This document shows, piece after piece, positions 1-59,816 of a DNA stretch of 59,816 nucleotides. A model generated the notes under the pieces. The model had not been told where the DNA came from, did not search any database, and was given only the letters and a program-made list of their open reading frames with translations. The stretch comes from Alicyclobacillus acidiphilus NBRC 100859 (GTDB taxonomy: Bacteria; Bacillota; Bacilli; Alicyclobacillales; Alicyclobacillaceae): assembly GCF_001544355.1 (NCBI RefSeq), contig NZ_BCQI01000018.1, positions 1 to 59,816 on the forward strand. The letters run 5' to 3'. Positions within the stretch are counted from its first letter, which is position 1, and every line of letters starts with the position of its first letter. A program made the position numbers and the translations under genes.

Positions 1-445
1 CTGTGAACCGCTTATTCGTCGCGGATAAGATGATTCGACACACTTAAGCGTCTCTCAGCCGCTTATTTCGCCTCCGTTCCGACATTGCCCTGCCTGCCGT
101 TCCAGCCGGCCTTGTGCGGCCCACGGTCCGCTGCCGCAGTGCGATCGCGAAGCCTGGCGAACGCGGAGAGTGGAAGGGAGTGACAGGGTCAGCGGCCGGG
201 TCACCGACAGGGTCACCGACAGGGTCACCGACAGGGGCAAATAAGCGGCCTTGGGCCGCTTATTTCGGCGAAATGGCCCGGATGGCTGGCAAATAGGCGG
301 CCTCAGGCCGCTTATTTGCTTCCATTCCCCCAGAATGGCGAGGATTCAGTCACTTAAGCGTCTGTGAACCGCTTATTCGTCGCGGATTAGACGATTCGAC
401 ACACTTAAGCGGCCCAAGTCCGCTTATTTCCGCCTCCGTTCCCGG
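1..445. repeat. Palindromic repeat locus 1 (AATAAGCGG family)
   Basis: This stretch has no convincing gene and is built from imperfect palindromes. A perfect one lies at 239-265, with arms AAATAAGCGGCC and GGCCGCTTATTT around a 3-base loop. A near-perfect one lies at 290-317. Two copies of a longer unit (about 1-80 and 361-445) have a CCGCTTATT end, a conserved spacer of about 27 bases and a CTTAAGCG end. The same unit recurs near 14.3, 18.9 and 47.4 kb. The rest of the gap to 770 is a GC-rich low-complexity run (about 451-500) and simple repeats; I see no gene in it. Confidence 0.85.
198..233. repeat. Tandem 12-bp repeat, 3 copies
   Basis: GGGTCACCGACA is repeated three times head to tail at 198-209, 210-221 and 222-233. 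It lies between two members of the palindrome family and gives short open frames on both strands that I read as repeat artefacts. Confidence 0.85.
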
Positions 446-676
446 AATTGCCCCGCCGCCCCGCCGCCCGGCCGCCCCGCCGCCCGGCCGCCCCACCGCA
501 GTGCCGCTCCGCAGCATCGCATTGTGTTCAGGTTACGCCAGGCGATAGCGGGGGAAATCGGACGGGAGGATGGATTCCGTCTCGGACTTTGGTCGGATGT
601 CGATGTCGGCCGTCCGGCCGTTGCGGGCACAATGGGGCGGCATTACACTGTGGCTACCGCTGTCGCGGACAAGTGG

Positions 677-729
677 CGACTATCGACTATCGACTATCGA
701 CGGTCAATGGTCAATGGTCAATGGTCAAT
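677..729. repeat. Two adjacent 7-bp microsatellites
   Basis: CGACTAT occurs three times from 677 to 697, followed by GGTCAAT four times from 702 to 729. The tract ends about 40 bases before the start codon of the LiaF-like gene, so copy-number change could alter its promoter or leader. That effect is inference. Confidence 0.8.
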
Positions 730-770
730 CGTCGACCATCGATGGACATCCAGGTAAGGTGGCATGTGGT

Positions 771-1691
771 ATGCGTAAAAACGTTATTCTCGGATTGTTG
801 ATTCTGGCGATAGGCATCATTTATTTGATGGCGGAGATGGGCGTCTTGAGTTCGGGCGCAGTTTGGCTGTCGGGCCCGGTTCTGTGGCCGCTGGTCTTGG
901 TCGCGGCCGGCGTGTTCGGTTTGCCGAGTCGCGGCCGGTTTTCCGGCACGTCCGTGTTCATGATTGTCTACGGCATCCTGTTGTCGCTCAAAGACACCAA
1001 ACAGTTCGTTTGGTTGAACCACATTGGCGGTTGGAGTCTCTTCTTCGGTGTCGCGATTGTGCTTGTCGGCGTGTCGTTTCTCATGCCGCGAGGTCACCGC
1101 TGGCGTTGGCACGTGCCGGTGATTGTGATCGATCACGATGGCCGAAAGAAGCGGTACGGCTACCGTTCGAGTCGTGCGTCGTCCATGCGGCATACGGGGG
1201 ATGATTCGACTGACATAACAGACGGATCGGATGAGACAATCGATGTGGACGTATCTGCCGATTCGGGGAGCGGGACATCCGGGCGAGAGCGGGGGAGTGG
1301 ACACGCGAAGGAAGCCGGACAGGTGGAACGAACCAAGAGATTGCTGGGCGAGCTGCACGTCGGTCAAGCGCCGTGGGTGCTGCGCGATCTCGACTTATGG
1401 AACGGCCTTGGCGATATTCGCGTGAACTTGGCGACCGCGCATATCGAGGATGGCACCTACACCATTGACGTGGCGGGCTGGATGGGCGATATCCGCGTGC
1501 TGGTGCCGGAGGATTTGGCCGTATTCGTTCAGGCGTCCGTATCGCTTGGCGATTTGACAGTGCTCGGTGAATCGCATAGCGGGGCTGGCTGCTCGGCGAC
1601 GGTGGAAGACCCGAATTGGGCGACAGCCAGGCAGCGATGCCACATCCGAGCGGATCTTCTGCTCGGCGACATCAAAGTGGTTCGCGTATGA
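771..1691 (+). CDS. LiaF-like membrane regulator
   Basis: A 306-residue membrane protein. Four hydrophobic segments fill roughly residues 3-115, followed by a charged linker rich in Ser/Asp. The C-terminal ~110 residues resemble the LiaF/YvqF cell-wall-active antibiotics response domain, with repeated GDI-x-V strands (LGDIRVNL, MGDIRVLV, LGDIKVVRV). In Bacillus, LiaF holds the LiaS kinase silent until the envelope is stressed. ATG at 771 follows an AAGGTGG ribosome site; an upstream in-frame extension runs through microsatellite sequence and is unlikely to be translated. The stop overlaps the kinase start (ATGA), indicating translational coupling. The family is clear; the stimulus is not visible. 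Confidence 0.85.
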   Translation: MRKNVILGLLILAIGIIYLMAEMGVLSSGAVWLSGPVLWPLVLVAAGVFGLPSRGRFSGTSVFMIVYGILLSLKDTKQFVWLNHIGGWSLFFGVAIVLVGVSFLMPRGHRWRWHVPVIVIDHDGRKKRYGYRSSRASSMRHTGDDSTDITDGSDETIDVDVSADSGSGTSGRERGSGHAKEAGQVERTKRLLGELHVGQAPWVLRDLDLWNGLGDIRVNLATAHIEDGTYTIDVAGWMGDIRVLVPEDLAVFVQASVSLGDLTVLGESHSGAGCSATVEDPNWATARQRCHIRADLLLGDIKVVRV

Positions 1692-2755
1692 CGGTGAAGA
1701 ATGGAACGATTCGGACGCGCTTCGCAACATACTGCGGACTGCTCGGTGCCGCGGCATTTGCAGGCGGCGCCGTGTGTGATCGCCTGGCGGGGTATGGCCA
1801 GGCAGAGGTGCGTGGGCACATCGGCACGTGGGCGTGCTTTGGCGTTGGTGCGCTGGTCGTCGGCGCGCTTGTCGGCTACTGGCTTGCCCAGGGGATTCGC
1901 CGGCGCATCTACGATATCGAAGAGGCGGCGGTCTTGATCGCCGGTGGAAGATTGCACCACCGCATTACCGAGACGGAAGGGCGCGACGAGATCAACGAGG
2001 TCGTTCAGGCGTTCAACGCCATGGGCGAACGCATTGAGAGCCAAGTGGCCGCGCTGCAAAAACTTGCGCAAGAGAATTTCGATCTCGCCCAAACCGCCGA
2101 GCGAGCCGCCCAAATGGAGGAGCGCCAGCGCCTGTCGCGGGAACTGCACGACTCGGTCAGCCAGCAGTTGTTTTCGTTGACCTTGCTTTCGGCAGCCCTG
2201 CGTGATCGGTGTCCGGCGGAAGACACCGGCCTCGCCGCGCTCGCGGCGCAAATGGAGGTCCTCGCGAGCCAGGCGCAGCGCGAGATGCGCGCGTTGCTCC
2301 TGCATATGCGCCCTATCGATCTCGACGGCAGAGGCTTGCGCGAAGCCATCGAAGCGTTCTTGCAGGCCGTCGGGGACAGGCATGGACTCGCGTGCGTCTT
2401 TCGCGATGACACGGCAACGGTGCGGGGGAGCGTGATTGACGAACAACTCTTCCGAATCACGCAGGAGGCGGTGACCAACGTGTTGAAGCACGCGAACGCG
2501 TCCACCGTCACGGTCACCTTGTCCGAGTCGAGCGCGTACGTGGAATTGACCGTTTCCGACGACGGGCGCGGCATGCCGATCCAGCAGCGCGGCGAGGCGC
2601 TCGGGACTGGCGGCGACACGATTGGCCTGAGTGCGATGCGGGAACGCGCCGAGCGGCTTGGCGGCCAATTGAGCATTTTGCACCGTGATCAAGGAACCAC
2701 TGTTCGGGCGGTCATCCCTTTGATGTCGTCCGGCGGATCGGAGGAATCGCCATGA
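1688..2755 (+). CDS. LiaS-like sensor histidine kinase
   Basis: A 355-residue NarL-type kinase. It has two membrane segments (about 8-30 and 45-70) with almost no extracytoplasmic loop, a HAMP-like region, then a HisKA_3 dimerisation helix with the phospho-acceptor in RELHDSV (His154). The ATPase domain shows an N box (QEAVTNVLKHA), DDGRGM and GLSAMRERAERLGG. A kinase lacking a real sensor loop and encoded after a LiaF homologue matches intramembrane-sensing LiaS/VraS proteins. The start overlaps the LiaF stop at 1688-1691, and its own stop overlaps the regulator start at 2752. An upstream in-frame ATG at 1616 lies inside liaF and is disfavoured. Confidence 0.9.
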   Translation: MTVKNGTIRTRFATYCGLLGAAAFAGGAVCDRLAGYGQAEVRGHIGTWACFGVGALVVGALVGYWLAQGIRRRIYDIEEAAVLIAGGRLHHRITETEGRDEINEVVQAFNAMGERIESQVAALQKLAQENFDLAQTAERAAQMEERQRLSRELHDSVSQQLFSLTLLSAALRDRCPAEDTGLAALAAQMEVLASQAQREMRALLLHMRPIDLDGRGLREAIEAFLQAVGDRHGLACVFRDDTATVRGSVIDEQLFRITQEAVTNVLKHANASTVTVTLSESSAYVELTVSDDGRGMPIQQRGEALGTGGDTIGLSAMRERAERLGGQLSILHRDQGTTVRAVIPLMSSGGSEESP

Positions 2756-3381
2756 TTCAGGTATTGCTCGTGGATGATCACGATATCGTTCGCCTGGGGC
2801 TTCGCACGTATTTGTCGGGCCTGCCCGAATTCCATGTCGCGGGCGAAGCCACAAACGGCCAGGAGGCGGTCGATCTCGCCCTGCGCCTCTGCCCGGACGT
2901 CATCCTGATGGACCTCTTGATGCCCGTGATGTCCGGGGTGGATGCCATCAGGGCCTTGCGTGCCGCCGATTGCACGAGTCACATCGTCGCGCTGACGAGT
3001 TCGGTGGAGGATAAGACTGTGTTGGAAGCGATCCGTGCGGGTGCCTCGTCGTATGTGCTCAAGACGACCACGGCGGGCGAATTGGCGGAAGTGCTGCGGC
3101 GCGCCGCGGCGGGGCAGTCGACGCTCGACCCGCAGGTGCAGCGGACCGTGCTCGGAGGACTGCAATCTGCGGGATCGAACGAACCATGGCAGGAGCTCAC
3201 CGAACGGGAGCAGGACGTGCTGCGCGCCATCGCCAAGGGCCAAAGCAACCAGGAAATCGCTGACAGCCTCGGCATCGCCGTCAAGACCGTGAAGACGCAT
3301 ATCAGCAATATCTTCGTCAAGCTGGACGTCCAGGATCGCACGCAGGCGGCGATTTACGCGATCCGCCACGGCTTGGACTGA
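2752..3381 (+). CDS. LiaR-like response regulator (NarL/FixJ family)
   Basis: A 209-residue response regulator. The receiver domain has the acidic pair at residues 8-9, the phosphorylated Asp54 in ILMDLLMP and the conserved Lys in YVLKTT. A LuxR-type helix-turn-helix starts at LTEREQDVL and contains the recognition segment KTVKTHISNIF. It should be phosphorylated by the kinase just upstream and activate envelope-stress genes. It overlaps the kinase by four bases and is the last gene of the operon. It ends one base from the stop of the convergent gene at 3383, leaving no room for a conventional terminator between them. Confidence 0.92.
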   Translation: MIQVLLVDDHDIVRLGLRTYLSGLPEFHVAGEATNGQEAVDLALRLCPDVILMDLLMPVMSGVDAIRALRAADCTSHIVALTSSVEDKTVLEAIRAGASSYVLKTTTAGELAEVLRRAAAGQSTLDPQVQRTVLGGLQSAGSNEPWQELTEREQDVLRAIAKGQSNQEIADSLGIAVKTVKTHISNIFVKLDVQDRTQAAIYAIRHGLD

Positions 3382-3382
3382 G

Positions 3383-5710
3383 TCACTCGTCCCCGCTCGC
3401 CGTACGGATCAATGGCATGATGATGGGCGTTGGCGCCTTCATGTACGTGGCTGTTTGTACGACCGCCTTGGCGGCGTTCGACAAAGTCAGTGGCTGGCTG
3501 TCGTCGAATGCGCCGTCGTTCAGCGACAGCAACCCGAGGCTGACGGCGATGGCGTCTGCGGCCTCGTCGGTCGCCGGGATCGTCGAGAGGTCGGTCGGGT
3601 TGAACGTGAACAGGTCCGGGTGCGACAGCAAAGCGTCATAGCCGAGCGCCTCTGCGAGGATATGGGCCGCTTGGCCCCGTGTGATGTCGGCGGTGGGCTG
3701 CAGCGGGTGGTTGGGATCGAGCCAGCCTAATTCGTAAGCGGTCACCAGTTCGCGATACGCGGGATTGTCCTGTGCCACACTGGACGTGGCCGACGTGATC
3801 TGCGGCGATGCCGCGGCTGTGGCCGCGTTGTATTGGTTGACCGTTCCGAGGGCGTCCTGGACGAGCTTGACGAAGGACTCGACGGTCATCGCCTGATCCG
3901 GATGCACGTCGCCGTTGGTGTCGACCGGAATCAGGCCGCGCGACGCCAACAACTGCAACTGCGCCTGATTGGGATCTGTGCCGATGTCCTTTATGGTTCC
4001 TGTGTACGGTTGATAGGCGAGCGCAACGTTCTCGACAAATTGGCCTTGCAAGGCGTCGAAGTAGCTGTCCGTGATCGATTGCGGTTCAGGCGTGTACGCC
4101 AGTTCGACTTTCGGCGCTGGGGCCGAGCCGCCGTTCGCCGAAGTCGGCTGAACGAGCATATACGACAGTTGCAACGGATATTGCGTCAGATATGCGGATT
4201 CTGCGGCGGAGAGATCGACCGCGTTTGCTGCGGATGGAAGCTGCTGGCCGTCCTGTTGCAAATTGAAGTTGAGGGCTTCCAGTTCTCCAGTGTTCGGGTT
4301 CAGTTGGACGCTTCCACCTGCCGCTTGGTCCGGAATACCGTTGACCAGCGACACAATCTGGTACCATCCGCTTGGATTGTCCCCGTTTGTCCCGTCTGCG
4401 CCAGATACGTCGGCGTTCGACACCAACGCTAGGTTGTCGAGATGGCCCGCATAAACCGTCTTCACAATGTTTTCCGCGTCTGTTTCAAGCGCAGCGGCTG
4501 ACAAGGTGTGACCTTGCGATGTCTGCGATCCGTCCGACGGGTTCGCGGCATATTCCGAATAGTTGGTCACGTAGCCATAGGTCGCATCCACACCGACGTT
4601 GACAATTCGTTTCGGGGCCGCATCCGATTTCGGCAACGTGAACTGAAAATTCCACGTCTGGCTGCCCGCGCTTTCCCACTCGTTTTCCGAGACCAAATCC
4701 GCATCCGGCAATCCAAACGCTTGCTCGACTTCGCGCAAGGCCTGTGCCTGTGTCCAATTCACCGCCGTCGAGCCGACTGGGGACGAGGTTGTTCCGTTGG
4801 CCAGCGGTGTCGGCCTTGTGTACGCTGTCGGCGTCGATGTGGTGCCGTTCGGCGACAGGTACAGGCCTGTCTGCGCGTCGATCGCGATGGTCGGCCCGCC
4901 TTGATTGACGGCGAAAGTTTCATCCCAACCGTCGCCTTGGTTGGCGGGTACATATTCGAGGGCCAACTTTGACGATCCGTCGCTTTGGAAGACCTCGTCG
5001 TACTCCAGATGCAATCCGAGCGCTGCCTGATACGCCTTCGTCGCTGCCGCCTTGGACGCGTCTGGCGTTGCGCTCGGGAATGACACGTTGGTCCACTGTT
5101 CATCGACGCTTTGGAGCTGGCCGGTTTGGTCGATGACGATGTCAAACCCGTCAAATGGCGCAGGTACGCCATTGACCTCGCGTTCGAAGGAAAAATCGTA
5201 CGTCGTCGGTGATCGCAAGTCCGTTTCCGCCTGCGGCCGCACTTGCATCGTCACTTGGCCAATTCGCTTGGGATACAATTTTTCGGCCCACGATTGCGCG
5301 ATACTCGCCGCCTGCGACTGATCTACCGGCGCTGGGAACGCGAATGAGAGATTCGATGGATTGTGGCTGTAGCTCAAGATGGTTCCGTCGATTGCGTCGA
5401 CGTTGACGTAGTAACTGTCCGCTGGGCCGTCGTCGTCGCTCGATCCGAAGGTGATGTTGTACGAAGGATCCGAGCCGGAAGAATCGGCGACAAACGAGTC
5501 GCTTTGCACCACGTCCGACGCTGGGATCGAGAAAAGCTGCCGCGCTTCCTGTTCCGCTTGACTCAGTGTCCATTTGGCCGCGGGAACGGACGCGGTCGCA
5601 GCGGCCCCGGACGTGGTCGACGCGAATGCGGCAACCGGCATGGCGGAACCGACGACGGACATGGTGAGTACGGTAAGCGCTTGGCGTGGCGAGAGTAGTC
5701 TGTGTTTCAT
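3383..5710 (-). CDS. Secreted YcdB/PepSY-type protein with SLH-like C-terminus
   Basis: A 775-residue exported protein. The N-terminus is a signal peptide (basic start, hydrophobic core, AFA|S cleavage near residue 30). The body has at least three repeats of a PepSY/YcdB-like module, each opening with a WTxxQAxxxxxxxF-type helix (for example WTLSQAEQEARQLF and WTQAQALREVEQAF). The last ~185 residues contain S-layer-homology-like helices (MTVESFVKLVQDALG, ITRGQAAHILAEALG) that could bind wall polymers. The ATG at 5710 is preceded by GGAGG; a longer in-frame extension lacks a signal-peptide context. Function unknown; wall-associated is the best inference. Confidence 0.8.
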   Translation of the reverse strand: MKHRLLSPRQALTVLTMSVVGSAMPVAAFASTTSGAAATASVPAAKWTLSQAEQEARQLFSIPASDVVQSDSFVADSSGSDPSYNITFGSSDDDGPADSYYVNVDAIDGTILSYSHNPSNLSFAFPAPVDQSQAASIAQSWAEKLYPKRIGQVTMQVRPQAETDLRSPTTYDFSFEREVNGVPAPFDGFDIVIDQTGQLQSVDEQWTNVSFPSATPDASKAAATKAYQAALGLHLEYDEVFQSDGSSKLALEYVPANQGDGWDETFAVNQGGPTIAIDAQTGLYLSPNGTTSTPTAYTRPTPLANGTTSSPVGSTAVNWTQAQALREVEQAFGLPDADLVSENEWESAGSQTWNFQFTLPKSDAAPKRIVNVGVDATYGYVTNYSEYAANPSDGSQTSQGHTLSAAALETDAENIVKTVYAGHLDNLALVSNADVSGADGTNGDNPSGWYQIVSLVNGIPDQAAGGSVQLNPNTGELEALNFNLQQDGQQLPSAANAVDLSAAESAYLTQYPLQLSYMLVQPTSANGGSAPAPKVELAYTPEPQSITDSYFDALQGQFVENVALAYQPYTGTIKDIGTDPNQAQLQLLASRGLIPVDTNGDVHPDQAMTVESFVKLVQDALGTVNQYNAATAAASPQITSATSSVAQDNPAYRELVTAYELGWLDPNHPLQPTADITRGQAAHILAEALGYDALLSHPDLFTFNPTDLSTIPATDEAADAIAVSLGLLSLNDGAFDDSQPLTLSNAAKAVVQTATYMKAPTPIIMPLIRTASGDE

Positions 5711-5952
5711 CAGCCCAACCTCCAACTTGTAGGATCGTCCGAAAAACGTCACAGACGCTTCTAGGGACTGGAATCCAGTCATCCAAACTGACGCCTGAGC
5801 TCTGCTGGACGTTACAGCGATGTTGCGAGTTGACGAATAAAATCGCTTGGAGGAACGAAATCCGTCGTTCGAAATCCGTCGTTCATGTTGAGGTTTTTTG
5901 TCGATTTGGGACAACCTACTTTAGGAACTCAAGTGAGCGAGGAGGAAACGCT

Positions 5953-6600
5953 GTGAATGCCAAGCGTATTTTCTTGGTTCAAGTTGTGGTTATTCTTGTC
6001 ATCTTGGCGGGCGCGTTCGTCGGGTATTACTTTTATCACCAGTCGACGAAGTACCTCAAGACGGACGATGCCCAGGTGACGGGTCAACAGATTGTCATCG
6101 CTGCGCCGGTCGATGGCCAGGTCACGTCCTGGAACGGATCGGAAGGCACCCACTTCAGCCAAGGCGATGTCTTGGGGACCATTGCCGCACCGGGGGCGAG
6201 GGGAACTACCTCGGTTCAGGTGACCGCGCCGCAAGCCTCCACGGTGGTGCAATCGAACGTCGTGGACAACCAGTTCGTCGCCGCCGGCACCCCGCTCGCG
6301 TACGCGTACAATCTGAATCAACTGTGGGTGACCGCCAATATCAAGGAAACCCAGATCAAAAACGTCAGTGTCGGCCAATCGGTGGACGTCTATATCGACG
6401 CATATCCAGGTACGACGTTTCCTGGTGTCGTGCAACAGGTCGGCATGGCGACCGCCTCGACGTTCTCCCTGCTGCCAACGAGCAATACCGACGCCAATTT
6501 CACGAAGGTAACTCAAGTGATTCCTGTTCGCATTCGACTGCAGACGTACACTGGGCAATTGGTCCCAGGAATGAGCGCTTCCGTTCGCATTCACAAGTGA
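5953..6600 (+). CDS. Short EmrA/HlyD-type membrane fusion protein
   Basis: A 215-residue adaptor with one N-terminal membrane segment (about residues 5-27). It has the two halves of a lipoyl/barrel-sandwich fold (TDDAQVTGQQIVIAAPVDGQ near residues 37-56, then VTAPQASTVVQ) and a beta-barrel domain. Proteobacterial EmrA is near 390 residues; here the alpha-helical coiled-coil hairpin is absent, which suits a cell without an outer membrane. GTG at 5953 follows GAGGAGG with good spacing. The gene sits directly before the EmrB-like pump, with which it should form a drug or metabolite exporter. The substrate is unknown. Confidence 0.85.
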   Translation: MNAKRIFLVQVVVILVILAGAFVGYYFYHQSTKYLKTDDAQVTGQQIVIAAPVDGQVTSWNGSEGTHFSQGDVLGTIAAPGARGTTSVQVTAPQASTVVQSNVVDNQFVAAGTPLAYAYNLNQLWVTANIKETQIKNVSVGQSVDVYIDAYPGTTFPGVVQQVGMATASTFSLLPTSNTDANFTKVTQVIPVRIRLQTYTGQLVPGMSASVRIHK

Positions 6601-6613
6601 GGAGGTGAGCGAT

Positions 6614-8278
6614 GTGGCCGAACTGGAAGGGAATGCGGCTGGTTCGTTCCCGGATCGATCAGATCGGGGAGAGATCCGCAAGGCCCCGATTTTGATTTCG
6701 TTGGTGTTGGGCGCCTTTACCGCCATCCTCAATCAGACCTTGTTAAACGTCGCGATCCCGAAATTGATGACCGATTTCAACGTCTCAGCGGATACCATTC
6801 AGTGGTTGACCACTGGGTACATGCTGACGAACGGAATTGTCATTCCGTTGACCGCGTTCCTGATTGGCACGTTCACCACGCGCCAACTGTTCTTAGGGGC
6901 CATGATCTGTTTTGGAATCGGCTCCGTTTTCTGCGCTGGCGCTCCGGATTTCATGGTGATGATGATTGGACGCGTCGTTCAGGCAGCCGGTGCAGGTATC
7001 ATGATGCCGCTGATGATGACGGTCATTTTGAATCTGTATCCGCCTGAAACGCGCGGGAAGGCGATGGGGACCATTGGCATCGCCATGTTCTTCGCGCCGG
7101 CCGTGGGGCCGACCTTGTCCGGCTGGGTTGTCCAGAGCCATTCCTGGCGCATACTCTTTTATATCGTCATACCGGTTGTCGTGATCGATCTCATTGTCGC
7201 GAGTGTGTTTTTGACGAACGTGACCGAACGCACATTTCCGAAATTTGAGACGACAAGTTTTGTGACGTCGACGCTTGGCCTCGGCTCGCTGCTGTACGGC
7301 TTCAGCGAAGCGGGGAACAAGGGGTGGGGTTCCGGCATTGTTCGGGCGACGATTGTCATTGGTATCGTCTTCATCGTCCTGTTCATCATCCGGGAGCTGA
7401 CGTCGACGCATCCGCTGCTCAATCTGAGGGTGTTTCGCTACACGGGATTTTCGATCGCGGCGGCGGTCAGTTGCGTGGTCAACATGGCGATGTTCGGCGG
7501 AGCCCTGTTAACGCCCATGTATGTTCAGAACATCCGAGGCTATTCCGCGCTCGATTCGGGGCTGCTGCTGTTGCCTGGGGCGATTCTGATGGGCATTATG
7601 TCGCCCGTGTCCGGCGCCTTGATGGATAAGTTCGGCGTGCGGCCGCTGGCGTTGATCGGACTCATCATCACGGTCATCACGACGTGGGATTTGGGGCACC
7701 TGACGTCCAGTACGCCGTTGTCGCACATCATGTGGGTGTACACGTTCCGCATGTTTGGGATGGGCTTCATCATGATGACCGTCATGACGTCCGGCCTCAA
7801 CCACCTCCCGCGGACATTGAACAGCCACGGCACCGCGGCGGCGAACACGGTGCGGATGGTCGCGGGATCGCTCGGAACGTCGCTCTTGATCACGGTGATG
7901 ACCAACCGCACCAACACACATTACAACACGTATATCAACCACGTGTTGACGACGAATCCGCAGATCTCTCTCCAGTTGAGCACCTTGACGAACCAATTGG
8001 CCCAGATGATGGGCCAGCCTGCAGCCATCGGCAGGGAAATCGCGACGTACCTTCTGTATGAAGAGTCGCAACTGATGGCGGCTGTGCAAGGCGTGGACGA
8101 CGCCTACCTTGTCGCTGCGGCGATTTCGCTCCTGGCTTTGATCATGTCGCTCTTCCTGCGAAATGTGAAACGCCCCGTGCCGCCGAGCCCGGCGGACCAA
8201 CCGGAACTCCCGGAAGGTCGCTCAACGCGCCGCGCCATCGTGATACCGAGGAGGACGTTGCGACACGAAACCGAGTAG
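6614..8278 (+). CDS. EmrB/QacA-type MFS drug exporter (DHA2, 14 TM)
   Basis: A 554-residue major facilitator with about 14 membrane segments, typical of the DHA2 drug:H+ antiporter family. It shows the motif-C-like segment GIAMFFAPAVGPTLSGWVVQ and the loop motif GRVVQAAGAGIMMPLMM. The start is placed at GTG 6614, eight bases after the GGAGG at 6601-6605; the in-frame GTG at 6605 overlaps that ribosome site. It lies 13 bases after the membrane-fusion gene and is surely co-transcribed with it. Substrate unknown. A cytoplasmic basic tail follows the last membrane segment. Confidence 0.92.
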   Translation: MAELEGNAAGSFPDRSDRGEIRKAPILISLVLGAFTAILNQTLLNVAIPKLMTDFNVSADTIQWLTTGYMLTNGIVIPLTAFLIGTFTTRQLFLGAMICFGIGSVFCAGAPDFMVMMIGRVVQAAGAGIMMPLMMTVILNLYPPETRGKAMGTIGIAMFFAPAVGPTLSGWVVQSHSWRILFYIVIPVVVIDLIVASVFLTNVTERTFPKFETTSFVTSTLGLGSLLYGFSEAGNKGWGSGIVRATIVIGIVFIVLFIIRELTSTHPLLNLRVFRYTGFSIAAAVSCVVNMAMFGGALLTPMYVQNIRGYSALDSGLLLLPGAILMGIMSPVSGALMDKFGVRPLALIGLIITVITTWDLGHLTSSTPLSHIMWVYTFRMFGMGFIMMTVMTSGLNHLPRTLNSHGTAAANTVRMVAGSLGTSLLITVMTNRTNTHYNTYINHVLTTNPQISLQLSTLTNQLAQMMGQPAAIGREIATYLLYEESQLMAAVQGVDDAYLVAAAISLLALIMSLFLRNVKRPVPPSPADQPELPEGRSTRRAIVIPRRTLRHETE

Positions 8279-8290
8279 CGGGGGCGTCCA

Positions 8291-8320
8291 GGCAGCCTAA
8301 GGCTCACAGCCTTGGCTGCC
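8291..8320. terminator. Hairpin between convergent emrB-like gene and sirC
   Basis: GGCAGCC and AAGGCT pair with AGCCTT and GGCTGCC, giving a ~13-bp stem with one bulge and a tiny loop. It overlaps the last codons of sirC and lies 12 bases past the exporter stop. There is no clean T tract on either side, so it may be a weak bidirectional terminator. Confidence 0.5.
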
Positions 8321-8851
8321 TCGTTGTTCTGACTCGCCATCGGCGGACGGCGCCCGAACCAAGTCGGGTGGCAGTGTCCGAAGCATCTCGACAAATCGAG
8401 TGCCTCCGTCCAGGAGATCGGATTGCAGGGCTTCGCGCAGGGCTTTCGCGGTCGACGGCGACTTCGCGGTTGTGGAAATGGCAATTTGAACGACGCCTGC
8501 ATGTACTGTGCTAGGCAGGTGAAAATCGCTGTGTGCCGCTTTGCTTGCGACGTTGATCAAAATCCGGCGGGCCTGCGCCGTTTGGCGAACCGCTTCGTTG
8601 ACATCGGCGTCGTCAGTGGCGGCAAAGGCCAGAAACGCCCCTTCTAGGTGATGGGGTTGGTAAGTCTCGGCAATGTATTCGATCTCGCCCAACTCGACTC
8701 GGGCTCGCAGTTCATCGGAAATGTGCGGGCTGACGACGACAACCCGGGCTCCAGCGCGAACCAGCGCGCGGACCCGGCGCGTTGCCACACGCCCTCCGCC
8801 AACGACCAGACATCGTTTGTCACGGATTTGTAACATGATTGCGTAGCCCAA
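8297..8851 (-). CDS. sirC: Precorrin-2 dehydrogenase (SirC/Met8-like)
   Basis: A 184-residue protein that oxidises precorrin-2 to sirohydrochlorin with NAD+ in siroheme synthesis. A Rossmann nucleotide site is clear near the N-terminus (CLVVGGGRVATRRVRALV), followed by the VVVVSP strand and the conserved INVASK region near residue 115. I place the start at TTG 8851 because homologues begin with a Y-x-IML-type strand before the Rossmann loop; an ATG at 8836 would remove part of it. It is divergent from cysH and supplies the missing oxidation step between the CobA and SirB genes encoded opposite. Confidence 0.85.
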   Translation of the reverse strand: MGYAIMLQIRDKRCLVVGGGRVATRRVRALVRAGARVVVVSPHISDELRARVELGEIEYIAETYQPHHLEGAFLAFAATDDADVNEAVRQTAQARRILINVASKAAHSDFHLPSTVHAGVVQIAISTTAKSPSTAKALREALQSDLLDGGTRFVEMLRTLPPDLVRAPSADGESEQRGSQGCEP

Positions 8852-8875
8852 ATGGAGTTCCCGCCCTTTGTCACA

Positions 8876-8904
8876 TTGACTTTCTGCTCAGTTCAGTTTA
8901 CATT
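8876..8904 (+). promoter_or_regulatory. Candidate SigA promoter of the sulfate-reduction operon
   Basis: TTGACT (8876-8881) and TACATT (8899-8904) are separated by 17 bases and lie about 50 bases before cysH, in the AT-rich divergent gap. This is a consensus match only. Confidence 0.45.
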
Positions 8905-8954
8905 TACGTTATCATTAATTCCAGATATGTTTATCGGAATATGGGGTGAATCGC

Positions 8955-9659
8955 GTGACCTTGACAATTGACCATACCGATTTAATTGCAGAGCTTGCAA
9001 ATGAATTTGAATCCGCAGAACCGCAGAAGATTATTGAAGAAGCACTTCGCCGTATTCCGAATATCACGTTCGCATGTTCCTTCGGAGCGGAAGACATGGT
9101 GCTTTTGGATATGTTGATGAAGATCAACCCGGAAGCCAACGTGTTCTATCTCGATACCAACGTTCTCTTCGAGGAAACATACGACCTGCGGGATCGGGCT
9201 GTCGAGAAGTATGGCATTCCGAATCTTCGCCAGGTGCTCCCGACATTGACGCTCAAGGAGCAGGCGGAAAAGTACGGCGACGCATTGTGGGCATCGGATC
9301 CCAACAAGTGCTGTGACATTCGCAAGGTACAGCCGCTGACGCAGGTTTTGAAGGATTACGACGGTTGGATTACGGGAATTCGCCGTGAACAGGCGCCGAC
9401 GCGCGCCAACGCGAAGACGTTTGAAGTCGACGCGAAGTTTGGTCTCGTCAAGGTCAATCCGTTGGTTCGTTGGACCGAAGGTCAAGTATGGCGTTATATC
9501 AAGATGAACGATGTTCCGTACAATCCGTTGCACGACCAAAACTACCCGAGTATCGGCTGTCTCCACTGCACGCGTCCGGTCAATCCAGGCGAAGACCCGC
9601 GCAGCGGCCGTTGGGCGGGGTTCAACAAGACGGAGTGCGGACTGCATCCAACCGCGTAA
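8955..9659 (+). CDS. cysH: Adenylyl-sulfate/phosphoadenylyl-sulfate reductase
   Basis: A 234-residue thioredoxin-dependent reductase forming sulfite from APS (or PAPS). It has the PP-loop region CSFGAEDMVL and two cysteine pairs that bind a [4Fe-4S] cluster in the bacterial APS-reductase type: Cys119-Cys120 in NKCCDIRK and Cys202/Cys205 in GCLHC. The C-terminal KTECGLH motif carries the catalytic cysteine. The iron-sulfur cysteines favour APS as substrate. GTG 8955 follows GGGGTGA; GTG 8946 in the same frame overlaps that site. It is the first gene of the plus-strand sulfur operon. Confidence 0.93.
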   Translation: MTLTIDHTDLIAELANEFESAEPQKIIEEALRRIPNITFACSFGAEDMVLLDMLMKINPEANVFYLDTNVLFEETYDLRDRAVEKYGIPNLRQVLPTLTLKEQAEKYGDALWASDPNKCCDIRKVQPLTQVLKDYDGWITGIRREQAPTRANAKTFEVDAKFGLVKVNPLVRWTEGQVWRYIKMNDVPYNPLHDQNYPSIGCLHCTRPVNPGEDPRSGRWAGFNKTECGLHPTA

Positions 9660-9765
9660 CGTGTCTCATCTTCTTCGCTTCGGCGTGTTTGGAGCCGAAG
9701 CGACGTTCATTTGACTGAGTTTTGAAATAAATAGGGCACCATTGAATGGGCAGTGAGGTGAGACA

Positions 9766-11457
9766 GTGGATCAGGAGAAGAAGCTATCCAAGGTGGAGTA
9801 CATCAAGCAGTCGAGCAACTATCTTCGTGGCACGATTGAGGAAGCGTTGGCCGACGACAGTACACATTTCAGTGAAGAGAATATTCAAGTTCTGAAATTT
9901 CACGGAACGTACCAGCAAGATGATCGTGATCTGCGCCGTCAGTTGACGAAAGAAGGCAAAGAACGTCATTACATGATGATGATTCGCGCTCGAATTCCCG
10001 GCGGCGTGTTGAGTGCAGATCAGTATTTGCAATTCGACAAGTTGGCCGATGAATACGGAAACGGCACCATGAGGGTCACGACTCGCCAAACGTTCCAGCT
10101 TCACGGCATCCTGAAGTCGAATCTCAAAGCGACCATTCGCGGCATCAATGATGTTCTCATCACGACGCTCGGCGGATGCGGAGATCAGGTCCGCAACATC
10201 GTAGGCTGCGCGGCACCGCATGAAGGCCCGTTCTACGATGCTGTCCGACAGGATCTGTTGGCGGTCGTTGACGCGACGTCCGCGAAGACGCACGCCTACC
10301 ATGAGATTTGGCTCGACGGCGAGCGTGTCGATCCCGCCGTGGACGCAGCCAACGAGACCCTGTACGGCGAATCGTACCTGCCGCGCAAGTTTAAGATCGC
10401 GTTCGCCTATGAAGGCGACAACTGCGCCGACGTATACTCGAACGACATCGCCGTGATCGCCCATCGGGACGGAGATTCCGTGGCTGGCTACACACTTGCC
10501 ATCGGCGGGGGCATGGGCCGTACGGCGAGCGACAAGCAGACTGCGCCCCACCTCGCGAAGGCGTTCTGCTTCGTCGAACCGAGCGAACTGGTCGAGGTGT
10601 GCAAGACGGTGATTGCGATTCAGCGTGATCACGGCAACCGCGAAAATCGCAAGTTCGCACGGATGAAGTATCTCGTGGCAAACAAAGGCATCGCCTGGTT
10701 CCGCGAGGAGGCCGCGCGCCGTTTGGGCTACGAGTTGAAGCAGCCCCGTGACATCGAATGGACGACCTCGGATGATCACCTTGGCCGCATGGAGAGTCCC
10801 TCAGGCAAGGTGCACCTCGGTCTGTTCATCCAGAACGGGCGCATTCACGATGTCGAGGGCATGTCGCTGAAGAGCGTTCTGCGGGAGATCATGATTGCGT
10901 ATCAGCCGCAGGTTCGGTTGACGACGCAGCAGAATCTCATTCTGGCCAACTTGTCGCCGGAAGCCGCGGACGAGATCGAACAAATGCTTCACGAAGCGGG
11001 TGTCAAGCTCGCCGAAGAGCATACACAGCTGCGGCTGCGCTCGATGGCGTGCCCTGCGATGCCGACCTGCGGCTTGGCCATCGCCGAGTCGGAGCGGGCA
11101 TTGCCTGCCGTCATCGACGATCTGGAAAAGACATTGCATGAGATCGGACTTGGAGAGCAGCCTATTTCTGTGCGAATGACCGGTTGCGCCAACGGCTGTG
11201 CGCGACCCTATATCGCGGAGATTGGGTTCGTCGGCCGCGTGATCGGCAAATACGACTTGCTGCTCGGCGCAAACGTCGAGGGCACACGGACCAACCAATT
11301 GTTCAGAGAAATGGTGCCGGTTCACGAGTTGGTCCCCACGTTGCGGCCGCTGTTGGAGGCGTATCGCGATGAGCGGCAGGCTGGCGAGTCGTTTGGGGAT
11401 TATTGCAGCCGTGTTGGGATCGAGAGACTTCAGGATCGGTTTGTCCCTGTATCCTAA
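9766..11457 (+). CDS. cysI: Sulfite reductase hemoprotein (CysI/NirA family)
   Basis: A 563-residue siroheme [4Fe-4S] reductase catalysing the six-electron reduction of sulfite to sulfide. The four cluster ligands are visible as Cys429-x5-Cys435 (MACPAMPTCGLA) and Cys474-x3-Cys478 (GCANGCARP), the latter also bridging to siroheme. The length matches the CysI beta subunit. No flavoprotein CysJ is encoded in the window, so the electron donor (CysJ elsewhere or ferredoxin) is open. GTG 9766 has a GAGGTGA ribosome site. Siroheme genes follow directly. Confidence 0.93.
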   Translation: MDQEKKLSKVEYIKQSSNYLRGTIEEALADDSTHFSEENIQVLKFHGTYQQDDRDLRRQLTKEGKERHYMMMIRARIPGGVLSADQYLQFDKLADEYGNGTMRVTTRQTFQLHGILKSNLKATIRGINDVLITTLGGCGDQVRNIVGCAAPHEGPFYDAVRQDLLAVVDATSAKTHAYHEIWLDGERVDPAVDAANETLYGESYLPRKFKIAFAYEGDNCADVYSNDIAVIAHRDGDSVAGYTLAIGGGMGRTASDKQTAPHLAKAFCFVEPSELVEVCKTVIAIQRDHGNRENRKFARMKYLVANKGIAWFREEAARRLGYELKQPRDIEWTTSDDHLGRMESPSGKVHLGLFIQNGRIHDVEGMSLKSVLREIMIAYQPQVRLTTQQNLILANLSPEAADEIEQMLHEAGVKLAEEHTQLRLRSMACPAMPTCGLAIAESERALPAVIDDLEKTLHEIGLGEQPISVRMTGCANGCARPYIAEIGFVGRVIGKYDLLLGANVEGTRTNQLFREMVPVHELVPTLRPLLEAYRDERQAGESFGDYCSRVGIERLQDRFVPVS

Positions 11458-11478
11458 GTCGCGCATACAGGGGGTTAC

Positions 11479-13011
11479 ATGATGGCAACTGGCAAGGTGG
11501 TTCTCGTCGGCGCGGGCCCTGGACATCCGGGGCTCCTGACAGGGCGAGGCCGGCAGGCCATCGAACAGGCGGACGCAATCGTCTTTGATCGACTTGCTTC
11601 GCCGCGCATTCTGGCCTACGCGAAACCGGAGGCCAAGCTCATCTACGTCGGAAAGACCGCGAAGCACCATACGCTGTCGCAGTCGGAGATCCAAGATGTG
11701 CTTGTGTCCCTGGCGCAACGTGGGCTGTTTGTCGTTCGCGTCAAAGGCGGCGATCCGTTCGTCTTCGGCCGCGGTGCCGAGGAAGCCCGCGCCCTCAGCG
11801 AGGCCGGCGTGAAGTGGGAAGTGGTGCCAGGGGTCACATCCGCGGTTGCGGTGCCTGCTTACGCCGGCATTCCCGTAACGTTGCGCGACGTCTCACCATC
11901 GTTCAGCGTCATGACGGGCCATCGATCCGATTCCGAGGAACCCTCACTGGAACACGACGGCTTGTTGCGCGGGACTGGGACGTTGATTGTCCTGATGGGT
12001 GTAGCGCATTTACCCGACATCGTCGAACGGTTGATTTCGAGCGGCAGGTCACCGCACACACCTGTCGCCTTGGTTCGCTGGGGCACTCGGGCGGAACAGA
12101 CGACGATTGTCGGCACGCTTGCGAACATCGTCGATGTCGCCGCGCAGCGCAAAGTGACCTCGCCCGCCGTGATCGTGGTCGGCGACGTGGTGAAGGAGCG
12201 AGACCATCTGGCCTGGTTCGAGCAGTTGCCCTTGTTCGGCAAACGAGTGCTCGCCGTCGCTTCGACGACCAACCAAGCGATGGCCTTGGCGACCGTTGCG
12301 GAAACGGCAGGAGCGGAAACCTACGTCGCCTCGATGGAACAGCTCGCCGCGCCGAATCGCGACGCCCTGTCCGACTTTTGGCGGCAGTGCCAGACATGCG
12401 CCGCCAGAGTCGGTGTCTTTTTCACCACGTCCTTCGGCGTCCGCACGCTGTTTGAAGATATGCGTGAACGCGGCATGGATGCCAGGCAGCTTCATCGCTT
12501 GGTCATTGGCGCCTCTAATCCGTTTGTGGACGAAACGCTTCGCTCTTTTGGTCTGCTTGCCGATGTCAGCTCCCGCGAACAAATGACCGCCGCAGGCGTC
12601 GATCTCTGGTGGACCGAGTCGGCGGAGTGGCTGGAGTCGGCCCAGCGGATGGATGGGACGGAGGAAATCCCGGATCGTCGGATCGCCGACAAGGCCGCCG
12701 TGATGCGTCGGCTCCCTCTGCTGACGCGGCGACAGCCGCATGTGGATCCCGATGCCGCCATTCTCACCTGGCGGGATTTGCTGCACACTTGGGCTGCCGA
12801 CGGGATCGACTTTGCGTGGGTCGCGTCGGACGCTGTGAACGTTCTCGACGACTTGGGCCTCAGCCAAGGCGAGTTTCCCGTTCTGTACGCCAAGGCTGGC
12901 GTGATGGACGAAAGGGCTTTGTTGAGCGAGATCGACGAGCAAGCGGGGAGCGGAGTGGAGTTGGACAAACGGCAGCGGAGCGGGAGATTGGCGGAGGTTC
13001 ATAGGCGATGA
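11479..13011 (+). CDS. Fused uroporphyrinogen-III methyltransferase/synthase (CobA-HemD)
   Basis: A 510-residue two-domain protein. Residues ~1-245 are an SAM-dependent uroporphyrinogen-III C-methyltransferase (GAGPGHPGLLT near the start, RVKGGDPFVFGRGAEEA, VVPGVTSA and a TLIVLMG strand), making precorrin-2. Residues ~250-500 resemble uroporphyrinogen-III synthase, starting at GKRVLAVASTTNQAM. Such CobA-HemD fusions are common in Bacillota. It overlaps the next gene by four bases. The HemD half is divergent and might be weakly active; other HemD copies cannot be judged from here. Confidence 0.88.
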   Translation: MMATGKVVLVGAGPGHPGLLTGRGRQAIEQADAIVFDRLASPRILAYAKPEAKLIYVGKTAKHHTLSQSEIQDVLVSLAQRGLFVVRVKGGDPFVFGRGAEEARALSEAGVKWEVVPGVTSAVAVPAYAGIPVTLRDVSPSFSVMTGHRSDSEEPSLEHDGLLRGTGTLIVLMGVAHLPDIVERLISSGRSPHTPVALVRWGTRAEQTTIVGTLANIVDVAAQRKVTSPAVIVVGDVVKERDHLAWFEQLPLFGKRVLAVASTTNQAMALATVAETAGAETYVASMEQLAAPNRDALSDFWRQCQTCAARVGVFFTTSFGVRTLFEDMRERGMDARQLHRLVIGASNPFVDETLRSFGLLADVSSREQMTAAGVDLWWTESAEWLESAQRMDGTEEIPDRRIADKAAVMRRLPLLTRRQPHVDPDAAILTWRDLLHTWAADGIDFAWVASDAVNVLDDLGLSQGEFPVLYAKAGVMDERALLSEIDEQAGSGVELDKRQRSGRLAEVHRR

Positions 13012-13832
13012 CACGCGGAGTTCTATTTATTGCGCATGGGACGCGTCGGCGTCACGGGATCGAAGAGTGCAACGAATTTCTGCACGCGGTGGCTGAGCGG
13101 CTCACCCCGCGTTCGGCCCCGCTTGCGACCTGCGCGTTTCTGGAATTGGAGCCGCCTGGCATCGAGGACGCCGCCGAACAACTGATTCGAGCCGGCGCGA
13201 CTTCCATCACCATCGTGCCGTTGCTGCTGTTTGCCGCCGGCCACATGAAGTCGGACATCCCAACTGAAATCGCCACGGTCCAATCCCGCCATCCGAACGT
13301 CGCCTTTGATTTCGTCGAGCCGTTCGGCGAAGACGACGCGTTTGTGAACGCCGCCGTCGATCGCGCCCGTCAAGCGATCCGCCGCACGAGCCTGCCCGAC
13401 AATGCCCGGGCTGTGCTGTTTCTCGGCCGCGGTAATCGCGATGACACGGCCCAGACAGCTTTTGAGCGCGTCGCAGACCGATTTGCCAAGCAACTCTCGG
13501 CCGCGGAGGTCGCGTCGGGGGAAGTGCCGTTGGCGCCGCTTCCGCCGCGTAAAGTTCAGATCGGATATTTGGCGGGTTCAGGCCTATCCCTCGAAGCTGC
13601 GCTGGATTCCCTGGCGGAAGAGGATTTTCGCGAGATTGTCATCCAACCGTATCTTTGGTTTTCCGGATGGCTCACAGACACTTTGCCTGATCGCGTTGAA
13701 TCATGGCAGCGATCGTCCCGCCAAGCCGCCTTGGTCAACGTAACCATCGCCCGCCACTTGGGTGTCGACATGTCGATGGTTCACGCCGTCGCGCGACGCA
13801 TTGCCAAGATTGGCTTGTCGCGGCTATCATAG
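13008..13832 (+). CDS. sirB: Sirohydrochlorin ferrochelatase (SirB/CbiX family)
   Basis: A 274-residue CbiX-type chelatase that inserts iron into sirohydrochlorin to complete siroheme. The first half carries the metal-binding His in LFIAHGTRR (His10), with LLLFAAGHMKSDIP supplying the second conserved His. The second half is a degenerate repeat of the fold (AVLFLGRGNRDD, VIQPYLWFSGWL). ATG 13008 overlaps the CobA-HemD stop. Together with sirC opposite, this operon encodes a complete uroporphyrinogen-III-to-siroheme route next to its user, CysI. A cobalt chelatase role is less likely in this context. Confidence 0.88.
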   Translation: MTRGVLFIAHGTRRRHGIEECNEFLHAVAERLTPRSAPLATCAFLELEPPGIEDAAEQLIRAGATSITIVPLLLFAAGHMKSDIPTEIATVQSRHPNVAFDFVEPFGEDDAFVNAAVDRARQAIRRTSLPDNARAVLFLGRGNRDDTAQTAFERVADRFAKQLSAAEVASGEVPLAPLPPRKVQIGYLAGSGLSLEAALDSLAEEDFREIVIQPYLWFSGWLTDTLPDRVESWQRSSRQAALVNVTIARHLGVDMSMVHAVARRIAKIGLSRLS

Positions 13833-13875
13833 ACGTATCTCGGATGCGCATTTTCCTATTCAGGTGGAATATCCA

Positions 13876-14244
13876 ATGATAAGACGATCCAAACCGCTCC
13901 TTCTGAAGCTGGGCGTTTTGATTCTGCTCATAGGCCTCCTCGCGCAGCCGGCTTGGCGCTTGTTGAACTGGGGATATCAAACGACCACGACGACCCTCGA
14001 CATCGTGAAACTGGTTCACCACGACTTTCCCAATATCGGATATATCGAATTAGGCAATAGTTCTCCTTTGTTTCAGAATCGTCTCTTGGCGAAGAACACA
14101 CTTGGGGTATATGTGCTGTTGACCGACGGCATCGAGTACAACTTCGTCTGGTACAAACTGGCGAAGAGGTTGGTCTTTATTAGCGAGGGCTGGGTCAATC
14201 AAGCGGTCGCCAACGGATTTTCGGATTCAAGCCCATTTGTATGA
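13876..14244 (+). CDS. Hypothetical membrane-anchored protein
   Basis: A 122-residue protein I do not recognise. A basic start (MIRRSKPLLLK) is followed by one hydrophobic segment (about residues 9-28), then a ~90-residue domain predicted outside the membrane. That domain is rich in aromatic residues (GVYVLLTDGIEYNFVWYKLA). ATG 13876 follows CAGGTGGA. It lies 43 bases after sirB on the same strand and could be co-transcribed, but nothing links it to sulfur metabolism. Palindromic repeats follow it. Confidence 0.6.
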   Translation: MIRRSKPLLLKLGVLILLIGLLAQPAWRLLNWGYQTTTTTLDIVKLVHHDFPNIGYIELGNSSPLFQNRLLAKNTLGVYVLLTDGIEYNFVWYKLAKRLVFISEGWVNQAVANGFSDSSPFV

Positions 14245-14306
14245 TGAGGCGAATGGGGTGCGCCGGCAGCGGTGGGGCGGCGGTGGGGCAGCGGAGTCGC
14301 CGGATG

Positions 14307-14500
14307 CGAATAAGCGGCCCAGAGCCGCTTAAGTGTGTCGAATCATCTGATAAGTGACGAATAAGCGGTCGAGGGACGCTTAAGTGGCGTGGAACCGGCG
14401 TGATCGAGGCGTCGATAGGCGAATAAGCGTCGGTGGGCCGCTTACATGTGCCGATCCGTCCGGTTCTACACGAATAAGCGGCTGAGAGCTGCTTAAGCGG
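14307..14500. repeat. Palindromic repeat locus 2
   Basis: This lies between convergent genes (14245-14634 contains no gene). It contains four AATAAGCG...CGCTTA palindromes and, at about 14322-14370, the conserved ~27-base spacer seen at locus 1 but in inverted orientation. Arms end alternately in AATAAGCGG and CGCTTAAG. The flanks (14250-14300, 14510-14580) are GC-rich simple sequence with nothing else recognisable. Confidence 0.85.
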
Positions 14501-14589
14501 CAGCAGCCCATCGCGCCGGCGCACGATCCCGCCCGCCACCGCGATCTCGCCGCGCTCCCGCTCGCCATCCCGCCGCCTGGCATACGAAA

Positions 14590-14610
14590 GAGGGCTGGCC
14601 CGCAGCCCTC
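14590..14610 (-). terminator. Rho-independent-like terminator
   Basis: GAGGGCTG and CAGCCCTC form an 8-bp perfect stem with a 5-base loop, followed on the minus strand by TTTCG. It lies 25 bases past the stop of the minus-strand gene ending at 14635. Confidence 0.6.
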
Positions 14611-14634
14611 ACCGCAAGCGCAGCCTATTGTAGA

Positions 14635-14934
14635 TTACCAATAGTACCCATACGGAGACGCCAGCGCGCCCAAGGTCAACCCAGTGAGCGCTCCGAACGC
14701 GAAATAGCCGAGTGGTGCGTACACCGGTTGCACGTCCTCGGTGGCGTTTAGGTCACCGAGTGTGGACGCATTCAGTTCTCTTGTGTCCGCTGAAACGGGC
14801 GATGTGTGAATCAGGTAGATGCCGTGATGGTGCACACTGTGGAGAATACCAGGATACGCGCGGCCGTTCACGTGGTAGGCGATCACGTGCCGACCGACCA
14901 GTCGCTTTGCAACAGGATACAACGGATGTGTCAT
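14635..14934 (-). CDS. Small hypothetical protein, Gly/Tyr-rich C-terminus
   Basis: A 99-residue protein of unknown function. The N-terminal two thirds form a beta-rich, SH3-like segment (LVGRHVIAYHVNGRAYPGIL, HHHGIYLIH). The tail is a short hydrophobic Gly/Ala stretch (YFAFGALTGLTLGALASPYG) ending YYW. A GGAGGGGG ribosome site precedes ATG 14934, and a terminator hairpin follows. The layout resembles small spore-associated or membrane-peripheral Bacillus proteins with a beta domain and glycine tail, but that is only a resemblance. Confidence 0.6.
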   Translation of the reverse strand: MTHPLYPVAKRLVGRHVIAYHVNGRAYPGILHSVHHHGIYLIHTSPVSADTRELNASTLGDLNATEDVQPVYAPLGYFAFGALTGLTLGALASPYGYYW

Positions 14935-15015
14935 GCTGCATTCCCCCTCCTTTCGTCCATTCAGCGTATGCTGAAGGGCGGACGCAAGAAGGGGACAGGT
15001 GTCCTGTTAGGCGGG

Positions 15016-15957
15016 TCAAAGCATGGCGGGATCGAACAATCCGAATCTCCGATCCGCCGGTCGGCTGTCGGCAGGGGTGCCGCCGGGGGGATTGGCCGGC
15101 GATTCTTGCAGGCGGACACGGTGCAGCACCATCGCGGGCGAGGTTCGAATCGCTCGAAATCCCATGCCCGCAAGGCGTTTGAGCCAAGCGTTGGCGTCCC
15201 GATCCGCCGTTGGCACGTCGATGAACGCGGTGTTGCTTCCCGTCAATTCGAGGGCGTGTTGGACCAGCTCCACCGCGGTGTCTTCGTCCTGCGCGACGAT
15301 GGGACCCAATCTGACTCGACCATCCGCCGGTAAACATAGACAAAAGCCAGACGCGTTGGTGACCGAATCGCTGTCGCCGACAAGCCAGGCGTTTGGCCAA
15401 CGCTGCACCGCGCGCAGGATTTGTGGACGATAGACGCCGCACAGGGTTTGTTCGAGAGACGCCAGGTGCGCCCAGTGGGAAGCGGGCAACGGCTGGCTTA
15501 ACGCTGCACCGAATGCCGCACTGCTTACGCGACGATTGCGAATACGTCCGAGCAGGCCTGGCTTGTCCGCTGGATCGCGCGAGAGCCGGACCACGCTGTC
15601 GCAATCGACGAAACCGATTTGGCGATACAGTGGGTAGCCGAATTCTGTCGCAATCAACTCGAATGTCGCCGGCGCGGATACAGAATTCATCGCGAATTCG
15701 AGCAAGGTGCGGGCGATGCCCTGTCTGCGCGCGTTGGGATGGACGATCACGTTGCCAATTGACCATCTGCCTTCGCCGCGTGGAAACAACGTGATCATGC
15801 CAAGCAGCGATCCGCCATCCACCCAGCCGTACCAGGTGCCCGTGTCGAGGTAGAGTTGCAGACGCGGCCAGTCCACAATCCATTCGGCGAGTTGGAGGAG
15901 ACGGATGATGCCTGGCGAGTCGGCGGCCGACAGTGTGCGAATTCTGCCGTCTATCAC
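15016..15957 (-). CDS. Two-domain GNAT-family N-acetyltransferase
   Basis: A 313-residue acetyltransferase. The N-terminal GNAT fold shows the acetyl-CoA loop VHPNARRQGIARTLLEFA (about residues 75-92) and the LYRQIGF motif. A second, degenerate GNAT-like half follows from about residue 150, containing GPIVAQDEDTAVELVQHALE. I place the start at GTG 15957, which overlaps the purU stop (GTGA). A longer frame would run far into purU. The pairing with purU suggests co-expression rather than a known joint pathway. Substrate unknown. Confidence 0.8.
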   Translation of the reverse strand: MIDGRIRTLSAADSPGIIRLLQLAEWIVDWPRLQLYLDTGTWYGWVDGGSLLGMITLFPRGEGRWSIGNVIVHPNARRQGIARTLLEFAMNSVSAPATFELIATEFGYPLYRQIGFVDCDSVVRLSRDPADKPGLLGRIRNRRVSSAAFGAALSQPLPASHWAHLASLEQTLCGVYRPQILRAVQRWPNAWLVGDSDSVTNASGFCLCLPADGRVRLGPIVAQDEDTAVELVQHALELTGSNTAFIDVPTADRDANAWLKRLAGMGFRAIRTSPAMVLHRVRLQESPANPPGGTPADSRPADRRFGLFDPAML

Positions 15958-16820
15958 GCGAACACGACCGTCTTGTTGCCGTGGACGATGATTTGGTCGT
16001 CCAAGTGCCACTTCACGGCGCGGCTCAATACGGCGCGTTCCACCTGGCGGCCGGCGAGTTTCAGGGCTTTCGCGTCGAAGCGGTGATCGACGCGGGTCAC
16101 ATCCTGCTCGATGATGGGGCCTTCATCCAACTCTTCGGTGACGTAGTGCGCTGTGGCGCCAATCAATTTCACGCCGCGATCGTACGCGCGCTGATAGGGA
16201 TTGCGGCCGATGAACGCCGGCAAAAAAGAGTGGTGGATATTGATGATGCGTTCAGGGTATCGGTGTAAGAAGCCCGGACTCAAAATCTGCATGTAGCGCG
16301 CGAGGACGACGACATCGATGTCGTCGCCGAGCAATTCCAGTTGTGTCGCTTCGGCCCGCGTTTTGTCGGCGGGATCGACCGGCACGTGGTGGAATGGAAT
16401 GCCAAGGCCTGTCACGAGCGACTCGGCGTCGCGGTGATTGCTCACGACCATGCGCAAGTCCGCGTTGAGGTGGCCATCCTGCCATTCCCACAGCAACTCT
16501 TGCAGGCAGTGGAGTTCCTTGGACACAAAAATGGCCATCCGCTTTTTCGATCTCGCCGGAGAGTATCTCCACTCCATTTGATAGCGGCTCGCGAGGCTCT
16601 CGAAGTCTCGGCACAGAGCCTGTTCGTGATTGGGGAGACTGTCGAGATCGAACTCGATCCGCATAAAAAACGTACCGCCCTCAGGCTCTGTGGTATACTG
16701 CGCCGATGCGGTGATATTGGCGTTGTGCGCCGCCAGAAACTGGCCGACGGCCGCAACGATACCGTGCCGATCCGGACACGATATCAATAGCCTGCCTCGA
16801 TTTTCGTTCGCTTTCGTCAT
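15954..16820 (-). CDS. purU: Formyltetrahydrofolate deformylase
   Basis: A 288-residue PurU hydrolysing 10-formyl-THF to THF plus formate, which balances one-carbon pools and feeds formate to PurT. The N-terminal ACT domain (LLISCPDRHGIVAAVGQFLA) is followed by a formyltransferase-type fold. The fold carries VVSNH, HHSFLPAFIGRNPY and ATAHYVTEELDEGPII, which include the conserved Asn, His and Asp of this hydrolase group. Length is typical. The start overlaps the upstream thioesterase stop (ATGA), and the stop overlaps the downstream acetyltransferase start, so three genes are translationally chained. Confidence 0.95.
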   Translation of the reverse strand: MTKANENRGRLLISCPDRHGIVAAVGQFLAAHNANITASAQYTTEPEGGTFFMRIEFDLDSLPNHEQALCRDFESLASRYQMEWRYSPARSKKRMAIFVSKELHCLQELLWEWQDGHLNADLRMVVSNHRDAESLVTGLGIPFHHVPVDPADKTRAEATQLELLGDDIDVVVLARYMQILSPGFLHRYPERIINIHHSFLPAFIGRNPYQRAYDRGVKLIGATAHYVTEELDEGPIIEQDVTRVDHRFDAKALKLAGRQVERAVLSRAVKWHLDDQIIVHGNKTVVFA

Positions 16821-17239
16821 GAGGACACCTCGATGCCTAACTGTTCTTGTTGTTCTTTCGACAGGACGATCATCTTCGCCTTCGATGTCGCCTTCAATTC
16901 GCCGGATTCGCCTTCGATTCGGGCATCGACGAGAAGCAAACGCGAAGTCACTTTGCTCGGACGCGCCTCAATTCGAACCCGCTCGCCGACCCGAATCGGC
17001 GCTTTAAAGGAAATGTTCAATTCCGCGGTCACGGTCACCAGACCGAGGTTTAATGGCACGTAAGCCGATGCTTCGTCCAGCAAACAACTTGTGATTCCTC
17101 CGTGCTGCACACTGGGCCAGCCGATGTGGTGTTCTTCCGTTTGAAACACACCCGTCACGCCATCGCCGTCTCGTGTGAATTTAAGATGAAGCCCATGCGG
17201 GTTTTTGTCGCCGCAGGCAAAACAATAATCGTAGCCCAA
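16817..17239 (-). CDS. Hot-dog fold thioesterase (PaaI-like)
   Basis: A 140-residue hot-dog protein. The signature HHIGWPSVQHGGITSCLLDE matches the PaaI/YigI catalytic region (H-G-G plus acidic Glu on the long helix). The N-terminal CFACGDKNPHGLHLKF is typical of the subgroup. Two Cys in that CxxC are conserved in relatives. The start is probably TTG 17239, eight bases after GGAGG; ATG 17254 in frame precedes that ribosome site. First gene of the purU chain. It should hydrolyse an acyl-CoA; the substrate is unknown. Confidence 0.82.
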   Translation of the reverse strand: MGYDYCFACGDKNPHGLHLKFTRDGDGVTGVFQTEEHHIGWPSVQHGGITSCLLDEASAYVPLNLGLVTVTAELNISFKAPIRVGERVRIEARPSKVTSRLLLVDARIEGESGELKATSKAKMIVLSKEQQEQLGIEVSS

Positions 17240-17426
17240 TGCAGACACCTCCATACATGCCACAGAGCCGATGTGTTGGCCCCGTGTCCAATCACCATTA
17301 TGAAATTTCAAGATTTGCCTAGCAAGCGCCGCCTAGCAGGCGATGACTCAAATTCTACATCTATGTGACAAACTCATGAAATGGTAGAATGAGTGGCGAT
17401 TGGATCATAGAGAGGGGACGAAACAG

Positions 17427-18743
17427 ATGTCTGTACAACAGGTGGACACCTTCGACAACGGCGCGGGCAACGCGTTCCGATTGTTGAGCCTGCGGCGGAA
17501 GGTGCTGGCCATTACGGTGATCAGCGTGCTGGTGAGCTGGCCGATTTCCAGTCTGCTGAATCAATTGGTTCAACATTTGTTTCCCCACGTGCGTTTGGAC
17601 ATCTACGTCAACACGCTGATCAGTCTGATTGTGACGACGGTGTTGGTCACGTACACAGTCCAGTGGCTGATCATTCGCCCGCTCAACCGCGTCATTCAGG
17701 CGATGCATTCTGTCGCCGAAGGCAATCTGGCCATTGACGTCGATCACCACACCAACGACGAGGTAGGCAGTCTATCCAGGGCGCTCAATCACATGGTTGG
17801 CAACTTGCGTCAGCTCATTACCGAAGTGGCGCAAGCGTCGGAACAACTTGGCGCCGCGTCGCAGGAATTGTCCGCCAGCGCTGAGGAGAGCGGCAAGGCT
17901 TCGGAGCAGATTGCAACGACCGTCCAAGAGGTGGCGATTGGAGCAGGGCGCCAAACGGAAAGCCTCGAGCACAGCTCGAAGTTGTTTGAAGCCATGTCCG
18001 AGGAAGTGAACCGGATCGTCGAGCGATTCGAACGGGTCCACGAATCTGTCGAGGTATCGTCCCAAACGGCTGAAGCCGGCAGTCAGGACGTCGTCCGCGT
18101 GATCGAGCAGATGCAGTCGATTGAGCACGCCGTTCGCGAACTGGAATCGGTCATCCGGGGCTTGCATGATCGGTCCGCCGACATCGGCATGATGCTTGAG
18201 ACGATCACGCAAATTTCCAAGCAGACACATCTGCTCTCGCTCAACGCCGCAATCGAAGCCGCCCGCGCAGGTGAGGCCGGCCGGGGATTCGCCGTCGTGG
18301 CCGGGGAAGTCCGCAAGCTCGCGGAGCAATCTGCGGCCTCCGCCACGGAAGTAACCGGCATCGTGACCACGATTCAGCAAGAGACGCAGCTGGCGCTCGA
18401 GTCCATGAGCCTGTCGACCTCCGCCGTCGAAGCAGGCACGGCCGTCGTCCACCAGGTCGACCAGTCGTTTGGACGAATCCGGGCAGCCATCGAAACGGTC
18501 GCCGACCAAATGGACGAAGTCTCCGAATTTGTAACGAACATCGCGCACGACGCCGCGCTCTCCAACGAACGCGTTCGCGAAGTGTCCGAAGTCGCCCGTC
18601 AGACGGCCATGGGCATGGAGAACGTCGCCGCCTCCACCGAAGAACAACTCGCCTCCATGGAGGAAATTTCGGCTTCGAGCGCAGCCTTGACGCATATGGC
18701 GGAACGCCTGCAGGAAGTCATCGGCCAGTTCCGCACCAATTGA
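17427..18743 (+). CDS. Methyl-accepting chemotaxis protein without an external sensor domain
   Basis: A 438-residue chemoreceptor. Two membrane segments (about 25-45 and 60-85) are joined by only ~15 residues, so there is no periplasmic-type ligand domain. A HAMP domain follows (FIRPLN-like junction, then [13 protein letters not shown]). The rest is the coiled-coil signalling domain with the hairpin tip [20 protein letters not shown]. Adaptation regions lie on either side. ATG 17427 follows GAGAGGGG. It may sense membrane state, temperature or a cytoplasmic partner. No other chemotaxis gene is nearby. Confidence 0.92.
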
Positions 18744-18766
18744 CCTGGCAGCGACGGCTGACGGGC

Positions 18767-18896
18767 GCGGAGGAAGCGGAGGAAGCGGAGGAAGCGGAGG
18801 AAGCGGAGGAAGCGGAGGGTCGCCTGCGCGATCGCGCTGCCGGCCGGGCGATGGGGCGATGGGGCGATGGGGCGATGGGGCGATGGGGCGATGGGG
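18767..18896. repeat. Two simple tandem arrays (9-mer and 8-mer)
   Basis: GCGGAGGAA is repeated nearly six times from 18767 to 18818, and CGATGGGG six times from 18849 to 18896. They start just after the chemoreceptor stop and lead into palindrome locus 3. The open frame across them is a repeat artefact. Confidence 0.9.
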
Positions 18897-18905
18897 CGAC
18901 CGACG

Positions 18906-19100
18906 CGAATAAGCGGCGCTAGGCCGCTTAAGTGTGTCGAATCATCCGATCCGCGTCGAAATAAGCCGTCGAGGGACGCTTAAATGGCTGAAACCGTCGT
19001 ATTTTGGGGGGACGCAGGCGAATAAGCGTCCTTGAGCTGCCTATTTTGCGGTCGATCCCGCCATGTCACGCAAATAAGCGGCCGTGGGCCGCCTATTTGC
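18906..19100. repeat. Palindromic repeat locus 3
   Basis: Three to four members of the AATAAGCG family occupy this gap between convergent genes (18744-19220, no gene). The first (18907-18931) runs into the conserved spacer in the same orientation as locus 2. The last (19070-19100) is a near-perfect GCAAATAAGCGGCC palindrome. 19101-19220 is GC-rich with nothing recognised. Confidence 0.85.
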
Positions 19101-19220
19101 CCGCTCACCCTCCGTCACCCCGTCACCCGGCACTCGTCGCGTCCTCCCGCTACGCTGCCACGCCCCCCACGTCACCCATCGCGATCCCGCCGTCGCAAGG
19201 GGAGTTTCGCCCCTTCCGCC

Positions 19221-20552
19221 CTACGCTTCTTCCACCGTCGGCGCCAGATCCGCTTCTGTCGGATAGGGTGCGTCCGCGAGAGACGCGAGGGTGTACGGGC
19301 GCAGCAACTCAGGCAGGATGCGGCGGACTGAGGTCGATCCGATGCGCTCCGGGTTGAACGAGTGAATGGGCATCACGACCTGCGGCTGAATTTCTTCGAT
19401 GATGGCGCAGATCTCGTTTCGGGACGCGTGCCCGGTGGAGCCGATGGATTCAAACGCGAGACCATAGTGTTCGAGCCAGCGGAGCATGTTGTCCCAGGCG
19501 GGATCGTATGGGCCCAAGGGCGATCCGTTGGCGTGCATGAAGACGCCTCCGGCCTCTGGCGCGATGTCGGAGAGCAGCCAGAAACGGTCGTACGTCAGTT
19601 CCATGAGATACGACGCTTCCCGATGGGCGACGTCGTTCGCGGTCACACTGGGAATTTGCTTCTCTGCGATCCAGTCGCGGACGGGTTGTGAGAGTTGAAT
19701 CGAGGGATCGGACCAGACGGCGAAATCGGCGAGGCCCTCGAACACATGCACGAGATATGCGGTCTCCGGCTGGAGAATCAGGGTGCGGCCGGTCTGCTTG
19801 GCGGCATTGTAAAATGCGAGATAGCGTTCCGGATGGCGGCGGTAGGCGTTGAAGTAGGCGCCGCCTGCGCTGTTGGCGGTGAGCTGCAGGGCGAGATCGG
19901 AGAGCTCGGCCTCGGTCGTGACGGACTCTTCGCCAATGGCGCGCGTGCCTTCAATAAACAAGGCGTGCGGCTGGAACGCTCGCGCCAATTGCGCGAATTC
20001 GCGCGTCCACTCCGGGTGCGCTCCGTGGAGGCGCAAGTCGCCTGAGTAGAGCAGGCGGACGTCAGGCGTCTCGATGAAGATGGAGCTGGCGCCTGGGGTG
20101 TCGTGATCGACCCGGTGAAAGTGAACGGAAATGGGGCCATGGGAAACACGAACGCCGTATGCAAGCGGCGTGTAGTCGAGTGTTTGACCTGGGCCTTCTC
20201 CAATTTCGTCCAGCGCGCTCAGCATGCGAAAGGTGTCGGTGCTGAGAAAGACGCGTGTGCCGCTGAGAACGTAGGGCAAGAGCCCGGTGTGATCCAGGTG
20301 GCAGTGACTGAGCGCGATGGCGAGCTTCGGGTCGGCTGGAGCGGTGAACAGATTGTCGATGTCCGGGGCGACGCCGACGCGAACGAGATCGCGAATGCCG
20401 CGCTCCCGCAACGTTCCGTCGAAGATGGGAATGTCGCTTCGAAACGCGCGTCCCATGTCGAACAGCAGGCGATAACCATCATGTTCGACTTGAATGATAT
20501 TTCCTCCGATTGTACGGGTTCCTGCGTAGAAGGTCCACGTTGTGGTAGCCAT
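19221..20552 (-). CDS. MBL-fold/beta-CASP hydrolase, RNase J-like
   Basis: A 443-residue metallo-beta-lactamase-fold protein. The zinc motif HxHxDH appears as SHCHLDHTG, followed by further ligands in RVDHDTPGA and LLYSGDLRLHG. A beta-CASP-like insertion occupies the middle, and a terminal MPIHSFNPE motif resembles the RMMBL part of RNase J and CPSF-73 relatives. It is shorter than RNase J (~555). ATG 20552 follows AAAAGGAG; upstream in-frame codons add only seven residues. It probably acts on nucleic acid, but a small-molecule hydrolase cannot be excluded. Confidence 0.8.
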   Translation of the reverse strand: MATTTWTFYAGTRTIGGNIIQVEHDGYRLLFDMGRAFRSDIPIFDGTLRERGIRDLVRVGVAPDIDNLFTAPADPKLAIALSHCHLDHTGLLPYVLSGTRVFLSTDTFRMLSALDEIGEGPGQTLDYTPLAYGVRVSHGPISVHFHRVDHDTPGASSIFIETPDVRLLYSGDLRLHGAHPEWTREFAQLARAFQPHALFIEGTRAIGEESVTTEAELSDLALQLTANSAGGAYFNAYRRHPERYLAFYNAAKQTGRTLILQPETAYLVHVFEGLADFAVWSDPSIQLSQPVRDWIAEKQIPSVTANDVAHREASYLMELTYDRFWLLSDIAPEAGGVFMHANGSPLGPYDPAWDNMLRWLEHYGLAFESIGSTGHASRNEICAIIEEIQPQVVMPIHSFNPERIGSTSVRRILPELLRPYTLASLADAPYPTEADLAPTVEEA

Positions 20553-20637
20553 CCGCACACTCCTTTTGTGCAACGTTCACACGATACTTCATGCAATGCC
20601 TGATCGACATTGGATTCGCCGTCTGCTTGCCAAGTCC

Positions 20638-20666
20638 TTGCTTGTCTTCCGTCAACCTTCTATAAA
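20638..20666 (+). promoter_or_regulatory. Candidate SigA promoter for the ABC permease operon
   Basis: TTGCTT (20638-20643) and TATAAA (20661-20666) are spaced by 17 bases in an AT-rich gap, about 140 bases before the first permease start. Confidence 0.5.
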
Positions 20667-20803
20667 ATCGTAGCAGATTGGAAAATTCATTGGCTGACTT
20701 TACGGAAAATTAACCTTTCTGTGATAGAGTATCAACTGACAAAATACGCGCTGTGGTCGAATTGGATCGAATGCGGCGCGTGCTCAAAGAGAGGAGTACC
20801 CGA

Positions 20804-21682
20804 ATGCGCCTTCGAAGGACGATGACCGCGTATCTTATGCTGCTGCCTACGTTGGTCTTGATCGGTGCGTTTACCGTCTACCCCATCTTCAAGTCCTTTA
20901 TCATCAGTTTCTACGACTGGGATATGCTCAATCCCGTCCGAACGTTTGTCGGGTTCTCAAACTACGTGCATATCTTCGAGGATCCGCTGTTCCGCACCGC
21001 GTTGTTCAACACGCTTCTCTATGTCGTTCTTTTTGTGCCCATTGTACTCGTGGTAGGCCTGGGCGCGGCGTTGCTCCTCAACGCGAAAATTCGATTCAGA
21101 CCGTTCTTTCGCACCGCGATGTTTCTTCCGTACGTGACTTCGCTGTCGGCGACAGGCATCATTTGGTCCTGGATATTCAACAATCAATTCGGCATTCTCA
21201 ACTATCTGCTCCATTTTTTCGGAATCCAGCCGCAGGATTGGCTGAACAATACGCATTTGACCATGTTTAATTTGGTTCTTCTGAGCGTTTGGCAGAACGT
21301 CGGTTACGTCGCCGTGGTATTTCTCGCAGGGCTGCAAGGCATCAGCCGCCAGTACTACGAAGCCGCCCAGGTCGATGGCGCTTCCGGCTGGCATCGGTTG
21401 AGGAACATTACCATTCCGCTGCTTTCGCCGACGACCTATTTTCTCCTTTTGCTCACCACCATCGAAGGCTTCAAAGTGTTCCTCCAGGTATACGTCCTCT
21501 ACGGCGAGACGCCAGGGCCCAACAATACAGGCTTGACGCTGCTCTACTACATGTTCAACGAAGGCTTCAACGATTATCGAATGGGCTACGCTTCGGCCGC
21601 GGCCTATGTCCTTTTCCTGATTACGTTCATCTTCACTCTGGTGCAGATGCTGCTGTCCCGCCGCGTGCACTACGACGGCTGA
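20804..21682 (+). CDS. Sugar-type ABC transporter permease (MalF/UgpA class)
   Basis: A 292-residue inner-membrane permease with six membrane segments. The EAA loop sits near residue 190 (YYEAAQVDGASGWHRLRNIT), where the ATPase docks. It belongs to the carbohydrate-uptake CUT1 class. ATG 20804 has a GAGGAG ribosome site; a GTG 51 bases upstream in frame has none. It pairs with the next permease. No solute-binding protein or ATPase is encoded nearby, so these must come from elsewhere, as with the shared MsmX ATPase in Bacillus. Substrate unknown. Confidence 0.92.
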   Translation: MRLRRTMTAYLMLLPTLVLIGAFTVYPIFKSFIISFYDWDMLNPVRTFVGFSNYVHIFEDPLFRTALFNTLLYVVLFVPIVLVVGLGAALLLNAKIRFRPFFRTAMFLPYVTSLSATGIIWSWIFNNQFGILNYLLHFFGIQPQDWLNNTHLTMFNLVLLSVWQNVGYVAVVFLAGLQGISRQYYEAAQVDGASGWHRLRNITIPLLSPTTYFLLLLTTIEGFKVFLQVYVLYGETPGPNNTGLTLLYYMFNEGFNDYRMGYASAAAYVLFLITFIFTLVQMLLSRRVHYDG

Positions 21683-21784
21683 CACGTTTTTCCTGCGGCG
21701 GCTGGCCCGCGTTTGCGTGCGGTCGATCGCGGCGGTGTCCGGCGTGTTCCGTCGTTCCACAAATTTCAGTATTCGAGGTGCCCT

Positions 21785-22591
21785 ATGCGGAAATGGTGGA
21801 TTTATCTCCTACTGATTCTATTGGTTTTGTTCGTCATTGGACCATTTATCTGGATGTTGTCCAGCTCTGTGAAACCTGAGGGTGAGGTCCTGTCGCAAGT
21901 CCCGCACCTTTTCCCGTCTCACTTCGAGTGGGGCAACTATGTCGCGGCTTGGAAATCCGCGCCGTTCGGCCACTACTTCCTCAACTCGTTCCTGATTTCC
22001 GCCGCTGAGACGCTCTTCGATCTCACCTTTGGCGCGATGGCCGCCTTCGCGTTCGCCCGCATCGAGTTCGTCGGGCGCCGCGTCATTTTTGTCATCCTGC
22101 TCGCGACGATGATGGTGCCGGGCGAAGTCCTTTTGATCCCGAATTACATCACGTTGACCAACCTCAACTGGATCAACACGTATCAAGGTCTGATTGTGCC
22201 TTGGATGGTCAGTGTCTTCACGATCTTCCTGATGCGCCAATTCTTCCTGTCGATGCCGCAGGATTTGTTCGACGCGGCGGAAGTGGATGGCTGCCATCCG
22301 ATGCGGACGTTGTTCGGCATCGTCATGCCGCTTGCGAAACCGATATGGATTACGGCCGGTTTAATCAAGTTTGTCGGATCGTGGAACGCTTTTCTATGGG
22401 TTATGATTGTGGCGAACTCGCCCAACCTGTACACCTTGCCCGTGGGGCTCGTCAATTTTTCGTCCAACGTCGGCACGGTCTATAATCAACTTATGGCCGC
22501 TGCGACATTCAGCGTCGTACCGCTGATTGTGCTGTTCTTGGTCGGCCAACGTTATTTCATCGAAGGCGTAGCTAGATCGGGGATACGGTAA
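21785..22591 (+). CDS. Sugar-type ABC transporter permease (MalG/UgpE class)
   Basis: A 268-residue partner permease with six membrane segments and the EAA loop LFDAAEVDGCHPMRTLFGIV near residue 165. ATG 21785 follows CGAGGTG. The 102-base gap from the first permease contains no gene. The stop abuts the start of the HAD gene (TAAATG), so the three form one operon. The HAD protein may dephosphorylate a product related to the imported solute, but this is inference. Confidence 0.92.
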   Translation: MRKWWIYLLLILLVLFVIGPFIWMLSSSVKPEGEVLSQVPHLFPSHFEWGNYVAAWKSAPFGHYFLNSFLISAAETLFDLTFGAMAAFAFARIEFVGRRVIFVILLATMMVPGEVLLIPNYITLTNLNWINTYQGLIVPWMVSVFTIFLMRQFFLSMPQDLFDAAEVDGCHPMRTLFGIVMPLAKPIWITAGLIKFVGSWNAFLWVMIVANSPNLYTLPVGLVNFSSNVGTVYNQLMAAATFSVVPLIVLFLVGQRYFIEGVARSGIR

Positions 22592-23380
22592 ATGGATATG
22601 AGTCGCGTGAACCAACTGAAAGATTGTCGTTTGTTTATTTTCGATCTCGATGGCACGGTCTATGGAGAAACGGAGCACTTTCAAACGTATGCCGACGAAC
22701 TGACTCGCTTTGTCCCGCAGGACAAGCAGCAGCAGTTCCAGCAGGAAGTCATGAACGCGTTGGCTGAAAGCGGGCGTTCCCTGTACGGCAAGGTCTATGC
22801 TCGCGACACGGGAGAAGTCGTCGCGGTGAATGACGGTAAACAGAGCGAAGCCCATATGCACGTCGACGATCCGTGGGGATTGCTGCAAGTGAAAGCGGCC
22901 GTCTACGGCGTTCCTGAAGAAGCGCGAAACCAGGCCTTTTTGGCAACCCGAGATTGGATGGCGGCCGAGGCGTTCGCGATGCGTCCATTGGTCGGTTTTC
23001 GCGAGGCTTTGCTACGGCTCAAGGCGGAAGGGCGACACATGGTGCTGGCAACCAACAGTCCTGAACCCGACAGTCGATCCATTCTGACCAAACTGCAATT
23101 GATTGACGTGTTCGAGGATTTCGTATTCAGGGCGAAGAAGCCGTTCGAGACGCTCAACCATTTCCGCCGCTGGCTGGACAAGTACGATGTGGCGCCGGAG
23201 TTTGCGGTGAGCGTTGGAGATCACTATCGAAACGAGATTCTGCCGGCGATTCAACTCGGCATGAAAACCGTGTACGTCGACAGGTATATTCGCGAACCGC
23301 GTCCGGATGTGACGGTCCAAGTCAATCACCCGGAAGAACTGACGGCAGTCCTGCTGGGGAGTTTGAAATCGCCCCTCTAA
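22592..23380 (+). CDS. HAD-superfamily hydrolase
   Basis: A 262-residue HAD protein. Motif I is IFDLDGTVYGETE (nucleophile Asp near residue 19), motif II is LATNSPEP, the conserved Lys is in RAKKPFE and motif III is SVGDHYRNEI. A cap domain of ~110 residues lies between motifs I and II. It is probably a phosphatase of a sugar phosphate or nucleotide. Starts at 22592 and 22598 are both possible. It directly follows the permease pair. Confidence 0.85.
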   Translation: MDMSRVNQLKDCRLFIFDLDGTVYGETEHFQTYADELTRFVPQDKQQQFQQEVMNALAESGRSLYGKVYARDTGEVVAVNDGKQSEAHMHVDDPWGLLQVKAAVYGVPEEARNQAFLATRDWMAAEAFAMRPLVGFREALLRLKAEGRHMVLATNSPEPDSRSILTKLQLIDVFEDFVFRAKKPFETLNHFRRWLDKYDVAPEFAVSVGDHYRNEILPAIQLGMKTVYVDRYIREPRPDVTVQVNHPEELTAVLLGSLKSPL

Positions 23381-23418
23381 CCGTGCGACAATGTGGGTAA
23401 TCGCATGAGGGAGGGTGA

Positions 23419-24318
23419 ATGCCAGTGGAGTATCGCACGTTGGGAAAGACGGGACTCAAGGTCAGCGCGCTCGGCTTTGGCGGATCGGAGATCGGCCATG
23501 GCGCCGATGAACAGACGGTGGATCGTCTGTTGGGCAGCGCGCTCGACGCCGGCCTCAATTTGATTGACACCGCGGCCTGCTATGGGCGCAGCGAAGAATT
23601 GATTGGACAGGCTGTGGCGCACCGCAGATCGGACTTTGTGCTTTTCAGCAAGTGTGGGCATGCGTCTGGGCTGCCGACGCCGGATTGGGATCCGAAGACC
23701 ATCGAAGCGAGCATTGATCGCAGCTTGCAGCGTCTGAAGACGGACGTGATCGACGTCATGCAACTACATAGCTGTGGAGTCGAGATACTCCAGCAAGGCG
23801 ACGTGATCGAAGTGCTGCAGAAGGCCAAAGAGGCGGGGAAAATTCGCTTCATGGGTTACAGCGGGGATCGGGAAGCGGCCAAATACGCGGTCGAATCCGG
23901 CGTCTTCGACACGCTGCAGACCTCCATCAACATCGCGGATCAAAGCGTGCTCGACGAAGTTCTCCCGCTGGCTGCAGAGCGGGGCATGGGCATCATTGCC
24001 AAGCGGCCGGTTGCCAACGTGGCTTGGCAATACGACACAACTCCGTCGAACAACTACTATGTGGAGTATTGGAAGCGGCTCAAGCAGCTCGACTTCGAAT
24101 TCACGCGCGGACCTGTGGCGGACGCGGTCGGCACGGCGCTGCGATTTACGATCTCGACGCCTGGCGTGACCACGGCTATTGTTGGCACCACGAGTCCCGG
24201 CCGTTGGCAGCAAAACGCCAATTATGTGGATGCGGGCCCTCTCGACAAGGAAGTGTATGACGCCATTCGCAACCGCTGGCGCGAAGTTGCATCGGCTGAC
24301 TGGGTCGGTCAAACTTGA
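23419..24318 (+). CDS. Aldo/keto reductase
   Basis: A 299-residue NADPH-dependent reductase of the AKR fold. The tetrad is visible as Asp and Tyr in LIDTAACYGRSE, Lys in LFSKCGHA and His in MQLHSCG. The N-terminus VEYRTLGKTGLKVSALGFGG is typical of the family. ATG 23419 follows GGGAGGGTG. It lies 38 bases after the HAD gene and ends before a strong terminator, so it is likely the last gene of the permease operon. A role in metabolism of the imported solute is plausible. Confidence 0.9.
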   Translation: MPVEYRTLGKTGLKVSALGFGGSEIGHGADEQTVDRLLGSALDAGLNLIDTAACYGRSEELIGQAVAHRRSDFVLFSKCGHASGLPTPDWDPKTIEASIDRSLQRLKTDVIDVMQLHSCGVEILQQGDVIEVLQKAKEAGKIRFMGYSGDREAAKYAVESGVFDTLQTSINIADQSVLDEVLPLAAERGMGIIAKRPVANVAWQYDTTPSNNYYVEYWKRLKQLDFEFTRGPVADAVGTALRFTISTPGVTTAIVGTTSPGRWQQNANYVDAGPLDKEVYDAIRNRWREVASADWVGQT

Positions 24319-24380
24319 TGAATTCGACGGTCGCACAGCGCTGATCGCGGCAGCGATGGATGTGAGCGTGACTGAAGGTG

Positions 24381-24415
24381 AAATAGCGGGCAAATCTGCC
24401 CGCTATTTCTTTTTG
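24381..24415 (+). terminator. Rho-independent terminator
   Basis: AAATAGCGGGCA and TGCCCGCTATTT form a 12-bp stem with a short loop, followed by CTTTTTG. It closes the permease-HAD-AKR operon. The remainder of 24319-24576 contains nothing I recognise. Confidence 0.85.
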
Positions 24416-24576
24416 TTCGACGGGTGCTGGGGATCGTGCGCGGACATTCCCAGTCATGCAAAGAGGGTCTGTCCCGAGCAGATTGGCTGCTTGTGGGATC
24501 AGACCCCTGTCACACTGTACCTATTCTCTCTTGTGTCGCATGTTAGCAAAGTGATACAGATTTGTCTAGGTATTAC

Positions 24577-25842
24577 TCAAGCCTCAGGTGGAGCTTGCCA
24601 AATGACGACGCCGTTTTGTCCGCCGAAACCGAAGGAAGATGACAGGGCACGCGTGATTTTTGCCTTGCGGCTGACATTTGGGACGACGTCCTTCGGGGCG
24701 AGTTCCTCTTTGTCGTGGCAGTTCAGTGTCGGCGGCAGTGTTTCGGTTCGGATGGCCTGGATGCAGGCGATACTCTCGATAGCACCCGCGGTTCCCAGCA
24801 TGTGACCGACTGCGCCTTTGATGGACGACACCGGGATTTCGTCGATGTGTTTGCCGAACGTTTCGCGAAGGGCTGCGGACTCGGCGAGATCGCCAGCCGG
24901 AGTCGCGGTTGCGTGCGCGTTGATATAGTCGATGTCATTGGCTGATAAGCCGGCGCTGCGCAAGGCTTTGGACATCGCGAGGGTTGCACCGCGGCCCTTC
25001 GGGTCCGGTGACGTTTCGTGGTATGCGTCGTTGGACGATCCGTAACCGACGAGCTCGGCATAGATGTGCGCCCCGCGCGCTTGCGCGCGTTCCAGGGTTT
25101 CCAGCACGAGCATTGCGGCGCCTTCCCCCATGACCATGCCTGTGCGGGCCTTGTCAAATGGCCGAGACCATTCGCTGAACGACTCCGGACCTTCGGTCGC
25201 GAGCGCGCCAGCGGCGCGCAATCCGGCAAGGATGGCGGGGCTGAACAGGCATTCCGCGCCGCCAGCCAGGACCATGTCCGCTTCGCCCAAGCGCAGCCAG
25301 TAGCTTGCTTCGCCGATTGCGTTGGCGGACGATGCGCATGCGGTCGAGTACGTCATCACGGAACCCTGGATGCCGTAGTGCATCGCGATGCTTGCGCCAG
25401 CGGCGTTCGGGATCGACTTTGGCACCAGGCGCGGGCCGACGCGCGACGAGCGGCCGGAGGACAGGCGCGCGGCACCGTCTTCCAGCGTTTGTACGCCGCC
25501 GAATGCGCAGCCGATGGAAATGCCGATGCGAGACGGATCATATTCGCCGCGCAAGGCCTCGGGGCTGGGGAAGCCCGCGTCCGCAAGCGCCTCCATGGCC
25601 GCGACCAATCCCATTTGCGTGAACCGATCGCTGTTTTGGATTTGCTTCTTATCGAGGTAAGGGGCTGGATCGAACGACGTTGCCGCCGCGACGACCGGGG
25701 CCCACCCTCGCAAATATTCGTCTTCTGTTTGGCGAATCGCTGACTGACCAGTGACGATTCCGTCCCAAAATATCGGCACCCCGACCCCGAATGGCGTAAC
25801 GGCACCCATTCCGGTGACCACGATGCGCGTTTGGTTCGCCAT
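24577..25842 (-). CDS. fabF: Beta-ketoacyl-ACP synthase II (FabF-type)
   Basis: A 421-residue KAS II. The catalytic triad is complete: Cys169 in YSTACASSA, His310 in INAHATAT and His347 in KGAVGHMLG, with the conserved Lys just before the last His. It condenses malonyl-ACP with a growing acyl-ACP. ATG 25842 follows GAGAGGAG; upstream in-frame codons are disfavoured. It is divergent from an enoyl-reductase-like SDR and shares with it a FapR-like palindrome at 25900. Its position with a private ACP and acyl-CoA genes, not in a standard fab operon, suggests a specialised fatty-acid role. Confidence 0.93.
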   Translation of the reverse strand: MANQTRIVVTGMGAVTPFGVGVPIFWDGIVTGQSAIRQTEDEYLRGWAPVVAAATSFDPAPYLDKKQIQNSDRFTQMGLVAAMEALADAGFPSPEALRGEYDPSRIGISIGCAFGGVQTLEDGAARLSSGRSSRVGPRLVPKSIPNAAGASIAMHYGIQGSVMTYSTACASSANAIGEASYWLRLGEADMVLAGGAECLFSPAILAGLRAAGALATEGPESFSEWSRPFDKARTGMVMGEGAAMLVLETLERAQARGAHIYAELVGYGSSNDAYHETSPDPKGRGATLAMSKALRSAGLSANDIDYINAHATATPAGDLAESAALRETFGKHIDEIPVSSIKGAVGHMLGTAGAIESIACIQAIRTETLPPTLNCHDKEELAPKDVVPNVSRKAKITRALSSSFGFGGQNGVVIWQAPPEA

Positions 25843-25896
25843 GTTTGTACTCCTCTCAACACCACGATAGTAGAGCAAGTGGTGAACACCCTTAAA

Positions 25897-25915
25897 TTTT
25901 ATGACTAGGTCATAG
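25897..25915. promoter_or_regulatory. FapR-like operator palindrome (site 1)
   Basis: ATGAC-TAG-GTCAT at 25901-25913 is a perfect inverted repeat in the fabF/SDR divergent gap, about 60 bases from the fabF start. Read on the minus strand, its core ACCTAGT resembles the core of the FapR box (TTAGTACCTGRTACTAA), the malonyl-CoA-responsive operator of lipid genes in Bacillus. Two related sites lie near 32.0 kb. A local TetR-type repressor is an alternative. Confidence 0.5.
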
Positions 25916-26050
25916 TTCGTTATACTTATGATACCATGTCACTGTGCACATTACGACGATTTCCTGGAGATAAGGGGCTTCAATCGCGTGTTTGAAGCGG
26001 ATCGGACGTGCTAAGATATGAAGATGTGCGATACATAGGGAGGTACAGAG

Positions 26051-26824
26051 GTGGGACAAACCGTTTCCAATCGATATCAGGATAAAGTGGTGTGCGTCAC
26101 AGGCAGTTCGCGCGGCATCGGACGCAAATTGGCATTGCGTTTCGCGGCCGAAGGAGCCGACGTCGTCATCAACTATTTCCGCAATGGGGACGCTGCGCGT
26201 GAGGTTGCTCGCGAAATCGAATCACTCGGTCGCCGGGTGTTGCTCGTCCGCGCAAACATGGCGCAGGAAGAGAAGATTGTCGCGATGTTTGACGAAATCC
26301 GCAACGCGTTTGGCAGGTTGGACGTGTTTATCCACAACGCGGCCTCTGGCCGCAATCGGTCCGCGATGGAGGTCGACACCAAAGGGTGGGACTGGACCAT
26401 GCAGGTCAACACGCGGGCCTTTCTCGTCGGCGCGCAGCAAGCGGCGCAGTTGATGCCGCAGACCGGAGGTGCGATGCTGGCCTTGTCTTCGTTTGGCTCG
26501 GATCACGTCTTTCCATACTATCTTTCCGTGGGTTCGAGCAAGGCGGCCCTGGAGTCCATTGTGCGGTATTTCGCGATTGAGCTGGCGGATCGGAAGATCA
26601 ATGTCAACGCCATCTCAGCAGGAGCTGTCCTGACCGATGCGCTCGACCATTTCCCGGACATGGACAAGACGCTTGCCGAGGTAGAACGGAAGATGCCGTA
26701 CCATCGGATGGTCACGCCGGACGACATCGCCAATCTCGCGCTGTTCCTGTGTTCGCCGGAAGCGGAGATGATCCGCGGCCAGACCATCAAAATCGACGGC
26801 GGAATCACACTGTTGGTGCCGTAG
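26051..26824 (+). CDS. FabL-type enoyl reductase (SDR with Y-x6-K)
   Basis: A 257-residue SDR. The nucleotide motif TGSSRGIG is near residue 18 and NAASG follows the fourth strand. The active site is Tyr157-x6-Lys164 (YYLSVGSSK) rather than YxxxK. The x6 spacing marks enoyl reductases such as FabI and FabL, so it should reduce an enoyl-ACP or enoyl-CoA. GTG 26051 follows GGGAGG. First gene of a three-gene operon with a thioesterase and FabG-like SDR. In this cluster it is a candidate for the 1-cyclohexenylcarbonyl-CoA reductase (ChcA-like) step; that is inference. Confidence 0.82.
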   Translation: MGQTVSNRYQDKVVCVTGSSRGIGRKLALRFAAEGADVVINYFRNGDAAREVAREIESLGRRVLLVRANMAQEEKIVAMFDEIRNAFGRLDVFIHNAASGRNRSAMEVDTKGWDWTMQVNTRAFLVGAQQAAQLMPQTGGAMLALSSFGSDHVFPYYLSVGSSKAALESIVRYFAIELADRKINVNAISAGAVLTDALDHFPDMDKTLAEVERKMPYHRMVTPDDIANLALFLCSPEAEMIRGQTIKIDGGITLLVP

Positions 26825-26853
26825 TCGACTCCGGATTGGGACGTGATGCAAAC

Positions 26854-27261
26854 ATGGACGGGTACAGGTTCAATCACGAGCTGCGCGTGCGCTGGTCCGA
26901 GGTGGACGGGCAGCTGATTGTATACAACGCCAACTATCTCGCGTATCTCGATCTCGCCTACTCCGAATATCTGCGACGCGAACTGAAGCTGGTCGAGGGC
27001 GTGCCGCCCACCGTGATCGTGAAATCGACGCTTGAGTTCAAGTCGCCGGCGAAATTCGACGACGTGCTGCAGATCTGGGTGAGAACGGTCCGCATCGGCA
27101 CGAAGAGTTTCACCGTCGAGTTCTGTATCACGCGGGACGGGGAAGTCATCTTCGAGGCTGAGACGATTTACGTATACATCAATCCTGACGGCACGTCCGC
27201 GCCGTTGCCGGACAAGTGGCGACAGGTGCTCGAGTCGTACGAACGGAGGGAACATCAGTGA
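26854..27261 (+). CDS. Hot-dog acyl-CoA thioesterase (YbgC/FadM-like)
   Basis: A 135-residue 4HBT thioesterase. RWSEVDGQLIVYNANYLAYL near residue 12 matches the YbgC active-site segment, with the catalytic Asp in EVDG. The ending is a typical IYVYINP strand. It should release acyl groups from CoA. ATG 26854 lacks a strong ribosome site; TTG 26836 is an alternative. It lies 29 bases after the FabL-like gene and its stop overlaps the next start (GTGA). In this cluster it might recycle CoA from stalled or wrong starter units. Confidence 0.85.
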   Translation: MDGYRFNHELRVRWSEVDGQLIVYNANYLAYLDLAYSEYLRRELKLVEGVPPTVIVKSTLEFKSPAKFDDVLQIWVRTVRIGTKSFTVEFCITRDGEVIFEAETIYVYINPDGTSAPLPDKWRQVLESYERREHQ

Positions 27262-28022
27262 GATTTGCAGGCAAGGTTGCCGTGGTAACGGGCGGCGCTG
27301 GCGGCATCGGCCGGGCGAGCGCGCGTTTGCTGGCTGAGCAAGGGGCGAAGGTCGTCGTGGGAGATCTCAATCAGGCCGCGGGGGAAGCCGTCGCAAGCGA
27401 CATTCGGGCCGCTGGCGGAGAGGCCGCCTTCGCTCCGGTCGACGTGGCGGACTATGAGAGCGTCGCGAGGCTCGTTCAGACGGCTGTCGAAACGTACGGC
27501 GGGATCGACATCATGTTCAACAACGCCGGCATCTTTGGCGACGGAAGTCAAAACGTGATCGATATGCCGATTGAGGCGTATCACCGCATGATTGCTATCA
27601 ACCAGCACGGCGTCTATTACGGGATTAAGGCCGCCGCTGAACAGATGCGTGCGCAAGGGCGCCCTGGCGTCATCATCAATACCGCGTCCATTTACGCGTA
27701 CATCGCCGATAAGAACCAGTTTCCTTATCACGCGAGCAAGGCGGCCGTGATCGGCATGACGAAGGCGGCTGCCCTGGAACTGGCCAGGTACGACATTCGG
27801 GTGGTGGCGATTGCGCCGGGGATGATCGACACTGGCTTGGTGGATCAGTGGCGGCAGGACGAGCGCGTCTGGAACACCATCCAGAAGGCGCACATGCGGC
27901 GCAAACTGGGTACGGCGGATCAGGTCGCGCAAGTGGTCGCGTTCTTGGCGAGCGACGAAGCGTCGTTCGTGAATGGACACGCTTATTTCGTCGACGATGG
28001 CGCCGCGTCGTTCAAGCGGTGA
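27258..28022 (+). CDS. Classical SDR oxidoreductase (FabG-like)
   Basis: A 254-residue short-chain dehydrogenase. It shows TGGAGGIGRASA near residue 12, NNAGIFG, a serine in NTASIYAY and the classical Tyr-x3-Lys site (YHASKAAV). The C-terminus YFVDDGAASF is usual for FabG-like proteins. GTG 27258 follows GGAGGG and overlaps the thioesterase stop. It could reduce a beta-keto group, or oxidise a ring hydroxyl in the proposed alicyclic pathway; sequence alone cannot decide. A terminator follows. Confidence 0.88.
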   Translation: MRFAGKVAVVTGGAGGIGRASARLLAEQGAKVVVGDLNQAAGEAVASDIRAAGGEAAFAPVDVADYESVARLVQTAVETYGGIDIMFNNAGIFGDGSQNVIDMPIEAYHRMIAINQHGVYYGIKAAAEQMRAQGRPGVIINTASIYAYIADKNQFPYHASKAAVIGMTKAAALELARYDIRVVAIAPGMIDTGLVDQWRQDERVWNTIQKAHMRRKLGTADQVAQVVAFLASDEASFVNGHAYFVDDGAASFKR

Positions 28023-28045
28023 ATTCAAGCGGCGAATACGACAAC

Positions 28046-28086
28046 GGCTGGGTTTCCCCCTCATCAAAGGGGACCCAGCCTTTCTT
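28046..28086 (+). terminator. Rho-independent terminator
   Basis: GGCTGGGT...CCCC pairs with GGGG.ACCCAGCC, giving a long stem that ends in TTTCTT. It closes the FabL-thioesterase-FabG operon; on the other strand it may also stop the DAHP synthase operon. Confidence 0.75.
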
Positions 28087-28154
28087 ATGTTCCAGTCCGC
28101 CTGTTCCGGTCCGCCGTTCAATCACGGCCAACGGCGGCGCTCCGGCCCTGATGG

Positions 28155-29183
28155 TTACACGTGCATCAGCACGTGGTCTTTCTCGCTGCCCGACAAGGCG
28201 TCCGAGATGAGGTTGACTTCGCGAACCATTTGGCCGAATTCGGCGAAGTCGATGGTCTGATCCGCATCGGACAAGGCTTTGGCCGGATTCGGATGGATCT
28301 CAACGATCACGCCGTGCGCGCCGGCGGCGATGCCAGCCCGGGCCATGGGACGGACGAACGCCGCTTTGCCGACGCCGTGCGATGGATCGACCACAATCGG
28401 CAGGTGCGACAAGTGCTTGACGACCGGTACCGCATTCAGGTCCATCGTGTTGCGCGTCGCTTTCTCGTACGTGCGAATGCCGCGCTCGCACAGGATGACG
28501 TTCGGATTGCCTTGCGCCAGGATGTACTCGGCAGACATCAGCCACTCTTCGACCGTTCCAGAGAGCCCGCGCTTCAACATGACCGGTTTCATCGACTTGC
28601 CAGCTTCGCGGAGCAGCGGGTAGTTTTGCATGTTGCGCGCGCCGATTTGCAGAATGTCGACGTACTCGGCAACGAGCGCCACCTTGTCTGGCTCCATGAC
28701 TTCCGAGATGATGGGGAGTCCTGTCTTCTCGCGCGCGATGGCCATCATCTTCAGGCCCTCTTCGCCATGTCCCTGGAACGAGTACGGGCTGGAGCGCGGT
28801 TTGAACGCGCCGCCGCGGAGCAGGTGACCTCCGAGGCGTTTGACAGCTTGTGCGATCTCGACAATCCCCTCGACCGACTCGACAGAACACGGGCCAGCCA
28901 TGATGGTCGGCGTTTGCCCGCCGATGATGTGGCCGCGAATGTCAATCACGGTATCTTCGGGATGAAATTCGCGGCTGGCCAGTGGATACGGGCTCTTGAT
29001 GGGCACGACCTGGACGACGCTCGGCATGGATGCGAGCTTTTCTGTGAGGGCAGCGTGATTTCCAGGGACGACGACGGTTGTCGGGCCGGCCGGATACGGC
29101 GTCGCACCGGCTTCCAATACGGTGTCCAACACGTGTTTCTTCTGGGCGTCCGTGACTTGTTGATTGAGAATGATGACCATCAT
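28155..29183 (-). CDS. DAHP synthase, type I-beta (AroF/AroG-like)
   Basis: A 342-residue 3-deoxy-7-phosphoheptulonate synthase that condenses PEP with erythrose 4-phosphate, the entry to the shikimate pathway. The N-terminal ~75 residues form a ferredoxin-like regulatory domain as in Thermotoga-type enzymes. The barrel carries AGPCSVES, RGGAFKPRSSPYSFQG, QIGARNMQNYPLL and VDPSHGVGKA. The ATG overlaps the stop of the acyl-CoA dehydrogenase before it (ATGA), so the two are co-translated. No other aromatic-biosynthesis gene is nearby. This supports a dedicated supply of shikimate to the lipid cluster. Confidence 0.93.
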   Translation of the reverse strand: MMVIILNQQVTDAQKKHVLDTVLEAGATPYPAGPTTVVVPGNHAALTEKLASMPSVVQVVPIKSPYPLASREFHPEDTVIDIRGHIIGGQTPTIMAGPCSVESVEGIVEIAQAVKRLGGHLLRGGAFKPRSSPYSFQGHGEEGLKMMAIAREKTGLPIISEVMEPDKVALVAEYVDILQIGARNMQNYPLLREAGKSMKPVMLKRGLSGTVEEWLMSAEYILAQGNPNVILCERGIRTYEKATRNTMDLNAVPVVKHLSHLPIVVDPSHGVGKAAFVRPMARAGIAAGAHGVIVEIHPNPAKALSDADQTIDFAEFGQMVREVNLISDALSGSEKDHVLMHV

Positions 29184-30334
29184 GCTTGGCTCCTTTCGCG
29201 TCCTGCGCGGTCGAGTACGTCTCGGGCTATCACCATTTTTTGAATCTCCGCGGTACCTTCTTCAAATCGCTGCATGCGCGCGTCCCGGTAAATCCGCTCG
29301 ATCTCGCTGCTCTTAAAGTAACCGGGTCCGCCGTGGATCTGGAGCGCTTTGTCTGTGACGCGCTGCAGCATCTCGGTGCCGAACAACTTGGCCATGGCGG
29401 CTTCCGTCGTGATCGGCAAACCAGCGTCGAATTTGTCGGCTGCGTAGAGAACGAGCTGCTTGGCTGCTTGGATGTCTGTCGCCATCTCGGCGAGCCACAT
29501 CTGAATGGTCTGCCGCTTGGCGAGCGGCTGGCCGAAAGTCACACGCTCCAGCGCGTGGTTCGCGGCCAGTTCGAGCGCGCGGCCGGCCGCGCCGACGCAC
29601 GTCATCCCGATGGCTGTTCGCGACGGGTCCAAAAAGCCGCGGAATGCGACTTCGAGGCCGTCCCCTTCGCCGCCGAGGCGATTGGCCGCGGGCACGCGGC
29701 AATCGGTCAACCTCAGGTGGCCGTGCGCGGTACCAGTGACACCCATCGCAGGCGGCATCAACTCGATGTCAAGGCCTGGGGCATCGCGCGGCACCAGCAG
29801 CGCGAGCGTCCCTTCGCTACCTGTCGAACCTTCGAGCCGGCAGAAGAGGAGAAAGAAATCGGCGACGTCGCTGAAGATGATCATCCATTTCTCGCCGTTC
29901 ACCAGGTATTCGTCGCCGACGCGCCGGGCCGTCGTCTTGATGTCGGCGCCAGAGCCGGAGTGAGGCTCGGTCAGCGTGAAGGTGACCTTGTGCTCCCCGC
30001 GAATGAACGGCAGGACGAACGTTTCCCGCTGTTCGGGCGTCGCTTTGCCGTCGATGGAGCGCCACAAACTGTTCATCACGTGGACGATGACGCGCATCGA
30101 TCCATGCATTCCGGCGAATTGCTCCAGCAACAGCAAGTACTCGCGAAACGACAGGCCAACGCCGCCATAGTCGCGCGGCGCCGCCAAACGCAGGTACCCT
30201 CGTTCGTTCAACTCCTGCCAAATCGCAGCCGGGACAGCGCCGGATTCCTCAATCCGCTTTGCCCAGACCGACGCGGGGCCGCGGACATACGACTTGACGT
30301 CCTCCATCCATTCGTCGAAGGTGCGGTCCTTCAC
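29180..30334 (-). CDS. Acyl-CoA dehydrogenase (1)
   Basis: A 384-residue FAD enzyme of the acyl-CoA dehydrogenase fold. TFTLTEPHSGSGAD is the flavin/substrate loop, FGQPLAKRQTIQ lies on the C-terminal helix bundle, and IYRDARMQRFEEGTAEIQ carries the expected catalytic Glu before Gly-Thr. GTG 30334 is chosen because GGGAGG lies seven bases upstream; ATG 30340 would be only one base from that site. It forms a minus-strand operon with an upstream acyl ligase and the downstream DAHP synthase. A role on cyclohexane or cyclohexene-carboxyl-CoA is inferred. Confidence 0.88.
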   Translation of the reverse strand: MKDRTFDEWMEDVKSYVRGPASVWAKRIEESGAVPAAIWQELNERGYLRLAAPRDYGGVGLSFREYLLLLEQFAGMHGSMRVIVHVMNSLWRSIDGKATPEQRETFVLPFIRGEHKVTFTLTEPHSGSGADIKTTARRVGDEYLVNGEKWMIIFSDVADFFLLFCRLEGSTGSEGTLALLVPRDAPGLDIELMPPAMGVTGTAHGHLRLTDCRVPAANRLGGEGDGLEVAFRGFLDPSRTAIGMTCVGAAGRALELAANHALERVTFGQPLAKRQTIQMWLAEMATDIQAAKQLVLYAADKFDAGLPITTEAAMAKLFGTEMLQRVTDKALQIHGGPGYFKSSEIERIYRDARMQRFEEGTAEIQKMVIARDVLDRAGRERSQA

Positions 30335-30358
30335 GGACATTCCTCCCAATTCATTCAC

Positions 30359-31975
30359 TCACTTGCTTCGCGGCTCGATTTTGCCTTCTCGCGTCAACTT
30401 TTCCGTAACGTCGTTGCGCAGCACGTATTTTTGAATCTTGCCGCTCGCGGTGCGGGGCATCTCATCGATGATCTCCAAGCGTTCCGGCCAGTAGATCTTC
30501 GCCATCTGATGCGAACCCAGGAAGTCGGTCACTTCCGATAGATCGAGCGACGCGTATCCTTCGTTCAGGACAACGTAGGCGCAGGCGCGTTCGCCCAGCC
30601 TGTCGTCCGGCATCGCGACGACCGCGACGTCCGCCACCGCCGGATGCTGATACAGCAGATTTTCGATCTCGACGACCGGAATTTTCTCGCCGCCGCGATT
30701 GACGACGTCCTTCTTGCGGCCGGTGATTCGCAGATACCCATCTTCGTCGATCACGGCGAGATCGCCCGTGTCGAAGAAGCCGTCTGGCGTGAATCCAGCC
30801 TCAAACCACTCGTGGTGGTGCAAGTACGTCGCGAACATGGCCGGCGTCCGGATTTGATAATTGCCTTCTTGGCCCGGCGGCAATACGTTGCCATCGTCGT
30901 CCACAACGCGGATCTGCATGCCGTCGATGGCGCGGCCATCCGTGCCCCACAATTTTTCCACCGGATCGCCCGGTCGGCCCACGGTCACCAAACAACCCTC
31001 GGTCGATCCCCACGCGCCGACGATGCTGCAACCCAGCTTTTCGCGCGCCGTCTGTGCCAATTGCCGAGGAATCGCGGCGCCAGTCGCGATGAACAGCCGC
31101 AGTCCGCGCGGAGGTCGTTCGCACTTCGACAGGTCGGAGAGAAACGGCATCGCGGCCTGAACGAAGGTGGCACCGTGCGTCTCGATGGCGTCGCGCGCCC
31201 TGTCGACATTCCAAATCGCTTGGTAGACGCCGCAGCCGCCGATATAGAACGACACGAGCATGCCGTAGAGGAACCCGGTCTGATGGGCGAGCGGCGAAGG
31301 CACCCAAATGTTGTCGTCCTCCGTCAGCCCAAGCGTCGTCGTGTGCGCCTGCAAGGCGTTCGACAGGCTCTGGTGGGTATGGAGCACACCTTTCGGCTCA
31401 CCCGTCGTGCCTGAGGTGTACAGGAGCTGCGAATAGCTGTCCGCCGTCGCGCGCCGTCCGCGCAAGACGTCCATGGCCTGGCTGTCGGCCAACGCCGTTT
31501 CCGGCGCAATCAGTCCGCCGAGCGTGTTCACGGTTGGATCGACCGTGCGGCTGTCGATCACGACGACGTGTTCAATTCCCTGCACTTCGGCCTGAACTTG
31601 GTCCGCGAGGACGCGATAGTCGAAGCGGCGGAACTCATCTGGAATGACGAGCAGACGGCTGCCGGAGGATTGCATGATAAATTTCACTTCGCGTTCGCGA
31701 AGCGACGGCAGCAAGGGGCATGGCACAGCGCCAATTCGCCACAATGCCACGGTCAGGACGATGAACGGCCAACCGCTCGGCAACTGATACGCAACGGCTT
31801 CGCCTGGTTGGACCCCGAGGTCCAGCAGGCCGAGCGCGCAGCGATTGGCGAGGCGATCCAATTCGCCGTATGTGAGTGTCGTCGTGGTGGTCTCACCGAG
31901 ATCGACGACAGCGAGTTTATGCGTATGCTGCCGGATAGCTTCATCGAGTTTGTCTAGAAAGAGCGGAGAAGACAT
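30359..31975 (-). CDS. AMP-forming acyl/aryl-CoA ligase (1)
   Basis: A 538-residue member of the ANL adenylating family. The P-loop is YTSGTTGEPKGVLHTH (near residue 190), the A5 motif GAWGSTEG, the A7/A8 region FDTGDLAVIDEDGYLRITGR with KKDVVNRGG, and the catalytic Lys lies in RTASGKIQKY near the end. It resembles benzoate/dihydroxybenzoate and cyclohexanecarboxylate ligases more than long-chain FadD, judged by eye. ATG 31975 follows AAGGAAGG. It is transcribed away from the FadH-like gene and shares FapR-like sites with it. It may activate shikimate or an alicyclic acid. Confidence 0.87.
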   Translation of the reverse strand: MSSPLFLDKLDEAIRQHTHKLAVVDLGETTTTTLTYGELDRLANRCALGLLDLGVQPGEAVAYQLPSGWPFIVLTVALWRIGAVPCPLLPSLREREVKFIMQSSGSRLLVIPDEFRRFDYRVLADQVQAEVQGIEHVVVIDSRTVDPTVNTLGGLIAPETALADSQAMDVLRGRRATADSYSQLLYTSGTTGEPKGVLHTHQSLSNALQAHTTTLGLTEDDNIWVPSPLAHQTGFLYGMLVSFYIGGCGVYQAIWNVDRARDAIETHGATFVQAAMPFLSDLSKCERPPRGLRLFIATGAAIPRQLAQTAREKLGCSIVGAWGSTEGCLVTVGRPGDPVEKLWGTDGRAIDGMQIRVVDDDGNVLPPGQEGNYQIRTPAMFATYLHHHEWFEAGFTPDGFFDTGDLAVIDEDGYLRITGRKKDVVNRGGEKIPVVEIENLLYQHPAVADVAVVAMPDDRLGERACAYVVLNEGYASLDLSEVTDFLGSHQMAKIYWPERLEIIDEMPRTASGKIQKYVLRNDVTEKLTREGKIEPRSK

Positions 31976-31997
31976 GGCCGCCTTCCTTTCATTCCGT

Positions 31998-32076
31998 TTT
32001 TCATACCTGGTCATATAAGCATTCTAACGGGGGTTGTCGACGAATTCAATACCAGGTGTTAATATCAGATTATAAT
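31998..32076. promoter_or_regulatory. Divergent promoter region with two FapR-like boxes (sites 2 and 3)
   Basis: Site 2 (32003-32016, ATACCTGGTCATAT) overlaps a minus-strand -10-like TATATG that lies 17 bases after TCGACA. Site 3 (32048-32064) reads TTAACACCTGGTATTGA on the minus strand, matching about 13 of 17 positions of the FapR box. It covers the -35 region of a plus-strand promoter whose -10 is TATAAT at 32071-32076. Placement over both promoters suggests repression of both operons. Confidence 0.55.
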
Positions 32077-32133
32077 TTTGCCTCGAGAATATGTCTCCCA
32101 GCTTTTTCGAGAGATTGAAAGGAGAACCTCGCA

Positions 32134-34182
32134 GTGGCCGCAACGTCATTACATAGTCGTCCTCGACAGTACCCGGCGTTAGGGAAACCAGGGCGTATTG
32201 GAACGTTGAATTTGCCGCATCGCATGATCATGGGATCGATGCATATGGGTTTGGAAGGGCGCAGAGACAAGCTGCAGCAACTCGCTGAGTTCTATCGAGC
32301 CCGTGCGCGCGGCATGGCGGCGCTCATCATCACCGGCGGTGCGGCTGTGGTGCAGGAAGGCGGCGCGGACGAGATGTTCGTGTTGACGAACGACGACGAC
32401 TGCCGCATGCTCGCCGAGTTGGCCGCTGCCGTCCACGAAGTCGGCGGCAGAATCGCGCTTCAGTTGTTCCATTCGGGGCGCTACGCCGTGTCGAGTGAAA
32501 TTGGCATGCAGCCAGTCGCACCCAGCGCGATCCCGTCCAGGTTGACGCGCGAGACGCCGCGAGCCTTGACCACGGATGAGGTGGAAGCGACGATTGAGGC
32601 TTTTGGCGAGGGGGCTCTTCGGGCGAAGGAACTGGGGTTCGACGCCGTGGAAGTGATGGGTTCCGAAGGATATCTGCTCAACCAGTTTCTCTCGCCGTTG
32701 ACGAACCAGCGCGACGACCAATACGGTGGCGATTTCCCCCGGCGAATGCGGGCTTCGCTGGACGTCGTCCAGGCCATCCGCAAGCATGCGGGCGACGATT
32801 ACCCAGTCATCTTCCGGATGTCTGGCGCCGATTTGATGCCAGGCAGCACGACGATGGAGGAGACATTGGCGTATGCGCAGGCGTTGGAAAGGGCAGGCGT
32901 CGACGCGCTCAACATCGGGATCGGATGGCACGAGTCGCGGGTCCCCACGGTGCAGCAGGTGGTGCCGCGCGGGGGATTTACGGCCATTGCCGGCAAGATT
33001 CGCGAAGCCGTAAAGGTTCCCGTGATTGGTGCGAACCGCCTGAACGTTCCGGAAGTCGCCGAACGGGCTGTCGCCGAAGGCTATCTCGATTTCGTCGCGC
33101 CCGCCCGGCCATGGCTGGCCGATGCGGAGTACGGAAAGAAAATTTTGGCTGGCGATCGCGCCGCGCTGAACGTCTGCATCGCGTGCAATCAGTCTTGTCT
33201 GGATCACACCTTGGTGCAGCCGCACCTTCCTGTCAGTTGTCTGGTCAACCCACAGGCCGGGCAAGAACTGCTGTGGCCAATCGCGAAGGCTTCGACTTCT
33301 CGGCGGGTGGCCGTGGTTGGCGGCGGTCCAGCAGGGCTGGAAGCGGCCGTGACAGCCGCGCGACGGGGCCACAAGGTGGTATTGTTTGAACGTTCGGCGA
33401 GTCTTGGCGGACAATTTCGGATGGCTGGAAAAATTCCAGGGAAGTACGAATTCTACGAAACGATTCGGTACTATACTGAAATGCTTGAACGGCTCGAAGT
33501 GACTGTTACAATGCAGACAGAACCTTCGCTTGAGGAACTGGCTGATTTCGACGACGTCATCGTGGCGACGGGCGTTGTCCCGCGCATTCCGGATCTTCCC
33601 GGCATCGATTTGCCGCACGTCGCCACGTATGCGCAGATCCTTCAGGGAGAAGTCGCCGTCGGACGGAAGATCGCCATCATCGGCGCTGGCGGCATTGGCT
33701 GCGATGTGTCGACGTACCTGGCCGAAAGCAGTCACGCGACGCCAGACGCGGTTGGCTATTTCCGATCCCAATCGCTCCCCGAACCTGCCCCGCTCAGCCG
33801 CGACATTACCGTCCTGGCCCGCAGCGACAAGTACGGCAATGGCATTGGTCGGAGCACGCGTTGGGTCGTCAAGCAGGAAATGAGCCGATTGGGTGTGCGC
33901 GTGATGACCGACGTGCAGTTCGTGCAAATCGTCCCTGACGGCGTTCGTGTCGAAGTGGCGGGGGAGCAGAAGACAATCGAAGCAGATCAGGTCATTCTCT
34001 GCGCAGGGCAGGAACGTGCGCCGTTGTTCTCGGACGCGGACGCGTCGGCTTCGGACAATCTGTCCGAGGCTTTGGCCGGACGAGCCCGCGTGCACATCGT
34101 GGGAGGGGCTCGGGAAAGTCGGGGCATCAACGCGGCGCGGGCCATTCGCGAGGCGTTCGAAGCGGCGTATCGGATCGATTGA
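32134..34182 (+). CDS. FadH-like 2,4-dienoyl-CoA reductase (OYE/NADH:flavin oxidoreductase family)
   Basis: A 682-residue iron-sulfur flavoenzyme. Residues ~20-340 form an FMN barrel of the old-yellow-enzyme type (LFHSGRYA, VEVMGSEGYLLNQFLSPLTN). A [4Fe-4S] motif CIACNQSCLDH plus a distal Cys follows near residue 350. The C-terminal half binds FAD and NAD(P) (VAVVGGGPAGLEAA). This layout equals E. coli FadH and related dienoyl reductases. GTG 32134 follows AAAGGAGA. It heads the large plus-strand operon. In the proposed pathway it would reduce cyclohexadiene-carboxyl-CoA intermediates; family members also act in ordinary beta-oxidation. Confidence 0.88.
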   Translation: MAATSLHSRPRQYPALGKPGRIGTLNLPHRMIMGSMHMGLEGRRDKLQQLAEFYRARARGMAALIITGGAAVVQEGGADEMFVLTNDDDCRMLAELAAAVHEVGGRIALQLFHSGRYAVSSEIGMQPVAPSAIPSRLTRETPRALTTDEVEATIEAFGEGALRAKELGFDAVEVMGSEGYLLNQFLSPLTNQRDDQYGGDFPRRMRASLDVVQAIRKHAGDDYPVIFRMSGADLMPGSTTMEETLAYAQALERAGVDALNIGIGWHESRVPTVQQVVPRGGFTAIAGKIREAVKVPVIGANRLNVPEVAERAVAEGYLDFVAPARPWLADAEYGKKILAGDRAALNVCIACNQSCLDHTLVQPHLPVSCLVNPQAGQELLWPIAKASTSRRVAVVGGGPAGLEAAVTAARRGHKVVLFERSASLGGQFRMAGKIPGKYEFYETIRYYTEMLERLEVTVTMQTEPSLEELADFDDVIVATGVVPRIPDLPGIDLPHVATYAQILQGEVAVGRKIAIIGAGGIGCDVSTYLAESSHATPDAVGYFRSQSLPEPAPLSRDITVLARSDKYGNGIGRSTRWVVKQEMSRLGVRVMTDVQFVQIVPDGVRVEVAGEQKTIEADQVILCAGQERAPLFSDADASASDNLSEALAGRARVHIVGGARESRGINAARAIREAFEAAYRID

Positions 34183-34271
34183 GCCAGGGCCAGGGACAGA
34201 GTCAGCGATGGACGCGGATCGCACAGGCATCGGCGTCTTCATACATAATTGTTCGAGAGGGGTTTGGACAG

Positions 34272-35048
34272 GTGTTACTTGAAGGAAAAAAGGCGTTTGT
34301 CACCGGCAGCAGCCGAGGGATTGGGCGGGCGATTGCCATCGCCATGGCCAAGCAGGGTGCGGACGTGGTGATTCACTATCGCAGGGAACCTGACGAAGCT
34401 GAGGCAACTGCGGCAGTCGTTCGCCAGTTGGGGCGCGAGGCAATCGTCGTCAAGGCGGAATTGGAGAGTCAGGAGGAGTTGAACGCGGCGTTCGACGTGA
34501 TCGAACAGACGTGGGGCAGGCTGGACGCGTTCGTCGCAAACGCGGCGGCCAGCGCCTTCAAGCCCATCGAAGCGCTGAAAGACTACCATCTCGATCGCAC
34601 CTACAAAGTGGTCCTCCACAGTTTCGTGTTCGCCGCGCAGCGATGCCTGCCTCTGATGGAAGGCCGAGGCGGCCGCATCATCGCCATGTCGAGCATGGGG
34701 AGCACGTTCACCTTGCCGCGGTATTCGACGCTCGGTTCCGCCAAGGCGGCGATGGAAGCGATGACACGCTATCTGGCCGCTGAATTTGGTCCCAAGGGCA
34801 TCACGGTCAACGCCATCAACCCCGGTGTGGTCGATACGGAGTCGGCCCGCTTTTACGGCGGCGACAACTACGACGACTATTGCCGGGACGTCATCGCTCA
34901 CACGCCGCTTGGCCGCCTCGCGACGCCGGAAGACGTCGCCGACACGGCCGTATTTCTGGCGAGCGACTTGTCCAGGTTCCTGACCGGCCAAGTGATTCGT
35001 GTCGACGGCGGCTTGACGCTGTCCACCGGGGGATTTGAAAGCTTTTAA
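34272..35048 (+). CDS. Second FabL-type enoyl reductase (SDR with Y-x6-K)
   Basis: A 258-residue SDR. TGSSRGIGRAIA lies near residue 11 and the active site is Tyr151-x6-Lys158 (YSTLGSAK), the same spacing and numbering I recall for Bacillus subtilis FabL. It is therefore expected to reduce an enoyl thioester with NADPH. GTG 34272 follows GAGAGGGG; a longer frame upstream has no ribosome site. It lies between the FadH-like gene and the ACP gene. Two such reductases within 8 kb suggest different substrates, for example a ring enoyl-CoA and a chain enoyl-ACP; that split is inference. Confidence 0.83.
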   Translation: MLLEGKKAFVTGSSRGIGRAIAIAMAKQGADVVIHYRREPDEAEATAAVVRQLGREAIVVKAELESQEELNAAFDVIEQTWGRLDAFVANAAASAFKPIEALKDYHLDRTYKVVLHSFVFAAQRCLPLMEGRGGRIIAMSSMGSTFTLPRYSTLGSAKAAMEAMTRYLAAEFGPKGITVNAINPGVVDTESARFYGGDNYDDYCRDVIAHTPLGRLATPEDVADTAVFLASDLSRFLTGQVIRVDGGLTLSTGGFESF

Positions 35049-35147
35049 AGCGTCGGCCCAGATTGCGCGACAGCCATCTGGCGAAAGCATCCGAGCGAAG
35101 AATTTGCTAGGATAGAGACTGGATGAATGTAAAGGAGAAGATTGTAC

Positions 35148-35405
35148 ATGGCAGAGGCGTTAAACAGAGAACAAATCGAAGAACGGGTCCGCAAAGTCGT
35201 GGTCAACCAGTTGCAGGTTGAACCGGCGGACGTCAAGTCGGAAAGCTTGTTCGTGGACGATCTCGGTGCCGACTCCCTGGATCTGACGGAATTGGCCGTC
35301 GCCTTCGAGGATGAGTTCGAGATTGAAATTCCTGAGGCTGATTTCGGCCAATTGTCCACTGTGGCTGGGGTCGTAGCTTATATCAGCGGACGCTTGGCTC
35401 AATGA
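35148..35405 (+). CDS. Acyl carrier protein (cluster-specific)
   Basis: An 85-residue ACP. The phosphopantetheine site is Ser43 in LGADSLDLTE, and the protein is acidic with four predicted helices. ATG 35148 is ten bases after AAAGGAG. It sits in an acyl-CoA-metabolism operon, not next to plsX/fabD/fabG as the housekeeping acpP does, so it is probably a second, specialised carrier. Two perfect hairpins follow it. It could carry the starter-derived chain elongated by the FabF encoded 10 kb away. Confidence 0.92.
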   Translation: MAEALNREQIEERVRKVVVNQLQVEPADVKSESLFVDDLGADSLDLTELAVAFEDEFEIEIPEADFGQLSTVAGVVAYISGRLAQ

Positions 35406-35410
35406 CTTGG

Positions 35411-35443
35411 ACGAACGGGCGCGCACTCGAGGCGCCCGTTCGT
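35411..35443 (+). terminator. Perfect 12-bp hairpin after the ACP gene
   Basis: ACGAACGGGCGC (35411-35422) pairs fully with GCGCCCGTTCGT (35432-35443). There is no T tract, so it is more likely a partial terminator or an mRNA 3'-end stabiliser that raises ACP expression over the genes downstream. Confidence 0.55.
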
Positions 35444-35455
35444 CGTAAAGAACGT

Positions 35456-35489
35456 GTCCGAAAAGTGCCGGTATCGACACTTTTCGGAC
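35456..35489 (+). promoter_or_regulatory. Second perfect hairpin before the acyl ligase
   Basis: GTCCGAAAAGTG (35456-35467) pairs with CACTTTTCGGAC (35478-35489) around a 10-base loop, ending 25 bases before the ligase start. It could be an RNA structure controlling ligase translation or an operator. Its partner is unknown. Confidence 0.5.
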
Positions 35490-35513
35490 AACCTCACAGA
35501 GGGGGTTGCCAGA

Positions 35514-37169
35514 TTGTTTGACTTTGTTGGAAGAACGTTGTCAGAAGCCCGTGCGCAGGCTTATCTGGATAAAGGTTACTGGACGCAGGAGTCGTTTGTC
35601 GACGTCCTGGAGGCGGATGTCAAGGCGTATCCGGAATTCGTCCATCAGGATGAGGAGCGCTCCGTGACCTACGCCGAATTGTGGGCGGAAATTGAATCCG
35701 TCGCCGCTTCGTTGTACGAGATGGGCATTCGCAAGGGCGACACCGTCGCGTTGCAATTGCCAAACGCGCTCGATTATGTCGTCGGCGTGTTCGCGGCTGC
35801 TCGAATTGGCGCCATCGGCGTGTCGCTGCAAATCGATCTCGGTCGTCAGGCGATTCACTCAAGTCTCCAGACGTCCAAAGCGAAGGTCTGGATCATCGCC
35901 GATCATTTCCGCGGACAACCGCTGTACGAAATGGCCGAGGAGATTGCGGCGGATCTGCCCGCGCTCAAACAGGTGGTGCTGCAAGGCGATCCTGAACGGG
36001 CGCCGGAGGGCGCGGTGACGTTTGCGAGTCTGCGATCGACCGGAAAAAAACTGACGGACGCGGAATTGGCGGACAATCGCCCAGGTCCGTTGGACGCTTT
36101 TCTAATGGTGTTTACATCGGGGACGACGGGTTCCCCCAAAGGCGTCGTTCACCTGCACGCCAATTACTTGTGGGCGTCCCGCGCCTACGCCAAAAATTTT
36201 GGCTACGAACCGGGGGACGGCGTTTTGTGCCTGGCGCCAATCTGCCATCAGACTGGCATGCTGGCGGGCGTGATGATGACCATCGCGAGCGGCGGCCGAA
36301 TCATGTTGCTGGAGCGGTTTTCGGCATCCCGCGTGATCAAGTGGATCGAACAATACAAACCGGCTTACCTCGTTGGCGCGCCGCCGCATGTGATCCACGT
36401 GACAAATGCGCCAAACCTGAAGGAAGCGGATACGAGCAGCGTCAAGTTGTTCATTTACGCTGGAGCGCCTGTTCCGAGTTCGGTGCTGGAGAGGCTGCAG
36501 CGCGAAGGCGGCATCAAAGTAGGCGGCATGTTCGGTTGGTCGGAAGGCTTTTTGGCGACGGCGACTCGCCCGGACGATCCGCTGGAGGCGCTCTCGTCCA
36601 CGGTCGGCTTCGCCATTGAGGGCACGGAGGTGCGCCTCGTCGACGAAGACGGCAACGATGTCAAGCCGGGCGAACCGGGAGAGATGTGGTCCCGTGGTCC
36701 GAACTTCAGCGCAGGGTACTACGAAAATCCGACTGCGGCCCATCGCCAGTGGGACGCGGAAGGCTGGTTCCACTCCGGCGACGTGCTGCGGCAAGACGAA
36801 AACGGCCGATATCGGTTCATCGCTCGCGCGGACGACATCATCAACCGCGGCGGCACGAAAATTGACCCGAAGACCATCGAAGACGCCATCGCGCAACACC
36901 CGGCAGTCGAGAATGTCGTGGTCGTCGGCGCCCCGGACGAGACATTGGGCCAACAGACCGTCGCTTGCGTCATCCTGCGCGAAGGGCTGGAACCGTTCAG
37001 CCTGCCCGAACTGCGCGACTTTTTGGGCAAGCAGGGATTGGCGAAGTTCCAGTATCCGGATCGGCTGGAGTTCATGACCGAGTTCCCGACGACACACTCT
37101 GGGAAGATCAAGAAGAAGGATCTGCGCGAACGTTTTCGCCTGGAAGCGGAAGCCAAAGGCATCGTATAA
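35514..37169 (+). CDS. AMP-forming acyl/aryl-CoA ligase (2)
   Basis: A 551-residue ANL-family ligase. The P-loop FTSGTTGSPKGVVHLH lies near residue 200, GWSEG is the A5 motif, FHSGDVLRQDENGRYRFIAR and DDIINRGGTKI form the hinge, and the catalytic Lys is in THSGKIKKKDL. It resembles DhbE/EntE-like aryl-acid ligases in layout. The start is placed at TTG 35514, eight bases after GAGGGGG; an upstream GTG lies inside the hairpin. Two related ligases in one cluster may activate an early substrate such as shikimate and a late one such as cyclohexanecarboxylate. That is inference. Confidence 0.87.
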   Translation: MFDFVGRTLSEARAQAYLDKGYWTQESFVDVLEADVKAYPEFVHQDEERSVTYAELWAEIESVAASLYEMGIRKGDTVALQLPNALDYVVGVFAAARIGAIGVSLQIDLGRQAIHSSLQTSKAKVWIIADHFRGQPLYEMAEEIAADLPALKQVVLQGDPERAPEGAVTFASLRSTGKKLTDAELADNRPGPLDAFLMVFTSGTTGSPKGVVHLHANYLWASRAYAKNFGYEPGDGVLCLAPICHQTGMLAGVMMTIASGGRIMLLERFSASRVIKWIEQYKPAYLVGAPPHVIHVTNAPNLKEADTSSVKLFIYAGAPVPSSVLERLQREGGIKVGGMFGWSEGFLATATRPDDPLEALSSTVGFAIEGTEVRLVDEDGNDVKPGEPGEMWSRGPNFSAGYYENPTAAHRQWDAEGWFHSGDVLRQDENGRYRFIARADDIINRGGTKIDPKTIEDAIAQHPAVENVVVVGAPDETLGQQTVACVILREGLEPFSLPELRDFLGKQGLAKFQYPDRLEFMTEFPTTHSGKIKKKDLRERFRLEAEAKGIV

Positions 37170-37248
37170 CGAGCTAGGACGGTCCTGAGAGGGAAGATGG
37201 CCTTGCAGGCCATCGCCGTTCTGCGAGGGAGCAGCGAGGAGGACAAAC

Positions 37249-38475
37249 ATGAGCATTTTGAACGCGTCGGAACTTGGAACCATCGCGCCGAATCGACCGC
37301 ACTATGACGAGGCTCTGGTTCGCCGGGCGAATGAGATCCGGAATCGAGTGATTCAATTCCGTCAGGAAGAGGCTGGCGAATGGGGTCAGCAAATTGAACG
37401 GGATGAAAAAATCCCGGAAGCCTTGTGGGTGCGCTTGCGGGAACTTGGATTCCACAAATTGACGCAGCCGCAGTGGGTTGGCGGCGAAGGTTTGCCACTT
37501 GGGCTGTATTTTCCGATTCTCGAAGAGATCGCCCACTGCCACGGTACGATTCGCATGATGTTTCACGCCTACAACAGCATCTGGCGCACGGTTGGACAAG
37601 GTACAAAGGAGCAGCAGAAGTACTGGCTGACGAAGATGGTGAACGAGGGCGCCCTCGTCGCGTTTGCGTTGACAGAACCGGACAACGGTACGGGGATCGA
37701 CTTGCGGACGACAGCCACCTTCGAAAACGGGAAATACGTGCTCAACGGCCGAAAGCATTTGATCACGTTCGCGGAAGAGGCGAGTGTGCTTGCCGTGATC
37801 GCGAAAACCGAAGGCGGAGCGGGCCGCGGCGGGTTGACCGCGTTTCTCGTGCCGCAGGGCCGCGCTGGCATGAAACTGGAGCCCATGGCGCACATGATGG
37901 GCGACAAGGGCTGCTCGCACGCGGTCATTACGTTTGACAACTGCGAAGTCTCGGAAGACGAAGTGCTTGGCGAAGTCGGTGAAGGATTCGGCGTCGCCGT
38001 GCGCGGTTTTCTGGATCAAAGTCGCGCGTGTATCGCCCAAAGCGCCGTTGGCCTCGCCCAAGAAGCGCTTGATGTGACGATGACCTTCGTCCGCCAGCGG
38101 GTGACCTTCGGCAAACCCATCGGCAGCAGACAGGCCGTCCAGATGCGCTTGGCGGAGATGCAGATAGCGGTGCAGGCGGCTCGTCTTCTGTGCCTCGACG
38201 CGGCATACAAGTACGACGCTGGCGAAGATATTTCTCTGGAAGCGGCGATGACCAAGGCGAATGCCATTCGCATGGTTGGCGACGTCACCGACGGGGCGCT
38301 CGCCTTGTTCGGCGGGATCGGCTACAGTGTGACCAGTCCGGTGGAGCGTTTGTACCGCGACGCGAGATCGCTCTGGTTTGAAGAAGGCACGGCAGAGGTC
38401 CAGAAGATGACCATCGCGGAGCAGATGCTGACCAACGCCCGCAAACGGGAGCGGGCCGCGCGGCAGGCAGAGTGA
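37249..38475 (+). CDS. Acyl-CoA dehydrogenase (2)
   Basis: A 408-residue acyl-CoA dehydrogenase. The flavin loop is AFALTEPDNGTGIDLRTTA, the helix-bundle motif is VTFGKPIGSRQAVQMRLAEM, and the catalytic Glu is in LWFEEGTAEVQK. It is a paralogue of the enzyme at 29180-30334. ATG 37249 follows GGAGGA. The 79-base gap before it has no gene. Its stop overlaps the alcohol dehydrogenase start. Related FAD enzymes in alicyclic pathways introduce or remove ring double bonds; which direction applies here is unknown. Confidence 0.9.
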   Translation: MSILNASELGTIAPNRPHYDEALVRRANEIRNRVIQFRQEEAGEWGQQIERDEKIPEALWVRLRELGFHKLTQPQWVGGEGLPLGLYFPILEEIAHCHGTIRMMFHAYNSIWRTVGQGTKEQQKYWLTKMVNEGALVAFALTEPDNGTGIDLRTTATFENGKYVLNGRKHLITFAEEASVLAVIAKTEGGAGRGGLTAFLVPQGRAGMKLEPMAHMMGDKGCSHAVITFDNCEVSEDEVLGEVGEGFGVAVRGFLDQSRACIAQSAVGLAQEALDVTMTFVRQRVTFGKPIGSRQAVQMRLAEMQIAVQAARLLCLDAAYKYDAGEDISLEAAMTKANAIRMVGDVTDGALALFGGIGYSVTSPVERLYRDARSLWFEEGTAEVQKMTIAEQMLTNARKRERAARQAE

Positions 38476-39527
38476 TGAGGGCGGTTCAATTCAGCCCGGA
38501 ATATGGGCTGCAATACGTCGATATGCCACGTCCCGATTTGCGGCCGGACGAGGTGTTGCTGCGTGTGGACGCCTGCGGTGTTTGCGGCAGTGATCGACAG
38601 GTCATCAAGGGAGAATCGGCGCCCCAGGGAACGGCTTTCCCGGTCATTCTCGGCCACGAGGTGGCTGGCACCGTGGTCGACTGCGGCGATCACGGTGCAG
38701 AGTGGCCTGTGGGCACGACGGTGATCGTCCATCCGTTCACCGCGTGCGGCACGTGTGCGGCGTGCGCGCGCGGCCAAGACAACCTGTGTATCCGCCAGGG
38801 GTGCATTGGCTACACGCGCCCGGGTGGATTCGCCGAATTCGTCGCTGTGCCTGTGGCCCAACTCGTCCGTCGGCCGGAGACGCTCGACCCAGCGGGTGCG
38901 GCCCTGCTCGTCGACGCGTATGCGACCCCATACCGCGCCCTGATGGAGGCCGAGATGGAGCCAGGCCGCACAGTGCTCGTGATTGGCACCGGGGGCCTCG
39001 GCCTCGCCGCGTTGCAGCTGCTGCAGGCCTGGCCCGCCGCGTCTGTTGGGGCTGTGAGCCGCCGTGCGGAAGGCGTCGCTATCGCGGAGTCGTTCGGCGC
39101 GCATCTTGCCGTCACCACGGAAGACGACCCTCGGAGTGTCGCGCGAAGTCTGCGTCGGTGGTCTGGAGCCGGGGGAATCGACATCGTGATCGATACCGTG
39201 TCGGATCGCTTGAGCGTCGCGTTTGCCGTGGATGTCGTCCGCAATGGCGGTACCATCGTCTGCGTCGGCATGTCCGCGGACAGCGTCGAGGTGCCGATGG
39301 CGAAGCTGGTGCGCCGCGGGATCCGCGTGATTGGCAGCTACGCATCGCGGAAAGCGGATGTCGAATCCATGGTCCGGTGGGTCGCTGAGGGTCGGTTCGA
39401 TCCGGCGAAATTGATTGGTGAACAGTTGGACCTGAGGTCGGTTGCGGCGGCGTTTTCGCCAGCGAGATCGGCCGGGCGTGTCGTCGTCTTGCCGAATCAG
39501 GCGGATGTCGGTGCGCAAGGCGGCTGA
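38475..39527 (+). CDS. Zinc-dependent alcohol dehydrogenase (MDR family)
   Basis: A 350-residue medium-chain dehydrogenase. The catalytic zinc ligands are Cys in DACGVCGSD and the GHEVAG motif. Four structural-zinc Cys lie in CGTCAACARGQDNLC. The NAD site is VIGTGGLGLAALQ. ATG 38475 overlaps the previous stop (TGATG). Enzymes of this family include the 6-hydroxycyclohex-1-ene-1-carbonyl-CoA dehydrogenase of anaerobic benzoate degraders, so oxidation of a ring hydroxyl on a CoA thioester is a reasonable hypothesis. Sequence alone does not settle the substrate. Confidence 0.88.
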   Translation: MRAVQFSPEYGLQYVDMPRPDLRPDEVLLRVDACGVCGSDRQVIKGESAPQGTAFPVILGHEVAGTVVDCGDHGAEWPVGTTVIVHPFTACGTCAACARGQDNLCIRQGCIGYTRPGGFAEFVAVPVAQLVRRPETLDPAGAALLVDAYATPYRALMEAEMEPGRTVLVIGTGGLGLAALQLLQAWPAASVGAVSRRAEGVAIAESFGAHLAVTTEDDPRSVARSLRRWSGAGGIDIVIDTVSDRLSVAFAVDVVRNGGTIVCVGMSADSVEVPMAKLVRRGIRVIGSYASRKADVESMVRWVAEGRFDPAKLIGEQLDLRSVAAAFSPARSAGRVVVLPNQADVGAQGG

Positions 39528-39581
39528 CGCGGCGGCTGGGAGTTGCACATTTGTGGACCGGAATCGACAGGAGGGAAGCCC

Positions 39582-40268
39582 GTGCCAAGTCAAGCATCCG
39601 TCATCTTTTCGATAGCTTGCAGATTGCTCTGGCGCGACGTTTGGCTGCCGCTGCTTGAGCGATCCCACGACTTGCGCGACGCCCTCGAGCGGGACCTCAT
39701 CGCGTCCGGTGAGGACGAGCAGGCCTTGACAGATTGGCTTGTCAATCTGTTTGACGCCGAACAGGCGCCTGTGTCGCTCGGTGGCGTCCGTGAGGCTCTG
39801 TACCACGCGTTTGATTCGTTCCGGTCCATGCTGTCGGCGGAGGATCGGCACGCATGGCAAACCCGCATTCTCCAGGATCCGGTTGCGGCAAGATCTAAAG
39901 TGGAGACGCTCCTGCTGGATTTTCCCGACGTACCCATTGTCACATCCTACTACTGGCGCAGCGATCCTTGGCGGATCGCCTGGGTGTTGCACGAAGGTAC
40001 GTGGTGGCAGTGCCGCTTCGATCCCGCAGCCATTCAGGCCCGCGGCCCCGAAGGGATGGTCGTTCGCCCGTTCACCGAAGTCCTGGCGTCGTTCACCGCC
40101 GTTCACCAAGACGCCGCGGTTCGCGCGGAGCAGTTGCACGCTGAACGGCTTGCGGTTCGCTTTTATTCGGGCGAGCACATCGTCTACCCCTGGTTTACGC
40201 AGCGATCGGCCGCAATCGCCGACGCTGGCTTGAGCGATGATGAGAGGAAGAGAATCGATGGCCCGTGA
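39582..40268 (+). CDS. Hypothetical cytoplasmic protein
   Basis: A 228-residue protein I do not recognise. It has no signal peptide or membrane segment. It is mostly alpha-helical in the first half, with a Trp/Tyr-rich middle (SYYWRSDPWRIAWVLHEGTW) and a helical C-terminus. GTG 39582 is preceded by GGAGGG. It lies 54 bases after the alcohol dehydrogenase on the same strand and overlaps the next small gene, so it may be the tail of the lipid operon. No catalytic motif is evident. Confidence 0.65.
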   Translation: MPSQASVIFSIACRLLWRDVWLPLLERSHDLRDALERDLIASGEDEQALTDWLVNLFDAEQAPVSLGGVREALYHAFDSFRSMLSAEDRHAWQTRILQDPVAARSKVETLLLDFPDVPIVTSYYWRSDPWRIAWVLHEGTWWQCRFDPAAIQARGPEGMVVRPFTEVLASFTAVHQDAAVRAEQLHAERLAVRFYSGEHIVYPWFTQRSAAIADAGLSDDERKRIDGP

Positions 40269-40488
40269 TGATCGCGCAAAACAAAGCGACCGGACTAGCA
40301 CGCCGGAGGAGAGGCTCGCACGCGGCAAAATTTGGTTGATTATGCTGGGGATCCTCGGCGGATTGATTGTCATCTTCAGTGTCGCAGTCACCAAGTTCGC
40401 TTCAGGCATCTCCATCCTGGGCTTCGTCATTGGCTTTTTTTGCATGGTGGTTGGCGCCATGGCCGTATTTAGCAAACGGGACAAGTAA
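40258..40488 (+). CDS. Small two-TM membrane protein
   Basis: A 76-residue protein with a charged N-terminus and two adjacent hydrophobic segments (about 24-45 and 50-70). It ends in a basic FSKRDK tail. ATG 40258 follows GAGAGGAAG and lies within the end of the previous gene, overlapping it by 11 bases. Function unknown. Its place after a lipid cluster makes a membrane role plausible only in a general sense. Confidence 0.65.
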   Translation: MARDDRAKQSDRTSTPEERLARGKIWLIMLGILGGLIVIFSVAVTKFASGISILGFVIGFFCMVVGAMAVFSKRDK

Positions 40489-40613
40489 CGCCATCGGCGT
40501 GAGCGGGCTGAACTTGGGCTCCTGGTGGGGTAAAAAGGCAGGAGCGGCTCTCATAGAACCACTTTGCGCAATCCATCCTATGCTCGTACATCACAAAGGA
40601 TGGAGGGATCGAA

Positions 40614-40844
40614 GTGGCGAAGCCGGACAATCGCAAGGACAACGTTGAACACCTGCAACAAGCCCTGAATCACACCATGGAAAATATGCGCGAAGCAGAG
40701 ACGATGTTGGAAGCCCATGGCGACGACATGAACCCAAAGGACAAGGCCGCGCTGGAACAGAAGAATCGGCGCCGTATGCAAGCGATTGAAGGATTTCGTG
40801 AAGAAATCAAGGATGAAGCACACTATCAGGAGCACAACGAATAA
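40614..40844 (+). CDS. tlp: Small acid-soluble spore protein Tlp
   Basis: A 76-residue hydrophilic helical protein matching the thioredoxin-like Tlp family of minor spore proteins. The start AKPDNRKDNVEHLQ and the internal EQKNRRRMQAIEGFREEIKD are characteristic. Tlp is made in the forespore. GTG 40614 follows TGGAGGG. It is good evidence that the host forms endospores. A SigG-type promoter is expected upstream, but I could not identify one confidently. Confidence 0.9.
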   Translation: MAKPDNRKDNVEHLQQALNHTMENMREAETMLEAHGDDMNPKDKAALEQKNRRRMQAIEGFREEIKDEAHYQEHNE

Positions 40845-40883
40845 GGACATCGCCAACCGCATGAATATGGTGAGTAACAGCAA

Positions 40884-40914
40884 AAATCGGGGGCCCATGT
40901 GCGGCCCCCGATTT
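40884..40914 (-). terminator. Rho-independent terminator of proS
   Basis: AAATCGGGGGCC and GGCCCCCGATTT form a 12-bp stem with a 7-base loop. On the minus strand it is followed by a run of T, just past the proS stop. It may also stop tlp transcription from the other side. Confidence 0.8.
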
Positions 40915-40926
40915 GCGTGAAAGTTG

Positions 40927-42378
40927 TCAATACGCTTTTGCGAACCACACCGCATGAACCGATTTCTGGCCGCAGGCGACGCAGGATTCAGGGTGTGCCG
41001 GCGGATCGAACGGGATGTTTCGACTCGTTGCCGAGCAAGCGTCTTTGACGGCTCGTTCACAAGCTTCGTTCCCGCACCATCCTGCGAGAACCAAGCCGCG
41101 ATCGCCGTTGATATAGCCGACGAGTTGTTCCATGTTGTCGGCCACGTGCGATCCTTCCTGAAGGCGCCGCGCTGCCGCAGCGTACATATCCGACTGGATG
41201 GTGGTCAACAACGCTTGCACGGCCGATACCAATCCGGTCAACGCCACCGGTATTTTGTCGCCCGTATCGCGACGGGCCAGGATGGCCTGGCCGTGTTCGA
41301 GATCCCTCGGCCCGATCTCGATTCGGATTGGAATGCCGCGCATTTCATACTCGTTGAATTTCCAGCCTGGGCTCACGTCGTCGCGTGCGTCCATCTTCAC
41401 TCGAATGTCACGCGCCTGCAGCTCGTCCAAAATCGTCTGCGCAGCCGCAACGACTGGCTCCCGCGATTTCGGCGGACCAATGGGGATGACGACAACCTGC
41501 GTTGGAGCGACCTTCGGCGGAACAACCAAGCCGCGATCATCCCCATGCACCATGATGATGGCCCCGAGCAGGCGGGTCGAAATCCCCCAGGACGTGGTGT
41601 ACACGTACTTCAACTGGTTGTCCTTGTCCAAATACTGAATGTCGAAGCCTTTTGCGAAGTTTTGGCCAAGGTAGTGCGAAGTCGCCGTTTGCAGAACCTT
41701 TCCGTCCTTCATCAACGACTCCAGCGAGTACGTATCGACTGCGCCGGCGAATTTTTCGCTGGGCGTCTTTTGCCCTCGAATCACGGGAATGGACAGGAAG
41801 TCCTCGACGAACGTCGCGTAGATGTCCAGCATTTGCATGGTCTCCGCGCGCGCTTCCTCTTCCGTAGCATGCGCTGTGTGGCCTTCCTGCCACAAAAACT
41901 CGCTCGTCCGCAGGAACGGCAGCGTTCGCTTCTCCCACCGAACCACGTTCGCCCACTGGTTCAAGAGGACCGGCAAATCGCGGTACGACTGTATCCATTG
42001 AGCGTACATGTGGCCAAACATCGTTTCGGACGTCGGCCGAACCGCAAGGCGTTCCTCCAGCGGATCGCCGCCGGCTTCTGTCACCCAGGGAAGTTCGGGA
42101 TTGAAGCCCTCGATGTGTTCTTTTTCCTTCTGAAAGAAGCTCTCGGGAATAAACAGCGGAAAGTAGGCGTTGCGGTGCCCGGTCCGCTTGAACGCTTTGT
42201 CCAGTTCACGCTGGCATGCTTCCCAAATTTCATACGCGTCTGGCTTGAACACGATACAGCCACGAACCGGAGAATAGTCCATCCAGTCCGCCTTTTGAAT
42301 GACATCTATGTACCAGCGCGAAAAATCTTCCGATTGTGGTGTGATCTCTTTGACAAATGCCTTATTTTCCTTCGCCAT
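40927..42378 (-). CDS. proS: Prolyl-tRNA synthetase, short (type 3) form
   Basis: A 483-residue class II synthetase that charges tRNA-Pro. Motif 2 is seen in RWEKRTLPFLRTSEFLWQEG, and TSETMFGHMYAQWI precedes it. It lacks the editing insertion of the ~570-residue bacterial type. It has the archaeal/eukaryotic-like C-terminal zinc domain (CGNEACE...CVACGQ) and ends in a tyrosine (AKAY), as usual for ProS type 3. ATG 42378 follows AGGAGG. Whether a separate editing protein exists cannot be seen here. Confidence 0.95.
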   Translation of the reverse strand: MAKENKAFVKEITPQSEDFSRWYIDVIQKADWMDYSPVRGCIVFKPDAYEIWEACQRELDKAFKRTGHRNAYFPLFIPESFFQKEKEHIEGFNPELPWVTEAGGDPLEERLAVRPTSETMFGHMYAQWIQSYRDLPVLLNQWANVVRWEKRTLPFLRTSEFLWQEGHTAHATEEEARAETMQMLDIYATFVEDFLSIPVIRGQKTPSEKFAGAVDTYSLESLMKDGKVLQTATSHYLGQNFAKGFDIQYLDKDNQLKYVYTTSWGISTRLLGAIIMVHGDDRGLVVPPKVAPTQVVVIPIGPPKSREPVVAAAQTILDELQARDIRVKMDARDDVSPGWKFNEYEMRGIPIRIEIGPRDLEHGQAILARRDTGDKIPVALTGLVSAVQALLTTIQSDMYAAAARRLQEGSHVADNMEQLVGYINGDRGLVLAGWCGNEACERAVKDACSATSRNIPFDPPAHPESCVACGQKSVHAVWFAKAY

Positions 42379-42484
42379 TACGGGCCTCCTAGACAAGGGT
42401 ATCCTTCCTGCCATCTTACGGAATGCAACAATCGGCGTCAATTACGGTATACTCAACACACAAAGGAATACGGGAGTGAGCGCT

Positions 42485-43567
42485 GTGGACAATGTGACGC
42501 ATGCCTGTCTCGGGATGGGTGTTTACGGAACCTACGTTGCCCTCACAGGCGACGCGTCGACTGGAGCCGTGGCTTGGTTGGCTTGTGGAGCGGCGGTTGC
42601 CGGCGCGGAGTTGCCTGATTCAGATATCGGATTTCGGATTTTCGGCGACGCTGTGAATTATTTGTACCAGCATCGCCAAGCATCTCACAGTATACCTTTT
42701 TGGATTGGCTACTCCTTGTTGACCGGAGCCATCTTCAACCTGTTTATCGGACACCACTTTCTGCTGTTCACCCTGCTGGCGTTTGTCGGCGTTTTGACAC
42801 ATATCGGTTCCGATGTGCTGACCACATATGGAACGAAAGCGTTGTGGCCATTTTCGGGCAAGCGGATTCGCGGAGACGTGTTGTTTGTCACAGAGCCCAT
42901 TTTCGTCATACTGGCCGTGATTGGCGTCATCTTTGGCAGAAATCCAGCCAATCATCCATGGCTCGTTTACACGTTGGACGGCATCGCGCTGCTTTATACG
43001 CTGTGGCGGTGGATCCTCCACCATTGGTTGTTTGGTCGTGTCGCCAACCACGTGCGAGGTATGGCCGAATCAGGTCAATTTGCATCTGCGAATCCACTTC
43101 GTTTTCGTGTCACTCCTGCCCTTGTGCCCATCCCGCACGGGTACAAATATGTTGTGACGGACGGGGCTCGTTTTCAGTTCGGCTCGTTCACTTGGCGCGG
43201 CGAACCGATGGACGAAGCGGTGGTGGAGACAACCCAGTCGCCGGAGGTGGCATTCGCCTTGGAGAACAGCCGGGTGGGCCGGGCCATGCAATGGTTTTCG
43301 CCCATGTTGGTGGCAAAGCAGGAAACCGAAGGAAGTCTGACGGTCGTTCGCATGGCTGACGCCGGTGTGCGTTACTTTGACACGTTGTCGTTCAGCGCCG
43401 CTGTGGATATCGCTCGTACGACCGAGGGCGAGTTGGTGCTGGTCAACGAGGGCCTGAGAACACAGTCGGTCGACTTGCCGAAATCATTCAGCGACACATG
43501 GAAGCGCGTGGGCAGACGGATGCGCTTGACCATTCCCACCCCAAAGGGTTATCGATCCGGAAGATAA
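42485..43567 (+). CDS. YdjM/YfhP-like membrane-bound metal-dependent hydrolase
   Basis: A 360-residue protein of the YdjM superfamily. The N-terminus has the His motif VDNVTHACLGMGVYG, AELPDSD and RQASHS, followed by HIGSDVLTTYGTKALWPFSG. These form a putative metal site within four membrane segments (about 60-190). A ~170-residue soluble C-terminal part follows. GTG 42485 follows GGGAGTGAG. B. subtilis YfhP belongs to the same family. The biochemical function is not established. Confidence 0.82.
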   Translation: MDNVTHACLGMGVYGTYVALTGDASTGAVAWLACGAAVAGAELPDSDIGFRIFGDAVNYLYQHRQASHSIPFWIGYSLLTGAIFNLFIGHHFLLFTLLAFVGVLTHIGSDVLTTYGTKALWPFSGKRIRGDVLFVTEPIFVILAVIGVIFGRNPANHPWLVYTLDGIALLYTLWRWILHHWLFGRVANHVRGMAESGQFASANPLRFRVTPALVPIPHGYKYVVTDGARFQFGSFTWRGEPMDEAVVETTQSPEVAFALENSRVGRAMQWFSPMLVAKQETEGSLTVVRMADAGVRYFDTLSFSAAVDIARTTEGELVLVNEGLRTQSVDLPKSFSDTWKRVGRRMRLTIPTPKGYRSGR

Positions 43568-43576
43568 AACCCCCGA

Positions 43577-44029
43577 TTACTTGTCAGCCTGATGACCTGG
43601 GTCGTCATTCGACTTCTGTTTGGCAAGTTGATCTCTTTCCCGTAAACATTCGGCCAACAATTCGAGCAGGCGCGACGGATTTTCCAGGGCGTCTGCTTCT
43701 GCCAATTTACGGGCGATTTCCTGATAGTCGGCTTTCTCCTCCGCCGCTGAACTGGCAACCGACACGGAATTCGGCGCTGAATCGGGCACGGAAGCGGTCG
43801 ATTGGCCCGAAGACCAAGGCAAATCGTTCGCAGCTTGGTCGTCAAAATAGGAGAGCGGAACACCGTACGCGTGCGCCAAGCTGGCGACGACTGCAAACGA
43901 CGGATTCGGGCGAGACCCGTTCTCCACCGCGCTCAAGTGGCTGATGGAAATGTTCGCCTTTCGCGCTACTTCCGCAAGAGTGTAACCTCGTTCTTCCCGG
44001 AGTTGCCGGAGCCGCTGCCCAATTTCCAC
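43577..44029 (-). CDS. XRE-family transcriptional regulator
   Basis: A 150-residue DNA-binding protein. The helix-turn-helix occupies residues ~2-60 (IGQRLRQLREERGYTLAEVA, ISISHLSAVENGSRPNPS). A linker rich in Ser/Ala and a helical C-terminal region (LAEADALENPSRLLELLAEC) follow. I place the start at GTG 44029, seven bases after GGAGG, because XRE proteins usually begin right at this helix. It is convergent with the YdjM-like gene, nine bases apart. Target unknown. Confidence 0.82.
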   Translation of the reverse strand: MEIGQRLRQLREERGYTLAEVARKANISISHLSAVENGSRPNPSFAVVASLAHAYGVPLSYFDDQAANDLPWSSGQSTASVPDSAPNSVSVASSAAEEKADYQEIARKLAEADALENPSRLLELLAECLRERDQLAKQKSNDDPGHQADK

Positions 44030-44108
44030 TGGAAGACCTCCAAGCGTCGTCTCTATGTCTACAAATGTAGAATGACTGTCCGCCAAGGTCAACGTGTAAA
44101 ATGAAAAA

Positions 44109-44684
44109 TTATTGATCTACTGGTATGAGATACAACGTGACGCGTTGTCCAGTGACAAAGCAGCGGCGCTTCCAAAAGGTGTGGAACGGGTGATCGATCG
44201 GTTCTCCTGCATAAGTTTCCATAGTGGACCAATTCAAACGGTTCATTCCCCGCATAGCTCGAACGTTGTTGGCCGGAATGGCGCATACCAGCCAGTCCAC
44301 GCCATACACATGTCGTGCGAGATCGACCGCCCGTTCTTTACAGTACCTGTTCATTCCCGTCCCCCGAACCTCTGGCACCAGGTACGTGCCAAGTTCGAGA
44401 AACCGTGGACTGGTATCGTCGCCCGGATGCAAAAGCAGCACAATCAACCCCAGCGGCCTTCCATCCTCGCTGGTTAACACGTCGATTTGCCCCTCTTGCA
44501 ACCACGAACGAAACGCCCATTCGGCAAGTTGTTCCTCGAACCGATCATCCGTGCGGATATTGGAATCCCAATCTGGATCATCTCGATGCAGCCGGTACAG
44601 TTCGCGCAGGCAATCCCAATCGTTTGTTCGGAACACCGCCTTGCTGTCGGATTGAGGCGGGCCATCCATGTCACCATTGGCCAT
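44109..44684 (-). CDS. GNAT-family N-acetyltransferase (RimJ/RimL-like)
   Basis: A 191-residue acetyltransferase. The core strand LGLIVLLLHPGDDTSPRFLE and the acetyl-CoA region YLVPEVRGTGMNRYCKERAV (about residues 108-127) are followed by NNVRAMRGMNRLNW. ATG 44684 has GGAAG nearby; ATG 44705 in frame is an alternative. It is divergent from the XRE gene at 44784. Substrate unknown. Confidence 0.78.
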   Translation of the reverse strand: MANGDMDGPPQSDSKAVFRTNDWDCLRELYRLHRDDPDWDSNIRTDDRFEEQLAEWAFRSWLQEGQIDVLTSEDGRPLGLIVLLLHPGDDTSPRFLELGTYLVPEVRGTGMNRYCKERAVDLARHVYGVDWLVCAIPANNVRAMRGMNRLNWSTMETYAGEPIDHPFHTFWKRRCFVTGQRVTLYLIPVDQ

Positions 44685-44783
44685 GTTTTCACTTCCATTC
44701 CACAATCGAAAAATAGAACTACCGGAATCTGGGGGATTCTGATATGATTTTCACAATAGTAGAAAACACTTGGAGTGGTTCAA

Positions 44784-45005
44784 TTGACTGAACTGGCTCA
44801 GCGGCTAAAATACTACCGCAAATTGCGCAAGATGTCAGTTAGGGAGCTCGCAGCAGCTTCCAATGTGAGTGTAAGCTATATTTATGCCATCGAATCGGGG
44901 TCGAGGGGCAGCAATGTCGCGAAACTCGGACGGATCGCGCAGGCATTGCAGGTGCAGTTGAGCGATTTGTGGGGAGACGCTCGCCGCGATGGCCAAGATG
45001 AATGA
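44784..45005 (+). CDS. Small XRE-family regulator
   Basis: A 73-residue helix-turn-helix protein consisting of little more than the DNA-binding domain (LAQRLKYYRKLRKMSVRELA, VSVSYIYAIESGSRGSNVAK). TTG 44784 is eight bases after GGAG; a GTG at 44775 overlaps that site. It overlaps the next gene by 17 bases, suggesting the two work together, perhaps as a regulator with an interaction partner. Confidence 0.78.
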   Translation: MTELAQRLKYYRKLRKMSVRELAAASNVSVSYIYAIESGSRGSNVAKLGRIAQALQVQLSDLWGDARRDGQDE

Positions 45006-45636
45006 ACCGTGGTTGATTTTGGAGGAGGCCCGCAAGCAAAACGGATTTACACAGGCGCAGTGGTGTGAAGGAGTGTGCGCACAATCGCAGTACTCCCTCA
45101 TCGAACAAGGCGTACTCGTTCCTGACGATACGTTGATGGATGCATTTTTACACCGGTTGGCTCTCCCGGCAGCGTCGAGGGAGGATTTGGGCGAAGTTTG
45201 GAGACAGCACCGCCGCGCTATCGAACTGCAAATTCGATGGTGGCGGGCGTTTGTTCGAGGAAGCGCGCCATCTGTCGCGTTTGAAGCGCATGGGTTCGAA
45301 GCGGACGGGCAGGGGACGTCCGATTTGACCCTCGAGGCAGAGTGCTACAGTCTGTGGTGGTTGGCCAGAGATATGTCGCATCGGTCGCTCGGACGCGGTG
45401 CGGATGCAGATCCGGACCCTGTCGCATGCAAGGTATCGGCCTTGTGGAGGCGCGTGATTTCCGAAAGTCATCACATCCCCCGGCACATGCGAGCGCTTGG
45501 CGATCTTCGGTTGCGCGTCGTGCTTGCTTCCGTCGAAGCGATGGCGGCGAATCTCCATGGCCGGCACCAATCCAGCTGTCTGTGGCTCGCGCGCGCGAAC
45601 GATATGATCTTGCAGATCCCGAGTTATTGGGTGTAG
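44989..45636 (+). CDS. HTH-containing protein of unknown function
   Basis: A 215-residue protein. Residues ~8-60 look like a divergent helix-turn-helix (LEEARKQNGFTQAQWCEGVC, QYSLIEQGVLVPDDT). The remainder is all-helical and Trp/Arg-rich, similar in shape to the repeat domains of Rgg/ComR/PlcR-type regulators but shorter. ATG 44989 lies within the end of the small XRE gene. I cannot name a family with confidence. Co-expression with a single-domain XRE protein is the main clue. Confidence 0.65.
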   Translation: MAKMNEPWLILEEARKQNGFTQAQWCEGVCAQSQYSLIEQGVLVPDDTLMDAFLHRLALPAASREDLGEVWRQHRRAIELQIRWWRAFVRGSAPSVAFEAHGFEADGQGTSDLTLEAECYSLWWLARDMSHRSLGRGADADPDPVACKVSALWRRVISESHHIPRHMRALGDLRLRVVLASVEAMAANLHGRHQSSCLWLARANDMILQIPSYWV

Positions 45637-45673
45637 GGTGAACTAAGGAGCTTACGGTAGAGGTGGCGGCGCG

Positions 45674-45862
45674 ATGGCTACGGAAGAACAACGCGGATAC
45701 GAAGATGCGATTCACCAAATCCACAAGGCCTTGGAGCGGAGAAAGCATCATTTGTTGGAACAAGCTCCGAAATCCTGCGACGATGACACAAGCAAGCAGA
45801 TTCAGATCAGGCTGTCTGAAATTGACCACGTGATCGAGATTGTCCGATCACTCCATCGCTAG
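45674..45862 (+). CDS. Small helical hypothetical protein
   Basis: A 62-residue acidic/basic helical protein with a predicted coiled coil (IHQIHKALERRKHHLL, IRLSEIDHVIEIVRSLH). ATG 45674 follows GAGGTGG. It is unrecognised. It lies 37 bases after the HTH gene and before yerC. Confidence 0.6.
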   Translation: MATEEQRGYEDAIHQIHKALERRKHHLLEQAPKSCDDDTSKQIQIRLSEIDHVIEIVRSLHR

Positions 45863-45924
45863 GCAGGTTGAGAAGCGTCTGCTACACTTTCTTTAGTACG
45901 TCCACGTGGTAAAGGATGAAGGGC

Positions 45925-46221
45925 ATGACGCTCGAAAAATTGCGATCCGCTGACGTTGAGCATTTGTTCAAGGCCATTTTAGCCTTGGAGACAGAAGAGG
46001 AATGTTTCAGGTTTTTTGAGGACTTGTGTACAATTGGAGAGGTCCATTCCCTTGCACAGCGGCTTGCGGTTGCCCGGATGCTGCGAAATGGAGCGACCTA
46101 TCATACGATTGAAGAGGAGACCGGGGCAAGCACCGCGACCATCAGCCGAGTCAAGCGCTGCCTGTATTACGGTGCGGACGGGTATCGCCTGATTCTCGAT
46201 CGGATGGAAGAACGCTCATAA
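45925..46221 (+). CDS. yerC: YerC/YecD family TrpR-related regulator
   Basis: A 98-residue DNA-binding protein of the YerC/TrpR fold. The motif IGEVHSLAQRLAVARMLRNG and the helix-turn-helix TYHTIEEETGASTATISRVK are typical, and the C-terminus ends YGADGYRLIL as in Bacillus YerC. ATG 45925 is nine bases after AAAGG; the ATG at 45916 is too close. The regulated genes are not established. It precedes codY on the same strand by 195 bases. Confidence 0.9.
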   Translation: MTLEKLRSADVEHLFKAILALETEEECFRFFEDLCTIGEVHSLAQRLAVARMLRNGATYHTIEEETGASTATISRVKRCLYYGADGYRLILDRMEERS

Positions 46222-46416
46222 TTTGGCTCGCGAAAACATTTGACATTTCCCAACCTTCTTTGTAGTCTGCATATGGTGCGCAGATGTTCAATTTGGTGTA
46301 TTTTGGACTGCGTTGCGGATACTTACGTATAGACAAGTCGTTTGCATGTTGTGTTCAAGTCATGTTGTGTTTACGTATGATATCGACCTTATAGGGAAAA
46401 TAGGTGACGAATAACT

Positions 46417-47205
46417 GTGAGACTCTTGGAGCAGGTGCAGGAACTCGGACAATTACTCCATCGTTCTCAAGATCAGGTGGAATTTAGTGAAGTCGCAGAA
46501 TTTTTAAGCAAAGTGATGGCAAGCAACGTTTATATCGTTGGCCGAAAAGGGAAAATTCTTGGGTACGGCGTGGCAGAACACGCGCTGACCGAGGAATGGC
46601 TGGACATCATGACCAAAGATCAGCGTTTCCCAGGGGACTTCAACAAGCATTTGCTTCGAGTTGAACAGTCCATCGCGAATTTGACGGAAGAACAAAAGCA
46701 GCCGTTCTACGTGTTCTCGCCGGAAGAGAATGCGTCGTTCAAGGCCAAGTACATCGCCATCACGCCGGTGATTGGCGCGCGTGAGCGGCAAGGGACATTG
46801 GTCTTCGCGCGCTCGGAGCGTCCGTTTGATGAGGACGATATTGTGCTTGCCGAGTATGGTGCGACCATCGTGGCCTTGGAGATTGTCCATTCGCGTCAAC
46901 AGCAGAAGGAAGAAGAAGGGCGCCAGCGGGCATTGGCTCATCTTGCCGTAGAATCGCTCAGCTTTTCAGAACTGCAGGCAGCCAAATATTTGCTCGACGC
47001 CGTCCGCAATGCCGCTGACGGGATCGTCGTGAGCAGCCAGATCGCGGACGAGCATGGCGTGACGAGATCGGTTATCGTCAACAGCATCCGCAAACTCGAA
47101 AGCGCAGGGACCATCGAGAGCCGCTCGCTCGGTATGAAGGGGACACACCTTCGCATTCTCAATCACTTCGTCGAGGATGAAATCACGCGCCAGTTCGAGC
47201 GGTAA
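46417..47205 (+). CDS. codY: GTP-sensing transcriptional pleiotropic regulator CodY
   Basis: A 262-residue CodY that represses nutrient-stress genes when GTP and branched-chain amino acids are abundant. The N-terminal GAF domain (about 1-155) binds effector. The C-terminal winged helix includes EHGVTRSVIVNSIRKLESAG and GMKGTHLRILN. GTG 46417 follows AGGTGA. In B. subtilis codY is in the clpQ-clpY operon; here it stands alone behind yerC. The 195-base upstream gap has no gene and no clear CodY box that I could see. Confidence 0.95.
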   Translation: MRLLEQVQELGQLLHRSQDQVEFSEVAEFLSKVMASNVYIVGRKGKILGYGVAEHALTEEWLDIMTKDQRFPGDFNKHLLRVEQSIANLTEEQKQPFYVFSPEENASFKAKYIAITPVIGARERQGTLVFARSERPFDEDDIVLAEYGATIVALEIVHSRQQQKEEEGRQRALAHLAVESLSFSELQAAKYLLDAVRNAADGIVVSSQIADEHGVTRSVIVNSIRKLESAGTIESRSLGMKGTHLRILNHFVEDEITRQFER

Positions 47206-47353
47206 ATATGTGCGGCGCGGCGGCGGCTGGCGTGTGGTGCGGTGCCCGGGTGTCCCGCCCGATCGCGCCAGTCCGCCGCCTCGATGTGATTGTATCGCTT
47301 GGACCGCGAGCTGACGTGGCAAACGCAGCGGATCGAATGGAGCGGGACAGGGA

Positions 47354-47546
47354 CGAATAAGCGGCCCACGGCCGCTTATTCGAACGAGAACGGATAGAAT
47401 GGGGAAAATAAGCGGCCGGTGGCCGCTTATTTCTCCGAAATCGGGCGGATGGCCTGGTGTGGGGGCGATTTAAGCAGCCCAGGGTTGCTTATTCGTCGTG
47501 GATCAGACGATTCGACACAAATAAGCGGCCCTAGGCCGCTTATTTG
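47354..47546. repeat. Palindromic repeat locus 4
   Basis: Three perfect members, 47354-47382, 47406-47432 and 47518-47546, each have AATAAGCGGCC and GGCCGCTTATT arms. One ~85-base unit (47471-47546) carries the conserved spacer in the orientation of locus 1. It lies between convergent codY and the M20 peptidase gene (47206-47655, otherwise GC-rich and gene-free). Confidence 0.88.
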
Positions 47547-47655
47547 CTGACGCCGCCGCCCCGCGGAGCGCCCCGCCCGATCGCGCCAGTCCGCCGCCCC
47601 GTTTGGTTTTTTGCGGTGGTCCGGCGTTTCAAGGCGATACAAAGTTGGCCGGACT

Positions 47656-49035
47656 TCATCGGGACGACCATGTGTCGCCGAGTTGGCTGTAATAGTAGCA
47701 TAGGGTGCGCAGCCCTCGGTCGAAGTTGTCGAGGGAAAAGCGTTCGTTTGGCGCATGGAACCGATCCTCGTTCAACCCAAAGCCCATCAGGACCACCGGT
47801 ACCTTCAGCAGTTGCGAGAACGTTTCGACCACCGGGATCGATCCGCCCATCCGCGTGAACACAGCCTTGTTTGGATATGCGTACGCGTACGCCTCAGCGG
47901 CAAGTTGAATGGCTGGGTGATCATACGGAGCCAAGTACGGTTTGCCGCCGTGTCCCTTGTGGAAGATGGCGACGGCGCCTTTTGGCTGGTGCTTTTTCAC
48001 ATGTTCGGCGATCCGCTCCAGCACATGGTCGGATTTCTGGTTTGGAACCAAGCGGCATGTGATTTTGGCCGTAGCCACGCTGGGGATGACGGTCTTTGTG
48101 CCTTCTCCTTGAAAACCTCCGGAAATGCCGTTGATCTCGAGTGTGGGACGGACCCACACACGTTCCAGCGTCGAATAGCCCGGTTCGCCATGCAGAGCGG
48201 TCAGCCCGAGCGACTTCCTGTACGCTTCGTCATCGTGGCCCAGCGTCGCGTAGCCCGCTCGCTCTTCTGCCGACGGTTCGAGGACGTCGTCGTAAAAGCC
48301 GTCGACCGTGACGCGGCCGTCGGGATCGTGAAAGGTGCTGAGCAATTCGACCAAAGCATGGACGGCATTCGGCACGGCGCCGCCGTAGAGGCCGGAGTGG
48401 AGGTCTGACGAAGCGGTTCTGAGCTCGACTTCGCCCGCCGCCAGTCCGCGCAAACCGTACACGATGGCGGGCAGGTCCGGGCGGATCATCGTCGTGTCGG
48501 AAATGAGCACCATGTCGGCCGCAAAGATGTCGCGGTGCTCGTCCAGGAAGGCGTCCAGGTGTTTCGATCCGACTTCTTCCTCGCCCTCGATGCAAAACTT
48601 GACGTTGACCGGCAGCGTTCCTCGCACCGCTAGCAGTGCTTCGAGCGCTTTGATGTGCAGAAATGTGGGCCCCTTATCGTCGCTGGCCCCGCGAGCGTAC
48701 AGATGGTTGTCGCGGACGGTCGGCTCAAACGGCGGCGACTCCCAAAGCTCAATCGGATCGACCGGCTGAACATCGTAGTGGCCGTAGACCAGCACGGTCG
48801 GCGCGTTTGGCCTGTGCAGCCAATCGGCGTACACGACGGGATGGCCAGGTGTGTCCATGATGGCGGCGTGATGGAACCCGGCCCTGCTCAAGCTGTCCCG
48901 GATCCACTCGGCCGCCCGGCGGACGTCGCCGCGATGTTCGCTGAGCGCGCTGATGGACGGGATCGACAACAGTTGCTTGAGTTCTTGCAACTGGCGATCC
49001 CGCTCTTTGACCAAGTAATCTTCAATGTCTTGCAC
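47656..49035 (-). CDS. M20-family dipeptidase/amidohydrolase
   Basis: A 459-residue zinc peptidase. Metal ligands are visible in VLVYGHYDVQP, GASDDKGP, IEGEEEVGS and SDTTM, with the dimerisation-domain histidine in SSDLHSGLYGG and the C-terminal ligand region RMGGSIPVVETF. It should hydrolyse dipeptides or N-acyl amino acids. GTG 49035 is eight bases after GAGAGGAG; the frame extends far upstream without another ribosome site. It is convergent with codY and divergent from the serine acetyltransferase. Confidence 0.92.
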   Translation of the reverse strand: MQDIEDYLVKERDRQLQELKQLLSIPSISALSEHRGDVRRAAEWIRDSLSRAGFHHAAIMDTPGHPVVYADWLHRPNAPTVLVYGHYDVQPVDPIELWESPPFEPTVRDNHLYARGASDDKGPTFLHIKALEALLAVRGTLPVNVKFCIEGEEEVGSKHLDAFLDEHRDIFAADMVLISDTTMIRPDLPAIVYGLRGLAAGEVELRTASSDLHSGLYGGAVPNAVHALVELLSTFHDPDGRVTVDGFYDDVLEPSAEERAGYATLGHDDEAYRKSLGLTALHGEPGYSTLERVWVRPTLEINGISGGFQGEGTKTVIPSVATAKITCRLVPNQKSDHVLERIAEHVKKHQPKGAVAIFHKGHGGKPYLAPYDHPAIQLAAEAYAYAYPNKAVFTRMGGSIPVVETFSQLLKVPVVLMGFGLNEDRFHAPNERFSLDNFDRGLRTLCYYYSQLGDTWSSR

Positions 49036-49233
49036 TTGGCATACTCCTCTCTTGGCTTGTCGAACAGTGAACGCTTCTCTTCGCAAACGAGCATACCGTA
49101 AAAGCGCGGGACAGGGAAATGGAAGGGCCAAAGCCAAGTTAACAAGTCGGCATGCAGAGTTTTTTGCTGACAGCGAACGATGTATACTCATAAAGAATGT
49201 CGGCGGCGCCATGGAGCAGGAGGAGATACAGGG

Positions 49234-50103
49234 ATGGACACCCAGGAAATTGCCACGCATTTAGTGCGCAATAGTTATCGCATGTTCAAGGGTCGCACCT
49301 GTCATCCAGAACCGGATGCGATTCGGCAAATAGTCCTCTTGGTTAGAGCATCCTTGTTGCCCAACTATTTCGAGGTTCAGGCTCAAAGTTCATTGACTGC
49401 GACGATAGAGCAATTGCGCAAAGTGCTGACAGAACAAATTCATCGCGCCACATATCAAGAGTGTATGGGAAAGGGCGGCACCGCGGAGACGCACGACGCC
49501 GCACGCAACACGGCAGACAAATTCATCGAGCAATTGCCGCTGCTGCAAGACCTGTTTTATGAAGACGTGATTGAAACATTGAACGGTGATCCTGCGGCCA
49601 CAGGCAGCGACGAGATCATCTTGACGTATCCTGGCGTATTGGCGCTTGGTATTTATCGCATGGCCCATCTTCTCTATGGTTTGAACGTCCCGTTGCTGCC
49701 GCGCATGATGACGGAATATGGCCATCGCCTCACGGGTATCGATTTGCATCCGGGCGCGACGATTGGGCGTGGCATCATGATCGATCACGGCACGGGCATC
49801 GTCGTCGGGGAGACGGCGGTCGTCGGGAACCACGTGAAATTTTACCAGGGCGTTACGCTCGGCGCGCTGTATTTTCCCAAAGACGAGGCTGGGGAACTGA
49901 TCCGCCAGGTCAAGCGCCATCCGACCGTCGAGGATTACGTGGTTTTGTACGCCAATTCGACGGTTCTGGGCGGAGACACCGTCATCGGTCATCATAGTGT
50001 GATTGGATCGAACGCGTGGGTCACTGAGTCCGTTTCGCCGTACAGCAAGGTCGTGTACGAGACCGAGAGCATTGTCCGGCCGCGCGGGATTCAACACTCC
50101 TGA
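49234..50103 (+). CDS. Serine O-acetyltransferase (EpsC/CysE type)
   Basis: A 289-residue serine acetyltransferase making O-acetylserine for cysteine synthesis. The N-terminal helical domain is followed by a left-handed beta-helix of hexapeptide repeats (HPGATIGRGIMIDHGTGIVVG, GVTLGALYF, VLGGDTVIGHHSVIG). It belongs to the longer EpsC-type group. ATG 49234 follows AGGAGGAG. It would use sulfide from the cysH-cysI operon in the same window, via cysteine synthase elsewhere. No T-box is visible in the 198-base upstream gap. Confidence 0.92.
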   Translation: MDTQEIATHLVRNSYRMFKGRTCHPEPDAIRQIVLLVRASLLPNYFEVQAQSSLTATIEQLRKVLTEQIHRATYQECMGKGGTAETHDAARNTADKFIEQLPLLQDLFYEDVIETLNGDPAATGSDEIILTYPGVLALGIYRMAHLLYGLNVPLLPRMMTEYGHRLTGIDLHPGATIGRGIMIDHGTGIVVGETAVVGNHVKFYQGVTLGALYFPKDEAGELIRQVKRHPTVEDYVVLYANSTVLGGDTVIGHHSVIGSNAWVTESVSPYSKVVYETESIVRPRGIQHS

Positions 50104-50213
50104 CAAGCGTCTTGGAACTGACGATAGATTTGGACAGATTGAGAAATCTTTGGCTGGGGCATGGAAAAATTTCCGCATCTGTGTTAACGTTGTGGTAACC
50201 CTTTACCCCTGAT

Positions 50214-50246
50214 TGGGCCACCTGCAAAGGTGTCCCTCTTTTTTTG
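50214..50246 (+). terminator. Rho-independent terminator
   Basis: GGGCCACCT pairs imperfectly with AGGTGTCCC around GCAA, followed by CTCTTTTTTTG. It lies ~110 bases past the serine acetyltransferase stop and just before the GIY-YIG gene. Confidence 0.65.
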
Positions 50247-50279
50247 TCTTCATGCATATCGATGCGAGGTGACCACGGC

Positions 50280-50561
50280 ATGACGGACCATTATGTCTAT
50301 GTCGTCGAGTGTTCGGATGGTACGCTTTATACAGGGTATGCACGAGACGTAGCACGGAGAATTGCGGCGCACAACGCTGGAAAAGGCGCCAAGTACACAC
50401 GCGGAAGGACGCCTGTCCGCTTGGTCCACGTGGAAACGTTTGAGGAAAAATCAGACGCGCTCCGCCGCGAGCGGTCATTGAAGCGGCTATCGCGCCCGGA
50501 AAAGCTGAAGCTCGTGCATTCGCATACCATATCCCTTGAATCATCTCCAAAAATTCTATAG
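50280..50561 (+). CDS. GIY-YIG nuclease-fold protein
   Basis: A 93-residue YhbQ/YazA-type protein. The motif appears as YVYVVECSDGTLYTGYA, followed by the conserved Arg and His/Asn in DVARRIAAHNAGKGAKYT and a terminal helix RRERSLKRLSRPEK. It is a stand-alone nuclease-fold domain whose cellular role is unresolved. ATG 50280 follows GAGGTGA; a longer frame adds 12 residues without a better site. Confidence 0.9.
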   Translation: MTDHYVYVVECSDGTLYTGYARDVARRIAAHNAGKGAKYTRGRTPVRLVHVETFEEKSDALRRERSLKRLSRPEKLKLVHSHTISLESSPKIL

Positions 50562-50620
50562 ACGATACGCACGAAATGAAGTATTCTGATTCCCATGGCA
50601 GTCCACCAGTGGAGGATCGT

Positions 50621-52516
50621 ATGGGAATTCTTCTGCTTCGCACCAAATACGGCTTTCTTGTATCGTCGCAATTCCTTTCGCAAATTGGCGACGCGTTTTT
50701 GCGCACGGCCCTACTCGTTCTCGTGGCCAAGCACTTTGGGACGAGTCCAGTGGGCATCAGCTTAATCCTAGTCGCCGATTTGCTTCCCTCTATCGTGTTG
50801 GGCCCGTTTGCCGGCGTGATCGCGGATCGATACAACCGCAAACACATCATGCTCGCGGCCGACTTGCTCCGGGCTCTCGTCGTTCTCGGACTTCTTGCAA
50901 CGCTCGGTCTTCATTCGTTTTTTCTCACATTCGCCCTGGTTTTGATTCTTGGCTTTGTCACTTCGTTCTACGGTCCGGCCAAAAGCGCGGCGATTCCGGC
51001 GATCGTCGGCGATGATCACATCGGCGATGCCATTGGTCTCTCCCAGTCCGTGTCCGCACTGACACAGATTGTCGGCATGGCCTTGGGCGGTGTGTCCGCC
51101 GGCTTATTTGGCATCGGTCACTCGTTTTTGATGGACATGGTCTCGTTTCTGCTCTCCGCGGCTCTCACGCTGCCTCTGCCGAGCCTGGCCGCTCCGGCTA
51201 GCGAGGGTGAAGCAGGGGGGATGTTCAATTTCGGCTTCGCAGGCGGCTTTGACGCGATTCGCGAAGCCCCGATCCTTCGCTTCCTGCTCATCATGCTTCT
51301 CCCTGTCACGTTTGTGCTCGGCATATTCAACACGGCACAGTCGTCCGTGCTCTTGCAGTCGTTGCACCTCTCATCGTCCATGTATGGTTACAACGAGGCC
51401 TGTTTCGGCGTTGGCTCGATTGTCGGCGCCACGTTGGGATCGCGATTGCTCAAGCGAATTCGGGCCGGTTCGCTGCTGAACGGCGCCATCGGGGTGCTCG
51501 GTCTCTCGTTTGTCGGCGTTGTCGGTGTCGTCTGGGCGCGCGATCACGCCTCCTTTCTGACATCGATGGCAAGTGCGTTCGCATGGTCCGCCTTGCTGGG
51601 CGTGATTGTTCCCATCATCAACGTCCCCGTCAATACGCTTTTTCTGCGTGCCACGCCAGCGCAGGTTCGCGGCAGGTGCGCGGCCCTTCTGCAAGGCAGC
51701 GTCAACCTGTGCACGTTGATTGGACTCTTGATGGCCGGTGTGCTGGGTTCCGCAGTCGGCAGTGTCGCCATGACCTGGGGAAGCGGCGTGCTGCTCGTCC
51801 TGATCGTGTTGTGCATCCCGTTTGCCAAAGGCTTCAAGTCGCTCCAAATGGACGTCAAACAGCCCAGCCCTGGTGACCATCGCAGCGAGGTTCGCGAGCC
51901 AGTTTCCCTCATCTCGCCAGCGACGTTGGCGGCGCCGGCGCCAGTATCCGCCGTGATCGAGGACATGCATACCCTGTCGCTGCTGAACGAGCCAGAGGGG
52001 TTGGCTGTCATGGCCGCACTTGAATCGGGGCCAAAGGCCATCGACGAGCTTCACGTGGACCTCGTGAACGTCGGGATCGCGGTGTCGCGGGATACGCTCG
52101 ACACCTTGCTGAACCGCATGGCCGACTCACACCTGCTGACGCGGTTGGATCTCGACGGCATCCCGCAGTATCGCGCTGCAGGAGAGTACAATGTGCCTGT
52201 CGCAGTGCTGCGCTCCAATCCTGCTTACGCAGAACAAGCGCTCTTGCGCTACGTCGACGAAGCTCGACGACGGCTGCTCGACGACATATACGGTCAAAGC
52301 GGGCTACCGGGCCCAGGCAAGGTGCGCATGAGCCTCGACATGAAACTCCTGAGTGAAGAAGAGTGGCTGCGCCACAGCCTGAGGGGTGAATCGGCTGGAT
52401 CCGCGGCGGATGATGACGGAGAAAACGGCGGATCGGGAACGGCGAGCGATGCCGCGCAGGATCCGGATGGAAAGCACCTGTATGTTGAAGTGAGGATGAG
52501 CTACCGGCTGAGGTAA
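50621..52516 (+). CDS. MFS transporter with C-terminal winged-helix-like domain
   Basis: A 631-residue protein. Residues ~1-405 are a 12-segment MFS permease of the MFS_3/EntS-like exporter class (FLSQIGDAFLRTALLV, AGVIADRYNRKHIMLAADLL, GFVTSFYGPAKSAAIPAIV). After a linker, residues ~455-580 form an ArsR/winged-helix-like region (ALESGPKAIDELHVDLVN, VSRDTLDTLLNRMADSHLLT) and a domain with an acidic, low-complexity tail. ATG 50621 follows TGGAGG. The cytoplasmic extension is unusual for an exporter and may sense or bind something. Substrate unknown. Confidence 0.82.
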   Translation: MGILLLRTKYGFLVSSQFLSQIGDAFLRTALLVLVAKHFGTSPVGISLILVADLLPSIVLGPFAGVIADRYNRKHIMLAADLLRALVVLGLLATLGLHSFFLTFALVLILGFVTSFYGPAKSAAIPAIVGDDHIGDAIGLSQSVSALTQIVGMALGGVSAGLFGIGHSFLMDMVSFLLSAALTLPLPSLAAPASEGEAGGMFNFGFAGGFDAIREAPILRFLLIMLLPVTFVLGIFNTAQSSVLLQSLHLSSSMYGYNEACFGVGSIVGATLGSRLLKRIRAGSLLNGAIGVLGLSFVGVVGVVWARDHASFLTSMASAFAWSALLGVIVPIINVPVNTLFLRATPAQVRGRCAALLQGSVNLCTLIGLLMAGVLGSAVGSVAMTWGSGVLLVLIVLCIPFAKGFKSLQMDVKQPSPGDHRSEVREPVSLISPATLAAPAPVSAVIEDMHTLSLLNEPEGLAVMAALESGPKAIDELHVDLVNVGIAVSRDTLDTLLNRMADSHLLTRLDLDGIPQYRAAGEYNVPVAVLRSNPAYAEQALLRYVDEARRRLLDDIYGQSGLPGPGKVRMSLDMKLLSEEEWLRHSLRGESAGSAADDDGENGGSGTASDAAQDPDGKHLYVEVRMSYRLR

Positions 52517-52655
52517 GTCGTTCGACTCATTGCGTACCAGGGAAGTGGCCAGGGCTGCGGGCGGGAAGCGGAGGGGGCGACGCTCGGCCCCCGCCTCTGT
52601 TACGGCCCTGAGCGCAGGCCGGGTCGTCTCTCGCCCCTCCGGCCCACGTTTCAAG

Positions 52656-55600
52656 TCACTTCCCGACGGACAGCGTCAACCGCTTGCCGTTTACGTCCCA
52701 GTCTTTCGTGAGATCGGCGTCGGCCAGCGGGGCATCTGCGAATTCGCGAATCAGCACGGTTCCTGCGATCCTATCCGCGTTGCGCCGCAGGATGTCCAAG
52801 ACGTCCTCGTCGCCGGCGGCGTAAAACCGCACGTGGTGGGTCACGCCATAGTCGACTTCCTTGCGCATCATCTGCATCTTCGAAATGATCTCGCGAACGA
52901 AGCCCTCTTCCACGAGTTCGGGCGTGAGCGTGGTCTCCAAACCGACAAAGCCGCGCGCGTCTGCCGAGATGAGCCCTTCAAAGCGCGCCGTGTAGCGGAT
53001 TTCGCCGTGCTCGCTGGTCAGTGTCTCGCCTTCGATCACGACGCTGCCATCGCGCCGGAACGCCTCAATCGTCGCGGCGTCCGCAGCCTTTGCGGCTTGG
53101 TTCAGCTGCTGCGTCTTCTTGCCGAAGCTTTTGCCGACGGCGGCGAGATTCAAGTAGATCTCGGGCCGTGCGACATCGTCGAGTTCCGCGAACACGATTT
53201 CCTTCACGTTCAACTCGTCTTGCAGAATGTCCGCAAATTTCTCGAGTACCGGCGCGTCCGCTTTGGGTACGTACAATTTCGACAAGGGCTGGCGCGTCTT
53301 GATCTTGCTCTCGTTGCGCAAGTGGCGCCCGCCTTCGACGACGCGAAGGACGGTGGCCATCTCGCGAATCAGCGACTCGTCAACCAGGCTCGGATCGGCG
53401 ACGGGGAAGTCGCACAGGTGCACGCTCTCTGGCACATCTGTCCGAGCGCCGTTGAGGCGCACGATATTTTGGTACATGTCTTCCGAAAGGAAGGGCGTGA
53501 TCGGCGCGGCGAGCAGGGCGACGGTGGAAAGCGCCTCATACAAGGTCAGGTAGGCCGCCACCTTGTCGTCCTCCATGCCGCCAGCCCAAAACCTGTCGCG
53601 GTTGCGGCGAACGTACCACGTCGAGAGATCGTCGACGAACGCTTGCAGCGTGCGCGCGGCCGAAGTCGCATCATATTTCTCGAAGGCCGCGTCGACGCTC
53701 TGGATGGTCTGGTGCAGCCGCGCTATCAGCCACCGATCCATCAGCGGCCGATCCGCCGCCGGAATGGGCTTCGCCGTCGCCGGATCGAACCCGTCAATCT
53801 CCGCGTACAAGGCGTAAAACTGGTGGATGTTTTGCAACAGATCGATGAACTTGCCTTTGCTCTCGGCGACCGCCTTGTGATAGAACAACTGCGAATTCCA
53901 CGGCTGCGTGTTCGAGACGAAGTAGTAGCGCAGGGCGTCGGCGCCGTGCATGTCGAAGGCTTCGAACGGATCGATCACGTTGCCCTTGGACTTCGACATC
54001 TTCTTGCCCTTCTCGTCGAGCACGTGGCCAAGCACGAGGACGTTCTTGTACGGGGCTTTCCCGGTCACGGCCGTCGAGATCGCGAGAAGCGAGTAGAACC
54101 AGCCGCGCGTTTGATCGATGGCTTCACAGATGAAATCGGCCGGGTACAGTTCATGGAACCGTTCCTGGTTCTCAAACGGGTAGTGCAACTGCGCAAATGG
54201 CATGGAACCCGAGTCGAACCAGACGTCGATGACTTCCGGCACCCGCTCCATCGTGCCGCCGCAGCCGCACGCCCACGTCAGTTCGTCGATGTACGGCTTG
54301 TGCAGCTCCTTCGGCAATCGGCCCGCTTTCGCCTGCAGCTCCGCTTTCGAGCCGATGCACTCCAGCTTGCCGCAGTCGGCGCACCGCCAAATGGGCAAGG
54401 GCGTTCCCCAATAGCGGCTGCGGGAGAGGTTCCAGTCGATCACGTTCTCCAAAAAGTTTCCCATTCGGCCGTCGCGTACGTGTTCCGGGATCCAGTTGAC
54501 CGTCTTGGCGTTGGCGATCAGCTGATCCCGAACTTCCGTCGTGCGGATGAACCACGAGTCGATGGCGTAGTAAATCAGCGGCGTATCGCAGCGCCAGCAG
54601 TGCGGGTACGAGTGCTCGTGTTTGTGTTTGTCGTAAAGCAAGCCGCGATGGGCGAGCGATTTGACGAGATCGACATTCAGTTCCTCGTCCTTCACGAAGC
54701 GGCCTTCGTAATCTTTGACGTCGGACGTGTAACAGCCTGTGTAATCGACGAAGTTGATAAACACGATACCCGCGGCGCGGCAGGCCTTGTAGTCGTCTTC
54801 GCCGTGCGCCGGGGCCATGTGGACGATGCCTGTGCCGCTTTCGGCCGTCACGTGGCTGGACGAGATGACGATGTGCTTCTTGCCCTCCACGGTGACGTAC
54901 GGGAAGACGGGTTCGTACGCGGTGCCGGCCAGACTGGCACCGCTCTTCTTCTCGATCACGCTGTCGCCTTCCGCCATGAAGTGATCTTTCAGATCTTCGG
55001 CGACCCACACGTTCTCGTTGTGCTCGACTTTGTGGATGAGCACGTAGGTCAAGTCGCTGTGGACAGCCAAGGCGACGTTGCTCGGCAGGGTCCAGGGCGT
55101 CGTCGTCCAAGCCAGGATGTAGGTTGGCCGGCCATCGACGTCGCCGTCTTTCACGCGAAACTTCGCGGTCACCGACAGATCCTTGACGTCGGCGTAGCCC
55201 TGCGCCACCTCGTGGCTGGACAGCGTCGTTTCGCAGTGCGGGCAGTACGGACTCACGCGATGCCCTTGCTCCAACAGGCCTTTGTTGAAAATCGTCTGCA
55301 GCAAGTTCCAAACGGATTCGATATAGTCGTCCGTCAGGGTCATGTATGGATGGTCGAGATCCGTCCAATAGCCGAGCCGCTCGGTCAATTCGCGCCAAGT
55401 TTGCTCGTACGTGAACACGCTGTCGCGGCACGCCTGGATGAACTTTTCGACGCCAAACTCCTGAATTTGCTTCTTCCCGCTGATGCCGTATTTTTTCTCA
55501 ATCTCGATTTCGACAGGCAGCCCGTGCGTATCCCAACCGGCCTTTCGCATGACGTGATAACCCTTCATCGTGCGATAGCGAGGGTACAGGTCCTTGAACA

Positions 55601-55790
55601 CGCGCGTCAACACGTGCCCAGGGTGCGGCCGGCCGTTTGCCGTCGGCGGCCCTTCGTAAAACACCCACTCTGGTCGACCTTGGCGATTGGTATCGCTCTT
55701 GTGGAAGACGTCGTGCTGTTCCCAGAAGGACAGCACACGACTCTCTCTTGCCTTCGGCGCTTCTTTTGCATCCACTTTCCGCAGTGCCAT
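52656..55790 (-). CDS. ileS: Isoleucyl-tRNA synthetase, long (type 2-like) form
   Basis: A 1044-residue class I synthetase that charges tRNA-Ile. The HIGH motif is HPGH (residues 56-59, in PPTANGRPHPGHVL), KMSKSKGN lies near residue 597, and an editing CP1 domain lies between (TTTPWTLPSNVALAVH). The length and C-terminal part fit the IleS2 group also found in some Bacillota. Family members of this type are often less sensitive to mupirocin, but that needs testing. ATG 55790 follows AAGGAG. Expression is controlled by the T-box leader upstream. Confidence 0.95.
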   Translation of the reverse strand: MALRKVDAKEAPKARESRVLSFWEQHDVFHKSDTNRQGRPEWVFYEGPPTANGRPHPGHVLTRVFKDLYPRYRTMKGYHVMRKAGWDTHGLPVEIEIEKKYGISGKKQIQEFGVEKFIQACRDSVFTYEQTWRELTERLGYWTDLDHPYMTLTDDYIESVWNLLQTIFNKGLLEQGHRVSPYCPHCETTLSSHEVAQGYADVKDLSVTAKFRVKDGDVDGRPTYILAWTTTPWTLPSNVALAVHSDLTYVLIHKVEHNENVWVAEDLKDHFMAEGDSVIEKKSGASLAGTAYEPVFPYVTVEGKKHIVISSSHVTAESGTGIVHMAPAHGEDDYKACRAAGIVFINFVDYTGCYTSDVKDYEGRFVKDEELNVDLVKSLAHRGLLYDKHKHEHSYPHCWRCDTPLIYYAIDSWFIRTTEVRDQLIANAKTVNWIPEHVRDGRMGNFLENVIDWNLSRSRYWGTPLPIWRCADCGKLECIGSKAELQAKAGRLPKELHKPYIDELTWACGCGGTMERVPEVIDVWFDSGSMPFAQLHYPFENQERFHELYPADFICEAIDQTRGWFYSLLAISTAVTGKAPYKNVLVLGHVLDEKGKKMSKSKGNVIDPFEAFDMHGADALRYYFVSNTQPWNSQLFYHKAVAESKGKFIDLLQNIHQFYALYAEIDGFDPATAKPIPAADRPLMDRWLIARLHQTIQSVDAAFEKYDATSAARTLQAFVDDLSTWYVRRNRDRFWAGGMEDDKVAAYLTLYEALSTVALLAAPITPFLSEDMYQNIVRLNGARTDVPESVHLCDFPVADPSLVDESLIREMATVLRVVEGGRHLRNESKIKTRQPLSKLYVPKADAPVLEKFADILQDELNVKEIVFAELDDVARPEIYLNLAAVGKSFGKKTQQLNQAAKAADAATIEAFRRDGSVVIEGETLTSEHGEIRYTARFEGLISADARGFVGLETTLTPELVEEGFVREIISKMQMMRKEVDYGVTHHVRFYAAGDEDVLDILRRNADRIAGTVLIREFADAPLADADLTKDWDVNGKRLTLSVGK

Positions 55791-55826
55791 GATTGCTTCC
55801 GCTCCTTTTGTCTCTTCGGGCTCACA

Positions 55827-56196
55827 TAAAAAACGCCCGTCCCTGTGAAGGGACGAGCGTGTGCTCGCTGTACCACCCAACTTAGCGACGCCGCCCCAAA
55901 TGACAAGGACTCGCCGCTCCATCAGCCGAACGACAGCCGCGCTTCGCCGAGATCGCCTTTCCGGTTCTTCTCTCCGGTTTTCGGCCAGACTTGCGGCCTA
56001 ACGGACCATCTGTTCGCCCTCGATAACGGGAGGAACCCGAAACTGCCTACTAAGCCCAAACCCATCGTTCAGCAGTTGCCTCCGAGGTGATCTTCGCCGA
56101 CCGAGCGATGCGCGGGCTTTCACCGTTCCCCGCTCGCTAACGCATCCTCTTGCCGCTACTCGTCCTCTTCACAGGCCGTACATGTGTCGCTTTGTC
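55827..56196 (-). ncRNA. T-box riboswitch, isoleucine specifier
   Basis: The ~370-base leader before ileS has the T-box features in order. Stem I carries GAGTA, and the specifier loop holds an AUC Ile codon at 56091-56089. The T-box sequence UGGGUGGUACAGCGAGC lies at 55881-55865. A terminator follows (stem CGCUCGUCCC/GGGACGGGCG, 55859-55834, then U6). Uncharged tRNA-Ile should pair with the specifier and the T-box bulge, favour the antiterminator and allow ileS transcription. The gap 55791-56431 is otherwise explained by this leader and its promoter. Confidence 0.9.
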
Positions 56197-56202
56197 AAAC
56201 AT

Positions 56203-56230
56203 AGTATACCGAAGTCGTTTCGATGTGCAA
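56203..56230 (-). promoter_or_regulatory. SigA promoter of the ileS T-box leader
   Basis: On the minus strand TTGCAC (56230-56225) and TATACT (56208-56203) are 16 bases apart, placing the transcript start just before stem I of the T-box. Confidence 0.7.
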
Positions 56231-56431
56231 CTGATGCGGGCACACGAACTGGTCGCGAATTGGACATGAAGTGGATGCGAACTGGCAGCGCGTTCCATCG
56301 GAACATCGCTCGGAAATTGGGCGGTGACGCGCGCCCGTCCATACTTGTACAATGGGAAGAGACTTGTTGTACCATCCGGAATGATCACGGAACGACGAAC
56401 ACGCAGGAATGCGGAAATGGTGGAGATAGCG

Positions 56432-56749
56432 ATGTTGACCATCACGACAGAAGCCAGGCGCGAGCTGATTCGGTTTGCCAAAGAGGAGTTGTACGAAGGC
56501 GAGTTCATTCGAATCGCCCGAGCCTACCAGTGCGGCGGCCCGCGGTTTCAATTGACGGTCGACGACGTGCGAACGCAGATGGACGTCGCGATTTCGCTGG
56601 ACGGCGAGGTCCTCGAGGCCGACCGCGGGCTCGATCACGACGTGGCCATCGTGATCGACAAGACGTGCCTTGGTTTGTTGGCCAATGCGCGGATTGACTA
56701 TGTGCAATCCGGCTTCGTATTTGAGGAGTCGGTAGGGGCGGTGTGCTGA
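56432..56749 (+). CDS. HesB/IscA-like protein with altered cysteines
   Basis: A 105-residue A-type fold protein. It begins LTITTEARRELIRFAKEE and has the first conserved Cys34 in YQCGGPRFQL, as in iron-sulfur carriers. The usual C-terminal CxC pair is missing; only Cys79 and a terminal Cys105 remain. It may therefore not carry clusters in the standard way, like several HesB-like proteins of Bacillota. ATG 56432 follows GGTGGAG. Its stop overlaps the TTG start of the regulator downstream. Confidence 0.82.
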   Translation: MLTITTEARRELIRFAKEELYEGEFIRIARAYQCGGPRFQLTVDDVRTQMDVAISLDGEVLEADRGLDHDVAIVIDKTCLGLLANARIDYVQSGFVFEESVGAVC

Positions 56750-58063
56750 TTGGGGTGGCGGCTCGACGAGGACGCGCAAGCGATTCAAGGCAGGGATGCG
56801 GTGGTGCCACTCCTGCCGAAAGAGTTTCGTTTGTTGGCCTTTCTGTGCAGCCATCCCAATCAGGCGTTCAGGCGCGAGCAATTGCTCGACGCTGTCTGGC
56901 CAGGGGAGACACCTGTGGATCGGACGGTTGACGATCACGTCTATCGCCTTCGCCGCAAACTTTCGATGGCAGGCGCTGATGCGAGCGCGCTGCAAACGGT
57001 ACGTGGGCACGGTTACAGGCTCGCTCTGCCGAGCGTGGCGCCGAACGGCCAAGTGGTGCGCGGAGATTTTGCCAGGTCTGCGCAGATCGCGCTGGACCTG
57101 TCGTTCCAAGCGTCGCTTTCCACGGACAATCCCCTTTTGGCTGATCCGATGTACCGGGATCAGGTGCGGCAGATGTTCTACCAGTACGTCCTGTTCGGCC
57201 ACGGCGTCGGGATCGACATCCTGCGCGAGAATCCCGCAATCTTCGGGATCCAGCGCGACACCGAACTGCGGCTCGGCGCGTGGGACAAGTGCGGGGACAT
57301 GCGCGCTATCCTGGCCGATTCCGACGCCACCTTCACGGAAAAGTCCTTCTGGCTGCTCTCGTACTATCACCATATCGGCAACGACGAAGCGAAGGCCTGG
57401 GCATTTTGGAGGCGGGCAATCGAGTCGTATATGCTGCCGGCCCATCACCATCTTGAGGCAATTTGCTTCGCCTTGCCAGACTGTTACTTGCGCCTCGGCA
57501 GACTGGACCTGGCGCGACAAGCCATCTCCGATACGTTGGCCACATCCCTCGCCATGGATTATGCCGGATATATTCCGCTCGCGAAGCTTCAGGCTGTCGA
57601 ACTGGAACTCCATGCCCGCGATTTCGCCGAAGCAAAGCGTAAGTTGGTTATCGCCAAAGAGCAGCTGACCATCACACCGTGGCAGCGCGAACTCGCGAAC
57701 GCCAGCATCCTCGAGGGATTGCTCCACGCCGCACGCGGTGATGGCAGGGCGGCGGACGCTCTCCTGCGGCGCGGCATCCAACTCTTGTGGGACAGCGGGA
57801 TTGTGTCCCACGTCATCATTCGCTTGCGGGACATCCTCTTTTTCTTGACTCGTGTACTCGATCTCCCCGAACTCCGCCGGCCGTTCTCCGCGATGTGGGC
57901 CGATCTCTCCAACGAGCGCGACTTTCCAGGTCTCGCAAAGGAACTCGAACACCTGTTGGATCGGCATCTCCCGCCATTGCGGGAGGATTCGATCTCGGCG
58001 GAACGGTATCCAGGCGTGATCGTGCCAGTCTCCTCTGATATTCCTCTGACAATTCCCAAGTAG
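56750..58063 (+). CDS. SARP-like regulator: OmpR-type winged helix plus helical repeats
   Basis: A 437-residue protein. Residues ~1-95 are an OmpR/PhoB-type winged helix (LLPKEFRLLAFLCSHPNQAF, TVDDHVYRLRRKLS, VRGHGYRLA) without a receiver domain. From ~110 onward it is all-helical with TPR-like pairs (EKSFWLLSYYHHIGNDEAKA, LPDCYLRLGRLDLARQAISD). This order resembles SARP/BTAD activators and MalT-like output modules. TTG 56750 immediately follows the HesB-like stop. It precedes an MFS exporter by 34 bases, which it may control. The ligand is unknown. Confidence 0.8.
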   Translation: MGWRLDEDAQAIQGRDAVVPLLPKEFRLLAFLCSHPNQAFRREQLLDAVWPGETPVDRTVDDHVYRLRRKLSMAGADASALQTVRGHGYRLALPSVAPNGQVVRGDFARSAQIALDLSFQASLSTDNPLLADPMYRDQVRQMFYQYVLFGHGVGIDILRENPAIFGIQRDTELRLGAWDKCGDMRAILADSDATFTEKSFWLLSYYHHIGNDEAKAWAFWRRAIESYMLPAHHHLEAICFALPDCYLRLGRLDLARQAISDTLATSLAMDYAGYIPLAKLQAVELELHARDFAEAKRKLVIAKEQLTITPWQRELANASILEGLLHAARGDGRAADALLRRGIQLLWDSGIVSHVIIRLRDILFFLTRVLDLPELRRPFSAMWADLSNERDFPGLAKELEHLLDRHLPPLREDSISAERYPGVIVPVSSDIPLTIPK

Positions 58064-58097
58064 AGTATGGGAAAACGATCACGTCGGAGGCTCACCC

Positions 58098-59438
58098 ATG
58101 ACTGTCCTCAAGAACCGCGCGCTCGCCATTCTCTTTGGCGGGCAATTGATTTCCACCATCGGCGACAATCTCTACGGTATCGCGCTTCTGTGGTACGTTC
58201 TCCAACTGACTCACTCGAAGAGTGCGCTCGCCGTCACAGGCTTTGCCACCTCGTTGCCGCCGATACTTGGCGTGTTCGTCGGCGTATGGGTTGATCGGTG
58301 GCGGAAAAAGCGCACGATGCTTGTGTCCGATTTGCTCCGCACCGCCATGCTCACTGCACTGTTCGTGCTCACCGAATTCGCACATCCGGTGTTTTGGTGG
58401 GTCGTCGCGATTGTGGTCATGGTCGAAATCGCGGGAACGTTCTTCTCGCCAGCCTTCGCCTCGCTGTGGCCGCGCCTCGTCAAACAGGAGCAGTACACAT
58501 CCGCTTCGGGACTCAGCCAGTCCATCACAGCCTTCGCATCCCTCGGCGGCACCCTGGGCGGCGGCACGCTGATGGCCTTGATGTCTGCCCCTGTCATCTT
58601 CCTCGCCAATGCGATATCCTTCGCGATCTCCGTGGTCAGCCTGATCTTCGTGCGGATCGACGAGCGCGCCCAGCCGAGCGCCAGCATGCAGGTTGACGGG
58701 GCGCTGGTTGACAGCGGGCAGCCCGGCGGCGGGCAGGTGGACGGGTCCCGCGAAAGTTCGGTGCCGGACAGGTCGCGGGAGGAAGGACAGTCCCGTCGCG
58801 ACTGTGCAGTCACGGCTCTAGCGGCGGAGTGGAAAGCCGGCATGTCGGTGATTCTAAAGTCCCGATATCTTCTCCAATCTGCCGCAACGGCGTGCTTCAA
58901 CAACATGTCCCTTGCCGGTTTTACCGTCGTTTACACCGCATGGGTAAACGACGTTTTGCACCGGAATTCGCTGTTTTTCGGAATCTCCATGGCCGCGTTG
59001 TTGGTGGGCGTGATGGTCGGCGGCGTCACCGCCTCGACTGTCGCAAGGCGAATTGGCTATCGTACGCTCGAGTCACTGACTCTGATTGGCCTCGGTGTCG
59101 GCGTCTCTTTGACAGGCGCATGGGCGAACGTTTGGTGGGACATGGCGATGTTGCTTCTCGCTGGCCTGATGTTGGGACTCGTCGACGGAGCCGGAGGTGG
59201 TGTCAGTATCTTGCTGGTGCCCGAGGAGGCGCGCGGCCGGGTATTCTCGACACTCGGAACGATCTCGCGCTTGGCAACGCCGATTGGCATCGCCGCATTG
59301 GGCAGCCTGATGGTCTACGAGCCGCTGTGGATGGTTTTGATGTTGACCGGGATCGGCCCCTGTTTAGGCGGGATCAGCTTTCTCATGCCATATTCACGCG
59401 CGATGTGGAACGAGGTGGCGCTTAAGATGAAACGGTAA
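58098..59438 (+). CDS. MFS exporter (MFS_3 type)
   Basis: A 446-residue 12-segment major facilitator (GGQLISTIGDNLYGIALLWY, VGVWVDRWRKKRTMLVSDLL). A long hydrophilic central loop (about 195-250) splits the two halves. ATG 58098 follows CGGAGG. It sits 34 bases after the SARP-like gene, suggesting a regulator-transporter operon. It resembles drug or macrolide exporters of this class; substrate unknown. Confidence 0.9.
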   Translation: MTVLKNRALAILFGGQLISTIGDNLYGIALLWYVLQLTHSKSALAVTGFATSLPPILGVFVGVWVDRWRKKRTMLVSDLLRTAMLTALFVLTEFAHPVFWWVVAIVVMVEIAGTFFSPAFASLWPRLVKQEQYTSASGLSQSITAFASLGGTLGGGTLMALMSAPVIFLANAISFAISVVSLIFVRIDERAQPSASMQVDGALVDSGQPGGGQVDGSRESSVPDRSREEGQSRRDCAVTALAAEWKAGMSVILKSRYLLQSAATACFNNMSLAGFTVVYTAWVNDVLHRNSLFFGISMAALLVGVMVGGVTASTVARRIGYRTLESLTLIGLGVGVSLTGAWANVWWDMAMLLLAGLMLGLVDGAGGGVSILLVPEEARGRVFSTLGTISRLATPIGIAALGSLMVYEPLWMVLMLTGIGPCLGGISFLMPYSRAMWNEVALKMKR

Positions 59439-59439
59439 G

Positions 59440-59816
59440 CCGAGGCGGGCCGCCGGGCCCTCGGGCCGGATAAGGGACAAAAGTACCGCTACGGCGGCGG
59501 GATCGGGAAGGCAGGCGGGCCGCCGGAGCCGCCGGCCGGATAAGGGACAAAAGTACCGCTACGGCGGCGGGATCGGGAAGGCAGGCGGGCCGCCGGAGCC
59601 GCATAAGGGACAAAAGTACCGCTGCGGCAGCGGGATCGGGCGTGCAGGTGAGGCGCCGGGTCCGGATAAGGGACAAAAGTACCGCTACGGCGGCGGGATC
59701 GGGAAGGCAGGCGGGCCGCCGGAGCCGGATAAGGGACAAAAGTACCGCTACGGCGGCGGGATCGGGAAGGCGGGCGGGCCGCCGGAGTCGGATAAGGGAC
59801 AAAAGTACCGCTACGG
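59440..59816. repeat. 63-bp tandem repeat array, at least six copies
   Basis: A unit containing GATAAGGGACAAAAGTACCG and a GC-rich remainder starts at 59471, 59541, 59604, 59667, 59730 and 59793. The period is 63 except for one 70-base step, and the array is cut by the window end. Because 63 is a multiple of three, a repetitive frame stays open on the minus strand; I do not treat it as a gene. Confidence 0.92.

Follow-up and report, generated by a model that had tools for sequence, protein, structure and literature searches.

A Candidate Cyclohexanecarboxyl-CoA Starter Gene Cluster for Omega-Cyclohexyl Fatty Acids in Alicyclobacillus acidiphilus

Introduction

Omega-cyclohexane C17 and C19 acids make up ∼51% and 33% of the fatty acids of the Alicyclobacillus acidocaldarius type strain (∼84% together), and among the open-access articles matched in the literature, the excerpts of PMC10562698, PMC3035248, PMC8060452, PMC5023266, PMC8909780, and PMC11123200 assign genes for the formation of omega-cyclohexyl lipids nowhere, nor did any other open-access article among the matches listed make such an assignment. 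The question here is whether positions 24577..39527 of contig NZ_BCQI01000018.1 of Alicyclobacillus acidiphilus NBRC 100859 encode such genes; the window hereafter is the whole stretch of DNA analysed, 59,816 nucleotides long. A preliminary description of the region had proposed a pathway to a cyclohexanecarboxyl-CoA (CHC-CoA) starter, and this proposal drew support from a match to the Streptomyces CHC set, the distribution of the genes in the family, the fatty acids known from A. acidocaldarius, and FapR-type sites. The region is best described as two modules, A and B, the first of which very probably (probability roughly 0.88) makes CHC-CoA from shikimate by the pathway proposed below, as the primer of omega-cyclohexyl fatty acids.

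Gene Content of the Region

All 13 genes named in the preliminary description proved to be open reading frames where it had placed them, with matches to the expected families (Table 1). The flanks are unrelated, with sugar-ABC permeases at the left and a prolyl-tRNA synthetase at the right. The fabF of the region is a second copy, the housekeeping copy of this genome lying on contig C17. SDR2, which together with the thioesterase is grouped with module A, is found near that module in many genomes of the family.

Table 1. Features of the region and FapR-operator-like sites; alternative starts were read from the sequence.
Feature	Position	Strand	Module	Assignment and remarks
fabF	24577-25878	-	B (partner)	beta-ketoacyl-ACP synthase II, second copy; motifs TACAS, HATATP, GHMLG; likely start ATG 25842
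FapR-operator-like 17-mer	25899..25915	-		12/17; between fabF and fabL1
fabL1	26051-26824	+	B	FabL-type enoyl reductase, Y-x6-K; 372.7, above FabL cut-off of 328
Thioesterase	26749-27261	+	with A	4HBT; family match; likely start ATG 26854
SDR2	27216-28022	+	with A	classical SDR; family match; likely start GTG 27258, overlapping thioesterase stop
DAHP synthase	28155-29183	-	A	shikimate pathway entry; 464.9, cut-off 335
ACD1	29180-30358	-	A	acyl-CoA dehydrogenase family; PlmL counterpart
LIG1	30359-32014	-	A	AMP-forming acyl-CoA ligase; counterpart of PlmJK ligase half; start possibly 31975
FapR-operator-like 17-mer TTCATACCTGGTCATAT	32000..32016	+		12/17; divergent LIG1/OYE promoter, overlapping annotated LIG1 5′ end
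FapR-operator-like 17-mer TTAACACCTGGTATTGA	32046..32062	-		13/17; second site, LIG1/OYE promoter
OYE	32134-34182	+	A	FadH-like 2,4-dienoyl-CoA reductase, Cys motif for 4Fe-4S; PlmM counterpart; best PDB match 2,4-dienoyl-CoA reductase 1ps9, E 8e-156
fabL2	34179-35048	+	A	ChcA-like enoyl-CoA reductase, Y-x6-K, C-terminal GGFESF; 247.2, below FabL cut-off of 328; start possibly 34272
ACP	35142-35405	+	B	DSL motif
LIG2	35454-37169	+	B	second AMP-forming acyl ligase
ACD2	37249-38475	+	B	second acyl-CoA dehydrogenase family protein
ADH	38472-39527	+	B	zinc alcohol dehydrogenase

Correspondence to Streptomyces CHC-CoA Genes

A search against phoslactomycin-type CHC genes, as the preliminary description had suggested, matched module A by homology and domain correspondence to the Streptomyces CHC-CoA set plmJK-plmL-chcA-plmM, which, with lmP1-P4, is given as the CHC-CoA genes of the phoslactomycin and lactomycin clusters in the excerpted Table 2 of PMC5852498. 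Three Streptomyces loci were found with this OYE; each encodes an EPSPS-ligase fusion, an ACD, an SDR, and the OYE, arranged as the same excerpt gives plmJK, plmL, ChcA, and plmM. LIG1 (46.8%), ACD1 (53.6%), and OYE (44.9%) were the window proteins closest to the corresponding locus of S. humidus. Searched against the genome of the window, the S. humidus fusion found LIG1 best (478.5 bits) and LIG2 next (235.6), and the S. humidus ACD was closer to ACD1 than to ACD2 (40.3%); the similarity of OYE to the PlmM-type FMN oxidoreductase extended over nearly the full length, with the Cys motif kept. For ChcA, fabL2 was the nominal best match at 42.8% versus 38.0% for fabL1, whereas an SDR tree, which includes a long FabI branch, placed ChcA rather with fabL1 and does not single out fabL2 over fabL1 as its orthologue. 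One of the three Streptomyces loci adjoins AHBA-type genes, as an ansatrienin-type cluster would.

Distribution and Lipid Content

Across the 41 genomes of the family, orthologues of OYE and of LIG1 turn up in an identical subset of 24, which includes all 15 genomes of the genus Alicyclobacillus. LIG1, ACD1, OYE, and fabL2 stay together across the genomes with module A, both inside the family and outside it, and the arrangement is therefore not a matter of chance. The A. acidocaldarius type strain (G001) carries modules A and B. The expected agreement between gene presence and lipid content held in a comparison that covered seven named carriers of module A: the four of them in the excerpted lipid table of PMC5023266, A. 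acidocaldarius, A. hesperidum, A. sacchari, and A. sendaiensis, are all listed with omega-cyclohexane acids. Beyond the family, CHC-type clusters were present in Sporolactobacillus sp. THM7-7, Pullulanibacillus camelliae, Paenibacillus sp. yr247, and Eremiobacterota MAGs, and a DAHP synthase and FabF adjoin the cluster in five of six Eremiobacterota loci.

The preliminary description had treated the whole stretch as one pathway, which was not borne out, as ACP-LIG2-ACD2-ADH, with fabL1 and fabF, is separable; in G019 the unit is partly duplicated. LIG2 was found in 23 of 24 genomes with module A, and orthologues of it (51–68%) occur in 6 of the 17 others. Module B is accordingly described as a separable acyl-ACP cassette with a putative CHC role. 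A phenylacetate (cycloheptyl) link for module B was considered, and the PaaA/PaaC family was set aside as a marker: of the 41 genomes 31 have it, many of them without LIG2, and the genome of the window does not.

A Missing EPSPS-Like Gene

An EPSP-synthase-like gene, corresponding to the N-terminal half of PlmJK, accompanies the CHC set in all 15 loci examined outside the family and is absent from the cluster in the window, as from that of all 15 genus genomes. The genome of the window has a single AroA above the cut-off, on contig C15, and no unlinked second AroA above the cut-off was found in any of the 15 genus genomes; in this genus, the EPSPS-like step must be bypassed or taken by another protein. 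Within the family, five module-A genomes have the EPSPS-like gene and 19 lack it, and ACP-LIG2-ACD2-ADH directly follows fabL2 in 18 of those 19 and in none of the five. Strict mutual exclusion between module B and the EPSPS-like gene, suggested by loci of 20 kb, was rejected: G033, G034, G036, and G040 carry both, LIG2 occurs twice in G019, and G028 has neither. The EPSPS-like protein keeps most catalytic positions and has lost S169, the residue expected to hold the phosphate of shikimate.

These patterns might reflect two chemical versions of the CHC pathway, an ancestral one with the EPSPS-like enzyme and one in Alicyclobacillus that does without it, perhaps with module B substituting, although we regard this reading as rather doubtful. 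It holds jointly that the enzyme, minus its phosphate-binding serine, would create a leaving group by enolpyruvylating or otherwise activating shikimate that is not phosphorylated, or the CoA ester of such shikimate; that Alicyclobacillus proper dispensed with it, probably in at least two separate losses on the tree; and that removal of the first hydroxyl may have passed to the ligase and redox enzymes of module B. It further predicts cyclohexyl lipids or metabolites in uncultured Eremiobacterota and in some Bacilli from other families, with FapR controlling the CHC genes in at least two of those Bacilli. The role of module B as a substitute is weakened by G028, which has module A but neither LIG2 nor the EPSPS-like gene. 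As a separate observation, the housekeeping AroA rows also have a residue other than serine at S197, which counts against the reading with two versions.

FapR-Type Operator Sites

New here are FapR-type sites in the divergent LIG1/OYE promoter, where two to three ACCTRGT cores occur in all 15 genus genomes; a closely similar counterpart of TTAACACCTGGTATTGA is likewise present in all 15. At 21 of 29 loci the best fapO-like 17-mer fell within the core promoter, versus 3.5 expected by area and 3/29 and 2/29 for control strings; at the other eight it fell elsewhere. The genome of the window encodes FapR (215.9 bits, cut-off 183). For the window alone, the best score of 13/17 was also reached by 14 of 100 shuffles, and ACCTRGTNNTA was not enriched genome-wide (11 matches versus 54 for the backwards control), five of the 11 matches lying well inside frames and two in the CHC cluster. 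An inverted-repeat search of intergenic regions gave nothing useful. The core between fabF and fabL1 was not found in nine relatives scanned, so this site is possibly a chance occurrence. In contrast to the conservation of the site at fapR promoters described in an excerpted review (PMC5052256), the ACCTRGT core was absent upstream of fapR (260 bases each) at all 14 genus loci that could be placed, 16 other loci being left out; eight of the 14 contain a half-site-like sequence by eye. Expression of the CHC genes may be coupled to ordinary fat synthesis.

Proposed Pathway

DAHP synthase would feed the shikimate pathway and LIG1 would form the CoA thioester, after which ring hydroxyls would be removed by alternating dehydration and reduction, in a substrate order that is likewise proposed. 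The FadH-like OYE would reduce dienoyl-CoA stages, ACD1 may serve as a further flavin enzyme with a redox or isomerising function, and fabL2 would carry out the ChcA reaction on a 1-cyclohexenylcarbonyl-type CoA. Type II fatty-acid synthesis would then be primed by CHC-CoA, and module B, whose ACP-LIG2-ACD2-ADH unit directly follows fabL2 in the genus, may load or elongate the primer. FapR may bind the divergent LIG1/OYE promoter and keep it repressed as long as malonyl-CoA is low, which would tie production of the primer to that of the extender.

Alternative Explanations

Degradation of cyclohexanecarboxylate or an aromatic acid, the main alternative of the preliminary description, would account for the matches of LIG1 to TIGR03208 (CHC-CoA ligase), of ACD1 and ACD2 to TIGR03207 / NF043006 (CHC-CoA dehydrogenase), and of SDR2 to 4-hydroxycyclohexanecarboxylate dehydrogenases. 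However, the scores fall below the cut-offs (LIG1 495.7 of 792.3, ACD1 174.3 of 575.35, SDR2 198.7 of 350), no crotonase, hydratase, or ring-hydrolase family was among the matches listed for the 13 proteins (at most the best 25 families for each), a DAHP synthase sits within the operon, and the FapR-type sites and plm-type relatives favour synthesis, which makes degradation very unlikely. That the starter serves a secondary metabolite instead of a membrane lipid would fit the polyketide-type clusters that contain the published set and the matching S. humidus genes, but is highly improbable for a cluster with FapR-type sites that is found throughout the genus and in a strain with ∼84% omega-cyclohexane acids, with no modular PKS among the genes scanned in or beside the region.

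A far more serious contender, to which we give somewhat less than even chances, concerns module B, which could be an independent acyl-ACP cassette unrelated to cyclohexyl lipids and a chance neighbour of module A, its ligase loading an acid on ACP, ACD2 and ADH modifying it, and fabF and fabL1 extending and reducing it. The six genomes with LIG2 and without module A point this way, as do the absence of any CHC gene among ten neighbouring genes scanned in G018, G024, and G029, the separation of the unit from module A in G033, G034, G036, and G040, and the presence of module A without LIG2 in G028; against it stand the enrichment of LIG2 in module-A genomes and the placement of ACP-LIG2-ACD2-ADH directly after fabL2, both throughout the genus and in G026, G027, and G037.

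Significance and Comparison With Known Systems

The cluster provides a short list of candidate genes for omega-cyclohexyl lipid synthesis, a marker for genomes able to make these lipids, uncultured Eremiobacterota included, a possible regulatory logic in which primer is produced when malonyl-CoA is high, and a defined puzzle, the loss of the first hydroxyl without an EPSPS-like enzyme.

With anaerobic CHC degradation (ali/bad), the region shares ligase and dehydrogenase families, but its scores lie under the cut-offs, with no hydratase or ring-cleaving enzyme among the matches listed. The other Bacilli and Eremiobacterota clusters likewise have LIG1, ACD1, OYE, and a fabL-like SDR side by side; unlike the window, all those examined (locus L080 left out) encode an EPSPS-like protein, either on its own or as a fusion with the ligase, and LIG2/ACD2 were not among the matches listed within 12–22 kb. 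As in the FapR regulon of Bacillus and Staphylococcus (excerpts of PMC5052256, PMC3536700, and PMC12281612), the sites resemble a 17-bp inverted repeat and the genome has a FapR gene, whereas the predicted target here is a ring-primer pathway. The plm/lm sets have four enzyme types in common with module A, which differs from them in lacking an EPSPS-like domain, in its divergent operons and FapR-type promoter sites, in having DAHP synthase, thioesterase, SDR2, ACP, and FabF as partners, and in its product, presumably a lipid rather than a polyketide.

Gene Content and Organization of the Cluster

All 13 genes claimed for positions 24577-39527 in the preliminary description were found in place, flanked by sugar-ABC permeases and prolyl-tRNA synthetase. 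They are treated here as module A, the proposed cyclohexanecarboxyl (CHC)-CoA set (DAHP synthase, the acyl-CoA dehydrogenase ACD1, the AMP-forming acyl-CoA ligase LIG1, the FadH-like reductase OYE, and fabL2, with SDR2 and a thioesterase), and module B (ACP, the ligase LIG2, ACD2, and the zinc alcohol dehydrogenase ADH, with fabL1 and fabF). LIG1 and OYE are divergent, with 119 bases between them. Elsewhere in the A. acidiphilus genome (3.86 Mb, 165 contigs), contig C17 encodes a housekeeping FabF and contig C7 a FabI-type enoyl reductase, recognized from the motif YNVMGVAKA; the cluster fabF and FabL-type enzymes are thus additional copies. An aldo/keto reductase gene adjoins fabF both in the window and at a locus of G029, a genome with module B but no module A.

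Features of the cluster and of related loci
Feature	Location	Strand	Source
fabF		-	window
LIG1, ACD1, DAHP synthase (overlapping or abutting)		-	window
fabL1, thioesterase, SDR2		+	window
OYE, fabL2, ACP, LIG2, ACD2, ADH		+	window
FapR-operator-like site, fabF/fabL1	25899-25915		window
Aldo/keto reductase gene adjoining fabF	23419-24318		window
Aldo/keto reductase gene adjoining fabF	12780-13853		locus L201 (G029)
FapR-operator-like site (14/17), upstream of EPSPS-like gene	5821-5837		locus L063, Sporolactobacillus sp. THM7-7
FapR-operator-like site (13/17), upstream of EPSPS-like gene	5777-5793		locus L065, Pullulanibacillus camelliae

Distribution in Alicyclobacillaceae and Relation to Membrane Lipids

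An OYE orthologue was present in 24 of the 41 family genomes, the full-length proteins showing 56-72% identity to the window OYE, and the remaining 17 held generic OYE relatives only (≤37%), leaving a clean gap. LIG1 independently picked the identical 24 genomes (58-77%; any other match ≤44%), and both genes were found in 15/15 genomes of the window's genus. When 398 evenly drawn genomes of the class were searched with LIG1 at a threshold of E 1e-150, 19 passed, all of them Alicyclobacillaceae. A PaaA/PaaC match, a separate observation, was absent from 10 of the 41 family genomes (G000, G004, G009, G011, and six others, A. acidiphilus itself included) and common in the rest.

Module A carriers include A. 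sacchari, A. hesperidum, A. sendaiensis, A. mali, A. mengziensis, A. montanus, and the type strain of A. acidocaldarius (chromosome of 3,018,755 bp), for which PMC3035248 gives ∼51% omega-cyclohexane C17:0 and ∼33% C19:0. The agreement between gene presence and lipid content proposed as a check in the preliminary description held on its positive side: four of these seven carriers appear in Table 1 of PMC5023266, and 4/4 are omega-cyclohexane there.

Relatives Outside the Family

Among the best 80 loci of an OYE-alignment scan of named genomes, 22 had LIG1-like (≥42%) and ACD1-like (≥52%) proteins near OYE: six from Alicyclobacillus, one each from Sporolactobacillus sp. THM7-7, Pullulanibacillus camelliae, and Paenibacillus sp. 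yr247, two from Bacillota MAGs, six from Eremiobacterota MAGs, two from Arthrobacter, and three from Streptomyces. The other 58 of these 80 were without the LIG1-like and ACD1-like set, L125 having weak matches only (36%). FadH-like proteins with 46-50% identity to OYE also occur without other CHC genes in Brevibacillus and other Bacilli (L066, L068, L069, L071, and others); these proteins are probably ordinary dienoyl-CoA reductases.

Both Arthrobacter loci (L108 and L112) encode an EPSPS-ligase fusion, an ACD, and an OYE, and no fabL-like (ChcA-like) SDR was found within the stretches scanned. In the Eremiobacterota MAGs (L076, L077, L078, L082, L100, and the broken L080), the ligase, ACD, fabL-like SDR, and FadH-like OYE lie together, and all except L080 additionally encode, at that site, DAHP synthase, FabF, and a fused EPSPS-like part. 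From these loci, members of an uncultured phylum are predicted to make cyclohexyl lipids or metabolites; as candidate producers, both the Eremiobacterota and the other Bacilli are, as far as we have seen, new.

Repeated Absence of an EPSPS-Like Gene

Five family genomes (G019 of A. mengziensis, G033, G034, G036, and G040) carry a second aroA-family gene, here called EPSPS-like, near LIG1 and above the aroA cut-off, and the gene is absent from 19 of the 24 module A genomes. No second AroA above the cut-off was found in 15/15 genus genomes, which have exactly one each plus weaker matches; G026, G027, G028, and G037 likewise have a single AroA above it. Outside the family, the gene was present in 15/15 loci checked (L080 left out). 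Its product is a stand-alone protein in Sporolactobacillus, Pullulanibacillus, Paenibacillus, and MAG L138, whereas Streptomyces, Arthrobacter, Eremiobacterota, and MAG L067 have it as a ligase fusion. A quick tree built from four proteins covered 29 loci (22 from family genomes and seven outside rows; G004 and G028, split over contigs, were excluded); on it, presence and absence required at least three changes, and G040 was nested among genomes without the gene. Because all seven outside rows carry it, repeated loss is the simpler reading. Such loss is, as far as we have seen, a new observation. As the A. acidocaldarius type strain forms omega-cyclohexyl lipids although it has no such gene, the gene is not required for the outcome.

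The alignment comprised E. coli AroA, 30 housekeeping AroA sequences from the family, and 20 cluster EPSPS-like proteins (21 loci were tried, L056 being without one). By E. coli numbering, 20/20 cluster proteins retain K22, R27, G96, R124, S170, Q171, Y200, D313, K340, E341, R344, H385, and R386, and 20/20 have S23 replaced by Y, N94 by S, S169 by L, S197 by E, N336 by P or H, and K411 by I. K22, R124, and K411 are glyphosate/PEP-site residues according to PMC3411725. Clean differences between the cluster and housekeeping proteins were confined to S23 and S169, both kept in 30/30 housekeeping AroA. Positions 197 and 336 give no clean separation, as the housekeeping proteins have Q or R at the former and H or E at the latter; some housekeeping proteins further depart from E. 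coli at S170 (A), K340 (H), K411 (I), or Y200 (gap). In the E. coli structure, the 3-phosphate of S3P is bound by S169, S170, and S197, and the carboxylate by S23. Mainly from the S169L replacement and the acidic side chain at position 197, we infer that the cluster enzyme may use an unphosphorylated acceptor.

Module B as a Separable Unit

The preliminary description treated all of these genes as a single cluster; however, ACP-LIG2-ACD2-ADH, often with fabL1 and sometimes with fabF, constitutes a distinct unit. Orthologues of LIG2 (≥51%) occur in 23 of the 24 module A genomes (absent from G028) and in six of the 17 others. In G033, G034, G036, and G040 the unit sits apart from module A; in G019 ACP-LIG2-ACD2 stands beside module A in opposite orientation, with a further ACP-LIG2-ADH-fabL1 set ∼20 kb away. 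Loci L199, L200, L201, L202, and L203 carry ACP, LIG2, and partner genes of module B in family genomes without module A. G018 and G029 have ACP-LIG2-ACD2-ADH-fabL1, and G015, G024, and G025 have shorter versions, G023 being known from LIG2 alone. No CHC genes were found among the ten neighbours scanned in G018, G024, and G029. Of the 19 module A genomes lacking the EPSPS-like gene, 18 have module B immediately after fabL2, an arrangement seen in none of the five that carry the gene. This pattern, based on two or three evolutionary events, is suggestive of recruitment of module B; G028, with neither the EPSPS-like gene nor LIG2, counts against such recruitment. As a separable cassette, module B is, as far as we have seen, new.

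FapR-Type Sites in the Cluster Promoters

The core ACCTRGT occurs two to three times in the LIG1/OYE promoter of 15/15 genus genomes. The window (59.8 kb) has two matches to the longer pattern ACCTRGTMNTA, where 0.04 would be expected, and each of the cluster's divergent promoters holds one of them. Sites were also scored against a 17-mer fapO consensus. Of 29 loci, 21 had their best fapO-like site within the 450-base core promoter, against 3.5 expected by area, and eight had it elsewhere; two scrambled consensus strings gave 3/29 and 2/29. Nineteen of the 21 came from G027, G033, Sporolactobacillus, Pullulanibacillus, and the 15 genus genomes, which are related and do not represent 15 independent events; the other two were low-score ties. 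Several results count against FapR-type operators, among them the eight loci with the best site elsewhere. For the window alone, the score of 13/17 was equalled by 14 of 100 shuffles. The fabF/fabL1 site was not found in nine relatives scanned, nor was the core pattern enriched across the A. acidiphilus genome.

FapR itself is encoded in 39 of the 41 family genomes. The B. subtilis fapR-promoter fapO is TTAGTACCTAGTCTTAA as given in PMC12281612, and conservation of the FapR site at fapR promoters is stated in PMC5052256. By contrast, and also counting against FapR-type operators, none of the 14 genus fapR upstream stretches placed (of 30 loci) had the ACCTRGT core; a half-site-like stretch was seen by eye in eight. 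If the FapR-type sites work, malonyl-CoA would release ring-primer synthesis together with its extender. Such putative sites at a CHC cluster are, so far as we could find, new.

Proposed Pathway and Alternative Functions

Module A is linked to CHC-CoA by homology, co-conservation, and promoter sites, all read from sequence, and the reactions and their order are modeled on the Streptomyces pathway, part of which is stated in PMC5852498. In the most probable scheme, the cluster DAHP synthase would push flux to shikimate, which LIG1 would convert to its CoA ester; the ring hydroxyls would leave through eliminations, and the double bonds would be reduced by the FadH-like enzyme at dienoyl stages, by ACD1 through its flavin, and by fabL2, as by ChcA, at enoyl stages. 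The resulting CHC-CoA would then prime fatty-acid synthesis; the fatty-acid synthase of Bacillus subtilis is known to take ring primers. A role in CHC degradation is unlikely: LIG1 (495.7 of 792.3) and ACD1 (174.3 of 575.35) score far under the catabolic models, the best families per protein for the 13 proteins list no crotonase or ring hydrolase, and a DAHP synthase lies in the cluster. Service to a secondary metabolite is likewise improbable, given that the cluster occurs throughout the whole genus and that no PKS was seen among the genes scanned.

Comparison with the Streptomyces CHC-CoA Set

The enzyme set itself is already known from Streptomyces CHC starters. For lactomycin/phoslactomycin, Table 2 of PMC5852498 lists an AMP-dependent ligase (lmP1/plmJK), a CoA dehydrogenase (lmP2/plmL), a cyclohexenylcarbonyl-CoA reductase (lmP3/ChcA), and an NADH:FMN oxidoreductase (lmP4/plmM), and its text counts six genes for CHC-CoA. 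The three Streptomyces loci share one order: EPSPS-ligase fusion, ACD, SDR, and OYE. Next to the S. humidus locus are a protein associated with AHBA synthesis (350.5 bits against a cut-off of 246.65) and a class II DAHP synthase (414.3 bits with Pfam; under the NCBIfam cut-off), as would suit an ansatrienin-type cluster. No paper assigning a CHC gene set in Alicyclobacillus was found in the open-access literature searched, a weak negative; the correspondence drawn here from sequence comparison appears, as far as seen, to be new.

The comparison with Streptomyces CHC genes suggested in the preliminary description bore out the relationship, the S. humidus ligase, ACD, and OYE being closest in the window to LIG1 (46.8%), ACD1 (53.6%), and OYE (44.9%). 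ChcA of S. humidus was almost equidistant from fabL2 (42.8%) and fabL1 (38.0%) in pairwise comparison, and an SDR quick tree gave three clades, ChcA, fabL1, and fabL2, singling out neither FabL-type clade as the ChcA orthologue. Against the A. acidiphilus genome, the ligase half of the S. humidus fusion matched LIG1 at 478.5 bits (next match 235.6), and the EPSPS half found only the AroA on contig C15 (144.3 bits, 28%). The window lacks the EPSPS-like part of the plm-type set of Streptomyces; because this one tested part is absent, module A is classed as a variant working like the plm-type set and not as a full member.
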